Assembly (NCBI GenBank): GCA_016748015.1
Contig: JAAOMT010000098.1
Location: 127,368-191,367, forward strand
Length of the DNA: 64,000 bases
Reading direction: 5' to 3'
Source: Geosiphon pyriformis
Taxonomy: Eukaryota > Glomeromycota > Glomeromycetes > Archaeosporales > Geosiphonaceae
Below are positions 1 through 64,000 of this stretch, in pieces. The translations under genes were made by a program, and so were the position numbers. Numbering within the stretch: position 1 is the stretch's first letter; each line of letters begins with the position of its first letter. The notes below the pieces were generated by a model that made no database searches, was not told the origin of the DNA, and saw only the letters and a program-made list of their open reading frames with translations.

Positions 1-474
1 TCTTTTAGATTTTCTTCGTCTTCTAGATTTTCTTCGTCTTCTAGATTTTCTTCGTCTGCTAGATTTTCTTCGTCTTCTAGATTTTCTTTGCGTTCTAAAT
101 TTTCTTCGTCTGCTAGATTTTCTTTGCGTTCCAGGTTTTCTTCGTCTTTTAGATTTTTTTCGTCTTCTAAATTTTCTTCGTCTTCTAGATTTTCTTCGTC
201 TGCTAGATTTTCTTTGCGTTCCAGGTTTTCTTCGTCTTTTAGATTTTCTTCGTCTTCTAGATTTTCTTCGTCTTCTAGATTTTCTTCGTCTGCTAGATTT
301 TCTTCGTCTTCTAGATTTTCTTTGCGTTCTAAATTTTCTTCGTCTGCTAGATTTTCTTTGCGTTCCAGGTTTTCTTCGTCTTTTAGATTTTTTTCGTCTT
401 CTAAATTTTCTTCGTCTTCTAGATTTTCTTCGTCTGCTAGATTTTCTTCGTCTTCTAGATTTTCTTTGCGTTCT
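1..474. repeat. 18-bp tandem repeat array with 234-bp higher-order period
   Basis: About 26 near-identical 18-bp units run from the window edge to about 474. Four or five unit variants (core TTCTTCGTCTTCTAGATT) recur in a fixed order. A block beginning at 91 recurs at 325, giving a higher-order period of 234 bp or 13 units. On the minus strand, in frame with the TLDc coding sequence to its right, each unit reads as the hexapeptide ENLEDE or a variant (ENLADE, ENLERK, ENLKDE). The plus-strand frame is also open but gives a Ser/Phe/Arg repeat with no known context. The array continues beyond position 1. Confidence 0.9.
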
Positions 475-1580
475 ACGCTTACTGTTGCTCCTTTATTATC
501 ACATAATCGATGAAAATCGGCTGGAGTGAATCCGTCTCGACTGCCTCGAAGTAGCAATTTAAAATCATCTCCAAGTTGATCTTCAAAAAAAGTATTTTCG
601 TTTTTGCCTTGAATCCAATGATCAAGCTGTTTTATATTATCCAATTGAAGAAGCTCTGAATCATTATTTGATCGAGAACATCGTAATGGCTGAGCATCTA
701 CCGAATTTTGATGACTACCCTGGTACGAGATAATGATGTAAAAGATTTTCATATAAAGTTCCAGGCAAGATTCTCGCAAATGGTTTTACTTTGTGATAGA
801 AGTTAACTGAAGATATGTTAAAGAACCGGATTAAAGGTAAAAGTCTTTCAATGAATTCCTTTAAGGCGTTAAAGTTTTCATCTGTCGAGTAAAGAACGTT
901 TTTCAGCTGAATATTGTTATCCAATTTAGCAACTCCCCATTCCACCATATTTCAGATTCTTCTATATTTAGGTCATCCCAGGTTAAAATTGAGGAAAGAG
1001 CATTTTCACTGAGGGTGGTGAAATTTGGGAATTGAAGACTATAGCTAGATTGTTAGCAGCAATATCGGTGCAGAATTTTGTAACTTTTTGAAAGATTCAT
1101 GCATAAATGAAGTTTTCTGCAAAATGGCCAAATTTTTTTCCAGTTCTTTTGCATGGTGTTCAATCAAATAGTCTTCAAGAGGATCAAAAAGATTCTCTAG
1201 AATAAGTTCGTCAGCGGTAACAAGCAATTCTAAAAGGGTAGGCACTCCATGTTTATCAAAGGAGATCTCGCCGTTATAAATATATCTACAGGAAAATGAA
1301 ACATAAAAATTTATGTTGTCTAAAATACTTTGAAGCAAATAAAAACACTTACCTGAGAATTATTTTAAGAATTTTAAGTAAAATATTAGGTTTGGCGAAG
1401 ATAATGGCATTGTTTTCCCTTTTAACCCAATTACTAGAGAGTGCTACAGTAAAATATGGTGATCTTGTTGCTAAAATTTGCTTCAACCACAATACTGACA
1501 TCAGAAAATTTCTGACTATTTAGTAAATTCCCGAAATCATTAGATAAGTGTGAAAGAATTGCTCGAGTGCCATTGATCAA
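1..1580 (-). pseudogene. BTB-BACK-TLDc domain protein, frameshifted, C-terminus off window
   Basis: Proteins of this family (BTB fold, BACK linker, TLDc domain) are greatly expanded in arbuscular mycorrhizal fungi; BTB domains typically act as dimerisation or cullin-adaptor modules. Read right to left: a start codon near 1,580, then the BTB core (NSQKFSDVSIVVEA, about 1,470-1,520). The BTB end follows across a GT-AG intron at about 1,288-1,353 (ILR then YIYNGEISFD). The BACK region contains WGVAKLDNN and LPLIRFFNIS (about 760-950). The TLDc start contains FKLLLRGSRDGFTP and RLCDNKG (about 490-570) and then passes directly into the hexapeptide repeat. Single-base frame changes are needed near 1,560, 1,455, 1,085, 1,030, 950 and 717, but no catalogue of nonsense transitions like that of the LINEs. 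It is therefore either a young pseudogene or a gene damaged by indel-type sequencing errors. Confidence 0.85.
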
Positions 1581-1599
1581 AATATTTATTGATCAATTA

Positions 1600-2990
1600 A
1601 TTCTGGTCTCTTAAATATATTATCCGAGATCTGCAATCAAATCGCCTTCGAAGATTTAAAGCCTCTATTGAAAAACCAAGAAATATCTAAACAAACGAAT
1701 TTTCAGTTTTTAAGATCAAGTAGAGATTATTTTACTACCCAAAATGAACTATAACCCAGTGAAATTTTTGGTTTCAAAAGTTTTATATATCAAAAAAACT
1801 GAATTTTAATAATGAGCTTTAGAAGTTAGCCATCAGTTTTGTATTCTTTATATTACATGATACGATATAATAATAGCATACTAAAAACATATTTGTCATT
1901 TATGATTTCTTTTATTTAATAAAACCCCCATCTCACAATGAGAAAATTTTGCGTCTCTAGTATTTAATATTTTAAAATGTATTCATATATAAATATCGTT
2001 GATAAGGAAATATTTTATATTCAATTGCCCTCACATCCAAAATTATATGAGTCAAAATGACCATTTTTCAATCCAATTAACCAAAAATAAGTTAGTTTCT
2101 TATAACTAGGAATATCATTAGAATAAACCAATTCTTAACTCAAATATCGAAATACAATCAAGGGGTATCTTAAACAAGATAACATAAAATTGGGATATTT
2201 TTCTCAGATCATAGGAATTTAAAGATTGTCACAATAATAAACTGAAAATTGCATGTGGGTGCTTACTTATAATAACAAAACATTTGTTTTTTGAATTTAT
2301 TGCTTAATTAGTAAAAATGAATGTTATTAGGTAAAATGCTCAAGAAAAAGGCCATATCTGCTGCAAAAAGTTGCACATTATTAAACGGTCTTGTATTAAA
2401 CATTAGTTTTAGAATATATCAATTTTTAATCATTACCATTAAGATTTTATGCATTGTAAAATTGAATATTAAGTTATAGCTTTTATGTTTTTGTTATCAT
2501 CAATTTAAAAGGATTCAAAAAGTTTTTGTCCAACCTCACTCACTCTTATCATTAGCGTTAGCACTTTTTTGCCTGGTTACTAAAGAAATTACTAATAAAA
2601 TTCCAGAAATTTTAATTGATTTATCAATAGAAAACAAACATGAAGTGCTTTGAAAATTTCTGTATCAAACAATATATGCCTTTTTAAGTTGTGCAATCGA
2701 ATTTCCTACAACTTTGATGCTTGGTACTTCAAGATAATCTGGAATTTATCATTTTATAATTCCAAAAACGAGGCTTAGATGCCTAAATAACTCAAAAGGA
2801 GGATTTTTGGATTTTCAAGCTTTTTCACTAGCAGCTTTCACGTCATAGCTTGGCAAATCATACTATTAGGTCTTGTATATCTTTATTTTTGGATATTGGC
2901 AAAAGAGATAGAAAACTGGATTGTTGAAATATTCAGAATATTATACATATTCAAAGAGTCACTTTGGTGTAAATGTTGTAAATCTTCACA
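1600..2990. other. AT-rich intergenic DNA
   Basis: No coding frame of recognisable content on either strand. The segment at 2,515-2,580 is less AT-rich and contains TTTTGTCCAACCTCACTCAC, which resembles a transposon terminus, but I find no inverted partner. Confidence 0.5.
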
Positions 2991-2994
2991 AAAA

Positions 2995-3630
2995 TTTTAC
3001 ATAAGAATGGAGAGAAAGGGAAAGGACAGGAAGAACGTTGTAAATAAGTAATCTATAAAAAAAGACATATGAGTATTGTCACATGATCAAGTTTGTTTTT
3101 GCGATTATTTAAGAAGAAAAACGTGCACGCGACAAGTCCAAGATAATTATAGAGATAATCCACAATTATCTTAAAGAATCACCACAAATTCCTTCAGAAA
3201 AAAAATTTTATTTTTATTTTTATTTTTTTATTTTTTTACTTTTTTTTATTTTTTAACATTTTTTAACATTTTAACTTTTAAACAAGTACAATACCCAGCG
3301 AAACCCACCTTATAAAAGTTACATAGAAATGAAGAGAGAGAGCGAAAGGAAGAACAGAAGGAAGAACGAAGGAATTTTGCTGTATATAAGTCATCTATAA
3401 AAAAAAGACATTTATATATGAGTATTGTCACATGATCAAGTTTGTATTTGCGATCATTTGAGAAGAAAAATGTGCACGCGACAAATCCAAGATAATTATA
3501 GAGGTAATCCACAAATATCTCAAAAAATTGCCACAAACTCCTTCCGAAAAATTTTTTTTTTAATTTTTTAATTTTTTAACGTTTTAACTTTTAAACAAGT
3601 ACAATACCCAGCGAAACCCACCTTGAAAAT
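2995..3630. repeat. Two tandem copies of an unidentified ~320-bp repeat
   Basis: The copies span about 2,995-3,320 and 3,321-3,630. Each begins with a purine-rich lead (TTACATA..AAATGGAGAGA), continues with a middle containing GAGTATTGTCACATGATCAA and GTGCACGCGACAA, then a T-rich run, and ends with ACAATACCCAGCGAAACCCA. A third, diverged copy of the end plus the purine lead lies at 47,765-47,870. I see no coding frame worth keeping. It could be a MITE, SINE-like repeat or LTR piece; the family is unknown to me. Confidence 0.75.
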
Positions 3631-4282
3631 GTTACATAAATAACTAAAGAAAATAAAATAAAAAATGTGTTAAGAAAGTTGTTTCAAATTCAAGTCTGGA
3701 GATTATTAATGATTATTGAAATTAGTAGCTAATTAATTTCAAACTGTTAGTATAAAATAGTTAATTATAGAGCAATAATAATTAAAGAATTTATGTTTTT
3801 CAAGTGAGTTTTATTTGGGTTGATTTGTAAAAAAGATATTTAATAGAAAATTGATTTTAACTAAGATATATTTTCTTAAAAAAAAAGTTCTTTTTTTATA
3901 CAATTTGTTGTAGTTCTATTTTATGATCTAGTACTTTTTTTTCTAATTTTTTAGTAAACTAAAAATACATTTTGTCAAACTACAAGTTATTTTTACAAAC
4001 TATAGATTATTTTGGTAAACTGTTGAATATTTTGTCAAATTACTAAATATTTCAGCAAATTCTGAATGTTATATAGTTTGGTGTATTTCATAATCTGATC
4101 ATTACACTTTGGTTACTTTTGTTTTCTGTACAAATTGAGTTATTAATTAAATGATATTTTGAATAATTAGATAAGGTAATAAGTAATAAATTAAAATGAT
4201 AATATATACTAATTAATAATAGAAATTATAAGAATAATTTTATGCTAAATAATATCACAAATTTTGGCTGGTAATAATAACA
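3630..4282 (-). mobile_element. LTR-like sequence (solo), minus orientation
   Basis: The reverse complement of this stretch aligns along most of its length with the insertion at 8,471-9,162. Both start TGTT(A/G)TTA..ACCAG and continue with a series of short TTTCGGTGAACTA-type motifs, a TATA-like segment ahead of AACTTGTTGTA, and a T-rich end. The termini TGTTA..GTAACA are typical of fungal LTRs. No target-site duplication is evident: the left flank is the end of the tandem repeat. Family (Copia or Gypsy) cannot be decided without an internal region. Confidence 0.6.
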
Positions 4283-5714
4283 TATTTGTAGTTTGCAAAG
4301 AATCTATTTTAACGGATTTATTTGATATTTAATTTGAAGCTTTTGTTTTGTAATCATTTAAGTTCAATATTATCAATAATAATATTAAATTTTCTGAGTT
4401 TGAGATATAAATCAAAATAGAAAAAACCCCAAATTACTGCTGCTGTTTCTAATTTAATAGCAGAGTAATTTTTTTCTGTTGGCTTTAGTGTTTTGTTAGC
4501 AAAACAATTACTTATTTATTGTTATTGTTATTTAGTTCAAATAAAATAGCATTAAAAGCTGTGTATAAGGCATTTATAACTAGTTAAAATCTTTTGTTAA
4601 GTTGAGATAAGCTAAGATTAGAGCTGTAATTAGCTTTTTTTTGAAAATGTTAAAGATTTTTTGTTGCTTTAAAGTCTATTTATATTCTATGTTTTTGTTG
4701 ATCAAATAATTGAAGGGTTTAGTGATTTCAAAGAATTTTTTGATAAATTTTTAATAATAAGATGTTAATTTTGTAAATCTTCTTAATTTGGTAATATTTT
4801 AAAAAACTTTGAAATTTTTACTATACTGATTTTTTCTGAATCTGGTTTAACTTTTTTTTACTAATAATATGATCAAAAAAAGCCAAACTTTTTTTTTTAA
4901 AATGGTATTTTTTAATGCTTAATTTCAATCTTACTTGGAATAAAAATTTTATTCACAAAAACAAATCTTTTTTGGCTCAAAATAATTAATTGGAAACAAA
5001 TTTTCTTATTTACTACATTAAAACTAGTAAACTTTGCAGTTGTTTAGCTACTAACTGTTAATTTATTATTTAGCTCAGAATATTAAACCCAAAATAAAAT
5101 ATTATTATTATTAATTTAAATTTATAAAATCAAAAAAATGTTTATTAAATTTTACATATTAAAAAACAATAGAATAAGAAATTATTAAGCAAACAGTTTA
5201 AAACAATTCTCTAAAATTTAAGATAATTTATTTAAAAATTTTTATAATTGAAATTATATAACAATTGCTTAAACAATTTGGATTTAAATATTAATTTGTA
5301 GCATTTTTTTGAAAATATTTTATAAATAATATGTATTAATAGAATTAAGCCAAATTTTAATAGCAATATAAAAACAGTAAATTGAAAGTTATTATTAATA
5401 AAATAACTATAATCAAAGATAAAAAAATCTTTGGTAACATTTGGTGTTTTTTTAGAAAATTAATATAGCCTAAAAATTATATAAAGTAATAACTATAATT
5501 AAAACAAAAACTTTAAAATATTATTAACAATTTTACATTTATTGTAAACAAAAATTTAATATTTCAAACAGAATTTTAGTTATAAAAACTACTTTTTATA
5601 ATTATTTTAACAACAAAGTTAATAAATATTTTTTTGAAGAATACAATATTATAAAAGTTAAAAATACTTTTTATAAAAATATTATTTACTATATATTAAA
5701 TTAATAAAAAAAAA
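4283..5714. other. AT-rich spacer
   Basis: Long A- and T-runs with stops in every frame and no recognisable protein motif. Nothing else seen. Confidence 0.6.
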
Positions 5715-5841
5715 GTGTTTTTCTCTTGTCAATCCTCTGGCCATGAAAAGAACAAAAACTTTGATGAAAAAATAGCTTTTCTTTTTCTTTTTTATCTTTA
5801 GTTTTTGCAGTTATTTCTCTTCCACTAATTTGTTTGTCACT

Positions 5842-7750
5842 ATAGAACTGGCTGGCTCTTCTACTGGTGGTTTTGGTTCTAGATTAACTGGGTTGGGGTT
5901 CCAGTCTGGCAACAAGAAAAAGGCATGGGTCAAAAGTGTTTACTTTTATAGTCCATTATATAAGAAGGTTAAAAAATCTGAATTCACTATTGGTATTGTG
6001 GATTTGTTAACTGGCCCTCTGCCTACTGTTTTGTTGTATTCAGGTGATAACAATTATAAGGTATCTTGGAAAAACAAAGTCGAAAATAATGAATCCAATG
6101 TAAATGAGGTGTTAGACATTGAGAACTTGAGAAACACAATAGCTGAAAAGACAAGTTATGTCAACTCCAATGCTTTTGAGACAGATAACATGATAGATAA
6201 TACTATTCTGAAAAAGATGCAAACTAGGACTTATGTCTAGAACAACCACCAAAAATGTCTTCTCTCAATTCTCTGAGTGACAATAATACTGAGTTGGTGT
6301 TCCTGACACCTAAGTTTGTTGGATTCAATCAGCTGTTGTCTACTGAATTACATGTCATAAAAAAACAGAGTTTCAAGCCAGTAAAATTGTTTGCTTTAAA
6401 TATTGAGCTTTCAGCAGTATCTGAAAAGACTAATGATGACAAGTTAATTTCTATTAAAAAAATTTTTTATTAAGTAGATGGTTTTTGGGAAGTCTTTACT
6501 CCTTTAAAATTTTCTGGAATTATCAGATCCTTTTTTACATTTGAATTGAGTCTGAATAAGGCTAAAGAGTTGGCAGTTAGTGAGAAAATTCTGGTTAATA
6601 ATAACATAAAAAAATAGTTGACTGTACAAATTGAAAGGTGATCATCAAGGAGATTTCAGTCAATCTTCTCAAATCAATAATTAAGATTATATTTTCTAAA
6701 TTTGGTAAAATTGTTTCAGTTAAGTTGTAATTAATTGGTCTTTGGCAAAAGACTTTGATCGAATTTAAGTTAGTAAATATTGCCAATTTGGTTGCTTCTA
6801 AGTAGTCTGTTCTCATAAGTAAGAATTCAGTGTGTGTTACTTTGGCTGTTGGTGACAAAAAATCATAAGTGTCAAGAGATTATTATCGGACTTTGCTATA
6901 CACTTTGTTAATTGGAATCATGGCTCATGATTTGTCTGATTTATTGGACTTATATGGTAGAAAAACTTGTTTTATTAATCATAATTCTATTTTATATATG
7001 CATAATAGGTGTGTTGTAATTTGTTTTAATGATGAGACATCTAAATTGGCGGCTATTAGCTCTACTTCTGTTTTTAAGAGTGTGAATTTGCACTGGGCTG
7101 GTTTTTCTCTGGCCTGTTGTGCCAAGTATAAGCAATTAGATCATGTTTCTGTTGTTTGTTCATTGAATGGGAATTTTGGTGTTTATGAAAAATAGGTGGT
7201 AACTCCTCAAGATCGAGTCTATTTGGTCAATATATATAAGAAAAAGTAGGCACTTATCGCTTGTCCAGTTTCTTTTGATGGTATTTCTTAGGCAAAAGTT
7301 GTCAGTAGGTCTTCTTTTTTTCCTCTCTTTGGTCAAAATATTTCAGCAGGAAATGGCTTCTCTTCAATGATGAAGCCATCTCTATTAGTTACAATGGAAG
7401 TTAATGACAGGTTTGTCACTCTTGAGTGTAGTCTTGCTAGTCTCATGGAGCAAGTGAGTCAGCTGGCTAAGAGGTTGAATACATTTGGGCCAATAGTTTT
7501 CCAGTCTAGCCCTGGATGTCAGCCATAAGTGACCCCTTCATCACAGGATTAAAAGGCAAATGTAGTGATGAGTAAAAGTTCAGGTGCATCCACTAGTAAT
7601 GTAACTGTTGTGGAAATGGTGTCTTTTGATATGTCTTCAGTGTCTAAAGTGGAAGACAACATAAAATGTCTAATGAAAACAGTATTGGGTCTTTCAGCCA
7701 AAGTTGAACATCTTGGTACAGATTTAATTTTCCAACCCCTTTCTCAATGA
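5842..7750 (+). pseudogene. LINE copy 1 ORF1 (RRM-like and zinc-knuckle protein), degraded
   Basis: This would be the RNA-binding ORF1 protein that packages the element RNA. The initiator seen in copy 2 (ATGGATCTG) is ATAGAACTG here, so the start is lost by G-to-A. Recognisable parts: a Ser/Gly/Lys-rich N-terminus (5,850-6,240), an ALNIELSAVS segment (about 6,400), an RRM-like region (about 6,640-6,850) and then the conserved RDYYRTLLYTL segment. The knuckle at about 7,105-7,155 has pattern C-x2-Y-x4-H-x4-C, with Tyr where copy 2 has Cys. At least two frame changes and many stops are present. It ends in the ATGA overlap with ORF2. Confidence 0.8.
7747..7750 (+). promoter_or_regulatory. ATGA ORF1-stop / ORF2-start overlap, copy 1
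   Basis: CTCAATGAGT: the TGA of ORF1 overlaps the ATG of ORF2 by sharing TG. The same arrangement is present in copies 2 and 3. Such overlaps support termination-reinitiation in known two-ORF non-LTR retrotransposons. Confidence 0.7.
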
Positions 7751-8470
7751 GTGAGTTAATTTGGAAAGTTGCTATGTACAACATTAGAGGTATGAACAAT
7801 TCTACAAAACAGAAAGATATTATTTGTTGGCACAAAAGTATGAATAATTTGGTTTTAATTTTCACTGAAACTATGTTAAGAGGGAAAATTCATTTTTAGA
7901 TTGCTGATAAGTTTAATGGTGTTTATGTTTTTATTTTTGGTTTGAATTCTGGTCACATGAGTTCTGATGTTATGATTGTTATAGACTTTTTTTTGGCAAA
8001 ACATGTATATAAGGTTTTAAAAGTGCTTGGTTGACTCCTTTTCATCAAATTGCTTTTTAAAAATAAACTTTTTGTGTTGATTTTAAGGCTATATGCTGGT
8101 GCTTTTTCAGTGGTTCAATTTTTTTAGGCTGGTAAGATCAACTCTTTTATTGCTAAAGCTGTGAACAAGTCTTATTTCATCATCTTTGGTGGCAATTTCA
8201 ATAAAAATGGTTTTCATAAATGTGTTAGTTACAAAAAGTGCCTTGATTTGGGTTTGGTCAACTTTTTGGGTAGAAGCTCAATTGCAAAGACACCAATGTA
8301 ATGCAATTCTCATGGTGTTGTCAAAGTGATTGATTATATATTTGTTTCTTCTAATTTGGTTAATACAATAGTGAATTGCAATATGGCTAATATTGTGGAC
8401 TATTTTAATACTGATTATAAAGCTGTTTCTGTTTCCATAAGTCTTGGTGGTTTGTTAGATGTGTGGCTGT

Positions 8471-9491
8471 TGTTACCAGACAAAATTAGAGATATTATTT
8501 AGCATGAAATTATCTTTATAATTCCCAACATTAATTAACATATATTATCATTTCAAATTATTACTTATTACATTAGCAAAATGTCCGAAATTACCATGTA
8601 ATTAATAACCCAATTTGTATATAACACAAATGTAACCTAATTGTGATGATCAATTATGCAATACCCCAAACTATGTAATATTCAAAAAGTTCACCGAAAT
8701 TTGTAGAAATTTGCCGAAATAATTAATAGTTCACCGAAATATCTAATAGTTTGCAGAAATAACTTGTAGTTCACCAAAATATATCTTTAGTTTAGCGAAA
8801 TTGTAAAAAAATAGCAAAGTTCAAGTTCATAGAATAGTGTTACAACAAGTTGTATAAAAGAAGAGCTTCTCTTTTCGAGGAAATGTATTTTACTTTAGAT
8901 TTATCACTTAGAACTATTTCTATATACACAAAAAGAAAGAAATATCAAATAATTCAAAAAAAACCAAATTCTTTAATTATTACACTTGGAAAATCTTCAA
9001 AACCCAACTAACATTTTGAAATTGATTAGCTACCAATTTCAGTAAACTGTTAGTGACTTCAGGCCTGAATAGAAAACGTTTCTCTTGATAAAATTCTATT
9101 TCTTTTACATTTCTTTTATTTTATTTTATTTTCTATTATTTTTCTTTTATTTTCTTATTACAATCATTAGAGTAGCCTGCAGACAAGATTCCTGTAGAAG
9201 AGTTGACTTTCACAGCAAAGTAACTACACATATTTAGTAAGCTTCCAGACAAGCAATTCTTGGGAAAGAGTTGACATTTACTACAACATAACTACATAAA
9301 GTAACTGGCACGGAATTGGCCATTCCACTTATAAGCCCAGCAAGTTCAAATTATAGAAGATAATTTGAAGATAAATTCAGTTATCAGAGGTTCAAACACT
9401 TCCCATAGTCATGAATTAACAGCATTACAACAAACATACAAAAGCTAAGAAGAGACCAAAAACCTCCAATAATACTGTCTTTACTATGCAA
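8471..9491 (+). mobile_element. LTR-like insertion inside LINE copy 1 ORF2
   Basis: LINE sequence stops after GATGTGTGGCTGT and resumes at CTGTCTTTACTATGCAAGC, which fits an insertion with a 4-bp CTGT duplication (the exact edges are uncertain by a few bases). Positions 8,471-9,162 match the inverted solo copy at 3,630-4,282. The remaining ~330 bp (9,163-9,491) has no second copy in the window and holds a duplicated ~65-bp segment. It may be an LTR plus the start of an internal region, or a longer LTR. It is younger than the LINE it interrupts. Confidence 0.65.
9171..9300 (+). repeat. Imperfect 65-bp direct duplication
   Basis: Units 9,171-9,235 and 9,236-9,300 share the order AGTA-GC-T-CAGACAAG, AGAGTTGACTTT-like, and AACTACA. 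They lie just downstream of the LTR-like part of the insertion. Confidence 0.6.
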
Positions 9492-10527
9492 GCAAGTTAA
9501 TAAAGATTGTTAGAAGTTTAATATCAAAAATGCCAATGAGGTAAAATGGTGTGAGTTTAGGAATGCCACAGTAGCTAATGCTATTATGTTTTTGGATAAT
9601 TTTGCTAAAGCAGAGGTGTTTTTAGATCTGTATACAATATATGATATTATTTGCAAGATAATAATTTTTTCAGCCAATAGTATATTTAAAAAGAGATGAT
9701 TCAAGAGTTTTAATGGTGTTTTTACCAAAGTGTTTTTTAGGTTTCATAAGCTGAAGTTGCTGGTATTTAAGTTAGTAAAAGTTTTTTATTTGGCTTTTAG
9801 TAAAAATTTTGCTTTGTTGTTAGAGACTTGGGATAGACTTAACAATGATAGTGTGGTAGAGTAAAATTTTTTTTTTTTCAAGTTCCAGTTTTAATGCTGT
9901 TTGTTCTGAGCTGGTTAAGATGAGGAAATCTGATCATTCTTTCAAGTTGTTAGAATCTAGACATGCTAAAAAGTCTCACATCTAACAGGCTATTAACAAA
10001 AAAATAGAAAGTTTTAAATTAGACAAGGATCATATCATTAAGCATGTGCTAGAACATTCTTTTTACAAGATGGTATTAGATCATTTGATGTGGATAATAA
10101 ATTAGTCTTGGAACTTGAGTTGATTAAATCTAAGGTGGATGCAATCATAGAGAGTTGGACTAGAAGGCATCAAGTGGTTGATAATATTTCTGATAATTAG
10201 AATTATTAATATCAACTTTTGAAGTATGTTTTCAATAAAGCTTTTTCTGATATAATGTGTTCAATTGGATCTGATGAATTGTTTGTGATGGTTTCTAATT
10301 TGCCTAATGGCAAAGCTGCTGGCCTCTCAGATATCTCAAATAAGCTTTAAAAGCATTATAATAAATCAGTTTTAGATCTGCTTTTGGTACTTTTTAACTC
10401 TTATTTAGCTTGTAAATCTGTACACAGCTCTTGGAAGGAGACTTGAGTTTCAATGATTTCCAAACTATATGACTAGAAGGGTGTTTTAACAAATACACAT
10501 CTTATTGTTTTAATTAAAACAGCTTAC

Positions 10528-10608
10528 AAGATTCTTTTCAAAATTCTTTTTAATAAGATTCTTTTCAAAATTCTTTTTAATAAGATTCTTTTTAAAATTC
10601 TTTTTAAT
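10528..10608 (+). repeat. 27-bp in-frame triplication inside the RT domain
   Basis: Three consecutive 27-bp units (10,528, 10,555, 10,582) each encode KILFKILFN. Copies 2 to 4 have a single unit here (HKILSKILSDRIS in copy 2). The expansion adds 18 codons to the fingers/palm region upstream of motif A without shifting the frame. Confidence 0.9.
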
Positions 10609-13493
10609 AAAATTTTTTCAGCATGTAGCACTTTTAATGTTTTTTGTGGGAACAATTTTTTGGTTTTGAAGGGCATAATAATTCAGTCTTTCATTTTTGC
10701 AATTGGTTCGGTTATTGAAGATGCTTTAGAAAAAGACCAGAAGCTTTAACTAGTTTTGCAAGACATGTGGAAAGCATACAATTCAGTCAGCTGGAAGCAT
10801 CTTGAGAAGAGTTTGGTCAGAATTAAGATGTGCAACAAATTTATTCAATTTTTCAGTAGTATTTATAAGGATTGTACCAACAGAGTTATGACGGATTTTG
10901 GTTTGATAAGTGGTTATTATATGCATAATAGTTTGGACCAAGGAAAAGTTTTTTTCCCCCTTCTGTAGCACATATTTTATAATTCTCTGTTGTGTAAAGT
11001 CAAGCATCAGAAAAGTATGTGTAGGTATAGGCTGAATTTTCATTTTGTTTTCAAAAGTGGTTGTACTGAATCTCAGGCTGGGCTTTTTTCTTTTTTTGCT
11101 GCTGGTGTCTTCATTAATAATACAATTTGGATTGATAGCAGTCAGAATGCTACTCAACATATTCTTAATATTGCTAATAAATTTTTTCAGATTAATAATA
11201 TTTCAATCAATAATAACAAGACAGTGGCCATTTTCATTAATAGCAGAATCAGTATTTCTTCTCTTTCTATCAGTAACTCACTTATTTCTATTGCTAAAAA
11301 AGATGAATCTCATTAATATCTGGGTATTTTTTTTTTAACTGAAAGTCTTTTGAAGCCTAGTTTAACTAAGATATATTTAGACATTCACTTTTTTACCAAT
11401 TTGGTTCTGAGAAAGGTGGTCTTGAATAAGCAGTTTTTGTATTTGATGTCAACAATTCTTTATTTTATAGTCAGTTATAAAATGCAGTTTAGTTTTGTTC
11501 CTGTTGGCATGTGCAACAAATAAGATGCTTTGATTCATAAAGGCTTAAAGCTTAAGTCTAGTCTGTTTTTTGATTTTTCTAGTGATACAATTTACCACCC
11601 CTCCTTTTATGGCTTAAAATCCTTTGTGCAAATTCAGTCTAAAAGTAAGATTGCTTCTCTTATTAGCTTTGTAAACTCTGGTGGGATTTTGGGCCAATTG
11701 TTTTCTTACAGGTCTTATAACTTGCAAGTTTTTTGTTGGCATCCTGTCTATTCTTTGAATTCTTCTGTTTATGTTTGTGTTAGTGCTTCTAATAATTTTT
11801 TGGCAGGCATGATTCATATTTTTTTTGATTATAATCTGTCTCTTAGTGGTTCTTTGGCCAATTTTTTTCATATTTGTGGTGGAGTTCTTATATCTGTTGT
11901 TCTTGACAAGTCAAAATTTTTCAAGTTTTTTCCTTCTTTTTGACAATATGGTGTTGCATTTGTGGATCAGCTTCATGATTGTCATGATGTTGTCTTTGAT
12001 TGGTACATATTTAAATAGTGGAAAAGGCTAGATTTTTATGGCCCTGTTCCTGAATGGTTCAAGTTTTCTGCAGCATTTCTCAATAATATGACTTTTTCTT
12101 CAACTCCTTCTTCAGTTTTAAATAGTGTTGGTCCTTTGAACATTCTTGGCTTAAGCAGTTTTGTGTTTGTATGTGATTATCTGTTTCAGATTGGTACTAG
12201 TAGTTTATTTGTATATATGGATAGGTCTTTGAAGAATTTAAGCACAGTTGGCTATAGAGTTAACACTACTGTTTTTTTGAAGACATTGATTCGAGTTTGG
12301 GCATTGGTATTTTAGGTTTGATGTTATCTACTTTGGCTAAAATGCAAGCTATTGTATTGGTCCTGAAGTGTGTTCCTCTGTTTAGTTTTGTGCATTTGTT
12401 TTCAGATAGTCAATCTGTTTTAAATGTTTACAAGTCAGAATTGGATCTGGTTTGTTCTGATTTTTATAATTGGTGTTGGATTGAGTGTTGACATATTGTT
12501 GGTGTTATTCGCAGTAAAAATTTGAATGTTAGTTGGTACAAAATGAAAGATTACTCTGGCATTTTAAGAAATGAATGTGCTGATGTGATCACTAGTAATG
12601 CTTCTCTGTCTGATTGGTTTCTCCCTCCTTGCTTGAGTAAACACTTTTTGGTAGCTGATGGTGGTTTTGTTTTTGGCAATTTTAGACATTTTGTTTATGA
12701 CATTTATCATTCTATTTGTTGCACACATTGAAAGGTTGATTCTGGCTTGAAGTTTTTGGCTTGTGATTTGCTTTCTGAAGTTGATTGGCTCTACTTTTTG
12801 TTAATATAGCATTCTGATTTGTATATAGCTGCTGGTTTTATCAGCAGGCTCTTGGCTAATGTACACACTTATTTTATGAAAGCTTTGTATTATTGGTTGT
12901 CTGTGGCTGTTCGTAAATGTTTTTATTATAAATGTTATTTCAGTGTGTTGTGCTTATACTGTGGTGAGATAAAAATATCAAATCATGTGTTTTCTTATAA
13001 GATTGACAAGTTTGCTTGGTGTCAGTTATTGGAATCCCATGTGAATTCTTAGAGGTCACTTTCTGGTTTTTTCCATTTTTTTTCAAGTGTGCTCTAGTTA
13101 TTGTTGTTCTGTGTTTCTGATTTCTTTGTATCAATGGCTCTTTTTAAGAATTTTGTTTTTGATGATTGGTTTTATGAGACTGTTTCCATCTTTTGTGATC
13201 CCAAAATTGCTTGTCTGAAGATTGTTAAATTTGTGCACTCCTTTAGTTTTGCTTTTAAGGATAGTATTTGGTTAGTTCATACTAAATATTATGTCTATAT
13301 AAAAAAAAATAGCTTGATTCTTTTTGATAACTTAGCTTTCATATTAGTTTCTGGTTTAGCTTTGGGATTTTCTGCTGGTGTAGTCAAAATGCTTGGCATA
13401 GCTAAGGTTTTTGGCATACATTTTGGCTTTTGCAAATCTTGTTTGTTTTTTTTTGGAGTAGGTAATTTGGTTTTGGTTTATATAGCTGCATAA

Positions 13494-13625
13494 TATTGTT
13501 CTGATCAGTTCGAATGACTGGTTATGTATAGAAAAAACATAATTCACACCTAATATAGATTATTTTTTTGATGTATAGAACTAGACAGTGTTTGGATTTT
13601 ACTCATTAAGCAAATTAAAAAAAAA
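13494..13625 (+). other. LINE 3' UTR and A-tail, copy 1
   Basis: About 120 bp after the ORF2 stop is conserved with copies 2-6 (GAATGACTGGTTATGTATAG, then TTTGGATTTTACTCATTAAG), ending in an A-run. It is the likely recognition tail for target-primed reverse transcription. Confidence 0.75.
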
Positions 13626-14559
13626 TTTACTATTTAAAAAATTCAAATACTTTGGGCTTTCAACTTTTTAACACTTATTTTTAAAAACTTAACTATAATT
13701 TTGAAAAGTTATATAAAACAATATTTATTTAAAAAAAAATTTCTTAAATTAAATTAGTCTTTGAACTTGCTTATTAAAAAAACACAAAAACAATATCTAA
13801 TGTATCAAAACTGGTTACCAAAAATGTATAAATATTAAAAGCAAGTTAACAAAATAATATTTACTATTATACTATTTTATATTTTTAATTTAATTTTAAA
13901 CTTCAAAATAATCTTTAAATTATTTTTTTAAAAATAAAAAATCTTATTAATTTTTACAGTATTACTCATAAAAATATAGAAATCATATTAGTATATAAAT
14001 TAGCCAATCAGAAGTAAATATAGTAAAATATGGAATTCCAGAATTTTTCTTAGAGAAATTACAAGATTTTTATATGAGAAATTACAGAATTCCAGAATTT
14101 TAAGATTCTTCTTAAGAAATTGCAGAATTTCAGGAATTTTAGAATTTCTGATGTGAAAAATTGAGAAATTAAGAAATTTCAAATATGTATATATAGCAAT
14201 AGCATTAAAAGCAGAAAAAACAGACTTTTTAGTTTGGACTTTTTTTCCTATCTATTCACTAATCACTTCAAGAATAGTTTATATTTGCTAAAGTAAAATC
14301 ATCAAATTATTAATAAAATACTTATTTATATCCAATTCATATTGTTACTATTTGATTAAAAAATATTCATCAAACTTTAATTATCAATATTTTATGTTGA
14401 TAGCTGCTGATACTTAACCACACTAGAACAATAACTTTTGATTATGACTATTAATGAAATACTAACTTAATTGCTTTGGCTTAAATTCTTCATTTTTTTT
14501 ATTTTTTTTTTTCTTTTATTTGTTTTTTGTTGTTTACTTATTGATTAAAAAATCAATGC
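13626..14559. other. AT-rich DNA with an imperfect GAAATTACAGAATTCC repeat
   Basis: No gene. Positions about 14,030-14,180 carry four to five imperfect direct repeats of a 25-35-bp unit built on AGAAATTACAGAATTCCAGA. The short open frame across it is low-complexity Phe/Leu/Lys and is not taken as coding. Confidence 0.5.
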
Positions 14560-15790
14560 ATAAAATTATTAACATCAAAGAGACTGGTAAAAAACCTGTG
14601 AAACAAGAGTAGAACATTTACAGAATTGAGGATAGCTTACCAGAAAGATTACCAGCTATTATGCTGAAAAAAAATTTGACAGAATTGCAATTCTGAAAGA
14701 CTACTAAAAACAATTATTGAATTTTTGTCTATTATACAAAGGACTCAACCAAAATCTTCAGATCAACCAAAATTTTCAGAACAACTAAAACTTTCAGATC
14801 AACCAAAATCTTCAGATATTATCAATACCATTAAGCTATTGAGCACCAAGTTATGAGTTTGTTATTTGTTTCCAGACCTTAAATAATTATCTATAACAAC
14901 AGCTTATTTGAATTTACTTAACAAAAAAAAAATATTAGTAAAAGTTTACTTAAAAATAATTACTAAAATAAAACTAAATAGTTAAAAAACTAAGAAAACT
15001 TAGAAAAAAGCTTAGAAAAGAAAACTAAAAACATAATTATTTCATATTATATTGTCAAAATTCCTGATTTCTCAATAAAAAATAATAAAGTTAGAAAAAT
15101 AATTGGATAAAATAACAAAGACCATTAAAGTTAATAGATAAAATATAACCAAATTTTTTAAAACTATTTTTTACTTTTTAAAAAAAACAACAAATGTTTT
15201 TAATAATTATAATACTTTTAAAACAGCTTTTATTAAATATTTTACAAGTGTAAATACTTTTATTATTCTTAAAAATTGTTTTAGAAATATTAGACAATAA
15301 TCTAATAAATCTGTTATTACTTATTTAAAAAGATTTAATAAATTTCTTAGAAGAATCAAACAACTAAAAACAGAAAATTATTATTCAAATTTACAAATTT
15401 TTGATCAATTTATCTTCTAATTAAAAAAAATAGATTTTATTTACTTAATATTTTAGCCAAAATTATTCAAGCTGCCAAAAATTATAAAATGATAATTGAA
15501 AAAGCAATTTACTCCAAATTTATAAACATAACTATTGAAAAATCTAGTATAACAACAGAAATAAAATTTAAAAACTTAAAAAAGAAAATTAATGCAAAAT
15601 TAAGATTAAAATCAAAGCAAAAATCAGTTTTAACCACACCAAAATTAATTTAAAACAAAAAACACTGGGCCAAAAATTGTAAAATCAAAACAATAAAATT
15701 AGCAACAAAACAATCAATCTTATCAAATAAATTTCCTAATTTACAGCATTATTTATTTTTATTAAAACCTAGATATTTTCAACCAAATTA
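14560..15790 (+). pseudogene. Retroelement gag-like relic with zinc-knuckle trace
   Basis: Fragments read like an LTR-retrotransposon capsid gene: GKKPVKQE and IEDSLPERLPAIM (14,580-14,680), then a QPKSSD repeat. Next, in two frames, come RFNKFLRRIKQLKTENYY (about 15,330-15,390), IFDQFI, KFINITIEKSSITTEI and HWAKNCKIK (about 15,665-15,690). The last fits the second half of a CCHC knuckle (H-x4-C with W). Stops and frame changes are dense, and no protease or reverse transcriptase follows before the GC island at 16,009. Family assignment is by pattern only. Confidence 0.45.
14750..14816 (+). repeat. 18-bp tandem repeat (QPKSSD-type)
   Basis: Four imperfect units of CAACCAAAATCTTCAGAT follow one another and encode QPKSSD, QPKFSE, QLKLSD, QPKSSD. 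They lie within the gag-like relic. Confidence 0.75.
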
Positions 15791-16008
15791 TTATTAAATA
15801 TTAGTTTGAAATTATCAGCAAAATTCAGCTCTATATTATGTACTCAATATATTAGTAATTTATAATAGCAAAGACCAAATTAGTAAAATCAGTTTTTACT
15901 TCAGAATTAATTTCAATTATATATTTAGGAAATTATAACCATAATTAATTAGTCTAAGAAATAATAGACAACAAGGCTATAAGCAACCCCAGTTCATATG
16001 CAGTCCTT

Positions 16009-16333
16009 ATTGACCATTTATTTTACAGGGACAAGCACAGGGGGAACAAGTTCAGTTATTTAGGACCTCAATTTCACGTTTCCCTGGTTATGAAGGTAAC
16101 TTTTCTTGAATGATAATTGTATTCTGTACTGGTCCACTTTACATAGCTCTTTTACGTCAATAGCAATTGAGAAGTATCTGGATGGGCACGCACCAGAAAA
16201 GTGGTTATACAAACACTTTTTACAACTCTATCATGATATTATCCTCGTCAAGCCGCCATTCAACGATGTTTGGAGTTCACTAGATGGGGCTTGGCGCAGA
16301 AGATTTCGCGAGGTAATCAAGTCACGCAATGGG
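16009..16333 (+). repeat. Left arm of a ~325-bp inverted repeat
   Basis: This arm matches the reverse complement of 18,278-18,598 with scattered substitutions and short indels, from TTGACCATTTATTTTACAGG to TCACGCAATGG. The arms enclose about 1.94 kb. They may be long terminal inverted repeats of a DNA element or an inverted duplication of an exon. No clear target-site duplication is seen. Confidence 0.85.
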
Positions 16334-16348
16334 AAGGAGAATCACTAG
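16029..16348 (+). CDS. Two-exon fragment of an unrecognised protein (left arm)
   Basis: Exon 16,029-16,095 follows a TTTTACAG acceptor. Intron 16,096-16,163 has GTAAC and CAATAG ends. Exon 16,164-16,348 continues in frame across the join (RFPGYE then AIEKYLDGHAPEKWLYKH) to a TAG. The product is basic and Trp-rich near its end (WSSLDGAWRRRFREVIKSRNG). The frame is intact here, but the copy in the right arm has a stop and lost residues. I do not recognise the family. Upstream exons are not identifiable because the sequence to the left is the AT-rich gag relic, so this may be an exon captured by a mobile element. Confidence 0.4.
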
Positions 16349-16475
16349 CCTCATCGTCGCTTCCATTCTCAACATTATCTTCGTCTGCATATCGAGTAAT
16401 CCCGTCTTTGTCGTCTTTATTGGATTCGAAATGACCACCGTCGGATTCTTTTCTTTTACGCTTTCCTGCGGATAC
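16317..16475 (-). CDS. C-terminal exon, basic NLS-like then acidic tail, unknown protein
   Basis: Read on the minus strand after a CTGTAAACAG acceptor, an open 53-codon exon begins VSAGKRKRKESDGG. It continues with an Asp/Glu/Asn-rich stretch (DDKDGITRYADEDNVENGSD) and ends SHCVT before a TGA that lies just inside the left arm. KRKRK looks like a nuclear localisation signal; the acidic tail is typical of nuclear or chromatin-associated proteins, but this is inference. It has no transition-type decay, unlike neighbouring LINEs. Confidence 0.45.
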   Translation of the reverse strand, partial: VSAGKRKRKESDGGHFESNKDDKDGITRYADEDNVENGSDDEASDSPSHCVT

Positions 16476-16568
16476 CTGTTTACAGTTAAGTGTTTAGTAG
16501 GGGCCTCAGTAATTATATATTCTTAGATTTGAATAACAATGAAGAAGACCTGCCTTTCCCTCTTTTTT

Positions 16569-17165
16569 CTAGTCTTCCAAATCGTCAACTTCACTTTCAT
16601 CCTCTTCATATTCATTTTCGACTTCAGGTGAGTCGAAAGTCTCACACTATTAAATCTTAAACAGTAGTATGATAATAATTGGTGTAAATATTGCCAGTTA
16701 CTCTGAATATTGAATAAAAACGTGGGAAGAAGATATTAAATATCTTACGATTTGCTCTGCAGGATGCCTGGCTTCACGCCGCTTTGAGCTCAGTTTGATC
16801 TCGTTATCTTCTTCAATGGCGATCTATGCAAAAAAAGAATGGCGGATATAAACTTATAAGAACAGCCACGGATTGCAGATTCTCTCTTGCCATGTTCGGT
16901 ACTGATCTGATTGTTGTATAATTATCCTTTTACAAATATTTTTCCTGTTGACTTGGACTGATACTCCGAGGGTTCGCACCACTTCTTTGTTTATAATTAC
17001 CTCCGTTTACATCTGTAACTTGATAATACTAGCGATTGGCAATGCTTCGAGTAATGAGTCCTAGCCGTCGAATTTGTATTCGATTCACACCCACTTCTTC
17101 AAATTTGAGAATCAGATCGTTCCAGTAAGCACGACTGCTCTCAATCTTGTTGGTGGCAGAATTAG
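16569..17165 (-). pseudogene. Pieces of an unknown spliced gene (acidic segment and NKIESSRAYWNDL segment)
   Basis: Minus-strand coding-looking pieces, right to left: SATNKIESSRAYWNDLILKF and EEVGVNRIQIRRLGLITRSIA (about 17,030-17,160), then a stop. Next come YYQVTDVNGGNY in the same frame, another stop, IAIEEDNEIKLSSKRREA (about 16,760-16,820) ahead of a GTAAGA donor, and VENEYEEDESEVDDLED ending in TAG at 16,569. Exon joins cannot be fixed from the sequence alone. The pieces probably belong with the exon at 16,317-16,475. Confidence 0.35.
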
Positions 17166-17319
17166 TAAAACCATATAATCAGCATCCCATCATTAAACAT
17201 GAGCGACGCAACCAATGATGAGTAAGTAGAAACTTAATGCTCCCAACCAAGTAGATACGTGATTGGGAGTTTCACTATTGGTCATTCGCAACAACGATAA
17301 CCTAAGTAGAAACTTAACT
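17128..17319 (+). repeat. Direct repeat, copy a (with one hairpin)
   Basis: AGCACGACTGCTCTCAATCT through CCTAAGTAGAAACTTAACTT matches 17,829-18,020. It contains the hairpin CTCCCAACCA/TGATTGGGAG at 17,240-17,269. Confidence 0.85.
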
Positions 17320-17345
17320 TAGCAAGGGGATAATGTATTTACCTT

Positions 17346-17875
17346 TCATGAACACAAGAGGCGAGTGCAACGATGTCCGCGTGTTGAGAGTTTTTGCATC
17401 TTCTCATTAGTGATAGATAGACCACCTCCAGATTCCACGTCCAATTTATCCATTCGAACCATCTCAATCTCCACATTGTCCTCTAGCAATTCTTTTAAAT
17501 TCATTTGATCTATTTACACGCTCTTAATTGAGGACAGATTCTGAAGTATTCCGAGAGTTCCAATAAATGGAAATTCTTGAAATTGAGCCAATATTTCGCT
17601 AGAAGGTAAACTCTGTAGCAAGATAAAATTTGATCAGGTCCGTCATTGAAGGAGTGGTTGACATTTCAAATATATACCTTGACCATATTCAGCACTACGT
17701 CCGTTGCCTCGTCTATGGCACTTCGTCGTGAGATGAGCTTTGAAGGTGCAAGCATCTTCAGTGTCTCCTCCGTTACGAACTCCTTTGCCCTTTTGTTAGC
17801 AGGACCGAGTCGGTTGGTCATAGGACGAAGCACGACTGCTCTCAATCTTGTTGGTAGCAGAATTAATAAAGCCAT
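17346..17875 (-). CDS. Two-exon fragment of an unknown protein
   Basis: The upstream exon (17,678-17,875) reads RPMTNRLGPANKRAKEFVTE to DEATDVVLNMVK. A 65-bp intron (17,613-17,677, GTATAT..CTACAG) joins in phase to SLPSSEILAQFQEFPF and GILQNLSSIKSV. One in-frame TAA at about 17,514 precedes MNLKELLEDNVEIEMVRMDK and the end at 17,346. A one-base shift near the end would give HADIVALASCVHE and a GTAAAT donor, suggesting one indel. The first ~50 bases duplicate the start of the NKIESSRA segment at 17,128. Composition looks coding; I do not recognise the family. Confidence 0.4.
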
Positions 17876-18200
17876 ATAATCAGCATCCCACCATTAAACA
17901 TGAGCAACGCAACCAATGATGAGTAAGTAGAAACTTAATGCTCCCAACCAAGTAATACATGATTGGGAGTTTCATGATTAGTCACTCGCAACAACGATAA
18001 CCTAAGTAGAAACTTAATGCTCCCAACCAAGTAATACGTGATTGGGAGTTGTCGTCGTTGCCGCTAAAATCCTAAGAATAAGCGACGCAACCAATGATGA
18101 GTAAGTAGATACGTGATTGGGAGTTTCACTATTGATCACTCGCAACAACGATAACCTAACTTAATGCTCCCAACCAAATAGATACGTGATTGGGAGTTGT
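17829..18200 (+). repeat. Direct repeat, copy b, extended by a hairpin cluster
   Basis: Copy b of the 17,128 repeat is followed by reiterations of a ~70-90-bp piece. Complete hairpins with a 10-bp stem (one mismatch) and ~10-nt loop lie at 17,941-17,969, 18,020-18,048 and 18,167-18,196. A half copy with only the right stem arm ends at 18,123. The stem arms CTCCCAACCA and TGATTGGGAG resemble MITE termini. Confidence 0.8.
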
Positions 18201-18277
18201 CATCATTGCCGCTAAAACCCTAAACTTTTAAAAACTTATATCTTTTTTTACTTATACCCTTTTTCCAAATTGACGCT

Positions 18278-18598
18278 TCCATTGCGTGACTTAATTGCCC
18301 CGCGAAATCTTTTGCGCCAAGCCCCATCTAGTGAACTCCAAACATTGTTGAACGGCAGCTTGACAAGAATAATGTAAAGTTGTAAGAATTGTTCGTATGA
18401 CCACTTTCTGTTGGGCGACTATCCAGACACTCCGCAATTACTATTAACGTAAAAGAACTGTGTAAAGTCGACCAGTACAGAATACAATTGTCATTCAAGA
18501 AAAGTTACCTTCATAACCAGGAAAACGTGAAATTGATGTCTAAAATAACTGAACTTGTTCCTACTGTGCTTGGCCCTGTAAAATAAATGGTCAATAAT
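18278..18598 (-). repeat. Right arm of the ~325-bp inverted repeat
   Basis: Inverted partner of 16,009-16,333. The exon frame seen in the left arm is broken here: a stop replaces the Gly-Glu codons early in exon 1, and bases are missing in the HAPEKW region. Confidence 0.85.
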
Positions 18599-18900
18599 AG
18601 GAGACGCCGAACGGATCAAGGACTGCGAATGAACTGGGCTTGCTCTTGGCACTGAGACGAGTTGCCTCTGGCCTTCGCTGACTTAAGAAGGAGCCCACCG
18701 GAGGAGTTCCCCATAACTAGCCCAACAAGTTGCCAGATCGCTTAGGTAGTTGCATCGGCGAGTTGCCCGACTCCTTTCCTATCCTCTAGCCGCTTTGAAA
18801 TATCAAAAGCAAAAATAGATTGAAGTTTTCAGGGGTGGCACAATAAAAGCAGATTGTTTTGTAGGAAGAAAAAATTTTCAGCTTACGTCACCAATCGCCA
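18599..18900. other. GC-richer flank, no gene recognised
   Basis: This is the most GC-rich stretch in the window (for example CGAGTTGCCTCTGGCCTTCG). Each of the six frames I read has stops and no motif I know. It ends abruptly where AT-rich DNA begins. Confidence 0.4.
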
Positions 18901-19906
18901 AGCCACAAAATGTGGTTTTTTAAAAACAATATTTAGAATAATAACTTTTTAAAATAACAATATTAGTTTGGTTATAGTAAATAAATATAATAAACATAAT
19001 TAAATAAAAATTAAACAAAATAAGTAATAAGTAAAATTATTAATATTATAAAACAATATCAAGTTAACTATTTAGTTTTATTTTATTATATAATTTATAA
19101 ATTTAGCTTAAATTTTTTATAATTTTGTTTATTATAAAAATATCTATTCTTATTTTTATTATACAAAATTTTTTTTATAATTATGTTAATATTAAAACTG
19201 TTTTAATTGCTATATTTTATATATAATTATATTTTTAAAAAAAAATTTATTTTTATTTTTTTTATTATAAAATTTTTTTGGTAATTACTCTTATATTATA
19301 TATTATATTATATTTTAAATAAGTTTTAAATTAATTTAGAGTTTCTTGTTAAAGTTTTTTTGATTTTTAGAGATTATTGAATCTTTTGGTATTTTGTTTT
19401 AAATTACATAAGCTATATTTATTTTTGCAAATATTAATAATTTTATTAATGTTATAATAAGTATATAGTGTTGTTTTATCTGATTTAAATGACTGATTTA
19501 TGCTTAATTAATTTTATATATTATATTAAATTGTGTTTATTAAAAATAAAAAATAAAAAATAATATTTTTATATTTTAAATTTTGGTTTTATTTAATTTT
19601 TTAATTATTTAACAAGTAAAATTTAATTATTATTTAGGATAAATTAGTTAGTCATATATTAATTATATATAATTAATTATTTAAATTAATTAAAATTATA
19701 TTATATATTTATTTTTATTATAATAATATTATTAAAAAAAATTTATAATATAAAATTTTAAAATATTAAATATATTTTGTAATTAATTAATTAAATAAAA
19801 AAATTATAATTAATACTTAAAAAGTAATTAAATATTTTAATAAAAAATTAATTATTAAAAAATAAAGTAATAATTTTATTTTTAATACAAAATAATTTAA
19901 AAAAAT
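18901..19906. other. AT-rich spacer
   Basis: Almost pure A/T runs with no coding signal. Nothing else seen. Confidence 0.6.
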
Positions 19907-20039
19907 AAGTTTATTCTTTTCTCTTGTCAATCTCCTGACCACGACAAAAGCAAGAAGTTTACCAAAAAAAATAGCTTTTTCTTTTCATTTTCCACTTGTA
20001 GTTTTCACAGTTATTTCTATTTCTACATATCCCTTTATT

Positions 20040-21975
20040 ATGATGGATCTGGTAGGCTTGTTTGCTAATGGTTCTAGTTTTGTTTCAGTTGGGTTGGGAA
20101 TCTGGTCTAATAACAAAAAGAAAGTTTGTGTCAAGAGTGTATACTCTTGTAGTCTTTCATACAAGAAGCCTAAAACTCCTGGGGCTTCCAATAATACTGT
20201 GAACTCGTTAACTAGTCCTATTTCTATTGACGTCTTACAAGCTGGTGATGTGAAACACAAGGTGTCTTGAAATAGTGAAATGGAAAGCGAAGATGTTAGT
20301 GTTAGTGAGGTGTTTAACATTGAAAACATGAATAACATAGTGGCTAAAGAGATGAGTTACGTGAATTCCAATGACTCCGAAGCAGACAATATGGTGGATG
20401 ATACAACTCTAAGAAAGACTCGAACAAGGATGTACGTTTTGGGACAGCCACCGAAGAAACCTTTTTTCAATAATGCAAGTAACGTTGATAATGTTCTGGA
20501 GCTTCCTCCTCACATGTTTAATGAATCTAATCAATTGTCGCCAGTTAAGTCATGTGTTTCAGAGACTCATAGCTTTAATTCAACCAAGTTTTTTGCTTTG
20601 AATGTTGAGCATTCTGCTGTATCTGGCAAATCTATCAGTAAGAAGTTGATTTTTTTAAAAAAAATTTTTTATCAAGTTGATGGCTTTAGGAGTGCTTTGA
20701 CTCTCTCAAAATTTCCTGGAGTCATAAGATTGATCTTCACAAGTGAATCTAGTTTGAATAAGACCAAATTAATGGCGATCAATAAAAAAGTTGTTGTCAA
20801 CACTGATCTCAGAAAAGTAAACAGCCATACAGATTAGGAGATAATCGTTAAGGAGATCCCAGTGAATCTTTTCAGATCAGCAATTGAGGCAGTGTTTTCT
20901 AAGTTTGGTAAGATTGTTTCTGTTAAAGTTGCAGCTTGTTGGTCTTTGGCAAAAGGCTCTGGTAGAATATGAATCATCTGAAATGGTTGATTTGGTCACA
21001 GCTAGATGGTCTGTGCTTGTGGGAAAAGATTTTGTTCGTGTGGCAAAGGCAATTGGTGATAAACAAATGTGGGTATCAAAGGATCAACATCAGGCATTGT
21101 TGTATACCTTACCTGTTAGAATTACAGCTTATGATCTTTCTAGTTTACTTGAATCATATGGTAGGAAGACTTGTTTTATTGGCTGTAATCCTTTCTTATA
21201 TGTTCGTAATTGGTATGCTGTAATCTGTTTTAAGAATGAGGTGTCCAAGTTGGCTGCTGTTGGTTTGATTCCAGTTTTTAAGAGTGTGAATTTGTGCTGG
21301 GCTGGTCTTTGCTTGGCATATTGCACACAGTGTACACATTTTGGTCATATTACTGCCAACTGCTCTGTGGGTGGAAGTTCTGGAATTCATGGAAGATGAG
21401 TGGTTTCTGATCAGGATCATGTTTATCTGATTTATAAAAAGAAATCAGCTCCTGTTTCTCGCCTGATCTCGTTTGGTAGAAGAACTTGGGTGTCAGTGGT
21501 TGGTGCTCCTGGTGTTTTTTTTCATCGACAGATTCCTTTTTCTGGTTCTATTGATAATGGTAAACCTTTTTCTCCTGTTGTGAATGATTTGGAAAAATAG
21601 TTGGTCAGCATTGAAAGCAGTCTTGTCAGCCTCGTGGGACAAATTGGTAAGTTGGCTAAGAGGTTGGAATCACTTGTGCCAGCAGTTCCCCAGCCTAGCC
21701 CTGGATGTTAGCTATCGGTGACCCCCCCATCACAGAATCAAGAGGAGGATATAGTAATAGGAGTGGGTTTGGGTGAGTCCACTTGTGATAAGTCTGCTGC
21801 TGCTACTGCTACTATTACTGCTACTTATACTGCGAAAAACTTTTTCATGTTCCCTCATGTTGTCAAATTAGAAAATATGTTAAAAGGCCTTGCTGTTTTA
21901 GTGCTGAGTTTGTCTGCTTGTTTTGACAGTCTGGTTCTGGCTGCTAGTACACTTCCACAACCCCCTTCTCAATGA
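20040..21975 (+). pseudogene. LINE copy 2 ORF1 (RRM-like and CCHC protein)
   Basis: About 645 codons from ATG 20,040. N-terminus Ser/Gly/Lys-rich; middle segment FFALNVEHSAVS (about 20,590). The RRM-like region has EIPVNLFRSAIEAVFSKFGK (about 20,855) and WQKALVEYESSEMVD (about 20,950), then YTLPVRITAYDLSSLL. The zinc knuckle C-TQ-C-THFG-H-ITAN-C is intact at about 21,320-21,363. The C-terminus is Ser/Pro-rich, followed by a Leu-rich possible coiled coil. Stops occur at about 20,268, 20,835, 21,397 and 21,598; one frame change near 20,935. Most stops sit where Trp or another one-transition codon is expected. The role is RNA binding and particle assembly for the element. Confidence 0.85.
21972..21975 (+). 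promoter_or_regulatory. ATGA ORF1-stop / ORF2-start overlap, copy 2
   Basis: CTCAATGAGTAAG: ORF1 ends TCT CAA TGA and ORF2 begins ATG AGT AAG. Identical architecture to copies 1 and 3; see the finding on coupled translation. Confidence 0.75.
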
Positions 21976-24900
21976 GTAAGTTTACTTGAAAGGTTGCTAC
22001 GTGCAATGTTAGAGGAATGAACAATTGTGCAAAACAGGCAGACATTGTACATTGGTATAATGATATGAATAATCTGATTTCTGTTGTTACTGAAACAAAA
22101 TTGAAGGGAAAAATCTGCCTCTGAATTGTGAATAGGTTTGCTGGTATTCATGTTTTTACTTCAGATCTGAATTCTGGTCACATGGGATCTGGTGTTGCAA
22201 TTATTATGGACTTATCTCTGGTAAAACATGTGTGCAAAGTTCTAAAGATGTCCAGTTGGCTCCTGTTAGTAAAATTGCTTTTCAGAAACAGACTCTCTGT
22301 TTCCATTTTGGGGCTGTATGTTGGTGCTTCTTTGACAGTTTATTTTTTTCAGGCTGATAAAATTAATTTTCTCATTGCTAAAGCTGTGAATGAATCCTCT
22401 TTCATTATTCTTGGTGGTGACTTCAATAAGGACAGATCTCACAAGTGTGCCAGTTTCAAGAAGTGCTTTGATTTGGATTTGGTCAACTCTTTGGGTGGGA
22501 GCTCTCTTGATAAGTTACCAACTTGGTGCAATTCTTGTGGTGTTGCTAAGACAATTAATTATGTGTTTCTTTCTTCTAACTTGGTTAATGTGATCATGGA
22601 TCATGGCATGTTAGATGTTGATAATTTTTTTGACACTAATCATAAGACTGTTTCTGTTTCTGTGGGTCTGGGTGGTTTGTTGGACACAAGATTTTCTTTG
22701 ATGCATAAGCAGGCCAACAAAAATTGCTGGAAGTTTGGTGTCAAGAATGTGAATAAGTTGAAGTGGACTGAGTTTAAGGATGGTATGGCTGCCAATGCCT
22801 CTATGTTCTCAAATGCATTTGTGGCGGCTGGAAAATTTTCAGATTTGGATGCAATGTGAGACATTATTCGCAAAATTATGATTCTTTCAACAGGTAGAAC
22901 TTTCAAGAAAAAGTGGTTCAAAGGTTTTGACAGTGTTTTCAATAAGGTGTCTTCTAGGTTTTATAAGCTGGAGTTGCTGGTTTCTAAGCTGGTAAAGACT
23001 TCTCATTTGATTTCTGAAGGTGATTTTGCTTTGTTGTTGAATACGTGGGACAGGCTTGACTCTGTTGACACTTTATCAGTGAAGTCTCTTTTCCTTTCAG
23101 GGTCTGGTTTTAATGGTATTTGCTCTGAGCTGGCTAAGGCAAGAAAGTCTTACCGCTCTTCCAAGATGCTGGAATCTAAATGTGCTGAGAAATCTCATAT
23201 AAGACAAGCCATTGAGAATAGGATGGAGAGTTTTGAGTTGGATAAGAGTTGTACTATCAGAAGTGTTTTGGAGTGTCCATTTCACAAGGTAGTGTTAGAT
23301 CATTTGGTAGTGGCTGATGAGTTGGTTTTGAAACTTGAGCTGGTTAAATCTAAAGTGGACAGGATTATGGAGGGATGGACTAGGAGATGGTTGGTGGTTT
23401 CAGACTTCTCTGATAATTGGAAACGCCAATTTCGGCCTTTGGACTACATTTTTGATGGTGCTTTCTCTGGTGTTATGAACTTGATTAGTTTTGATGAGAT
23501 GTTCAGTGTCATTTTGAGCTTGCCTGATGGAAAAGCAGCTGGTCTTTCTGGCATCTCTAATGAATTGTGAAAGCATTGCAACAGAGTGGTTCTGGATATG
23601 CTTTTGGTGCTTTTGAATCTCTGCCTGGTTTGTGAATTGGTGCCTAGATCTTGGAGAAAAGCCTGGGTTTCAATGATTTCTAAACCCTATGAATGGGAGG
23701 GTGTTCTTACAAACACCCATCCTATTGCTTTGATTGAAACAGCCCACAAGATCCTTTCCAAAATCTTATCAGACAGAATATCTTCGGCTTGCAATGAGTT
23801 TGACGTTTTACAAGGGGACAATTTTTCTGTTTTAAAGGGTACAACTATGCAGTCACCCATTTTTGCCATTGGTTCTGTGGTTAAGAATGTCTTAGAGAAA
23901 AACAGAGAGTTGTGGCTGGTTTTACAGAACATGTGCAAAGCATATGATTCAGTTGATTGGGAACATCTTGAAAGAAGTTTGATCAAGATTAAAATGTGTA
24001 ACAGGTTTATTAGATTTTTTGGTAGCATCTACAATAATCACAGGAACAGGATAATAACAGATTTTGGCTTAACTAGTAGGTATGTAGTTTGTGATGGTTT
24101 GGATTAGGGTGAAGTTTTCTCGTCACTTCTTTGGCACATATTTTATGATTCACTTATGTGTAAGGTCAAGAGGAAAGGGGAGGTGTGTGATTACAGGTTG
24201 AATTCATATTTTGTTTCCAATACTGGCCATGTGGAATCTCAGGCTAGCCATCTGAATTGGTAGCAGCCAGGCTGCTACACAACACATTTTGGATGTTGCT
24301 AGTGAGTTCTTCAGGATTAATGATATTTTGATTAACAATAACAAAACTGTGGCTATTCTCATCAACTGCCAGGTTGAGACCCCTTATCTAACTGTTAGTG
24401 GTTTGCCTATTTTCATAGTCAAAAAGGGTGAACCTCATTGTTATCTTGGAATTTTTTTGTCTTCTAATGGTTTTTTGGTGCCCAACTTGGCCAAGGCTCA
24501 CTCGGACATCCAATTTTTTGTCAACCTTGTTCTGAAAAAAGCCATCTTAGATAAACAATTTAGTTATTTGGTCTCTGCTGTTCTGTTCCCTATCGTCAGC
24601 TACAGAACTCAGTTCAGTTTTGTTCCTATTAGCATATGTAATAAATGAGACACTCTGATCCGTAAAGGCTTAAAGTCTAAGTCTGGACTGCCACTTGATT
24701 TCCTCAATGATGCACTTCATCATCTTTCTTTGTATGATTTGAAGACTTTTGAACAGATTCAGGCAGAAAGCAAATTGGTCTCTGCCATTGTTTTTGCAAA
24801 TTCAGTTGGTATTTTGGGCCACTTATTTTCTTACAGATCTCATGACCTCCAGGTTTTCAGCTGGTGTTCTTGTCACCGCTTACTGTTTCTGGCTTGTGTT

Positions 24901-26607
24901 AGTGTTAGTTTTTTAAATAATTTCTTAGCAGGTGTGGTTTGTATTTTTTCCGAATATGATCTGTCTCTGGCCTGTGCTTTCCATCATCGAAGTGGTACTC
25001 CTATGTTTCTTGTTCTTGGTAAAATCAATTTTCTAAAATGTGTCTCTTCATTCAAGCGATATGGTATTGCTTTTGTGGAACAATTACACAATCAAAATGG
25101 TGTTGTTTTCAGTTGGCAGACGTTTAAGTGTTGGAAGAGGTTGGATCCCTGTGGCCCGATTCCTTTCTGGTTTGATTTTTCTGCATGTTTTCTTGGTGGT
25201 GTTGCTTCTTCTCCTGTGTGCTTCTCTTTTGTAAGGAATTCTGCTCTGCCTGATGTTCATTAATCTCATGATTTTGGTGTTATCTATAATGATCTGTTGG
25301 TTACTGACACTGCCTGTCTTTTTGTGTACATGGATGGGTCTCTGAGTGGTTTGAGAACTGTTGTCATGAAAGCTGGGGCTGTGATCTTTTTTGAGGACAT
25401 TAATTCTGGTTTAAGTGTGGGGGTGTCTGGTTTGGTTTCTTCTACTTTGTCTGAATTACAGGCCATTGCTTTGGTTCTTGAGTGTGTTCCTTCCTCTTGT
25501 GCAGTTGATTTGTTTTTAGATAGCCAAGTTGTTTTGGATGCATGCAAGTTGGAATTATTATTGGCTCATCCAGACTTCAGAAATTGTTGTTGGATAGAAC
25601 ATTGCTATATTGCAAATGTAGTTTATCATAAGAATTTAACTGTAAATTGGATTAAAGTTAAGAGTCATTTGGACATTTTGGGCAATAAGCGTGTGGATGA
25701 GCTTACTAAGAATGCAGTACTTTCTACTTGGCATTTGCCCCATTTGGTCAGTGAATGTTTTTTGAGGGCTGGGGACAGTATGGTTTCTGGAAATTCTAGG
25801 CACTTTGTTCGTGATGTGTTTTGGTTTATTTTTTGTGCACATTGAGAGGTTGATTTTGGTTTCCGGATCTTGGTGGCTGGTTTGCATAATAGTGTTAACT
25901 GATCTAAGTCTTCTTTGGTTTGGCACCCTGATTCTCACTTGGCTGCTGGTTTTACTAGTGCATGTACTGTTGGCCTTTGGACATACTTTATGAAATCTCT
26001 CTATTATCGGCTTCCTATTGCTGTTTATAAGTGTTTGTATGATAAATGCTACCCCAGTGTAGTGTGTTTGTTCTGTGATGATGTGGAATTCTTGGATCAT
26101 GTCTTTGTTTGTCCTTTTGATGCTGCTGGTTGTGCTCAGTTGTTGAATGTTCATGCATCTTTTTGGGAAATGTGGTCTGGTCTCTTTCGCTCTACTTCGT
26201 ATATCTCATAGTTGTTGTCCTCTTGTTTTTCTGATACTACTATTAGTATTACTTTGTATAAGGGTTTTGTTTTCGATGATTGGTACTGTGAATTTTTTTT
26301 GGTCTTTAAGAATGCTAAGATTGTAGCTTCGAATATTGTGTGTTTTGTGTGCAAGTTTTGCTTTGCATTTCATGATAAGTTTTGGCTGGTCTGTGCTAAA
26401 CACTAAGCTTTTATGGAGAGAAATAGACTTATTCTTCATAATGGTTCCATTCCTGCCCTGGTTTCTGGTTTACCTATGGTGCTTTCGGCTGGTGTGATCA
26501 GGTTGTTGGGTGTTGTTGAAGCTTTTGGTATTGGTTTCAGTTTTTATAAACCTTGTTTGTTTTTTTCAGGTATAGGGGATTTTGTTTCTATTAGGATAGG
26601 TACGTAG
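21972..26607 (+). pseudogene. LINE copy 2 ORF2 (EN-RT-RNase H polyprotein), motif C deleted
   Basis: About 1,545 codons in one frame to 24,250 and one other frame after it. Endonuclease: CNVRGMN, VTETKLKG, GGDFNKD (about 22,413), NYVFLSSNLV (Asp to Asn) and DTNHKTV (Asp to Asn at the DH motif). Reverse transcriptase: GKAAGLSGIS (about 23,530), HPIALIETAHK, motif A KAYDSVDW (23,938-23,961, Asp kept) and motif B region near 24,110. The motif C segment is removed by a 41-bp deletion at about 24,250. RNase H (25,310-25,730) keeps a plausible DEDD set: YMDGS, SELQAI, FLDSQ and the Asp of RVDEL. Finger C-LF-C-x7-H-x4-C at about 26,070-26,110, zf-RVT-like. Cannot be active. Confidence 0.92.
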
Positions 26608-26740
26608 TATTGTTTTGATTAGCTTGAATGGCTGGTCACTTGTAGAAAAAGCATGATTTGCTTCTAGTTTAGATTATTTATATGATATATAGTCTTAAGT
26701 CATGTTTGGATCTCACTCATTAAATGTAATAAAAAAAAAA
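26608..26740 (+). other. LINE 3' UTR and A-tail, copy 2
   Basis: GAATGGCTGGTCACTTGTAG and TTTGGATCTCACTCATTAAA are conserved with the other copies. It ends in at least ten A. Confidence 0.8.
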
Positions 26741-27194
26741 TAATTTATTATGATTTTTTATAATTAACAATAATATAAAATTAATAATTTAATATATTTT
26801 TACATTATTTATATATATTTTAATATATTTTTAAACATATTTAAAAACAATCAAATTTTTTTAATTTATTATTAAGTTTTTAAAAAATATTAATAATAAT
26901 TTTTAGAAACAATAAAAAAATAATTAATATTAAATTATATATTATTATTAATAAAAAATAAAATTATTAATTAACATAAAATTATTTTATATATTTTTTA
27001 TTAACAATTAGTATATATTATTATTTTAAATTATTATTTATTATTTTATTAAATTATTGAATATTATTATTAATTAATAATTACTTTTTATAATCATTAA
27101 AAAACTTCTTACAAGTAAATTAAATGAGCTTTAAATAATAATAAATAGATATTAATATTATTAAAAAAAAAAAAAAATATTAAGAAGAAAAAAA
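26741..27194. other. AT-rich spacer between LINE copies 2 and 3
   Basis: Only A/T runs. No gene and no obvious target-site duplication that could be told from chance in such sequence. Confidence 0.6.
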
Positions 27195-27310
27195 CTTCTT
27201 TTTTTCTTACATTCACAAATTCTCAAAAAGTGCTTTTCTGAAAAAAAAGTTTTTTATTGTATTTTCCTTGTTAGTATTTCACAATTTTTTTTTCTAATAA
27301 CCCATTTTTC

Positions 27311-29189
27311 GTGAATCTAAAAGCTACTTCTAATAGCAACATATCTAAAAAAAAGGCATCAAAGAGTGCTTTTTATGGTCTTGCAGGTGGCTTCTTTTCA
27401 CAGAAGAAAAAGGTTGTGCTTGGGAATATTAAACATTCTGGTGATGAAAAAGATATCTCTCTGAACAAGTCTGAGCCTAGTAAAAATGTGTTTTCTAATG
27501 TGAATAGTCTGTCTGGTGATGAAAAAGTTTCTATTATAACTAGTATTAATGTTGGGTCTCTTCTGAATTCAGCTGCCAACACTTCTAAAACAAAGTGTGT
27601 TAATACTGGTGTTGCTTTTGGTTCCCTATTTGGTTCTCCTAACTTTAACATAAACAATAAAAAAAAAGTGTCTCTTCTTTTTTACCTCTCTATCTCTCTG
27701 GATAAGAAGTGGGTTGATCTCAAAATTGTCAAAACTCAGATAAAGGTCTCAGTTAGGCAATCATTTGCTTTGAACATTAATCTCTTAGCTGTAGAAGGGA
27801 AATTGGTGATAGCAAAAACCCAAATTATTAGAAAAATTTTTTCAACTATCAATGGTTTTGGGGAGCCACTACTCTTTCAAAATTTGAAGAAATTATTTGA
27901 TTGACATTTACTTCAGAAAAAAGCATGAAAATGGCTGTATCATTGGCTAGAAAAAAAAGGATCAACATAAACAGTAATCTAAAAAGACAAGGAATAAGAT
28001 CAGATCAGACTATGATAATTAAGGAAATTTCCATGAACACACTTAAAGATATAATCATTGCTGTAGTATCTGAATTTGGGAAAATTAGGTTAATCAAAAT
28101 TCAACTGATTGGAATGTGGCAAAAAGCTGTGATGGAGTTTGCTGAATTGGACCAAGCTAATTTGTTAACCTTTAAGTGGTCATTTCTGATTGGTAAGGAT
28201 TCTGTATGTGTAGTTAAAACAGTAGAAGATTGTGAGACTTGAGCATTAAGAGATCAGTTCAGAACACTTTTGTTTACTTTGCCAGTGAGAACAATGGCAC
28301 ATGATTTTGGGACTCTTTTGGAGAGGGCTGGTGGAAAAACTTGTGTCATAAACAGATCTTTGAAAACTGGTAATAAAATTTACTATGCTGTAGTTGGTTT
28401 TGAATTTGATAATGATTTGGAATCTGTTTTTTGCATGAAGCCGATTCTTGGTGGCATTAAACTTTCTTGGGCAAAGATGAATCTGGTTTAGTGTGAAAAA
28501 TATGGGAATTTTGGTCATTCTGCTCTGAAATGTAATGCAACTGTTGCATCCGCCTTTAAGCCTTTAAGAATATTTAAAAAAATTGCATTTAATGAATGTT
28601 GTCTTCAGTTGGCTAAGTTGTATAAGAAAAAAAGTGTTCCAATATTCCACTCTGCTGCCTTTGGTAGTAAATTTTGGGCCCAGGTGGTCTCACTTGCTGG
28701 TTCTTCTGATGGTCTTCACTTTGCTTCTGGTTTTGGTTTCTTTTTTTTTGGCACCTCAGGTTTGAATAATGGTCTCACTTCTGTCTTGGTTGACAATTTG
28801 TCTTTGAATACACATTTGGCCTCTTTGGAATGATTCTTGAAGCTGTTAACCAACCAAGTTTCTGGCATTGTGCACAAACTCAGCAACATAAAATTGGTGC
28901 CGTAAGCTTCAGCTTCCTTCCTATAATCTCAGATAATTTGATTACCTCCAAGGAAGATTTGGTTTTGGATATAGTTATGGATGATTTTGAGTTGGTATTT
29001 TCATCCTCTTTTTCTGCTTTTCTTAGTGTCTTAACATTGGGTTTGAGTAGTTCAAAAGTTTTTACAACCAAGATTGGCAATTTGGAATCTAAGTTGGTGG
29101 CTCTTGAGACTTCTGTTAGTTCAGTTTTGACAAAGTTAGATTATTTGTGTGCCAGTTTGGGTTCTTTGTTACCCTCTTTATCTCAATGA
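27311..29189 (+). pseudogene. LINE copy 3 ORF1
   Basis: No ATG is evident at the start; the frame is open from about 27,311 (GTG). The N-terminus (KSAFYGLAGGFFSQKKKVVL, then KHSGDEKDISLNKSE) is unlike copy 2. The shared core follows: QSFALNINLLAVEGK, RKIFSTINGFGEP, an RRM-like segment (KEISMNTLKDIIIAVVSEFG, WQKAVMEFAELDQANL at about 28,115-28,165) and LFTLPVRTMAHDFGTLL. The knuckle region (about 28,491-28,535) keeps C-x2-Y and H-x5-C-like residues. The C-terminus is a Leu/Ser-rich heptad-like region ending in LPSLSQ. Frame changes lie near 27,900 and 28,825. Confidence 0.8.
29186..29189 (+). promoter_or_regulatory. ATGA ORF1-stop / ORF2-start overlap, copy 3
   Basis: CTCAATGAGTAATTTG: the TGA of ORF1 and the ATG of ORF2 share TG, although the ORF1 C-terminal sequence upstream is not homologous to that of copy 2. 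Confidence 0.75.
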
Positions 29190-32100
29190 GTAATTTGATC
29201 TGGAAAATAGCTACATGTAATGTTCAGGACATCAACATTCTTGCCAAGCAGAAAAATGTTATTCATTGGTATAAGAATATGGGCAACTTAATTTTGATCT
29301 TTACTGAGACTAAATTAAAAGATAAAGTCCATCCGTGGATTGCTGGCAAATTTAAAGGTGTCTGTATGTTCACTTCTGGTTTGAATTTTGAGTATTTGGG
29401 TACTGGTGTTATAGTTGTCATGGACTTTTTTTTGGCAAAACATGTATGCAAGATTTCTGAAATGTCTAGTTGGCTTCTATCCATTAGATTGCTTTTCAAA
29501 AATAAACTTTCTGTGTCTGTCTTAGGGCTGTATGTTGGTGCTTTGTCTATAGTTCGGTTTTTACAGACTGGGAGAATCAACTCTCTTATTGCAAAAGCTG
29601 CTAATAGATCTTCTTTTATCATCTTTGGTGGTGACTTCAATGAAGATAGTTTAAAAAGAAGTGCTAGTTTTAAGAAATGTGTTAATTTGGGGCTGATCAA
29701 TTCTTTGGTGAATAGTTTGGTCATAAAGAGTTTCACATAAAGAAATTCAAAGAGTGTAGATAAAACAATTGATTTTGTATTGGTTTTATCAAATTTGGTC
29801 AGTGCAATAGTTGATCACAATATTATGGATGTTTGCGATTACTTTGACACTGATCATTAAGCTGTTTCTGTATCTGTGAGTTTGGGTAGTTTACTAGACA
29901 CTTAGTTGAACTCTTTTCATAGGCAAGCAAATAAGAATTGCTGGAAGTTTGATTTTAAAGATGCTAATAATGCTAAGTGGGGCGAGTTTAAAGAAGCTAT
30001 GACAGCCAATACTGCCATGCTCTCTGATGGTTTTATTATTTCTGCACAATTCTTGGACTTGGACATGATGTGGAATACAATTCACAAAATTATAACACTG
30101 TCAGCTAACAAAATATTCAGGAAGAAATGGTCTAAGAGTTATAATAGTGTTTTTACCAAAGAATTTTCTAAGTTTTATAAGCTGGAGCTTTTGGTCTCGA
30201 AAATTGCTAAGGCTTTTCATGAGGAAGATATTGATAGGTTTGCTCTTTTTATGAAATACTGAGATTTTTTGGACAATATTAGGGCTTCAATTGTGCAGAA
30301 AATTGTGACCTTTAGTGCGGGTTTTGATTGTATGCACTCAGCTCTTTTCAGTGTGTGAAAGACATATCGTGTCTCCAAGCTTGCTGAGTCTTTGCAAGCT
30401 GAAAAGTTGCAGATAAGGTCAGCTGTTAATAGTCGAATAGAAAATTTTGCAACCAACAAAAGTAGCACAATCAGGAGCGTGCTGAAGTGCCTTTTTTGAA
30501 AGGTGGTTTTGAATCATCTAGTAGTTGAGAATGAACTAATTCTGGAGTCTAACTTAGTTAAAACCAAAATTGATATAATTATGGAAGGCTGGACCAGAAA
30601 ACGTAATGTGGTAGGGGATTTTTTTGATGATTGGTCACATCAATATCAGCCTTTGGAGTATGTTTTTGATGATGCTTTTTCAAATGTGATGTATTTAGTT
30701 AATTTTGATAAGCTACTTGGGGTGATTTCTAATCTGCCTGATGGCAAAGCTGTCAATCTTTCTGGGGTGTTAAATGAGCTTTGGAAACATTGTAACAAAT
30801 TGGTTTTGATATGCTTTTGGTGTTTTTAAACTTCTGTTTGTCTAGTAAGTCAGTGCTTGGTGCTTGGAAAAAAGCTTGGGTCTTGATGATTCCTAAACCA
30901 TATGAGTGAAAAGAAGTTTTTATAAACATCAGACCTATTGCTTTGGTCGAAACTGTTCACAAAATCTTTTTCAAGATTCTTTTGGACAAGATTTCTTTGG
31001 CATATAGCTCTTTTGATGTTTTATGTAAGGACAATTTCTTGGTTCTTAAGAGTACGATAATGCAATCTCCTATTTTTGTCATTGGTTCTATTATTGAGAA
31101 TGCTTTGAAAAAAAACCATGGACTCTGGTTGGTCTTGTAGAACATGCAAAAGATCTACAATTCTGTTAAGTAGAAGCATCTTAAGAACAGTTTGGTCAAA
31201 ATAAAGATGTGCGACAAGTTCATTAGATTTTTTGGTGACATTTATAATGGCCATATTAATAGAGTAATAACAAATTTTGGTTTGACAGATGAATATCAAG
31301 TACATAATGGTTTGGATTAGAGGAAAGTGTTCTCATTGCTTTTTTGGTATATATTTTATGATCCTCTTTTGTGTAAAGTCAAAAGACAGGAAAGCATATA
31401 TGAATATAGAATGAACTCTTACTTTATTGCCAGAATTGGTTATTTGGAATTTCAAACTGGATTAATGTCTTTTTTTACTGGTGGTGTTTTTGTTGATAAC
31501 ACAATCTAGATTGGTAACAGCCAAACTGCAACCCAACACATTTTCGATGTTGCTAGTGAATTTTTTTAAATCAATAATATTTCTATTAACAATGACAAAA
31601 CTGTGGCAATTTCTATTAATTGCAAAGTGGCAAGTCTTAAGTTGTCTATCAGTGGCTTGCCTATTTCTATTGCCAAGAAAAGAGAGTCTCATTACTACCT
31701 GGAAATTTTTTTGTTGACTGAGGGTCTGTCAAGGCCTAGCTTGACTAAAGCAGATACTGATATCAGATTTTTTGCCAATCTGGTTCTAAAGAAAGCTATT
31801 TCTGATAAGCAGTTTTCGTATCTTGTGTCAGCAGTTCTACATCTTATTGTCAGCTACAGGAAACAGTTCAGTTTTGTTCCTATCAATATGTGTAATAAGT
31901 GAGATTCTTTGATTTGTAGAAGCTTAAAACTGAAGTCTGGTCTATCTCTCAATTTTCCCAATGACGTGTTTTGTCATCCCTTATTGTATGGCTTAAAAAC
32001 TTTCAAGCAAATCCAAGCTGAAAGCAAAGTTGCTTCTGTTGTGTACTTTGTAAACTCTGTTGAGATTTTGGGTTGTTTGTTTTTATACAGGTCTCATGAC

Positions 32101-33873
32101 TTGCAAGTTCTGTTTTGGAGCCCATTCCACTTTTTGGCATCCCCAATTCATATCAGAGTCAGTGCTTCTAATAATTTTTTGGCAGGTGTGGTTCATATTT
32201 TTTTTGAATGCGGTCTGTTTTTGAGTGGTCAAGTGACCAATTTTTTCCATTTTTATGGTAGTACTCCCATGTTATCTGTTTTTGGTAGGTCTGATTACTT
32301 TAGATTTCTTCTATCTTTTCAAAGATATGGTGTTGCTTTTGTTGAACAACTTTGCTATAAGAGTGGAACTGTTTTTGATTAGAGAACATTCAAGCATTGG
32401 AAAAAACTGGACTCATATGGCCCTGTTCCTAAATGGTTTAGGCTTTTTATTAACTTTCTTGATAGTGTAGTCTCTTTCCCTACACATTTTTCATCTGTAA
32501 TTGGTACTGAGTATTTGGATATTTTGGAATCTAGTAAGTTTGAACTGATTTATAATCAGTTGCTAGGTCTCAAAACTGACAGCATTTTTGTTTATACACA
32601 TGGATCTCTGAAGAGCTTGGGGAGTGTTGACATAAGAGCTGGTGCTATGGTTTTTTTTGAAGATATAAGCTTGGGTTTGGAGATCAAAGTTTCTGGTTTG
32701 ATGTCTTTTACTTTGGCTGAATTGCAGGCCATTGTGTTGGCTTTTGAGTGTGTCTCTCCTAATAGCTTGGTTGGTGTTTATTCGGACAGTCAGGTTGTTT
32801 TGGATGCTTGCAAATCAGAATTAGGTATAGTTTATTCAGATTTTAGGAATTGCTGTTGGGTTGAGCATTAGCACATTGTGAACATTATTAAAAAAAAAGA
32901 TTTGAGTGTTAGCTGGCACAAAGTACAGGGTCATTCAGGTGTTATGGGCAATGAATTTGCTAATGCACTTGCCGATACAATGTCTCTTTCTCCCTGGTGT
33001 CTTGTTCTGCATGTAAAAAAATGTTATATTTTAGCTGATGAGAATGTTGTTTTTAATAATTCTAGATATTTTGTTTGTGGGGTCTTTCAGTCTATTCATT
33101 GTGCATGCTGAGAGATCAGTTCAGGTTCTAGGATTTTGGATAGCAGTCTGTGTTCAGATGTTGATTGGTTTAGTTCATCATTGGTGTGGCATTCAGACTT
33201 GCACATGGCTGCTGGCTTCACTAGTAAATTCATAACTGGTGTTTGCACATATTTCATAAAAGCTTTACACCATTGGCTGCCAGTTACTGTTTGGAAGTGA
33301 TTGTATAACAGATGCTATTCCAGTGTATTGTGTTTGTATTGTGGCAAGGGCAAGATTTTTGACCATGCTTTTTCTTGTGCAGTAAATAATTCTGTTTGTT
33401 GTCACTTGTTAGATGCTCACATTGTTGCTTGGGGCCTTTTTTCTGGTCTTTCTATCTCCTCTTTAAATGTTTCTTAATTTTTATCTTTCTGTGCTTCAAA
33501 TGTCACGGTTTGTATGGCTCTTTGCAAGGACTTTGTTTTTAAGAATTGGCTTCAGAAAGCTGTGTCTGTCTTTGAAGATGCCAAAATAACTAGTCAAAAG
33601 GTTGTGGAGTTTGTGTGTAACTTATGTTTTGCCTTTAGGGATAAGATTTGGTTGGTTCATGCTAAGCATTGTGCCTGCATAAAAAAAAGTAGAATGATAC
33701 CTTATGACGGTTTGGCTTTAGTTTCAATTTTAGGGCTGTTTGCATTGCTTTCTGCAAGTGTTGTTAGGTTGCTGGATATTGCTAAGACAATTGATATTGG
33801 TTTTGGTTTCTGTAAATCTTGTTTGTTTTTTACAAGTGTTGGAGACTCAGTCTTGGTACATATAGGTGTTTAG
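29186..33873 (+). pseudogene. LINE copy 3 ORF2 (EN-RT-RNase H polyprotein)
   Basis: Endonuclease: CNVQDIN, FTETKLKD, GGDFNED (about 29,630), IDFVLVLSNLV, DTDH (Asp and His kept, followed by a stop). RT: GKAVNLSGVL, RPIALVETVHK, motif A QKIYNSVK (about 31,147-31,170, Asp to Asn), motif C VFVDNTI then stop (31,486-31,509, second Asp to Asn). RNase H from about 32,590: YTHGS (Asp to His), LAELQAI, YSDSQVV, MGNEFANAL (Asp to Asn). Finger CLYC..DHAFSC near 33,335-33,380. One frame change near 30,830. Stops at Trp positions, for example at 31,506 and 31,170. Inactive. Confidence 0.92.
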
Positions 33874-34006
33874 TGTGGTCTTGACTGGCCCAAGTGGCTG
33901 GTTGTGTGTAGAAAATGCATAATTTATGTCTAGTTTAGATCAGTTAATTGATATATTATACTAGGTAGTGTTTAGACCTCACTTGTGAAATGTAAAAAAA
34001 AAAAAA
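33874..34006 (+). other. LINE 3' UTR and A-tail, copy 3
   Basis: CAAGTGGCTGGTTGTGTGTAG and the conserved TTTAGACCTCACTTGTGAAA, then thirteen A. Confidence 0.8.
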
Positions 34007-34339
34007 TTATTAAAATAAATAATTATTAATTTTTAAAAAAGTTCAGCATAGACAACATTCATAAATTATTAAAATATTGCTTGTATATTATATAATTTAA
34101 AATATATTACATTAAATTTATAATTTTTTTCTTGAATAATAAAAGCTGTTTTTAGATAATCTTTAGAATTTATTATAATTTTTAGTATTTACTTTTCAGA
34201 TTTAATGTTGAAAAATATTTTAATCTTCTAAAAGCATCTAATATATTATTAATTTTAGATAAAAGATAAGCATTTTTAATTATAACATTATTTAATTAAC
34301 AATATTTAACACAAAAATAATTTTTTTTTTTTTAACAAA
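34007..34339. other. AT-rich spacer between LINE copies 3 and 4
   Basis: A/T runs only; no coding signal. Confidence 0.55.
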
Positions 34340-34438
34340 AACTATTAAGCTTTCCTTTACCCAAAATTTCTAAAAAAAGTCAAAAAAGTTTTTTAAAAAA
34401 AGTTTTTTACTATTCAGTATGATAAATTTAAATCATTT

Positions 34439-36247
34439 TTGCTTAATTATAAAACTATTGTTGGTTTTAGTATTGCTATTATAAAAAAGACTGTTAAAAA
34501 TTTCAGTTTAGCTGATAGTTTCAAATCTGTGCTGTCAAGAAAGAAGAGAAAAGATAGTACTTTGAAAGATAATGTTAAGACTAAGGAAGTTTCTGCTAAA
34601 ATATTGAATGATTGTTTTTGGAATTTAAAAACTGGTAATACCATTGAATCTGATAGTATTGACATGAAAAAGAAGTGTCTGATTGAGGAAACCAGTTTTG
34701 ATTATGGTAATGGGACCACTTTTGTTGGCAAAAATGCCAATTAAATATCAAAAAGCTTGTATATTAAAACCAAAAAGACATTGAAAAAACCATTAAACAA
34801 AATAAATTTTTTGAGTGATGGTAATAATAATAATATTCTGTTAGATATCTTATTGATTCTTCTTTTTTTCTTGAAGAATTTAGTTGTTGTTCCCATTAAA
34901 AAGTCATTTACTTTAGATATTGATTTAGATAAAGTATTTAGGAAGTTTTCTTAAGAAAAGCTTGCAGTAGTTAGCAGATTATTTTCAAAAGTCAATGGTT
35001 TTGGAAGAGTTTTTACTCTTTTAAAATTTGCTGGGATTATCAAAGCAATATTTACTTTTAATATGACAAAAATAGTAAAAATTTTAATAAATATTAATCT
35101 CAAAAAATTTCTTAAGCATTCAGATCAGACTGTAGTTGTAAAAAAAATTTCAATTAGAATGTTGACTAAGACTGTATACATTACACTATCTGAGTTTAGA
35201 GTGATTAAGTCAATCAATATGTAATTGGTGAAGCTATAGTAAAAAGCTGTGATAGAATTTAAGTATTTAGATTATGCTAATTTGATTACAACTAAATAGT
35301 CTGTTTTAATTAAAAAAGATGCTATGTAAATTGTCAAGGCTAATTTGAACAAGAAAATATAAGACACAAGAGATTATTATAGACCACTGCTCTACATTTT
35401 ACCAATAGAAACTAATGTTTATAACATATAAAACTTTATTAATTCTATTAGTAAAAAAACATATGTTATCAATTATTATCTAGTTTTATATATTCAAGCC
35501 AGATTTGCTACTGTTAGCTTTAATTCTGCTAAATTATTGGATGCTATTGTAAAAATCATATTAATACTTAAGGATGTCAATTTATATTGATAACATTTGA
35601 GTTTTTCTAAGTGTGCTAAGTATAAGAAATTTGGTTATATATTATTGGGCTGTTCTACAAATAAAAAAACTTTTTCTGGTGGTCTATCTCATAGAATATT
35701 ATCAAAAAAAGATAAAAGCAGACTGGCATCCATCTATGCTAAATGTTCAGTGCCAATTGTTTGTCCTGTTTTTTTTGGTAGTATCTTTTGGACCAAAATT
35801 GTTGGTGGATTTTCTTTCTATTTTTTTTCTGCACAAAATGGTTTTGTTAATTTTGGTTCCTTTTTAGAAATAAAGCCTACCTTATTGGTATTTGTAGAAT
35901 TAGACAATAGATTTGCTACTTTTGAATGCAGTTTTGACAGTCTTATAAAGCAAATTGTTAAGTTGGCTAAGAAGTTAGATGTATTTGAATCAATAGTTTC
36001 TTAGTTTAGTCTTGGATGTTAGCCATTGATGACACCTTTATCACAAAATCAAGAAGTGAATATAGTAATAAGTGAAAACTTAAGTATACCCATTAGTGTT
36101 GAGACTATTATAGAAGTAATAAATATTAATCTTTTAGTTGTTTCAAAATTAAAAAAAACTTTAAACAATTTGTCAAACATAGTTATGAGTCTATTAACCA
36201 GAATGAACAAAGCTGGTTTGGGCTCTAGCACTTGTTTTTCTCAATAA
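34439..36247 (+). pseudogene. LINE copy 4 ORF1, substituted but not frameshifted
   Basis: One frame holds the whole protein: an N-terminal Lys-rich part (SRKKRKDSTLKDNVKTK), KSFTLDIDLDKVFRKFS, the RRM-like core (KKISIRMLTKTVYITLSEF; VIEFKYLDYANLITTK) and RDYYRPLLYILPI. The knuckle is C-AK-Y-KKFG-Y-ILLG-C (35,606-35,655): the second Cys and the His are both Tyr, each a single transition. The C-terminal part (LAKKLDVFESIVS; PLSQNQEVNIVIS) resembles copies 1 and 2. At least eight stops; no indel needed. The overlap site has decayed to ATAA (36,244-36,247). Confidence 0.82.
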
Positions 36248-39200
36248 CTAATTTTATTTAAAAGATGGCTATATGTAATATTAAAGATATAAACAATCTT
36301 GTTAAGTAAGCTGATGTTATTTGTTAGCATAAAAATATAAACAATTTAATTTTAATTATTACTAAAACAAATTTAAAAAATAGGATTTGTCTGTAAATCA
36401 TAAACAAATTTGATAATATCCAAGTATTTATTTTTATTATGGAGTCTGGTTATTTGAGTTCTGGTATTGTGATTATTATAAACATTAATTTGGCAAAATA
36501 TGTGTACAAAATTTCAGAAGTTGTTGGTTAGTTCTTGTTTATTAGACTGCTTTTCAAAAATAAGTTGTCTGTTTCAATTTTGGAGCCATACACTAGTGCC
36601 ATTTTAGCTGTATGTTTGTTTCAAGTTAGTGAAATCAACTCTTTGATTGCAAAAGCTGTGAATGAGTGCTTTTTTATTATCTTAAATAGAAACTTCAATG
36701 AAGATAATTTGTGCAAATGTGCTAATTTCAAGAAATGCTTCTATTTAAGATTAATTAATTCTTTGTTAGTAAGTTTGGGTAGTTTATTAAATGTGCAGTT
36801 AAACTTTCTTTACAAGCAAGTAAATAGAAATTGTTAAAAGTTCAATTTCAGAAGTGTTAATAATATCAAGTAAACCAAGTTCAAAAAAGCTACAGTAGCT
36901 AATACTGCTATGTTTTCTGATAAGTTTATAATATTTAAGGGGTCTTTGGATCTGAATGCAATATAGGATGCTGTTCATAAAATATTGTTTCTATTAGCTA
37001 ATAAAACTTTTAAAAAAATATGGTTCAAAGACTATAACAATATTTTTATTAAGAAATTGTCCAGATTTCACAGACTGAAACTTTTGGTGTCTAAAATTGT
37101 TAAAGCCTTTTATCTGATTTTTTGTGATAAGTTTGTGTTATTAATTGATATATAAGATGGTCTTGATACTGTTAATGCTTCTGTAGTGAAATTTTTTTTT
37201 CTTTTGGGGTCTTATTTTAATGCCATTAGATCAGTTTTAGCTAGGGTTAAGAAGACTTATTATTTGTCTAAGATGTTGAAATTAAAGCATGCTAAAAAGT
37301 TTCAGATTAAATTAGCAATTAATAAGAGAATAAAAGATTTTAAAGTGAACAAGAGTCATATTATTAGAAGTGTATTGGAATGTTTTTTTTGTAAAGTAGC
37401 GTTAAACTATCTAATTGTTGATAATAAACTAATTCTGGAGTCTGATCTGGTTAAAAACAAAGTAAATATAATTATAGAGGGCTGGACTAGGAAGTATGAG
37501 ATAGTTATTGATCTTTCTGGTAAGTGGTTTTATTAATATCAACCATTGAAATATGTTTTAATGATGCTTTCTCGAATGTAATATGTCTAATTAGTTTTGA
37601 TAAATTGCTTAGTGTGGTTTTTAATTTGCCTAATGGCAAAGCTGCTGGTTTTTTTGGCATCTCAAATAAGCTTTAAAAACAATATAACAGATTGGTTTTG
37701 AATATGTTCTTGGTGCTTTTAAATTCTTGTTTGTCTTGTAAATTAGTGCTCAATGATTGGAGAAAAGCTTGGATCTCAATGATTTTCAAGCTGTATAAGT
37801 AGAAAAGCATTCTTATGAATACCAGACTTATTGTTTTAATTAAGACAATTCATAAAATGCTTTTTAAGATTTTCTCTAACAGAATTTCTCTGACATATAG
37901 CACTTTTGATGTTTTCTGTAAAAACAATTTTTCAGTTTTAAAGAGTACGACAATTTAATCTCCTATTTTTGTTATTAGTTTAATGAATAAAGACACCTTG
38001 GAAAAGAACTATAAACTTTGACTGGTTTTGTAAAACATATAGAAAGCTTATGATTCTGTTGAGTAGAAACATCTTAGAAAAAACTTGGTTAGGATAAAAA
38101 TTTGTGGCAAATTTATTAAATTTTTTGGCAGTATTCACAATAATTATGTCAACAAAGTTATAACTGATTTCAGATTAACAGATGGATATTGAATATATAA
38201 TAGTTTAAATTAGAAAAAAGTGTTTTCACTTTTTTTTTGATACATATTTTATGATTCTCATTTGTGTAAAATTAAGAGACAAGAAAGTATATATAAATAT
38301 AAATTGAATTCTCATTTTGTTATCAGAACTGGTTGTTCAGATTTTCAGACTGAATTGACATTTTTTTCACTGCTGATACTTTTGTCAATAATATAATTTA
38401 AGTTAATAGCAGTTAAATTGCTATCCAATATATTCTCAACATTATTAATAAATTTTTTTGGATCAATAACATTTTAGTTAATAATAACAAAATAATAGCC
38501 ATTTCTATCAATTGCAGAGTTGAATGTTTTTTCTTGTTAATTAACAGTTTGCTTATTTTTATTGCTAAAAAGGGTAAATTTTATTGCTACTTGGGTATCT
38601 TTCTATTTACTAAGAGTTTGTTAAAGTTTAGCTTAACTAAAACAAGTTCAGATGTTCAGTTTTTTGTTAATCTTGTTTTGAGAAAGATTATTTCAGATAA
38701 GCAGCTTTTATATTTGGCATTAATAGTTTTTTATTCTATTGTTAGCTATAGAACACAATTCAGCTTTATTTCTATTAATATGTGTAATAAATAGAATGTT
38801 TTGATTTATAGAACTTAAAATTGAAGTCTAGTCTGCCTCTCAATTTTCCTAGTAATGCACTTTATTATCCATATTTGTATGATTTGAAAACTTTTAAGCA
38901 AATTCAGGCTAAAAACAAAGTGGCTTCTATTATGTATTTTGCAAACTTTATTAGGATTCTGAATTATTTGTTTTCATACAGGTCTTATAATTTGCAAGTT
39001 TTGTTTTAGTATTCACTTTATTTTTTAGTTTTCTCAGCTTATATTAAGATTAATCTCTCTAATAATATTTTGGTAAGTGTAATTTGTATTTTTTTTGAGT
39101 GCAATTTATCTCTGGATGGTCTAATAAACAATTTTTTCTATCTTTATAGTAAAACTTCTATGTTGACTGTTCTTGACAAGTCAAAATTTTTTAAGTTTCT

Positions 39201-40758
39201 CTTTTTACTTCAGTAGTATGACATTGCTTTCATGGACCAGTTTTGTAGTAAAAATAGTGCTATTTTTAATTAGAAAACTTTTAAGTATTGGGAAAAAATT
39301 GGATCTATGTGGCCTTATTCCTAATTGGTTTAGACTTTCTGTTAACTTTTTCAATAGTATAGCTTCTTTTCCTACATGCTTTTTTTTTTGAATGTTTTTG
39401 GCCTTTCAAATGTTCTTAAGTCTTATAAGTTTAAGTTTGCTTATAATTATTTATTAAATATTAATGCTAGTTCAATTTATACAGATAAATCTTTGAAGGA
39501 CTTGAAGAAAGTTAGCATAAAAGCTGATATGACAGTTTTTTTTGAAAACATAAACTTTAGTTTGGGTGTTAGGATTTCTGGTTTGATGTTTTTTACTTTG
39601 GTAGAACTGTAGACTATTGCATTAGATTATGAGTGTGTTCTTTTTTTTAGTTAAGTTCACTTTTTTATGAACAGTTAAGTTGCTTTGAATATGTGCATAT
39701 TAGAATTGCATTTAACATATCCAGATTTTTGGAATTAGTATTGGGTTAAATATTAGCACATTGTGAATGTTATTCATAGAAAAAATTTAAATATTAGCTG
39801 GCACAAAGTAAAAAGTCACTTAGGTATTTTGAGTAACATATGTACTAATATGCTTATTAATAATGTTTTTCTTTCTTCCTGGTATTTTTCCTCTTGATTG
39901 AAACAATATTATATTATGGTTAAGAGTGGTATTGTTTTTGGTAATTCTAGACATTTTGTTTGTGGAATCATTCAGTCTGTTTATTGTATACATTGAGAAA
40001 TTAGTTTCAATTCTAAGATTCTGGCTGGTAGCTTGTTCTTAGACATCAATTGGCTTAATTTATCTATAGTATAATATTTTAATTTGCATATGACTGCTGG
40101 TTTTACTAGTAAATTTACTGTTGACACTTATACATACTTTATAAAAGCTTTGTACTATTGGCTGTTTATTGTTATTTGAAAGTATTTGTATGATAAACAT
40201 TATTTCAGTGTATTATTTTTGTATTGTAATAGTGTTAAGATTTCAAATTATGTTTTTTTTTGTACAGTTGATAAATCTGTTTACTGTCAATTATTGGACA
40301 TATATGTAGCTGTTTAGAAGGTGTTTTCTGGTTATTCTTATTCTTTTTTGTGTGTGTATTAGTTGTTGTTTTCCTGTGCTTTAAATACTACAATACGTAT
40401 GACTTTTTACAAGGGCTTTGTTTTTAGTGATTGGCTTTAAGAAACTGTTTTTGTCTTTGGAGGTTCCAAAGTTGTGTGTTAGATAATTGTAAACTTTGTG
40501 TAAAATTTTTGTCTTGCTTTTAGAAATGAGATTTGGTCTGCTTGTATTAAATATTGTGTTTTTATAGAACAAAATAGGCTGATACTATATAATGATTTAG
40601 CTTTAATTTTGGTTTTTGGATTGTCTTTAGTGTTTTGTGCTAATATGGTCAAATTATTTAGTATTACTAAAGCATTTGGTGTTAGTTTTGATTTGTGTAA
40701 ATTTTGTTTATTTTTTTTAGATATTAAAGATCCAGTCTTTGTTTATATAAATGCTTAG
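36244..40758 (+). pseudogene. LINE copy 4 ORF2, EN internally deleted
   Basis: Endonuclease: ICNIKDINN, ITKTNL (Glu to Lys), NRNFNED (GGD to NRN). An in-frame ~165-bp deletion at about 36,765 then joins LINSL to SLGSLLN, removing the DYVF and DH segments. RT: GKAAGFFGIS (about 37,640), motif A KAYDSVE (38,041-38,061, Asp kept), motif C TFVNNII (38,391-38,405, both Asp to Asn). RNase H from about 39,475: YTDKSL, then FTLVEL followed by a stop. Finger FLYC..NYVFFC near 40,225. Frame changes near 37,557 and 38,370. Trp and Gln stops are frequent. Confidence 0.87.
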
Positions 40759-40890
40759 TATTATTCTGGTTAATTTGAATGGCTGGTTACATGTAAAAAA
40801 GGCAAATTTATATTTAATTTAGATTATTTGTATAATATATTATACTAGACAGTATTTGGATCTTACTCATTAAATATTAATAAAAAAAAA
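40759..40890 (+). other. LINE 3' UTR and A-tail, copy 4
   Basis: GAATGGCTGGTTACATGTAA and TTTGGATCTTACTCATTAAA, then nine A. Confidence 0.78.
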
Positions 40891-43800
40891 CTATTGGTAA
40901 GATTTATAAATTCATTGATAATTAAATAAATTTATTATTAAACATCTATTGTATATTTTTTTTAATAAATTAGTAACTTTTTAATAAAACTTAATAAATT
41001 AGTTGTTTTTAAGTTTTGTATTTTTAGTGTAGATTTGGTATTAAACCAAATTAGTTTTTTTAAAGTTGTTGTTTTTTGCAAATATGTTAGCATATTCTGT
41101 AATTGGTAAAAGTAAAATTAAATTTTGAAAAAAAATATTTAATTATTTCTGTGAAATTTGAAACTTTTTGTAGTAATTTTTGTTAAAAAATATTACTATA
41201 AATAATTTTGATTTCTAATAATTATCTAAAATAATAAAATAATTATTAAAATTATAAAAGATAATATTGAATTTTTTAATTTTTTTAAACAAATAAATAT
41301 TTGAAATTAAAATTCTATATTTTTTGCAAATTTGTTAAGTAATAATAAGTATTAAGCAGATGTATACTTTATGAATTTTTTTAAAAGATAAAATAATAAT
41401 TGTTTTTAGTAATCTAAAAATTTAGTAAAATTTGTTTTGTATATTAAAAACTATATTTACTGAAACTATAAATTATTTAGTTGATCCAAAATCTTGAATT
41501 TTTTTTTTATTTTTGCTTAATTTATTTCTGTTTTTAATTAATTGCAAACCCAAAATATTAATTAAAAATAAATAAATAACTTAAGCAATTTTTTCAGCAT
41601 ATTTAACATTGAAAATTTTTTTGTTTTATTTTGAAGCATCATTATAAGATTTCCAATATATTCTGTATTTATAATTTTTTTAATATTAATGTTTTTGCTT
41701 GCTAATAATAATTAAGAAGCAATTTGTATTATTGTTTTTAATAAAATTTTAAAAGCAATTTTAAAATTAATTTTTATGAGTAATTTTGGTTTTAAAATAA
41801 GAATATTTTTTCTTGAATATTAAAAATCATATTTTGCATCGATTTTGTGGACTTTTTTGGCTTGATTTTTTGTTTATTATTGTCGAAGTATTTAAATAGT
41901 AAAGCAGATTAGTTTTTAACAAAATAGATTGGAATTGTTAAAATTTCGGGCTGTTTTTCTTATGCTTTAAATTCGGTTTTTTCCTAATTATTTTAAATAA
42001 ATAATAGTATGCTAAAAGTATAACATTTAAAACATTATTAATTATTACAAAGCATGATATATTCTTTATAAAATTAAATATTTATTTGTTTTAATTATTG
42101 AATTTGGGTTTTTTTAGAAAAATAAACATAATTAAAAGTTAAATAATAAAGTTTTACTTTATTTTTATAGTTTAAACTAGCTAGTTTTATAATATATTTA
42201 ATGTATTTGCTTTTTTTATTGATCAAACATCTTTTTAAGATCTTTTATTAATTAAAATTATTGCTAATTTATAAATTATTTTAGCATTATGTAAATAATA
42301 ATAGAATTTATTAAGAACATTATTATAAGCTACTGTAAATAATTTTATTTATTTTATTTTTTTAGAGATAGAAAGAGCATATTAATAGGTTTAATTACAG
42401 ACTTTTTTTTATTATAATATTAATTTAATTGTATTTTTTAAGTAGTAATTTTTCACAGATAAGACATAAAATGTTGTTTTATTTTCTATTTTGTTTAAAA
42501 CTGTTAAATTGTTGTCTGTAATAGGCTTTATAGTAATAATAAATACAAGTTTTATATTTTTTTTGATAATATACTAGCTATTAATTTGTTTATTTATTAA
42601 TATAAATTGTTAATTGATATTTTTAAGCCATAATAATAATAATTATAGTGTAAATGTTTTGAATAATTATTGTTCTGTTTTTTTAGTTCAATTAAATTAA
42701 AAATTAAACATTATATGTGTCTTAGTAAATAATTTCTTTTTTTTAGAATTTAAAAACTGGAATTTTTTAAATTATTTATTAAAAATACTACAAATAACAA
42801 ATACTTTAATATATTGTCTTTAATATAAAATTTTCAATTCTTGGATTTCTTAATTTAGGTTTGCATTGGTTTTAAAAAGCCAATTATTCTTGATAAAAAC
42901 TTAATATTAGTATATTATTATGAAATGGTTTTCTTAATATATTTAATTACTAATATTTTATTTTAATTCTAATTAATTTTTTGTAAGTTTCTCAATCCTA
43001 TTTGTGTGATAATATTACTGTTATACTGAAGACTTTCTTTTTAATATTACAATGTAAGTTATTTTTCAATTTTTGATTGTTGTGTGTGTTTATATACTCT
43101 TTTTTAGAGGCTAAACTAAATTCTACTTACTGTTTGAAGTCTTCTCTGAAGCTATTTTTGCAATTGTCTAATGTGTTTTTCTAATGAAAAAGCATGGAAT
43201 GTTAATGTTTTTTAGTGCTTTTTTTAATTCTCACAATAAAGTTTTTATTAATTAATAACAATATAAATAATTTTGATTAGAGATTATTTTTCTAAGGGAT
43301 TCACCTGATAAATAATAATTTCATTCAATAAATAATACAAGTAAATTTTTTAATACTTTGAGTTATGATCATTCAGTTTTCAATATTTTTTTCAATTTTT
43401 TTTGATTAAAGATTTTTGTGGATATTTATTTTAAAAAGTAAAGATTAGAAAATCATTAAAGTGAAACTGTTAAATAAATTGTTTGATAACTTGTTTTTAT
43501 GATTTGTTTTTATGACTTGTGAAATAATATCATTTTTCTTAATATTAAAGCTATTGTATATATATATGTTTGTAGTTCTACAAGAAAACATATTATAATA
43601 CTTTCTTTTTGGTATTTTAATCTGGTGTTTGCTATTATCACCAGTTGGTATTGGCTGCTATTGTAAACTGGTGCTTGCTATTATTATAAGATAGTACTTG
43701 TCATTATATTAATTATTACTTTTTTAGAATTATTACTGTGTTATATTATGATTAGATAATTTATATTATTTTATAATTTTTTTGCTAAATTTTTAAACTA

Positions 43801-44927
43801 TAACAATGTATTTATGATTAAAATTTTAATTAGAATAATAATTTTATTAATAATAATAAAAATAGTCAATTTTTTCAATTAATATTTTTTTTTATATTAT
43901 CAGTAATAACAATTACTGTTTAAGATTAGTTTATATTTTATTTTAATTTTTATATCAATTGGTAATTTTTTTAGTAAATTTACTATCTAAAGTTAATTAA
44001 ATTGATTTTTCTTTGACTTTGACTTTAGTATATATTGTTGTGATTGTATTTTATTCTAGAATAACAATATTAATATATGAAAATAGTAATTTATTGGCTT
44101 TAAATTCAAATAAAAATATGTTTAAAATATTGGCATTTTTAGCAATTTTTGTTAATAGAATTGTAATATTATTATAAAAAAATATTGCTATTATATTGTA
44201 GCTCTATTTTTTAAAAATATAGTATAATAAATATTCTAGTCTTTTGGTATTATAAAATAACTAAATTAAGTATAAAAGTATCTAAGTAACTATTAATTAT
44301 TATTGTAAAATACCAATTAATTATTAAAACCAAATCTGTTATTGCTAATATAAAAGTAATTATATAGTATAAATTGATTAGATTAAGCCAATTTCTTTAC
44401 TAATAGTTAATAATTTTAAATTAAAAGTAATTGATAATATTGTTGTAGTTATTATAAAATAAACTAATTATAAGTAGACTAAAGTCTTAAATAATAATAG
44501 ATAAATAATAGTAAGTTATATAATTAATATTACTAAAAAAAATAATATTAATTACTTTGTTTTTGCTGATCTTTTTGTATTTTTTGCAATTATGTTTTTA
44601 ATATTTGAAAATTTTACAATAATAACAATTTAATTGTTGATTTGGCTATTATTAAATAATAATATAATTTTTTGGTTTTGTTTTTATAATAACTAATATT
44701 TTGGTTGTCAATTAACAAAATATGTTTCAATTTTCTTGATAAGTTGATCAATTTTTTTTTTGCTATTAAACTGTTTTTTTAATTACAAGATTAATGAATT
44801 TGGTACAATTTTATTTTTTTTATTGTTATTTTGTAGTTTTTAATATGTTAAATAATAATAGTTAAATCTGCTAAAGCATATAGTTAAACTTTTTTAATAA
44901 GTTTGTTTTTGTACTTTTAAGATTAAA
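40891..44927. other. AT-rich DNA, no gene recognised
   Basis: Four kilobases of AT-rich sequence with dense stops. The only local structure I notice is a short imperfect repeat of CTGGTGCTTGCTATTAT at about 43,622-43,705. The stretch may be older transposon sequence decayed beyond recognition. Confidence 0.5.
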
Positions 44928-45186
44928 TTGGTTTATGTTAAGACTGTTTTTCAGTCTATACATGGTTTTTTGGATGTAAAATTAGTGTTAAAAGACAGTA
45001 TAAAGCTCTTTTATATGAATTTTGGTTTTCAAAAGTCTTTAAAAACTGTCTTTTTAGTTGAGTTTACAAGTTCTATTTATTTAATCACTCTTAAAATTGC
45101 CAAATTTTTGGTAGTTTTTAAGACTGGTTTTTTTTCTGCTGTTATTATGCTATATAATATGTCTTTAGATTTGTTACCTGAATAAA

Positions 45187-46140
45187 AAAACCAATTCAAA
45201 GTTATGGAGAAAAACATAACCAAAAATGTGATAATATAAAATAACACAAGATAATGCAAAAAACACAGAATAATGTATAATAATATAGAATAATATGTTA
45301 TAACATAGTATAACTAGCAATAATATAGAAAAACAAAGTAATAACAAAAATAACAAAGCAATCAAAAGCAATTCTGTAAAACAAAAAGAATATATAAAAA
45401 TGAATAGCTGTAGAAATTAGAAAGACATTCAGACAAAAATTAATTTTCTTTTTCTTTATAATTATTACATTTTACAAAAATAAAAAACTTATTTGAAAAC
45501 ACAAAAATTATTAATACATGGTCATCAATTATTTTGTATTTAAATCAAACTAATTTTTGTTTTATATTTTTGTTTCAGAACAAATATTCTTAGCATAAAT
45601 ATCTCAAATCTTAATAATCTGAACTAATTATTTTTGATTACAGTAATTAATAATACTAATTTATCTTTTTTTATTTTATTTTATTTTATATTATATTATT
45701 TTTTATTTTATTTTTTTATTTTATTTTATTTTTTTATTTTATTTTATTTCTCTTATGGAGTAACAACATAGAAAAATTAACTGTCTAGAAATAAACTTTG
45801 TAATAGTCTAATAAAAAATGGAAGCTTCCTCTATGTTTAAATATTAACATTATCTTGATAGCTTATCAGAAGAGCAAAAAGACACCACCAAACCCTAACA
45901 ACTGTGCTAGTTAACTCAAAAAAGATATTTAATATTCACATATAAGAAGTTACAATACTACAAAACATTTTTCTGTGTCTTATAACTAAAAAACTCTATA
46001 GGTAAATTGATAATAATTAAACAGATCTTTAAAGACTAATAACTCTGACACAATAAACAAGCCTACCAAAAAAAAACCCTCAAAAGCTTCTTAAAAACCC
46101 AAATTTTGAGCACTAAATATTACCATCATATCTTATTAAG
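45187..46140. mobile_element. Insertion splitting LINE copy 5 ORF1, possible LTR
   Basis: Sequence between the two ORF1 parts is unlike LINE. It includes AATAATATAGAATAATATG-type reiterations, a T-rich leader (AATTTTCTTTTTCTTTATAA), a (TTTTA)n stretch and then a short coding-looking piece (YLDSLSEEQKDTTKP). The order of AT-rich leader, T-rich pentamer stretch and downstream segment resembles the LTR-like insertion in copy 1, but sequence similarity is weak. Edges are approximate. Confidence 0.4.
45667..45749 (+). repeat. (TTTTA)n microsatellite
   Basis: About 80 bp of TTTTA/TTTATT units with minor interruptions, inside the insertion in LINE copy 5. Confidence 0.9.
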
Positions 46141-47406
46141 TTTACTCATAACAATATATCTATTGCTAATATTAAGACAATTTATAATGTTTTTGGTGAA
46201 ATTGTCTGTATTATGCTAAAGCCTGCTAGTATTTGGCAATATGTGGTTGTTTATTTTGAAAAACTGGACTTTATTGTATCTATTTTGAATTATTGGTCAG
46301 TTTTAATAAATAAAAATAGTGTTAAAATCTTTTCTTTAGTAAATCAAAATAAAACTATTGTATTTTATAATAAGTTTAAGACCAAGTTGGTCAATTTTTT
46401 TTCTGGCTGTATTGTTTTTAAGATTAATAATATGATTTTTTAAGTTGAAAATTAAACATGTTTTATTTTTTACTTTCTTAATTCTAGTTATTGTTCCTAA
46501 TTTGCTTTGGTTATATTTGGATTTTAAATTGATTTAAATACTGTTGTAATTAAAACTGATATATTAAGAAAGTGTTGTATCTGATAAAAAACTTTTAGTT
46601 GTTAATACTGTTTTAAGTATCAAGAAATAAGTCATTTGGCTATGAACTGTAAGATTTTTTTATCTTTTTTTTTAAAAATTTCTAAGGTGTTTGCTTTATG
46701 TTTTGTGAGTACTAAATTTTATGCTAAAGTTTTGCTTCTTTGAATCTCTCTATGTTTTCTCTTTTAATGGCTTTTGCTTCTTTTTTTATAACTGTTGTTA
46801 ATTTTTTGGTTTTTTTTTAGCTAATATCTCTGAAATTCAAGTTGGCTAAGTTATTGATTTTGGTTAATTTAATTGTTAATTTTATTGGTGTATTAGTTAC
46901 TGTATTTAAGTAGTTTGTAAAAAATAATTTTATGTCAACAGTACTTTTAATCTCAAGATTAACGAAATTTTATTGCATATAAATACTTTTAGCAAAGCTA
47001 TAAGTAAGCTAAAACATAATATGGTTGTGCTGAAAGATAAGTGTGGTTTTATTAACATTAACATATTTGGTTTTTATGTGAGTTTGTTTGTCATTAATAA
47101 TAATATGTTCTTTAATTTGCTATTACTTTAAAAATATGAATTTGCTAAAGTCAAATTTGATGTATTTAAGACAGTTAATTAGTTAATAGAATTGGTTTTT
47201 AATAGTATTATATTATTTGAAATTGTTTAAAAGATATTTTTTTAGATAAGTTTTTTTTTATATTAGCATAGTATGTTTTTAATTAGTTTAAGTGATTAAT
47301 CATATATAAAAAAAGCATAAATTGCATTTAGCTAAAATTCTTAGTTTTGGTTCTATATATTAGATAGTAATTAGATTATATTCATTAAACTTTAATAATA
47401 ATAAAA

Positions 47407-48825
47407 TATAATATAAAAAAATACATTGTATAATAACAATATTTTATTTTATATAATAATATTTATATAAAAATTACAAATATATAAATTTTAATTTATA
47501 TAAAATAAATTAAAGATATCAAAATTATACTAATGTTTTGTTTTATAAAACTGTTTCAAAAAAAGTTTAACAATTAATAAATCAATATTATTTTTATTAT
47601 TCTATAAATTTTTAGATAAAAACAATTTATTATTGTTTTTAGTAACAAAATTATTACAAACATGTTTATACCAAGTCAATAATTTATAAATACTATTACT
47701 AAAATACAATCTAATAAAAACTTAAACAAATATATTATTAAAATATAAAATTTTCGAATTTTGTAAAAAATTTTTTTTATTTTTTAACATTTTAACTTTT
47801 TAAAAAGTATAATACTCAGCAAAACCCACTTAAAAAAGTTATATAGGAACGAAAAAAGAGAGTAAATTACAGAAAAAAAGATTGACAAAAAATTCAAATC
47901 ATGTATGGTCAGTAAGTAATGTCCGAATTTGTTATTACAGAACAAAAGAAAAATACATATGAATTGTTTCTTTTTTATTTTGCATATAGAATTTTTTTTA
48001 GAATATGTTAATATATGTTAGCTCTCCATTTACATCTAAACTCTTTTATTTCTTCAGGTAATTGAGCTTACAACTTAAGATATTAAAATTAAATCTTAGA
48101 TTCTCCTACAGTCTTTGGAGAATTTTTACACTTCTGAATATTATTCTTTATTAATTTTTAAATGTTTTCTACAGATTAAATTCGAATAAGATTATTGACC
48201 AATCTATAGTTTAATTTTTTTTTTGCAAGATTATTCTATAATTTTATTTGCAGTATAAATAAATGTATTATCTTGTTAAAACACTAAAATTTTCTTTATT
48301 AATTAATATATTGCTTAACATTTTTTTTGTAATTAGTTTGAGATATTTTAAATTTAATTTTAAAATCTAATTAGTTAAAAATAGTATTATCATAACTTGA
48401 TAAATTAGATACAATAAGCAAATATACAAAAATAGATGATAAATAAACCGAATTTTAAGATTTTTTTCAAGTTAAATAGAAATTTAAATAAATTGGTATT
48501 TTTTAAATTAATCCATACAATTTTATATTTATAATATGAATTTTGTTAATATATGAAACTTATTAAAATGATTGAATGATCAAATCAAAAATAATAGGTT
48601 TGAAAATTTTATTAAAAATATAAGTAATTTTTGTTGCATATTTATAATTATTTATTAAATTAAAAGTTATAAAATATTTTTATTTTAAATTATTTTAATA
48701 TTATTAATAGAAATATTAATTTATTATTATTATAAAATATTATCAATAAAATATTGTTACAATTTTCAATTTTTTTGTACTAATTGACCCATATTTATAT
48801 ATTAATTATATTATAAATAACAACA
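47407..48825. other. AT-rich DNA with a third copy of the ~320-bp repeat end
   Basis: No gene. Positions 47,765-47,870 carry TTTAACATTTTAACTTTTTA, GTATAATACTCAGCAAAACC and then the purine lead ATAGGAACGAAAAAAGAGAG, matching the tail and next-unit lead of the tandem repeat at 2,995-3,630. Confidence 0.6.
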
Positions 48826-49560
48826 TGAGTTTTATTATTATTATAATAGTAAGACATAAATGACAAGAATTCTCTTTAGTAAATGGCTTAAAAAGTTTGA
48901 TCGAAAAATAACCAAGCATAAACACCATGTTTTATTACTATTGGATAATGTATCATTATATGTTCTAACTAATATAAAATTAAAGAGCACTAGAATATAT
49001 ATGCTTTTTTCAAATACAATATCTAAAATACAACCAATAAATACTGGCATTATTGCAGTATTTAAGTGCTGTTATCATGCTTGTCAGCTTATATATATTA
49101 TTAATTAATATAATATTGGATATAAAAATTTTTATCATATTAACTTACTTTAGACAATTTATTGAATTTGAAAATGTTGGTTTAATATTAGCACACATAT
49201 TATTTAAAACTGTTGGTATTATCCCAGTCTAATAAAAACAGCACATAATATTGAATTAAAACAGAAACAGTAAAAAAAAGTTACAAAAACTTTAATATTA
49301 TACATTAAACAACTAAGTGTTAAAAATTTATTTAATACTAAGAAAATTGTAAACCTTATTTCTAAAGCAGAAATTTATATTGTATTGACTAATCAAAACA
49401 TAATAAAAGTTTGTTATAATTTAATAACAAGTTTGGAAGCCCAAGATAATATTGAAAAAATTAAGAAAATTAATGTTAAATCATCTAAGTATAAAAAATT
49501 TATTCAAATTGCAAATATATTATGTTGGTTGAATAATAGTAATGAAACTTTTAAATAACA
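48826..49560 (+). pseudogene. pogo/Tigger-like DDE transposase relic (Tc1-mariner superfamily)
   Basis: The frame reads YYYNSKT, stop (Trp expected), MTRILFSKWLKKFDRK, HVLLLLDNVSLYV, MLFSNTISKIQPINTGIIAV (48,860-49,108). In this family the second catalytic Asp lies in LLLDNAPSH and the third in QPLDAGI. Here the DN is kept but the third Asp is Asn, and several neighbours differ by single C-to-T or G-to-A changes. A decayed tail with CWFNIS and NCWYYPSL follows to about 49,240. A weak further frame (LITSLEAQDNIEKIKKINVK) runs to 49,557. N-terminal DNA-binding and first-Asp regions are not recognisable, and no terminal repeats were found. Confidence 0.75.
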
Positions 49561-50627
49561 ATTAATAGTTTATGTTATATACAACATATTCTCAAAGAAT
49601 TTATTGAGATTGAAAAAAAAATCACATATATAAACTTCTCTTAATTATTATTGGTCAATAATATAATATAATTATAATTTTTAATAAATTTCTCTTATAT
49701 TAGAAATTATATAAGTTGTTAAATAATTTCAAATATAGTAATATAAAATTTTATTTCTCTAAATTAATATATATAAGAAATTTTATTAGAAGTTATTAGT
49801 CATTATTTAATAGAAGTTTATTAGTTATTACTATTTAATTGCTTTTGAAATTAGTTAATTTATTAGTTATTACAGATTATTACTTATAAGAGGATTATTT
49901 ATTACAGGTTCTACTATACTTGAAGAATAACTTGTTTACTTTATTTATAAAATAAATGGGGCATAAAAAATTTTTATTTATTAACTTAGAAACAAAGATA
50001 AAAGCTTAGAATTTTAAATATTTACTAGTTTTTTATGTTATCATATTATTTTTTCTGAGATATTGGTTTTACAATATCAATTTTTTCACATAATATTGAT
50101 TCTGTGCAATAAGCAACTTTATTTTTTCTATTAATTTAAGAGAATAAGCAAAATATATTTGATTAAAATCTAAAGTTTAAATTATGTTTATTTATTACAA
50201 CAAATAAGATTGAACAATTCTTAAAGTTGGAACCAATAAGCTTTTAATCTGGTAAAATCTTTTAAAATTCTTTCAATTCACAAAAATGTATTGAATACAA
50301 AAACTTTTTCAATTTGGTAGGTTTTAATCATAAATAAAATTTATTGTAAAAAAAACTTTTATATTGAACTTAATAAAAAGATTATTTGGGAAAAAATAAA
50401 AAAAAAAATTATGCTTAAAAAATTATCTGCAAATAATGAAAGTTTTTGCTTAAAAAAGTTAATTTAATTTTTAAAATATAGTTAAACTAACAATATTTTA
50501 TCCTAATAAAAAAGATTTTCAAGTAATATGAAAATACTTGTTCTAATAATGCAAAATATATTTTTAGCAGAGCAATACAGAAACAAAATACAGTTATTGG
50601 TGACATGGCCCTTGTATATGGTGCTGG

Positions 50628-50777
50628 TGTAATAAACTTTTGTATTCACCAAGTAATGAATGCAAATCCTGCCTAATCTATTACAAAGATTGGGAACCAA
50701 TTAGCTTAATACCTCAAAAAGAACTTAAAGAGGTACAAAAGTTCTTTGAAAATGAACCACCTGAAATCCAATCATGA
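50628..50777 (+). pseudogene. Short Cys-containing coding-like fragment, unknown
   Basis: A 49-codon open frame reads CNKLLYSPSNECKSC, then YYKDWEPISLIPQKELKEVQ and FFENEPPEIQS before TGA. Just upstream, in the same frame, are further Cys codons (CIWCWC), giving a zinc-ribbon-like spacing. Composition is more normal than the surroundings. No start codon or known family identified; possibly a last exon or a retrocopy scrap. Confidence 0.25.
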
Positions 50778-52855
50778 AAGCTCAATAATTTCACAACTTT
50801 TTTAAATTTGATTTTATATACAAATTTTTACATATTATTTTAATATATATATTGTGAGTTAAAATCTAAACACTATTATAGTCAGAGAGTCTGAAATTTT
50901 TAAAATAAACTGTTCAAACACAGTCAACAGTTTTTGTATATAATTTTTTTTATATAGAATTTTCACTTCTTAATTTCAATTATCTATACTCGTAATTATG
51001 AACTTGATTACATTCAATTGTTTAATTGTTTTATTTAAGTTAAATAGACTTTGATAATATTAAATAAATTGTTTATCTGTGCAAGTATACAAATAATCTT
51101 ATTTAAAACAAATTCAAATCTAGTGTTTTTATTTCAAAGCAGTTTTAAAAATTATGCCTTTACATAAAAAAATCTATTTTATTGTTTGAGATATCAAAGA
51201 TAAAGAATTTCAATTATAGAGAATTTATATAAAAGGTCTGTAAAATGCTGTACTAAATATATTACTGTTTTTTTTATCATCAAGTTATTAAGGCTAAGGA
51301 TTTAAAAACTATATTTGAGACTTATAGTCTTTTGTATATAATTTTTGTGCTTATATTAAAATTTTTGTTAAAATTGTTATTGCATTTTTATAATTTTGGA
51401 ATTTTGGAAAAATAATTGTTGAAAATTTTGATATATATTTCAGTGATTATTTTTTTTAAAAAATAAAATAACTATGTTTTATCTCTTTTAAAAACCTGTT
51501 TTATGTAAAGATTTTAATGGAATTTTTTAAATTTAAAAATTTAATAAATTTTTTTTATGCAAATAGTTTCATCTTGTTTTTAAAAAACTGAAAATTAATT
51601 TCTTTAATTAACAAAATATTATTTAAAACATTTTTTTTTCAAAATGTTATTGCTGATTATATTAGTGAATTTGTTATAGTGTTTTAGCTAAACATTTAAA
51701 AAATTTATAACTTAAATCTCAAAATCATCTGATATTTCAATTTGTTTTATTGTTAGCAAATTTTTTGCTGAGTTTTTTATTTCTGAAGATTTTTAAGATT
51801 TATAAACTTTTTTTTGAAAGTTTTGTAAAAAGACTTTTAAAACTACTTCAATGTATTAAAAATAAATTTTCAAAGTTTTGATGTTAGATTATTTCTAAAT
51901 CAAGCATTATTTAATATTATAAACAAAATAATTTAATTTTTAAAAAACAATTATTCAACAAAGCTAATGGCTAATTTATTTTAAGACTATTAATTTTAAT
52001 TAAAAAAAAATTAATTGTAAAAAAATTTTAATGTTTGTTAATTATAATATCACAGTTAAATATCTAGTTATAAATTTGACTATTTGTTTTTCTAATAATC
52101 ATATGAGCAAAATCTTAAAAATTGTAGAAAAAAATTCAAAAGTCAAAATTGATTATACTTTAAATATTTTTTTATCTTTAAATTAAAGTTAATAATATAA
52201 TTAAATTCAAGTAAAATTATTAGAAAAGTGTAGTTTAATACACAAATAAATTTATTTCATAAAAGCAATTATAATTATTATTGCTATTAGAATTGATCAA
52301 AATTATTTGAAAAAAGTTTACTTCAATCAGATAATTTGTTTATGGAAAAATTGAAAAAATTCACTCTTTTTGTTAGTAAAGTATCTTGTTTAAATCCAGT
52401 CAAAGATCAAAACATTATAAAATTAACTGTTCAATTTATGATCTTAATATCTTATATTATATATATTATTTTACTTTATGATTAATTCCCCAAATTTTCT
52501 TTTTTTTAAAATTCAAATTTCAATTGTCTATCTTAGCGAAAATAATAAATATATGTAAAAACCAAATTTTTTTGATCCAGATTCATGTCAAAAAGTTAGA
52601 TTTTGAAGTTATCTCAGAAAAACGACTTCAAACATGATACAAAATTACAAATTATCTAATAATTGATAAAAATTTTTTTCTTAAATTTCAATTTGGGTAA
52701 ACAGAGTTAAGATATCAAATTAACTATAGATAAAAAAAAATTCTGCCAGCATATATTTTAGAGTTTTATTGGACATGGACTTGCTAATATTACATAAATT
52801 TTTATATTTTAATCAAATTTCTTATCAAGACTCATCTAATTAACATTAATTTTTA

Positions 52856-53089
52856 GTGTTTGCTATACTTAGAACTTTCGAATTTTTGACAATAAAAGTG
52901 TCTGAATTATCCCAAATTAAAGTTTACAAATATGATGAATCTCAATTCAGAAATTACAAATTCATTCATAAGCTAAATTTTTTTAAAAATTTAAAAATAT
53001 ATAGAGTAATATTTTATAATAATTTTATACCTAAATATCTAAAGAGTTATCAAAAAGCACAATATTTATATCATAGACAAGAGCTTTAA
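52856..53089 (+). other. Unassigned open frame of ~77 codons
   Basis: A basic, Tyr/Phe-rich frame (FLTIKVSELSQIKVYKYDES) follows a possible TTTTTAG acceptor and has no ATG at its start. It may be chance in AT-rich DNA; I cannot support a function. Confidence 0.15.
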
Positions 53090-54127
53090 ATATCACTAAA
53101 AAATTATGGCTGTGCTACTTCTAATAATAATAATAATAATAATAAGAATGATTTCAATATTTATTTATGTCCAAACCCCAAATCTACAAACAAAATAAAG
53201 TTAGAAAACCTAATAAGTTATTATAAAATCAAAATTTAGTTTTTAATCTGAACAATTTTTTAACAATTATTAATCATTTTTTATATATTTAGGAATGCAA
53301 TAGTAGAACTAAGGCTGTATTAAATAAAGAAGCTTTTGCATTACAATGTCCTCCTATAATAACAATCAAGCATTCTTAAATGGCTATTTTTTTTACCAAA
53401 AATAAGAACACTAAAATTAAATTTAATTCTGATAATTAAATTTTTTTAGAATATATTTATTTAGATATATTGTTTATTGTTTTTTTTTAATAAATTTTTT
53501 TATAAATATTCTAATTATTTAACTAAATAAAAAAGTTCAAAAAATTAAAGTAAATTAAAATTTTATTTTGGTTTTGCCTTTATTAAAAAAGTATTTCAAC
53601 ATATATTTAATTTGAGTCAAATTAAAATAAAATTATCAAATTCCAATAAAATTTGTTTTTTAATTTAAAATTCTGGTTTTAATTAAAAATAAACATTCAT
53701 ATTTTTTTTATTTAAAACTTATAAACATAAAGTTATTATTGTTTGAACTTAATTAATATTAACAATTATTAAAGTTATTACCAAACTATTATTATTTAAA
53801 AATACTTTTATTAATTACAATTTTATTATACATTAGGTTTCTTAAATACTTTATATCAATTATTTTAAATTTCTGAATTAAATTTCAATTGGCTTAAACA
53901 ATAAACAGTAAATAATTAGAGTTTATTAGAATTGACAATAAGTAAATAATTTTGTTATTGTAAAAATCCTTCTCTAATTACTTTGTTATATACTAATAAA
54001 GTTTTATACATATATAAACTAGATAGATATAGAAAAAATAATTGACAAATATAACTATTCTCTTTTGTTCTTTATTTTTATAAGAAATCTTAAATTACAA
54101 TTACTTCCTTCTTAAAACAAAGATTTA

Positions 54128-54450
54128 GTGAATCTTAAATGATTTGTTCCTATTCTTTCTGGTTCTGCCACTTTTGGATTTGTTGTTGGTGCTGGTTTTC
54201 TGTAGGATTATACTTTACAAGAAGCATCAAATGTTACAGATAACTATTTTGGGTCTTAAATCAAATAACAAATCTGTAACTTGGTGCTTAATTGATGATA
54301 GTGTTGCTAAAAATCTGAAAGTGTTGTGATCTAAATGTTTTGGTTGAATTCTTTGTATAATGGACAAAAATTCAATTGATTGTTTATCTATAGCTTCCCA
54401 AAATTGCAGTTTTGTCAATTTTTTTCTTAGCATAATGACCAGTAATCCTC
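54128..54450 (+). pseudogene. Decayed coding-like relic, family unknown
   Basis: One frame reads FVPILSGSATFGFVVGAGFL, stop, DYTLQEASNVTDNYFGS with stops at Trp/Gln-like positions, before quality fades. The Gly/Ala/Val-rich phrase looks like real protein rather than chance. It could be an unrecognised transposon ORF. Not linked to LINE copy 6, which starts 600 bp further on. Confidence 0.3.
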
Positions 54451-54859
54451 CTGGTAAGATATTCTTAATTCTGAGTGTCTATCTTTATTCCTGGATCTTT
54501 TACCAGTGTTATATCTTGATGTTAGTATCTTCATGCATAAATCTTTTTAATCAAGTTAATAAACAAAAAAAGTAAAGCAAGAAAAAAAATTAAATGAAAT
54601 AAAAAATAAGCTAAGGCAAAGTACATGTTAGTATCCTATTAATAGCTATAATTAAGAACTATTGTTTTAGTGTGGTTAAATATGGATTGCTATCAACATA
54701 AAGTGTTAATAGTGGAGAAATAAATTGAAATAGTAAATAATTATTTTATTGATATTTTTGGTTTGGGAAGTTGTTTAGATAAAATATAACTAAAAGGTCT
54801 GTCTTTTTTACTTCTAATGTACTGTTATATATACCTAATTTATGTTCTATGAGATTGCT

Positions 54860-55010
54860 CACATTTCCAAGCAATGTGCTATAATTTTTTGCATAATGCT
54901 TACATTGCTAAACAATATGTCCTAATTTTCTAATATTACTCTACATTACTAAGCAATGTGTCATAATTTTTGATATTGCTTTACATTGCTGAGTAATATG
55001 TTCACATGCT
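54860..55010 (+). repeat. Tandem repeat of a palindromic ACATTGCT/AGCAATGT unit
   Basis: Three to four imperfect units of about 45-55 bp. Each contains the inverted pair ACATT(G/A)CT and AGCAATGT followed by a T-rich filler such as CATAATTTTTGATATTGC. It sits about 45 bp upstream of the 5' end of truncated LINE copy 6. Confidence 0.7.
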
Positions 55011-55054
55011 AATTACTACTCCCTTATTGGTTTACTATTTTCTATATCTGTTTT

Positions 55055-57760
55055 TTTTATGAGTAATAATGATTTAGATCAAGACAAGATTTTCTCTCCA
55101 CTCTTTTAAAGAATCTTCTATGATCTGCTTTTGTGTAAAGTTAAAAGACATAAGCACTTGTGTGGATACAGAATTGATATTAGGTTTGTGGCAAGATCTG
55201 ATAGAGTTGAAGTGACTGGTAAAAAAACTTTTTTTGGTTGCTGATGCCTTTGTTAATGATACAATTTGGGTTGGAAGTTGTCAGACTTCTATTCAATATA
55301 TTTTAAACATTGCTAGTAAGTTTTTTAAGATCAATGACATTTCGATTAATAATTACAAAACAGTGGCTATTTCAATCAATCAAAATGTTAAGTCTGCTTC
55401 CTTGTTGATTAATGGCTTGCCAATTTCCATTGTAAAAAAAGGTGAAACATACAGATATCTGGGCATTTTTTTGTTTACTGAAGACCTTTCTAAACCTAGC
55501 TTGGCTCAAACTCATATTAATGTTAGGTTTTTTTTTAATATAATATTAAAAAAAACTATTACAAATAAACAATTTTCATACTTGGTTTTGGCTGTTTTGC
55601 AGCCAATAATTAGCTATCATACACAATTTAGTTTTGTCTCTTTGGCTATATGTTGCAAGTAGGACACTTTGGTGAGAAAGAATCTCAGATTTAAGACTGG
55701 CTTATCATGTGATTTTTTCAGTAAGGCCTTATATTATTCTTTTTTGTATAATGTGAAACTTTTTAAACAAGTGCAATCTAAAAGAAAATTAGTCTCACTG
55801 ATTTCCTTTTCTAATGTCTGTGGCATTCTTGGGTGTTTGTTTGAGCACAAATTTTTGGATTTACAAGTTTTGAAGTGGTTTTCTTTAAACTTCTTACAGT
55901 ATTTTGTCAAATTGAAGGTTAGTCCTGTAAATAAAATTTTGATTAGTGTAGTGAAGATTCTTTTAGAAAATGAGTTATCTTTGGCTAACAATTTGCCCAA
56001 TGCTTTTTGTGGATCTGGCAAATTTCTAATGTCTGGCATCTTTAATTATCTCTTGTATTATGACTCTGTTTTTTCTTTGAAGCATTTTGGTATTGCTTTT
56101 GGTAATAGGCTTTTGGACAAAAAGGGGAGGGTAATGGATTGGAAAATGTTTCGGTGGTAGAAAAAATTGGATCCAAGAGGACTTATACTTTACTGGTTTA
56201 CTCTGGCAGCTAAGTTTATAAACAAACATGTCTCTTTGAAGGCTGAGTCTACTAATGCTCTTAATTTACCAGTGTTGAGTGTTTTAGATTCTGAAGCATT
56301 TTCTGATGTCCATAGTAGTCTGATGGAGATTTGGTTTAATTGTATTGAGATTTACACAAATGAGTTGTTGAAAAGTGCTGGTTCTGCAAAAATGGCTAGT
56401 GGTGCAGCTGCATATTTTCCAGCTACAAACATGGGTGTTGGGATTAGAGTACATGGGCTTTTGTTTTCTATTCTGGCTGAATTGCAAGCCATTGCTTTGG
56501 TCTTGGAGTGTATTCTATTTTCTTGTGCTATAGTTTTGTATTCGGACAGCCAATTCATAATTAATACTTATGTTTCAGAAATTGCATTTGCCATGCCAGA
56601 TTTTCACAATTGTTGCTGAATTGAAAGATCACACATTACCAATCTTATCAAGAGTAAAAACATTTTGGTTGAATAAATGAAAATTAAGGGACATTTAAAG
56701 GTTTCAGGCAATATTAGAGCTAATGAATTGGCAGAAAATGCCACCTGTTCTTTGCTCTTTTTGCCTGTTGGGGGTCAGAAATGATTTTTGGTTGCTGAAA
56801 ATACTGTTGTGTCTGGTAATACCAGACATTTTGTTCAAGACATTTATCAGTTAATCTGCCATGCTCGTTGGAAGACTGGTCCTGGCTATAATGTCATTTT
56901 AAATACTGTGGTTAATATAATAGATTGGGCTACTATTGTAAAAATTTGGCATCCTGACTCACATATGCTCTTTGGGTCTACTAGCAGATACTTTGGCTAA
57001 TATGTGCACTTATTTGATAAAAGCAATACATAGGTAGTTACTAGTAGCAGTTAAGAAAAGGTTATATAATAAGAATTATTTTAGAGTGTTGTATTTGCTG
57101 TGTGAGAATGTAGAGTTGTCTGATCATGGTTTTGGTTATTTTGGTAATGTCAGTTTCTATGAAGACATTTTAGAGGAGGTAGCTAAAAAATGGGTGTTAT
57201 TGGTAGACCTTTTTTGTCTGTCTTTATTAGCTGTTTTACATTTACTATTGGCGTGTTCTTGAGATATGAGTCTGTATACTACTATATGTAAAAGTTTTGT
57301 GTTAAAAAATTGGCAGGCTGAAGCTGTTTTGATCTTTGAAGGAAAGAAAAAGGCTGATTTGGCTCTTGTTAATTATGTTAGATTTGTGGTTAAATTGTAC
57401 CACACCAAGGTCTGGCTTGTTAAAATCAAGCATAGAATAAATATGAAAAAAACTGGCTTAATCAAAAACAATGGTGTAGTTTTAGGCTTGTTTTGTTGTT
57501 TGGTATCTTTGTTGTTAGATAAAGTTGTTCATATGGAAATTTTTACTGTCAATTTTGGTAAACGCAAATTGTGTTATTTTTTTTTTGGTTTAGGTAGTAA
57601 TGCTTTTGTTAGTATAAATATATAGTGTTGCTTTGTCCAGTTTGAGTGGCTGGCCATATGTAGTTAGTGCATGAGCTGTATTTAGTTTGTTCTACTTAGT
57701 TTAGTTCTATGTACTAGATAGCAGTTAGGTTTTACTTGTAAAATGCATAATAAAAAAAAA
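55055..57760 (+). mobile_element. LINE copy 6, 5'-truncated
   Basis: The copy begins inside RT motif B (NDLDQDKIFSPL) and runs through the end of ORF2, the 3' UTR (GAGTGGCTGGCCATATGTAG) and an A-run at 57,752-57,760. 5' truncation is the normal product of incomplete target-primed reverse transcription. With copy 7 it forms a subfamily: both read KTFF where copies 1 to 4 have other residues just before motif C. Confidence 0.9.
55074..57623 (+). pseudogene. LINE copy 6 ORF2, C-terminal part
   Basis: Motif C reads DAFVNDTIWVG (55,243-55,272; first Asp to Asn). The RT thumb/connection region is well kept (55,300-56,160). RNase H (56,345-56,770): YTNELL where TDGS is expected, LAELQAI, YSDSQFI, NIRANELA (Asp to Asn), so two of four metal ligands are lost. 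A frame change near 57,000 precedes the finger (YLLC..DHGF, about 57,090). The C-terminal domain (57,266-57,623) is open. Few stops compared with copies 4 and 7. Confidence 0.88.
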
Positions 57761-58017
57761 TTTATTAAACAAATTAATTTTTTTTTTATTTACAAATAAA
57801 GTCTAATTATTATTTAATATAATATAACTATTTAAAATTCTAAATTAAATATAATTTATGTACTTGTTACATATAACAAATAATTTTTTTGATTCTTTCT
57901 TTTATTGATCTCTTGATTACAACAGAAGTAAAGATTTATCAAAGATTTATTTAGTTTTTTTTCTTCTTTTTTTTTGTATTTCTTTAATTATTTCTTTTAA
58001 TTTATCTTTTTTTATTA

Positions 58018-59847
58018 TAATAGAACTGGTAAACTCTTCTGTTAATGGTTTTGGTTTGGGTTTGGCTAGTTTAAAAACCTGTTCAAACACCAAGAAAAAA
58101 TGTGCAGAGAGTATTTATTCTTACAGTATGTCTTATAAGAAACTAAAAAAGCTTAATACAGATATCAGTATAATCAATTTGTTTATTGGTTTTTAAAGTC
58201 TTAAAGATATTAGTGTCTTTAATAAAACTCTGTAGTGTTTTGAAATAACAAAGTTAATAAAAAAGCCAGTAATATTAGCAGTTTATTGGATATGAAAAAT
58301 ATGAAGAATATAGTGACTAATAAAATTAACTATACAAATTCAAATAATTTAATAGTCATCAATAATATGGATAATATTATATTGCAGAAAACTCACACTT
58401 AAACATATGTATTGAGTTATTTACCAAAAACTTTTTTATTTGTAAATTTTAACAATAACAACAATATTTTATTGCTTCTATTATTTAAGTTTAATAGTTC
58501 TAAACAACTTTTATTAGTTAAGTCATATGTGTCAAAAAAATAGAGTTTTAATTTGGCAAAATTATTTGCAATAAATATTGAGTTGTTTATCATTTTTGGC
58601 AAAATTAATAGTAATAAATTATTATGTGTAAAAAATATTTTCTATTGTGTAAATAGTTTTGGAGAAGCTTTTACTTTCTCAAAGTTTCCAAAAATAATTA
58701 AATATTCTTTTACATCTGAGTTGAGTTTAAAAAAAACTAAAAAGATGGCTGTTAGTAAGAAAATTTTAATTAATAATAATATAAAAAAACAAATAACTAC
58801 ACAGATCAAATCATAATTATTAAGAAGATTCCAGTAGATTTTCTCAAAATTGACAAGATTATTTCAATTAAAATACAGCTTATTGGTTTATGACAAAAGA
58901 TTCTAATAGAATTTGAGTCATTAGATAGTGCTAGTTTGGTTGTATCTAAGTAGTTTATTCTTATAGAAAAAAACTCTGTACATGTGGTTTTGGTAATTAG
59001 TAATAAACAGTTGTGGATTTTAAGAGATTTTTATTGAGCTTTGTTGTATATTCTGCTAATTAGCACTACTGTTCATGATTTTTTTAATTTGTTAGAATTA
59101 TACAGTAAAAAACTTGTTTTATTGACTGTAATTCCAATTTATATGTATATAATAAATGTGTTATAATTTGTTTTGTTAATGAAGCATTCAAAAAAACTGC
59201 TATTAGTTCTATTCTAGTTTTTAAGCATGTAAATTTGTGCTAAACTGGTCTTTCTTTGGTCTATTGTGCTTAATATAAACAATTTGGTCATATTTTTGGT
59301 ATATGTTCAATAAATAAGAATTTGGGTAATTACAGTAAACAATTAGTTATCTTTTAAGATTAGATGAATTTATTAAATATATAAAAAAAAAATAGGCATT
59401 AATTATTTGTCTGGTCTTATTTAATAAAAAAACTTAAACTCAAATTGCTGAAAATTTTATTTCTTATGTAGTGTTTTCAGTTTTTCTGCTGAATTCTTTT
59501 AATATGAATAATAGATTTGTCACTTTGAGTATAATTTTACTAGTCTTATAAAACAAATTGACAAGCTGACTAAAAAATTAGATGCACTTGGGCCAATGGT
59601 TTTTTAGTCTAGCTTTGAACATTAACTGTTGGTAATTATTTTATTACAAAATCAAAGAGCAAATATAATAATAAGTAAGAGTTTAAGTGTATTTATTAGT
59701 AATAAAACTGTTGTGAAAACAATGTTTATAGATTTTTTTGTAGTTTCTAAATTGAAAGACAGTTTAATAAGTCTTTCAAATATAATTATAAGTCTTTTAA
59801 CCAAAATAAACAATCTTGTTTTAGGATCAAGATTTCTTTTTTCTTAA
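58018..59847 (+). pseudogene. LINE copy 7 ORF1, heavily degraded
   Basis: The start is ATAGAACTGGTA, as in copy 1 (ATG lost). Recognisable pieces: NGFGLGLASL, SYSMSYKKLKK, LFAINIELFIIFGK (58,560-58,600), FGEAFTFSKFPKIIKYSFTS, then the RRM-like and RDFY regions in shifting frames. The knuckle trace is at about 59,260-59,310 (CA-Y-KQFG-H). C-terminal LLQNQRANIIIS, then LISLSNIIISLLTKIN, corresponds to copy 4. The overlap site has decayed to AATAAC (ATG and TGA both lost). Numerous stops. Confidence 0.75.
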
Positions 59848-62800
59848 TAACTAATCTTGTTTAAAAGTTTGCTATATGTAATATTAGAGATATTAATGTT
59901 TTTGCTAAGCAGAAAAATATTGTTTATTAGCATATAGATTCAAATAATATGGTTTCTATTATTATTAGAACAAAATTAAGGTCTATTATTAGGCTCTAGA
60001 TTGTAAACAAGTTTAATAGAATGTGAATTTTTACATCTGGTTTAGATAAAAACTTTTTGAAGCTAGAGTAATAATTATTATAAACAATTCTCTGGCTTAA
60101 TATGTTTCTAAAATAGAAGAAGTTTTTGGTTATGTTGTTTCTGTATGGTTTTTTTTCAAGAACAGATTTTTAATTATGATTCTTGGTTTGTATGCTGGTG
60201 CTTCTGCTGAGGTCAGATTTGTTTTAGCTTTAGAAGTTAACTTTTTTATAGCTAAAACAGTTAACTTCAGTAGTTTTGTGGTTTTGAATAAGAATTTTAA
60301 CAAAAATAGATCTTGAAAAAGTGTAAATTTTAAGTTCTGTTTAAATTTAAATTTGGTCAATGCATTTAGTAGATATTTATTAGTTAATGTTTCTATTTGA
60401 AGCAACTTAAAGAATGTTAAAAAGATCATTGATTACATTTTTGTAAATAAAGATTTGTTATCTGCAATTGCTAATCATAAGATTAAATTTGCATTTGAAT
60501 TTTTCAATACTAATTACAAGGCTGTTTTAGTTTTGATTAGTTTAAGTAGTCTTTTAGATGTTTAATTGAATAATATAAAAAAGCAGTCTAACAAAAATCA
60601 CTGAAAGTTCAGAATAAAAGACATAAATAAAATTAAGTGAACTTATTTTAAGAAATATTCTTCTAATAAATTGTTAATTTTGACAAATATGTTTATAAAA
60701 ACAGAGATTTCTGGAAATTTAGATTTAATATGAGAAGTATTAAAAAAGGTAATAGTAAATTTAGTTAACAAAATTTTTTCTAGACATTGGTATAATATTT
60801 TTAATTGCTCAAGGAACAAACAGTCATCAAAATTTTTTAAGTTAAAATTGCTAACTGTTAAAATGGCTAAAGCTCTAAAGTCAAAAAATGTGCTTAAGTT
60901 GGAATTTCTATTTCATACTTAATTGGCCATTAATAAAAACAAAGCTTTGAAGATATAAAACTTGATTCAGAATAGCACCAAGTTAATAGAAATTTTCAAC
61001 TGCTTGTTTAATATATAAAAAAGTTATCTCAAGTCCAAAATACATAAATTTAAAACTTCTGAAAATACTGTTATCAAATGTACAATCAAGAAAAAAATGA
61101 GAAACTTCTGTTCAGACAAAAGATAGATAATTAAAAATATATTAAAAAAGTTTTTTTATAAGATGGTGTTTGATTATTTAATAGTTGATAATAAATTGGT
61201 TCTGAAATTTAAGAACATTAAGATTAAAGTTAATACTATTATAGAGAGTTAGACTAAAAAGTGTGTGGTTTTTGAGTTTTTGTCTGAACTTTAGACTAAT
61301 CAGTATGCTCTTTTAAATCATATGAACAATAATGCATTTTCAAATGTTATAAAGATTATCAATTTTGAAAAGTTGGTACAGATGTTTAAAAATTTGCCAA
61401 ATGAAAAAGCTGTTAATTTAAGTGATATTTTTAATGAATAGTAGAAACATTGTAATAATGATATGCTTAGATGTTTTTTGAGTCTTTTGAATATATGTTT
61501 GACTTTGAATATAGTTTTGGCTTTGTAGAAAAAAGCATAAGTTTTAATGATTTCTAAGCCTTATAATTAGAATGAAATCTTAATAAACATTTAACTTATT
61601 GCTCTAATTGAGATAACCAGGAAAATTTTTTCTAAGATTTTTTTAAATCGAATTTTTTTTGCTTATAGCTGTTTTAATGTGTTTTGTGGAGACAACTTTT
61701 CTGTCTTGAAAAATATTTTAACACAATTACTTATTTTTACTGTCAGATTTATAGTTAAAGATGTTTTAAAAAAGAACAAAGAAATTTGGTTGGTTTTATA
61801 AAACATGTAAAAAATGTATAACTCTGTTAACTGAGCTTATTTAAGAGCTAATTTGTGATACATTAAAATATGTAAAAAGTTTATTGGTTTTTTTGGTATT
61901 ATTTATAAGAATAAAATAAATAAAATGATAACAAATTTTGGTCTTTCTGGTAGTTATTAGGTGCATAATGATCTGAATTAGAATAAAATGTTCTCTTCTT
62001 TTCTTTGAAAAAATTTTTATAATCTTCTTTTATATAAGGTAAAGAAACATAAACATTTGTGTAAATACTGTATTAACACTAGTTTTGTGGCTAAGACAGA
62101 TAAAATTGAAATAAAAAATAAAAAAACTTTTTTTTTTGCAGCTGGTATTTTTGTTGATAACACTATTTGGATTGGAAACAGTCAGGCATCTACACAATAT
62201 ATATTAAATATTGTCAACAAATTTTTTTTGATTAATAATATTTCAATTAACAATAATAAGACTATGACTATTCTCATTAATTACATAGTTAAGAATGTCA
62301 TTTTGAAGATCAGTAATTTGCTGATTTTAATTGCTAAGAATAGTAAACCACATAGATACTTAAAGATTTTTTTGTTAACTGAAGATCTATTCAGATTTAG
62401 TTTGGTTAAAACTTACTCTAATGTTAGGTTTTTTTTCTAATGTGGTGTTAAGAAAAGTAATTACTAACAAACAGTTCTTATATTTAATATTAGCAGTTTT
62501 ATAGTCTATTATTAACTACTGGTCACAGCTTAGTTTTGTTTTGTTTTATTTAATGTATGTTATAAATAAAATACTATGATTAAAAAAGATCTCAAGTTAA
62601 AAACCAATTTGCTAAGAGATTTTTTCAATAAGGCTTTGCATCATCTATTTCTATATAATTTAAAGTCTTTTAACCAAATTTAGATTGAAAGAAAATTAGC
62701 TTTATTGGTTACTTTTTTTAATGCTTCTAGTATTTTTAAGCATTTATTTGAACACAGATTTTTGAATTTGCAAATTTTAAGGTACTTTTTTAAATTCTTT

Positions 62801-63065
62801 GCAATTTTTTGTTAAGCTATATGTCAGTTTAGTAACCAATTTTTTAGCTAAAATAGTAAAAATTTTTTTACTTAATGAGTTATTTATTATAAACAATTTG
62901 CTCAATACATTTTGCAATCTGAAAAATTTTTTAATGTTAAATATTTTGGGTAAATTCTTATATTATAATTCAATGTGCTCTTCAAAATAATTTAGTGTTA
63001 TATTTGATAACAGATTTCTGGACAAAAAGAGTAGTATAATGAATTAAAAAACTTTTTATATAATT
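59844..63065 (+). pseudogene. LINE copy 7 ORF2, EN-RT part only, degraded
   Basis: Endonuclease traces: CNIRDINVFAKQK (about 59,880), LNKNFNKN (GGD lost), IDYIFVNKDL (about 60,430) and the FNTNYKAV site where DH is expected. RT: motif A region VYNSVN followed by a stop (Asp to Asn, about 61,818-61,835), motif C GIFVDNTIWIG (62,146-62,175; second Asp to Asn), KPHRYLKIFLLTED. Thumb traces continue to about 63,050 (LDKKSSIMN, stop, KTFY). RNase H and beyond are missing from this strand. Confidence 0.82.
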
Positions 63066-63069
63066 AATG

Positions 63070-64000
63070 ACTAAAAAACTATAAATAAAGCCAAATTTGT
63101 ATTAGTTAAAAACTACTAAATAGTAAAATATTTATTCAATAAATTCTAATAAACAGAAAAATCTAAGCTGTAAACAAAACTATAATCTAAAAACTTTATT
63201 TTATTATAATATACATACAATACATTTGAATAACTGTAATTGTATAAGTGTTTTCTAATTATTATTGGCAATCTTTTGTGTAAAGTTTTTATTAAGTACA
63301 TATGTAAATTAGTAATAACTTTGTTTATGTATTTAAAAGCCATATAAAAATTAGAATGTCAAACTGAAACAGTATATTTTTAATTAATATTACTAATATG
63401 TAAAAGATTTATAACATTAAAATTCAATCTAACTTTCTATTGAAAATGTTTTATAGTATTATTCATAGTTCTAATAAAATAATGAATATTATTAGACATT
63501 ATTTTATTATCAGCTATTAGAAAATTTTTTTTAATATTACTGAAAAGACAAGTCTTAAAGAAGTAGTCTAATCTGCCAACTTATTAGTATGCTCATTGTT
63601 TAATACATCCAAATAACCTTTTATCTTGGTTTAATTTACAGAAATATTTTTATTTCTGACCAAATTATTAATATAATAGTGCTTTATTCAATATTTGTTG
63701 TAAAAATTAGGTGTTATTAATTTTAATTTAGCTTAATATGTATTTAAAAAAGTTTAACTGTTAGAATAAATTGTAACTTTAAATAAAATTGGAATAAACT
63801 TAAGAGTTAGAGCAATAATTTATATTTCAGCCAAAATTAAAGACAACAATTTATTAATTTTTATATTTGTATACAAACTCAGATCAGAAAAATAGGCAAT
63901 TATATTATTTATAACACCAAAAAGCCAAAGTTTTTAACTAAACTATCAATGTAAATTGAGATTTTAAGCAAAAATACATTCTTTAAATTAGAACAAATAA
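63070..64000 (-). mobile_element. LINE sequence 8, inverted: RNase H and C-terminal finger
   Basis: Read on the minus strand from the window edge. RNase H starts with SIYIDSLVKNFG (expected YTDGSLK, about 63,920-63,955). Then SLILAEI followed by a stop and IIALTLKFIP (about 63,785-63,850), KIKGYLDVLNNEHTNKLAD (about 63,575-63,635), and the finger region HMYLIKTLHKRLPIIIRKHL, VYYNKIKFLDYSFV (63,150-63,310). It fades out at about 63,075. This is exactly the portion missing from copy 7, in opposite orientation. The element continues beyond 64,000. Confidence 0.75.

Follow-up and report, generated by a model that had tools for sequence, protein, structure and literature searches.

Organization of the locus

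The window, by which we mean the whole stretch of DNA analysed, spans 64,000 nt (C305:127368-191367), and relatives of its elements were taken from the same 124.7 Mb assembly. Its GC content is 27%, CpG o/e falls under 0.3 in 103 of its 128 bins, and no tRNA and no Rfam match at the gathering score were found in it. The following features were recognized:

600-2700, minus strand: member of a BTB-type gene family, labelled from the preliminary description and a reading of L053; ordinary mutation spectrum
5842-13632, plus strand: LINE copy 1 (extent from self-alignment; spectrum); ATA at the start
8470-9045, minus strand: insert inside copy 1, an inverted copy of 3713-4277 (75% identical)
16000-18920, no strand assigned: GC island, a low-copy repeat with CpG o/e of 0.92 and inverted ends at 16007-16332 and 18279-18597
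20040-26867, plus strand: LINE copy 2 (self-alignment, RNase_H)
27200-34108, plus strand: LINE copy 3 (self-alignment, spectrum)
34400-41015, plus strand: LINE copy 4 (self-alignment, spectrum)
55066-56619, plus strand: CpG-depleted LINE 3' remnant (self-alignment, base composition)
58403-63051, plus strand: LINE copy 7 (self-alignment; CpG o/e of 0.00-0.04 across 58-64 kb)

All LINE copies in the window lie on the plus strand and share ~64-73% identity in self-alignment. Copy 2, which has the highest GC among them and a CpG o/e of 0.17 (3 kb measured), gave a Pfam match to RNase_H and an RVT_1 match below the cut-off; these matches, together with the order of the ORFs, suggest the LINE label for the window copies. 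Between 20040 and 41015, three LINE copies, each from a different subfamily, stand head to tail on the same strand with a spacing of ~7 kb. An 18-nt tandem array (1-576) adjoins the BTB-type gene, and two short fragments of BTB-type genes gave no Pfam match. The GC-island repeat has inverted ends of 320 bp, contains repeated units in its interior, shows no ORF of 150 codons, and occurs mostly on one other contig (C314:832-951 kb).

Stop codons, zinc knuckle and start codon

ORF1 of copy 4 (34400-36245) can be followed in a single frame through 13 internal stops. At eight of these, one or more of the better copies carry a Trp or Gln codon, in agreement with the at least eight Trp/Gln-to-stop changes claimed for this ORF in the preliminary description. 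The other five were off-pattern (aligned residues Glu, Asn, Asp, Ser, Ile, Cys, Arg, His, Gly, Phe, Ala or Thr), so the earlier wording that all the changes are C:G to T:A is right in substance but too strong. Across the RT-RNase H stretch of 14 copies (window copy 3 and 13 relatives), 158 stops were found at codons with a non-stop majority form, 149 of which replaced TGG (68), CAG (36) or CAA (45). For the 24 cases of CAA to TGA, the likeliest reading is an ancestral CGA changed at either base. Because TGG>TAG/TGA and CAR>TAR need non-CpG changes (CGA>TGA apart), a model restricted to CpG does not suffice, and changes outside CpG form the core of the pattern.

Read by eye from the translations, the zinc knuckle is retained as C-x2-C-x4-H-x4-C in copy 2, with the second Cys replaced by Tyr in copies 1 and 3 and both the second Cys and the His replaced by Tyr in copy 4, which bears out the Cys/His-to-Tyr losses noted earlier. 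The DNA pattern of the knuckle matched nine times in the window, too near the 5.5 expected to be informative. The reported change of the start codon from ATG to ATA was likewise seen, copy 1 having ATA at 5842 (ATAGAACTG) compared to copy 2 at 20043 (ATGGATCTG).

Mutation spectrum of the LINE families

The window copies are too divergent from each other to polarise changes, and closer relatives from the same genome, placed by tree, were used. Spectra were counted as departures from the column majority, excluding sites without a base at the majority threshold. Clade A consisted of window copy 3 and 13 relatives (17 loci fetched, four excluded as outgroup); the copy 1 clade (eight sequences, seven of 11 fetched loci used) and the copy 4 clade (six sequences, five of 10 fetched loci used) were chosen by tree. 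Each DNA search scored its top 40 among 204 to 3287 candidates (10 of 10 for the GC island), and heavily decayed copies are therefore under-sampled.

Clade A contained 1615 C:G>T:A changes and 164 transversions compared to 328 and 303 in the BTB control family (Fisher p = 3e-89), confirming a decay dominated by C:G>T:A without an equal share of transversions. Per-site rates were 0.123 for both C>T and G>A, 0.020 for A>G, 0.010 for T>C and 0.0004-0.0044 for each transversion type, and the spectra of the copy 1 and copy 4 clades agreed with this. Within the window, copy 1 (9500-12500) had 105 C:G>T:A changes (16.6% of counted C/G sites) and 10 transversions in 1949 sites; copy 3 (29900-32900) had 132 (14.0%) and 14 in 2641 sites, with nine stops at codons with a non-stop majority form; and copy 4 (36800-39800) had 48 (10.4%) and six in 2324 sites. 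The decay had been ascribed to copies 1, 4 and 7, but all three window copies measured (1, 3 and 4) display it.

Ancestral CpGs are marked in clade A by 95 mixed TG/CA columns, and 105 of 1306 CG/TG/CA/TA tips were still CG. C>T singletons were spread evenly over the codon positions (90/69/67), whereas the third position held 71 of 117 A>G changes and 44 of 81 transversions; C>T thus looks post-insertional and the other changes partly older. Copy pairs outside the six closest pairs had 165 C:G>T:A, 13 A:T>G:C and no transversions in common, and the changes common to non-closest copies appear to be mostly parallel, independent hits. CpG o/e did not separate RT loci whose frames are long and open (eight loci, 0.10-0.70) from RT loci with stops (eight loci, 0.16-0.52).

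For a young LINE-like family, 22 copies were used of 40 listed (the best 40 of 2817 candidates), each 93-96% identical to the query copy. Together these held 982 C:G>T:A, 26 A:T>G:C and 24 transversions from the column majority, with 22-79 C:G>T:A changes and 0-3 transversions in any single copy. The odds were 38.6 (CI 20.8-71.8) relative to the near-normal GC-island copies and 37.8 (24.5-58.3) relative to the BTB family, giving a ~39-fold excess of C:G>T:A over transversions in young LINEs compared to same-genome controls.

Control families

BTB-type copies were counted in two sets, one of 21 copies (20 of the 39 other scored copies) and one of 31 (30 of the 39), in which 10 lower-ranked copies were added. 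The smaller set, with the 328 C:G>T:A changes and 303 transversions given above, displayed no CpG or 5'-base preference, and the larger had 478 and 382, a ratio that selection may shape, the copies being coding. At identities of 77-90%, 29 of the 31 copies had ordinary spectra. The other two, L123 and L128, had raised C>T (0.114 and 0.091) and low CpG o/e (0.36 and 0.43), and may be mildly decayed gene copies drawn into the decay. By majority count, the CpG rate of the family was 0.050 compared to 0.040-0.058 in other contexts; majority counts were used here, the rule-based ancestral call forcing C over T and being unsuitable for this family (CpG 0.273 versus 0.137-0.207).

Three copies of the GC-island repeat, including that of the window, had together 36 C:G>T:A changes and 34 transversions when mutually polarised over ~950 sites. 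In the fourth copy compared (C314:850733-852859), which sits in a CpG-poor stretch of ~6.5 kb, 252 of 766 C/G sites had undergone C:G>T:A (33%) and two of 1194 A/T sites had become G/C, with 26 transversions in 1960 sites (1.3%), within the sibling range of 0.5-1.8%. Because one of the four copies is hypermutated and three are near-normal, it looks as if the same sequence decays or not by location, the determinant being the state of the locus or its chromatin and neither the type of element nor the number of copies by itself. The preliminary description regarded the BTB gene and the GC island as spared and the decay as repeat-directed. Both are indeed ordinary in the window, but both are themselves repeats and one GC-island copy is hypermutated; likewise the LINE repeats do decay, but most copies of these two other repeated families are ordinary or near-normal.

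Sequence context and RIP indices

CpG was the most affected context, followed by TC and CC and then by AC and GC. In the young family the rate was 0.220 at CpG compared to 0.054 at other C (CpA 0.053, CpC 0.067, CpT 0.046), with 0.080 at YCH and 0.028 at RCH. Clade A displayed the same order outside CpG (TCH 0.174, CCH 0.123, ACH 0.093, GCH 0.089) and no CpA preference (CpA 604 of 5256, 0.115; CpY 861 of 6869, 0.125; p = 0.08), and its CHG rate was 0.167 versus 0.208 at CHH, with which clades B and C agreed. The decayed GC-island copy had 0.59 at CpG, 0.45 at TCH, 0.28 at CCH and 0.14 at both ACH and GCH. The effect of a 5' pyrimidine in the young family had an odds ratio of 3.05 outside CpG and 1.36 at CpG (interaction z = 5.6). 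Estimated roughly from CpH rates and the retention of CG, the CpG:CpH hazard ratio was ~5.0 in the young family, ~5.5 in clade A and ~4.7 in the GC-island copy, a similarity that suggests one process acting at differing dose.

Over 32 intervals of 2 kb the composite RIP index ranged from -1.02 to 0.08 and was above zero in six, whereas TA/AT exceeded 0.89, the customary RIP threshold, in 22. The check by RIP indices is therefore divided, the AT-rich composition blurring both measures. Such indices decide little in DNA so AT-rich, and the argument rests on counting contexts directly.

Strand, clustering and dose

That the changes fall on both strands, as first described, was confirmed in clade A (C>T 659 of 5359, G>A 956 of 7748; p = 0.96). 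The young family displayed no strand asymmetry after context stratification (z = -0.8), no strand tracts (528 compared to a null of 518, sd 16.7) and no clustering (369 compared to 374, sd 11.9), and the decayed GC-island copy had no strand runs (124 compared to 122.3 expected). Dose formed a continuum over the 22 young copies (from the best 40 of 2817 candidates), with CpH rates of 0.022-0.100; CpG and CpH loss were correlated (r = 0.85) and transversions rose weakly with dose (Spearman 0.34, p = 0.12). The lack of tracts and clusters, the graded doses (within the limits that this sampling sets) and the CpG-CpH correlation agree with changes gained one by one over time, and not with a processive or single burst.

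Genome composition, methyltransferases and repair

Of 56 bins (500 nt each) from seven of eight arbitrary 4 kb stretches of the genome, 43 had a CpG o/e below 0.3. The stretch L096, with 20% GC, had a CpG o/e of 0.94; AT-richness and CpG loss are therefore separate. A single full-length 18S copy was found (L089, region of C320:1045481, with 5.8S). Where the Rfam consensus is conserved it carries changes, several of them CG>CA or CG>TG (by eye, part of the alignment). It matches the AML2 primer with one mismatch and contains the site of the fungal ITS1F primer. It is probably a decayed rDNA copy, and functional 18S copies may be missing from the assembly.

DNA-methyltransferase genes are present, the PF00145 profile giving 10 matches at seven places in the genome. 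Motif VI was readable at six (C318, C355, C327, C96, C307, C346) and was ENV in each; we take C307 and C346 to be DNMT2-like by motif. The triplet EQT at this motif, presumably the hallmark of RID/Masc1, was not seen at these six loci, and we found no mention of it in one review. BAH matches adjoin the methyltransferase at C355 and C327, the second below the Pfam cut-off. A C5-methyltransferase gene at C318:788280 has a diverged second copy 32 kb off (C318:820713), with an ordinary mix of changes. Three methyltransferase fragments matched only general C5-methyltransferase models in NCBIfam, and a PDB search with the C318 fragment returned DNMT1-type, DNMT2 and bacterial enzymes. One exon with the motif GINPG, which we assume to be the TDG/MUG hallmark, gave a single TDG/MUG-like match (25.2 bits, cut-off 24.3). 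In arbuscular mycorrhizal (AM) fungi, of which this may be one, DNMT1, DNMT2, DNMT5, DIM-2 and RID are reported (PMC8298701).

Discussion

Dense cytosine methylation of silenced repeats followed by gradual deamination is the explanation we favour, with a probability of roughly 60%. Silenced repeats would carry dense 5-methylcytosine, near-fully at CpG and at a lower level outside it with a preference for a 5' pyrimidine, and the methylated cytosines would deaminate to thymine over time and go unrepaired. Each copy would then decay independently, on both strands and almost only by C:G>T:A, with CpG lost first, then YC, then RC. From the sequence patterns we infer methylation as the cause, its extension to non-CpG sites in this genome, and a deamination that would be spontaneous rather than enzyme-driven. 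Saturation of CpG with methyl groups, regardless of the base before it, would account for a 5' pyrimidine effect that is weak there and strong elsewhere; a deaminase that always prefers YC would not be expected to give this contrast. Deamination of methylated cytosine, already named in the preliminary description, fits better than RIP, but CpG methylation alone cannot yield the listed stops.

Several observations bear against the methylation account. Counted over all C, the ~39-fold excess is large if 5mC deaminates spontaneously, a process that in mammals is of the order of ten-fold at CpG. RT loci with open frames and with stops overlap in CpG o/e, and a TDG/MUG-like exon appears to be present, so that a loss of G:T repair finds no support. 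Symmetric CHG maintenance is not indicated, CHG being no higher than CHH. The putative C5-methyltransferases (PF00145, seven places, two DNMT2-like by motif) are consistent with the account. In Rhizophagus irregularis, a possible relative, 32.5-49.5% of cytosines are methylated by LC-MS (PMC8298701) and transposable elements (TEs) have high CG methylation (PMC8647823).

The same excess, high for passive deamination, would come more readily from a RIP-like mutator driven by a methyltransferase (RID, DIM-2 or DNMT1-like) acting at a small dose in each generation, on every context and preferring CpG and YC, and so would the GC-island copy with 33% of its C/G sites changed at a transversion level (1.3%) no different from its siblings (0.5-1.8%). 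Several C5-methyltransferase matches, including the unclassified C318 gene, could supply such an enzyme, and AM fungi are reported to retain RID (PMC8298701). However, doses are graded, changes are independent and without tracts, CpA is not preferred, and all six readable motif VI are ENV with the EQT of RID/Masc1 not seen; we regard this mutator as unlikely, although to be taken seriously. Classical RIP, a premeiotic, homology-sensing and CpA-directed process, is improbable. It would share with our data the C:G>T:A changes of repeats on both strands, the TA/AT values above 0.89 in 22 of 32 intervals and a composite index slightly above zero in six of 32, but CpA is not preferred, that index stays at or below 0.08, there are no tracts or clusters, and 29 of 31 BTB copies at 77-90% identity are ordinary and three of four GC-island copies near-normal. 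The RIP raised in the preliminary description, taken in its usual sense, is thus not upheld.

The low GC of the window (27%) and the 43 of 56 sampled 500-nt bins poor in CpG would also suit a general AT-biased mutation of any neutral DNA across the whole genome. This is more improbable still: same-genome repeats with more transversions per site have C:G>T:A and transversions at ~1:1, L096 keeps a CpG o/e of 0.94 at 20% GC, and the BTB family has neither CpG nor TC preference by majority count. The least probable of the readings is an APOBEC-like deaminase that edits the cDNA, with a strand bias, as it is synthesized by reverse transcription. APOBEC3 enzymes target TC and CC, which the TC and CC preference outside CpG resembles, but strand asymmetry and strand tracts are both absent, a GC-island copy in whose repeat no long ORF was seen carries the same pattern, and the TC effect is small at CpG.

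The decay resembles ascomycete RIP in its C:G>T:A changes on both strands of repeats and their strong excess over transversions, but is not classical RIP, differing in the lack of a CpA preference, a composite index of 0.08 at most, graded, independent and tract-free changes, and the sparing of most of the gene duplicates tested. In plants and mammals, methylated TEs lose CpG gradually by 5mC deamination and are left with TG/CA mixtures. The LINEs described here share this gradual passage of CpG into TG/CA mixtures, but decay in all contexts, with CHG not above CHH and a larger excess over transversions. Portions of a study of basidiomycetes and Tuber describe a TE bias of CpG type attributed to methylation followed by deamination, with TpCpG in Microbotryum and with CpA as well as CpG mutated in Tuber (PMC4352252). 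CpG is strongest here too, but all non-CpG contexts are also affected (~5-7% in the young family, 18-25% in clade A), and the preference for a 5' pyrimidine is weak at CpG. The highly methylated TEs and very high total 5mC of Rhizophagus irregularis resemble the methylation proposed here, and the consulted parts of both reports hold no mutation spectrum that we could find (PMC8647823, PMC8298701). Gigaspora margarita and Mucoromycotina are reported to show no detectable RIP signatures (PMC8647823). A description of all-context TE hypermutation in such fungi was not found in the literature, of which parts of texts were covered.

Rather tentatively, and with more doubt than belief, one may think of a slow, all-context mutator linked to a methyltransferase, which would mark CpG and YCH, raise C to T to ~39 times normal relative to transversions, follow the state of the locus and not homology, and be poorly visible to CpA-based screens, in a lineage possibly near the fungi that are reported to lack RIP signatures.

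TE decay in fungi has mostly been screened by CpA-based RIP indices. Decay as strong as that described here leaves the composite index near or below zero, and 'no RIP signature' elsewhere may therefore hide a major mutational force. The context-specific C>T dose of each copy is a possible readable proxy for non-CpG methylation, and the GC-island repeat at four loci, one decayed and three near-normal, offers a natural experiment on what marks loci.
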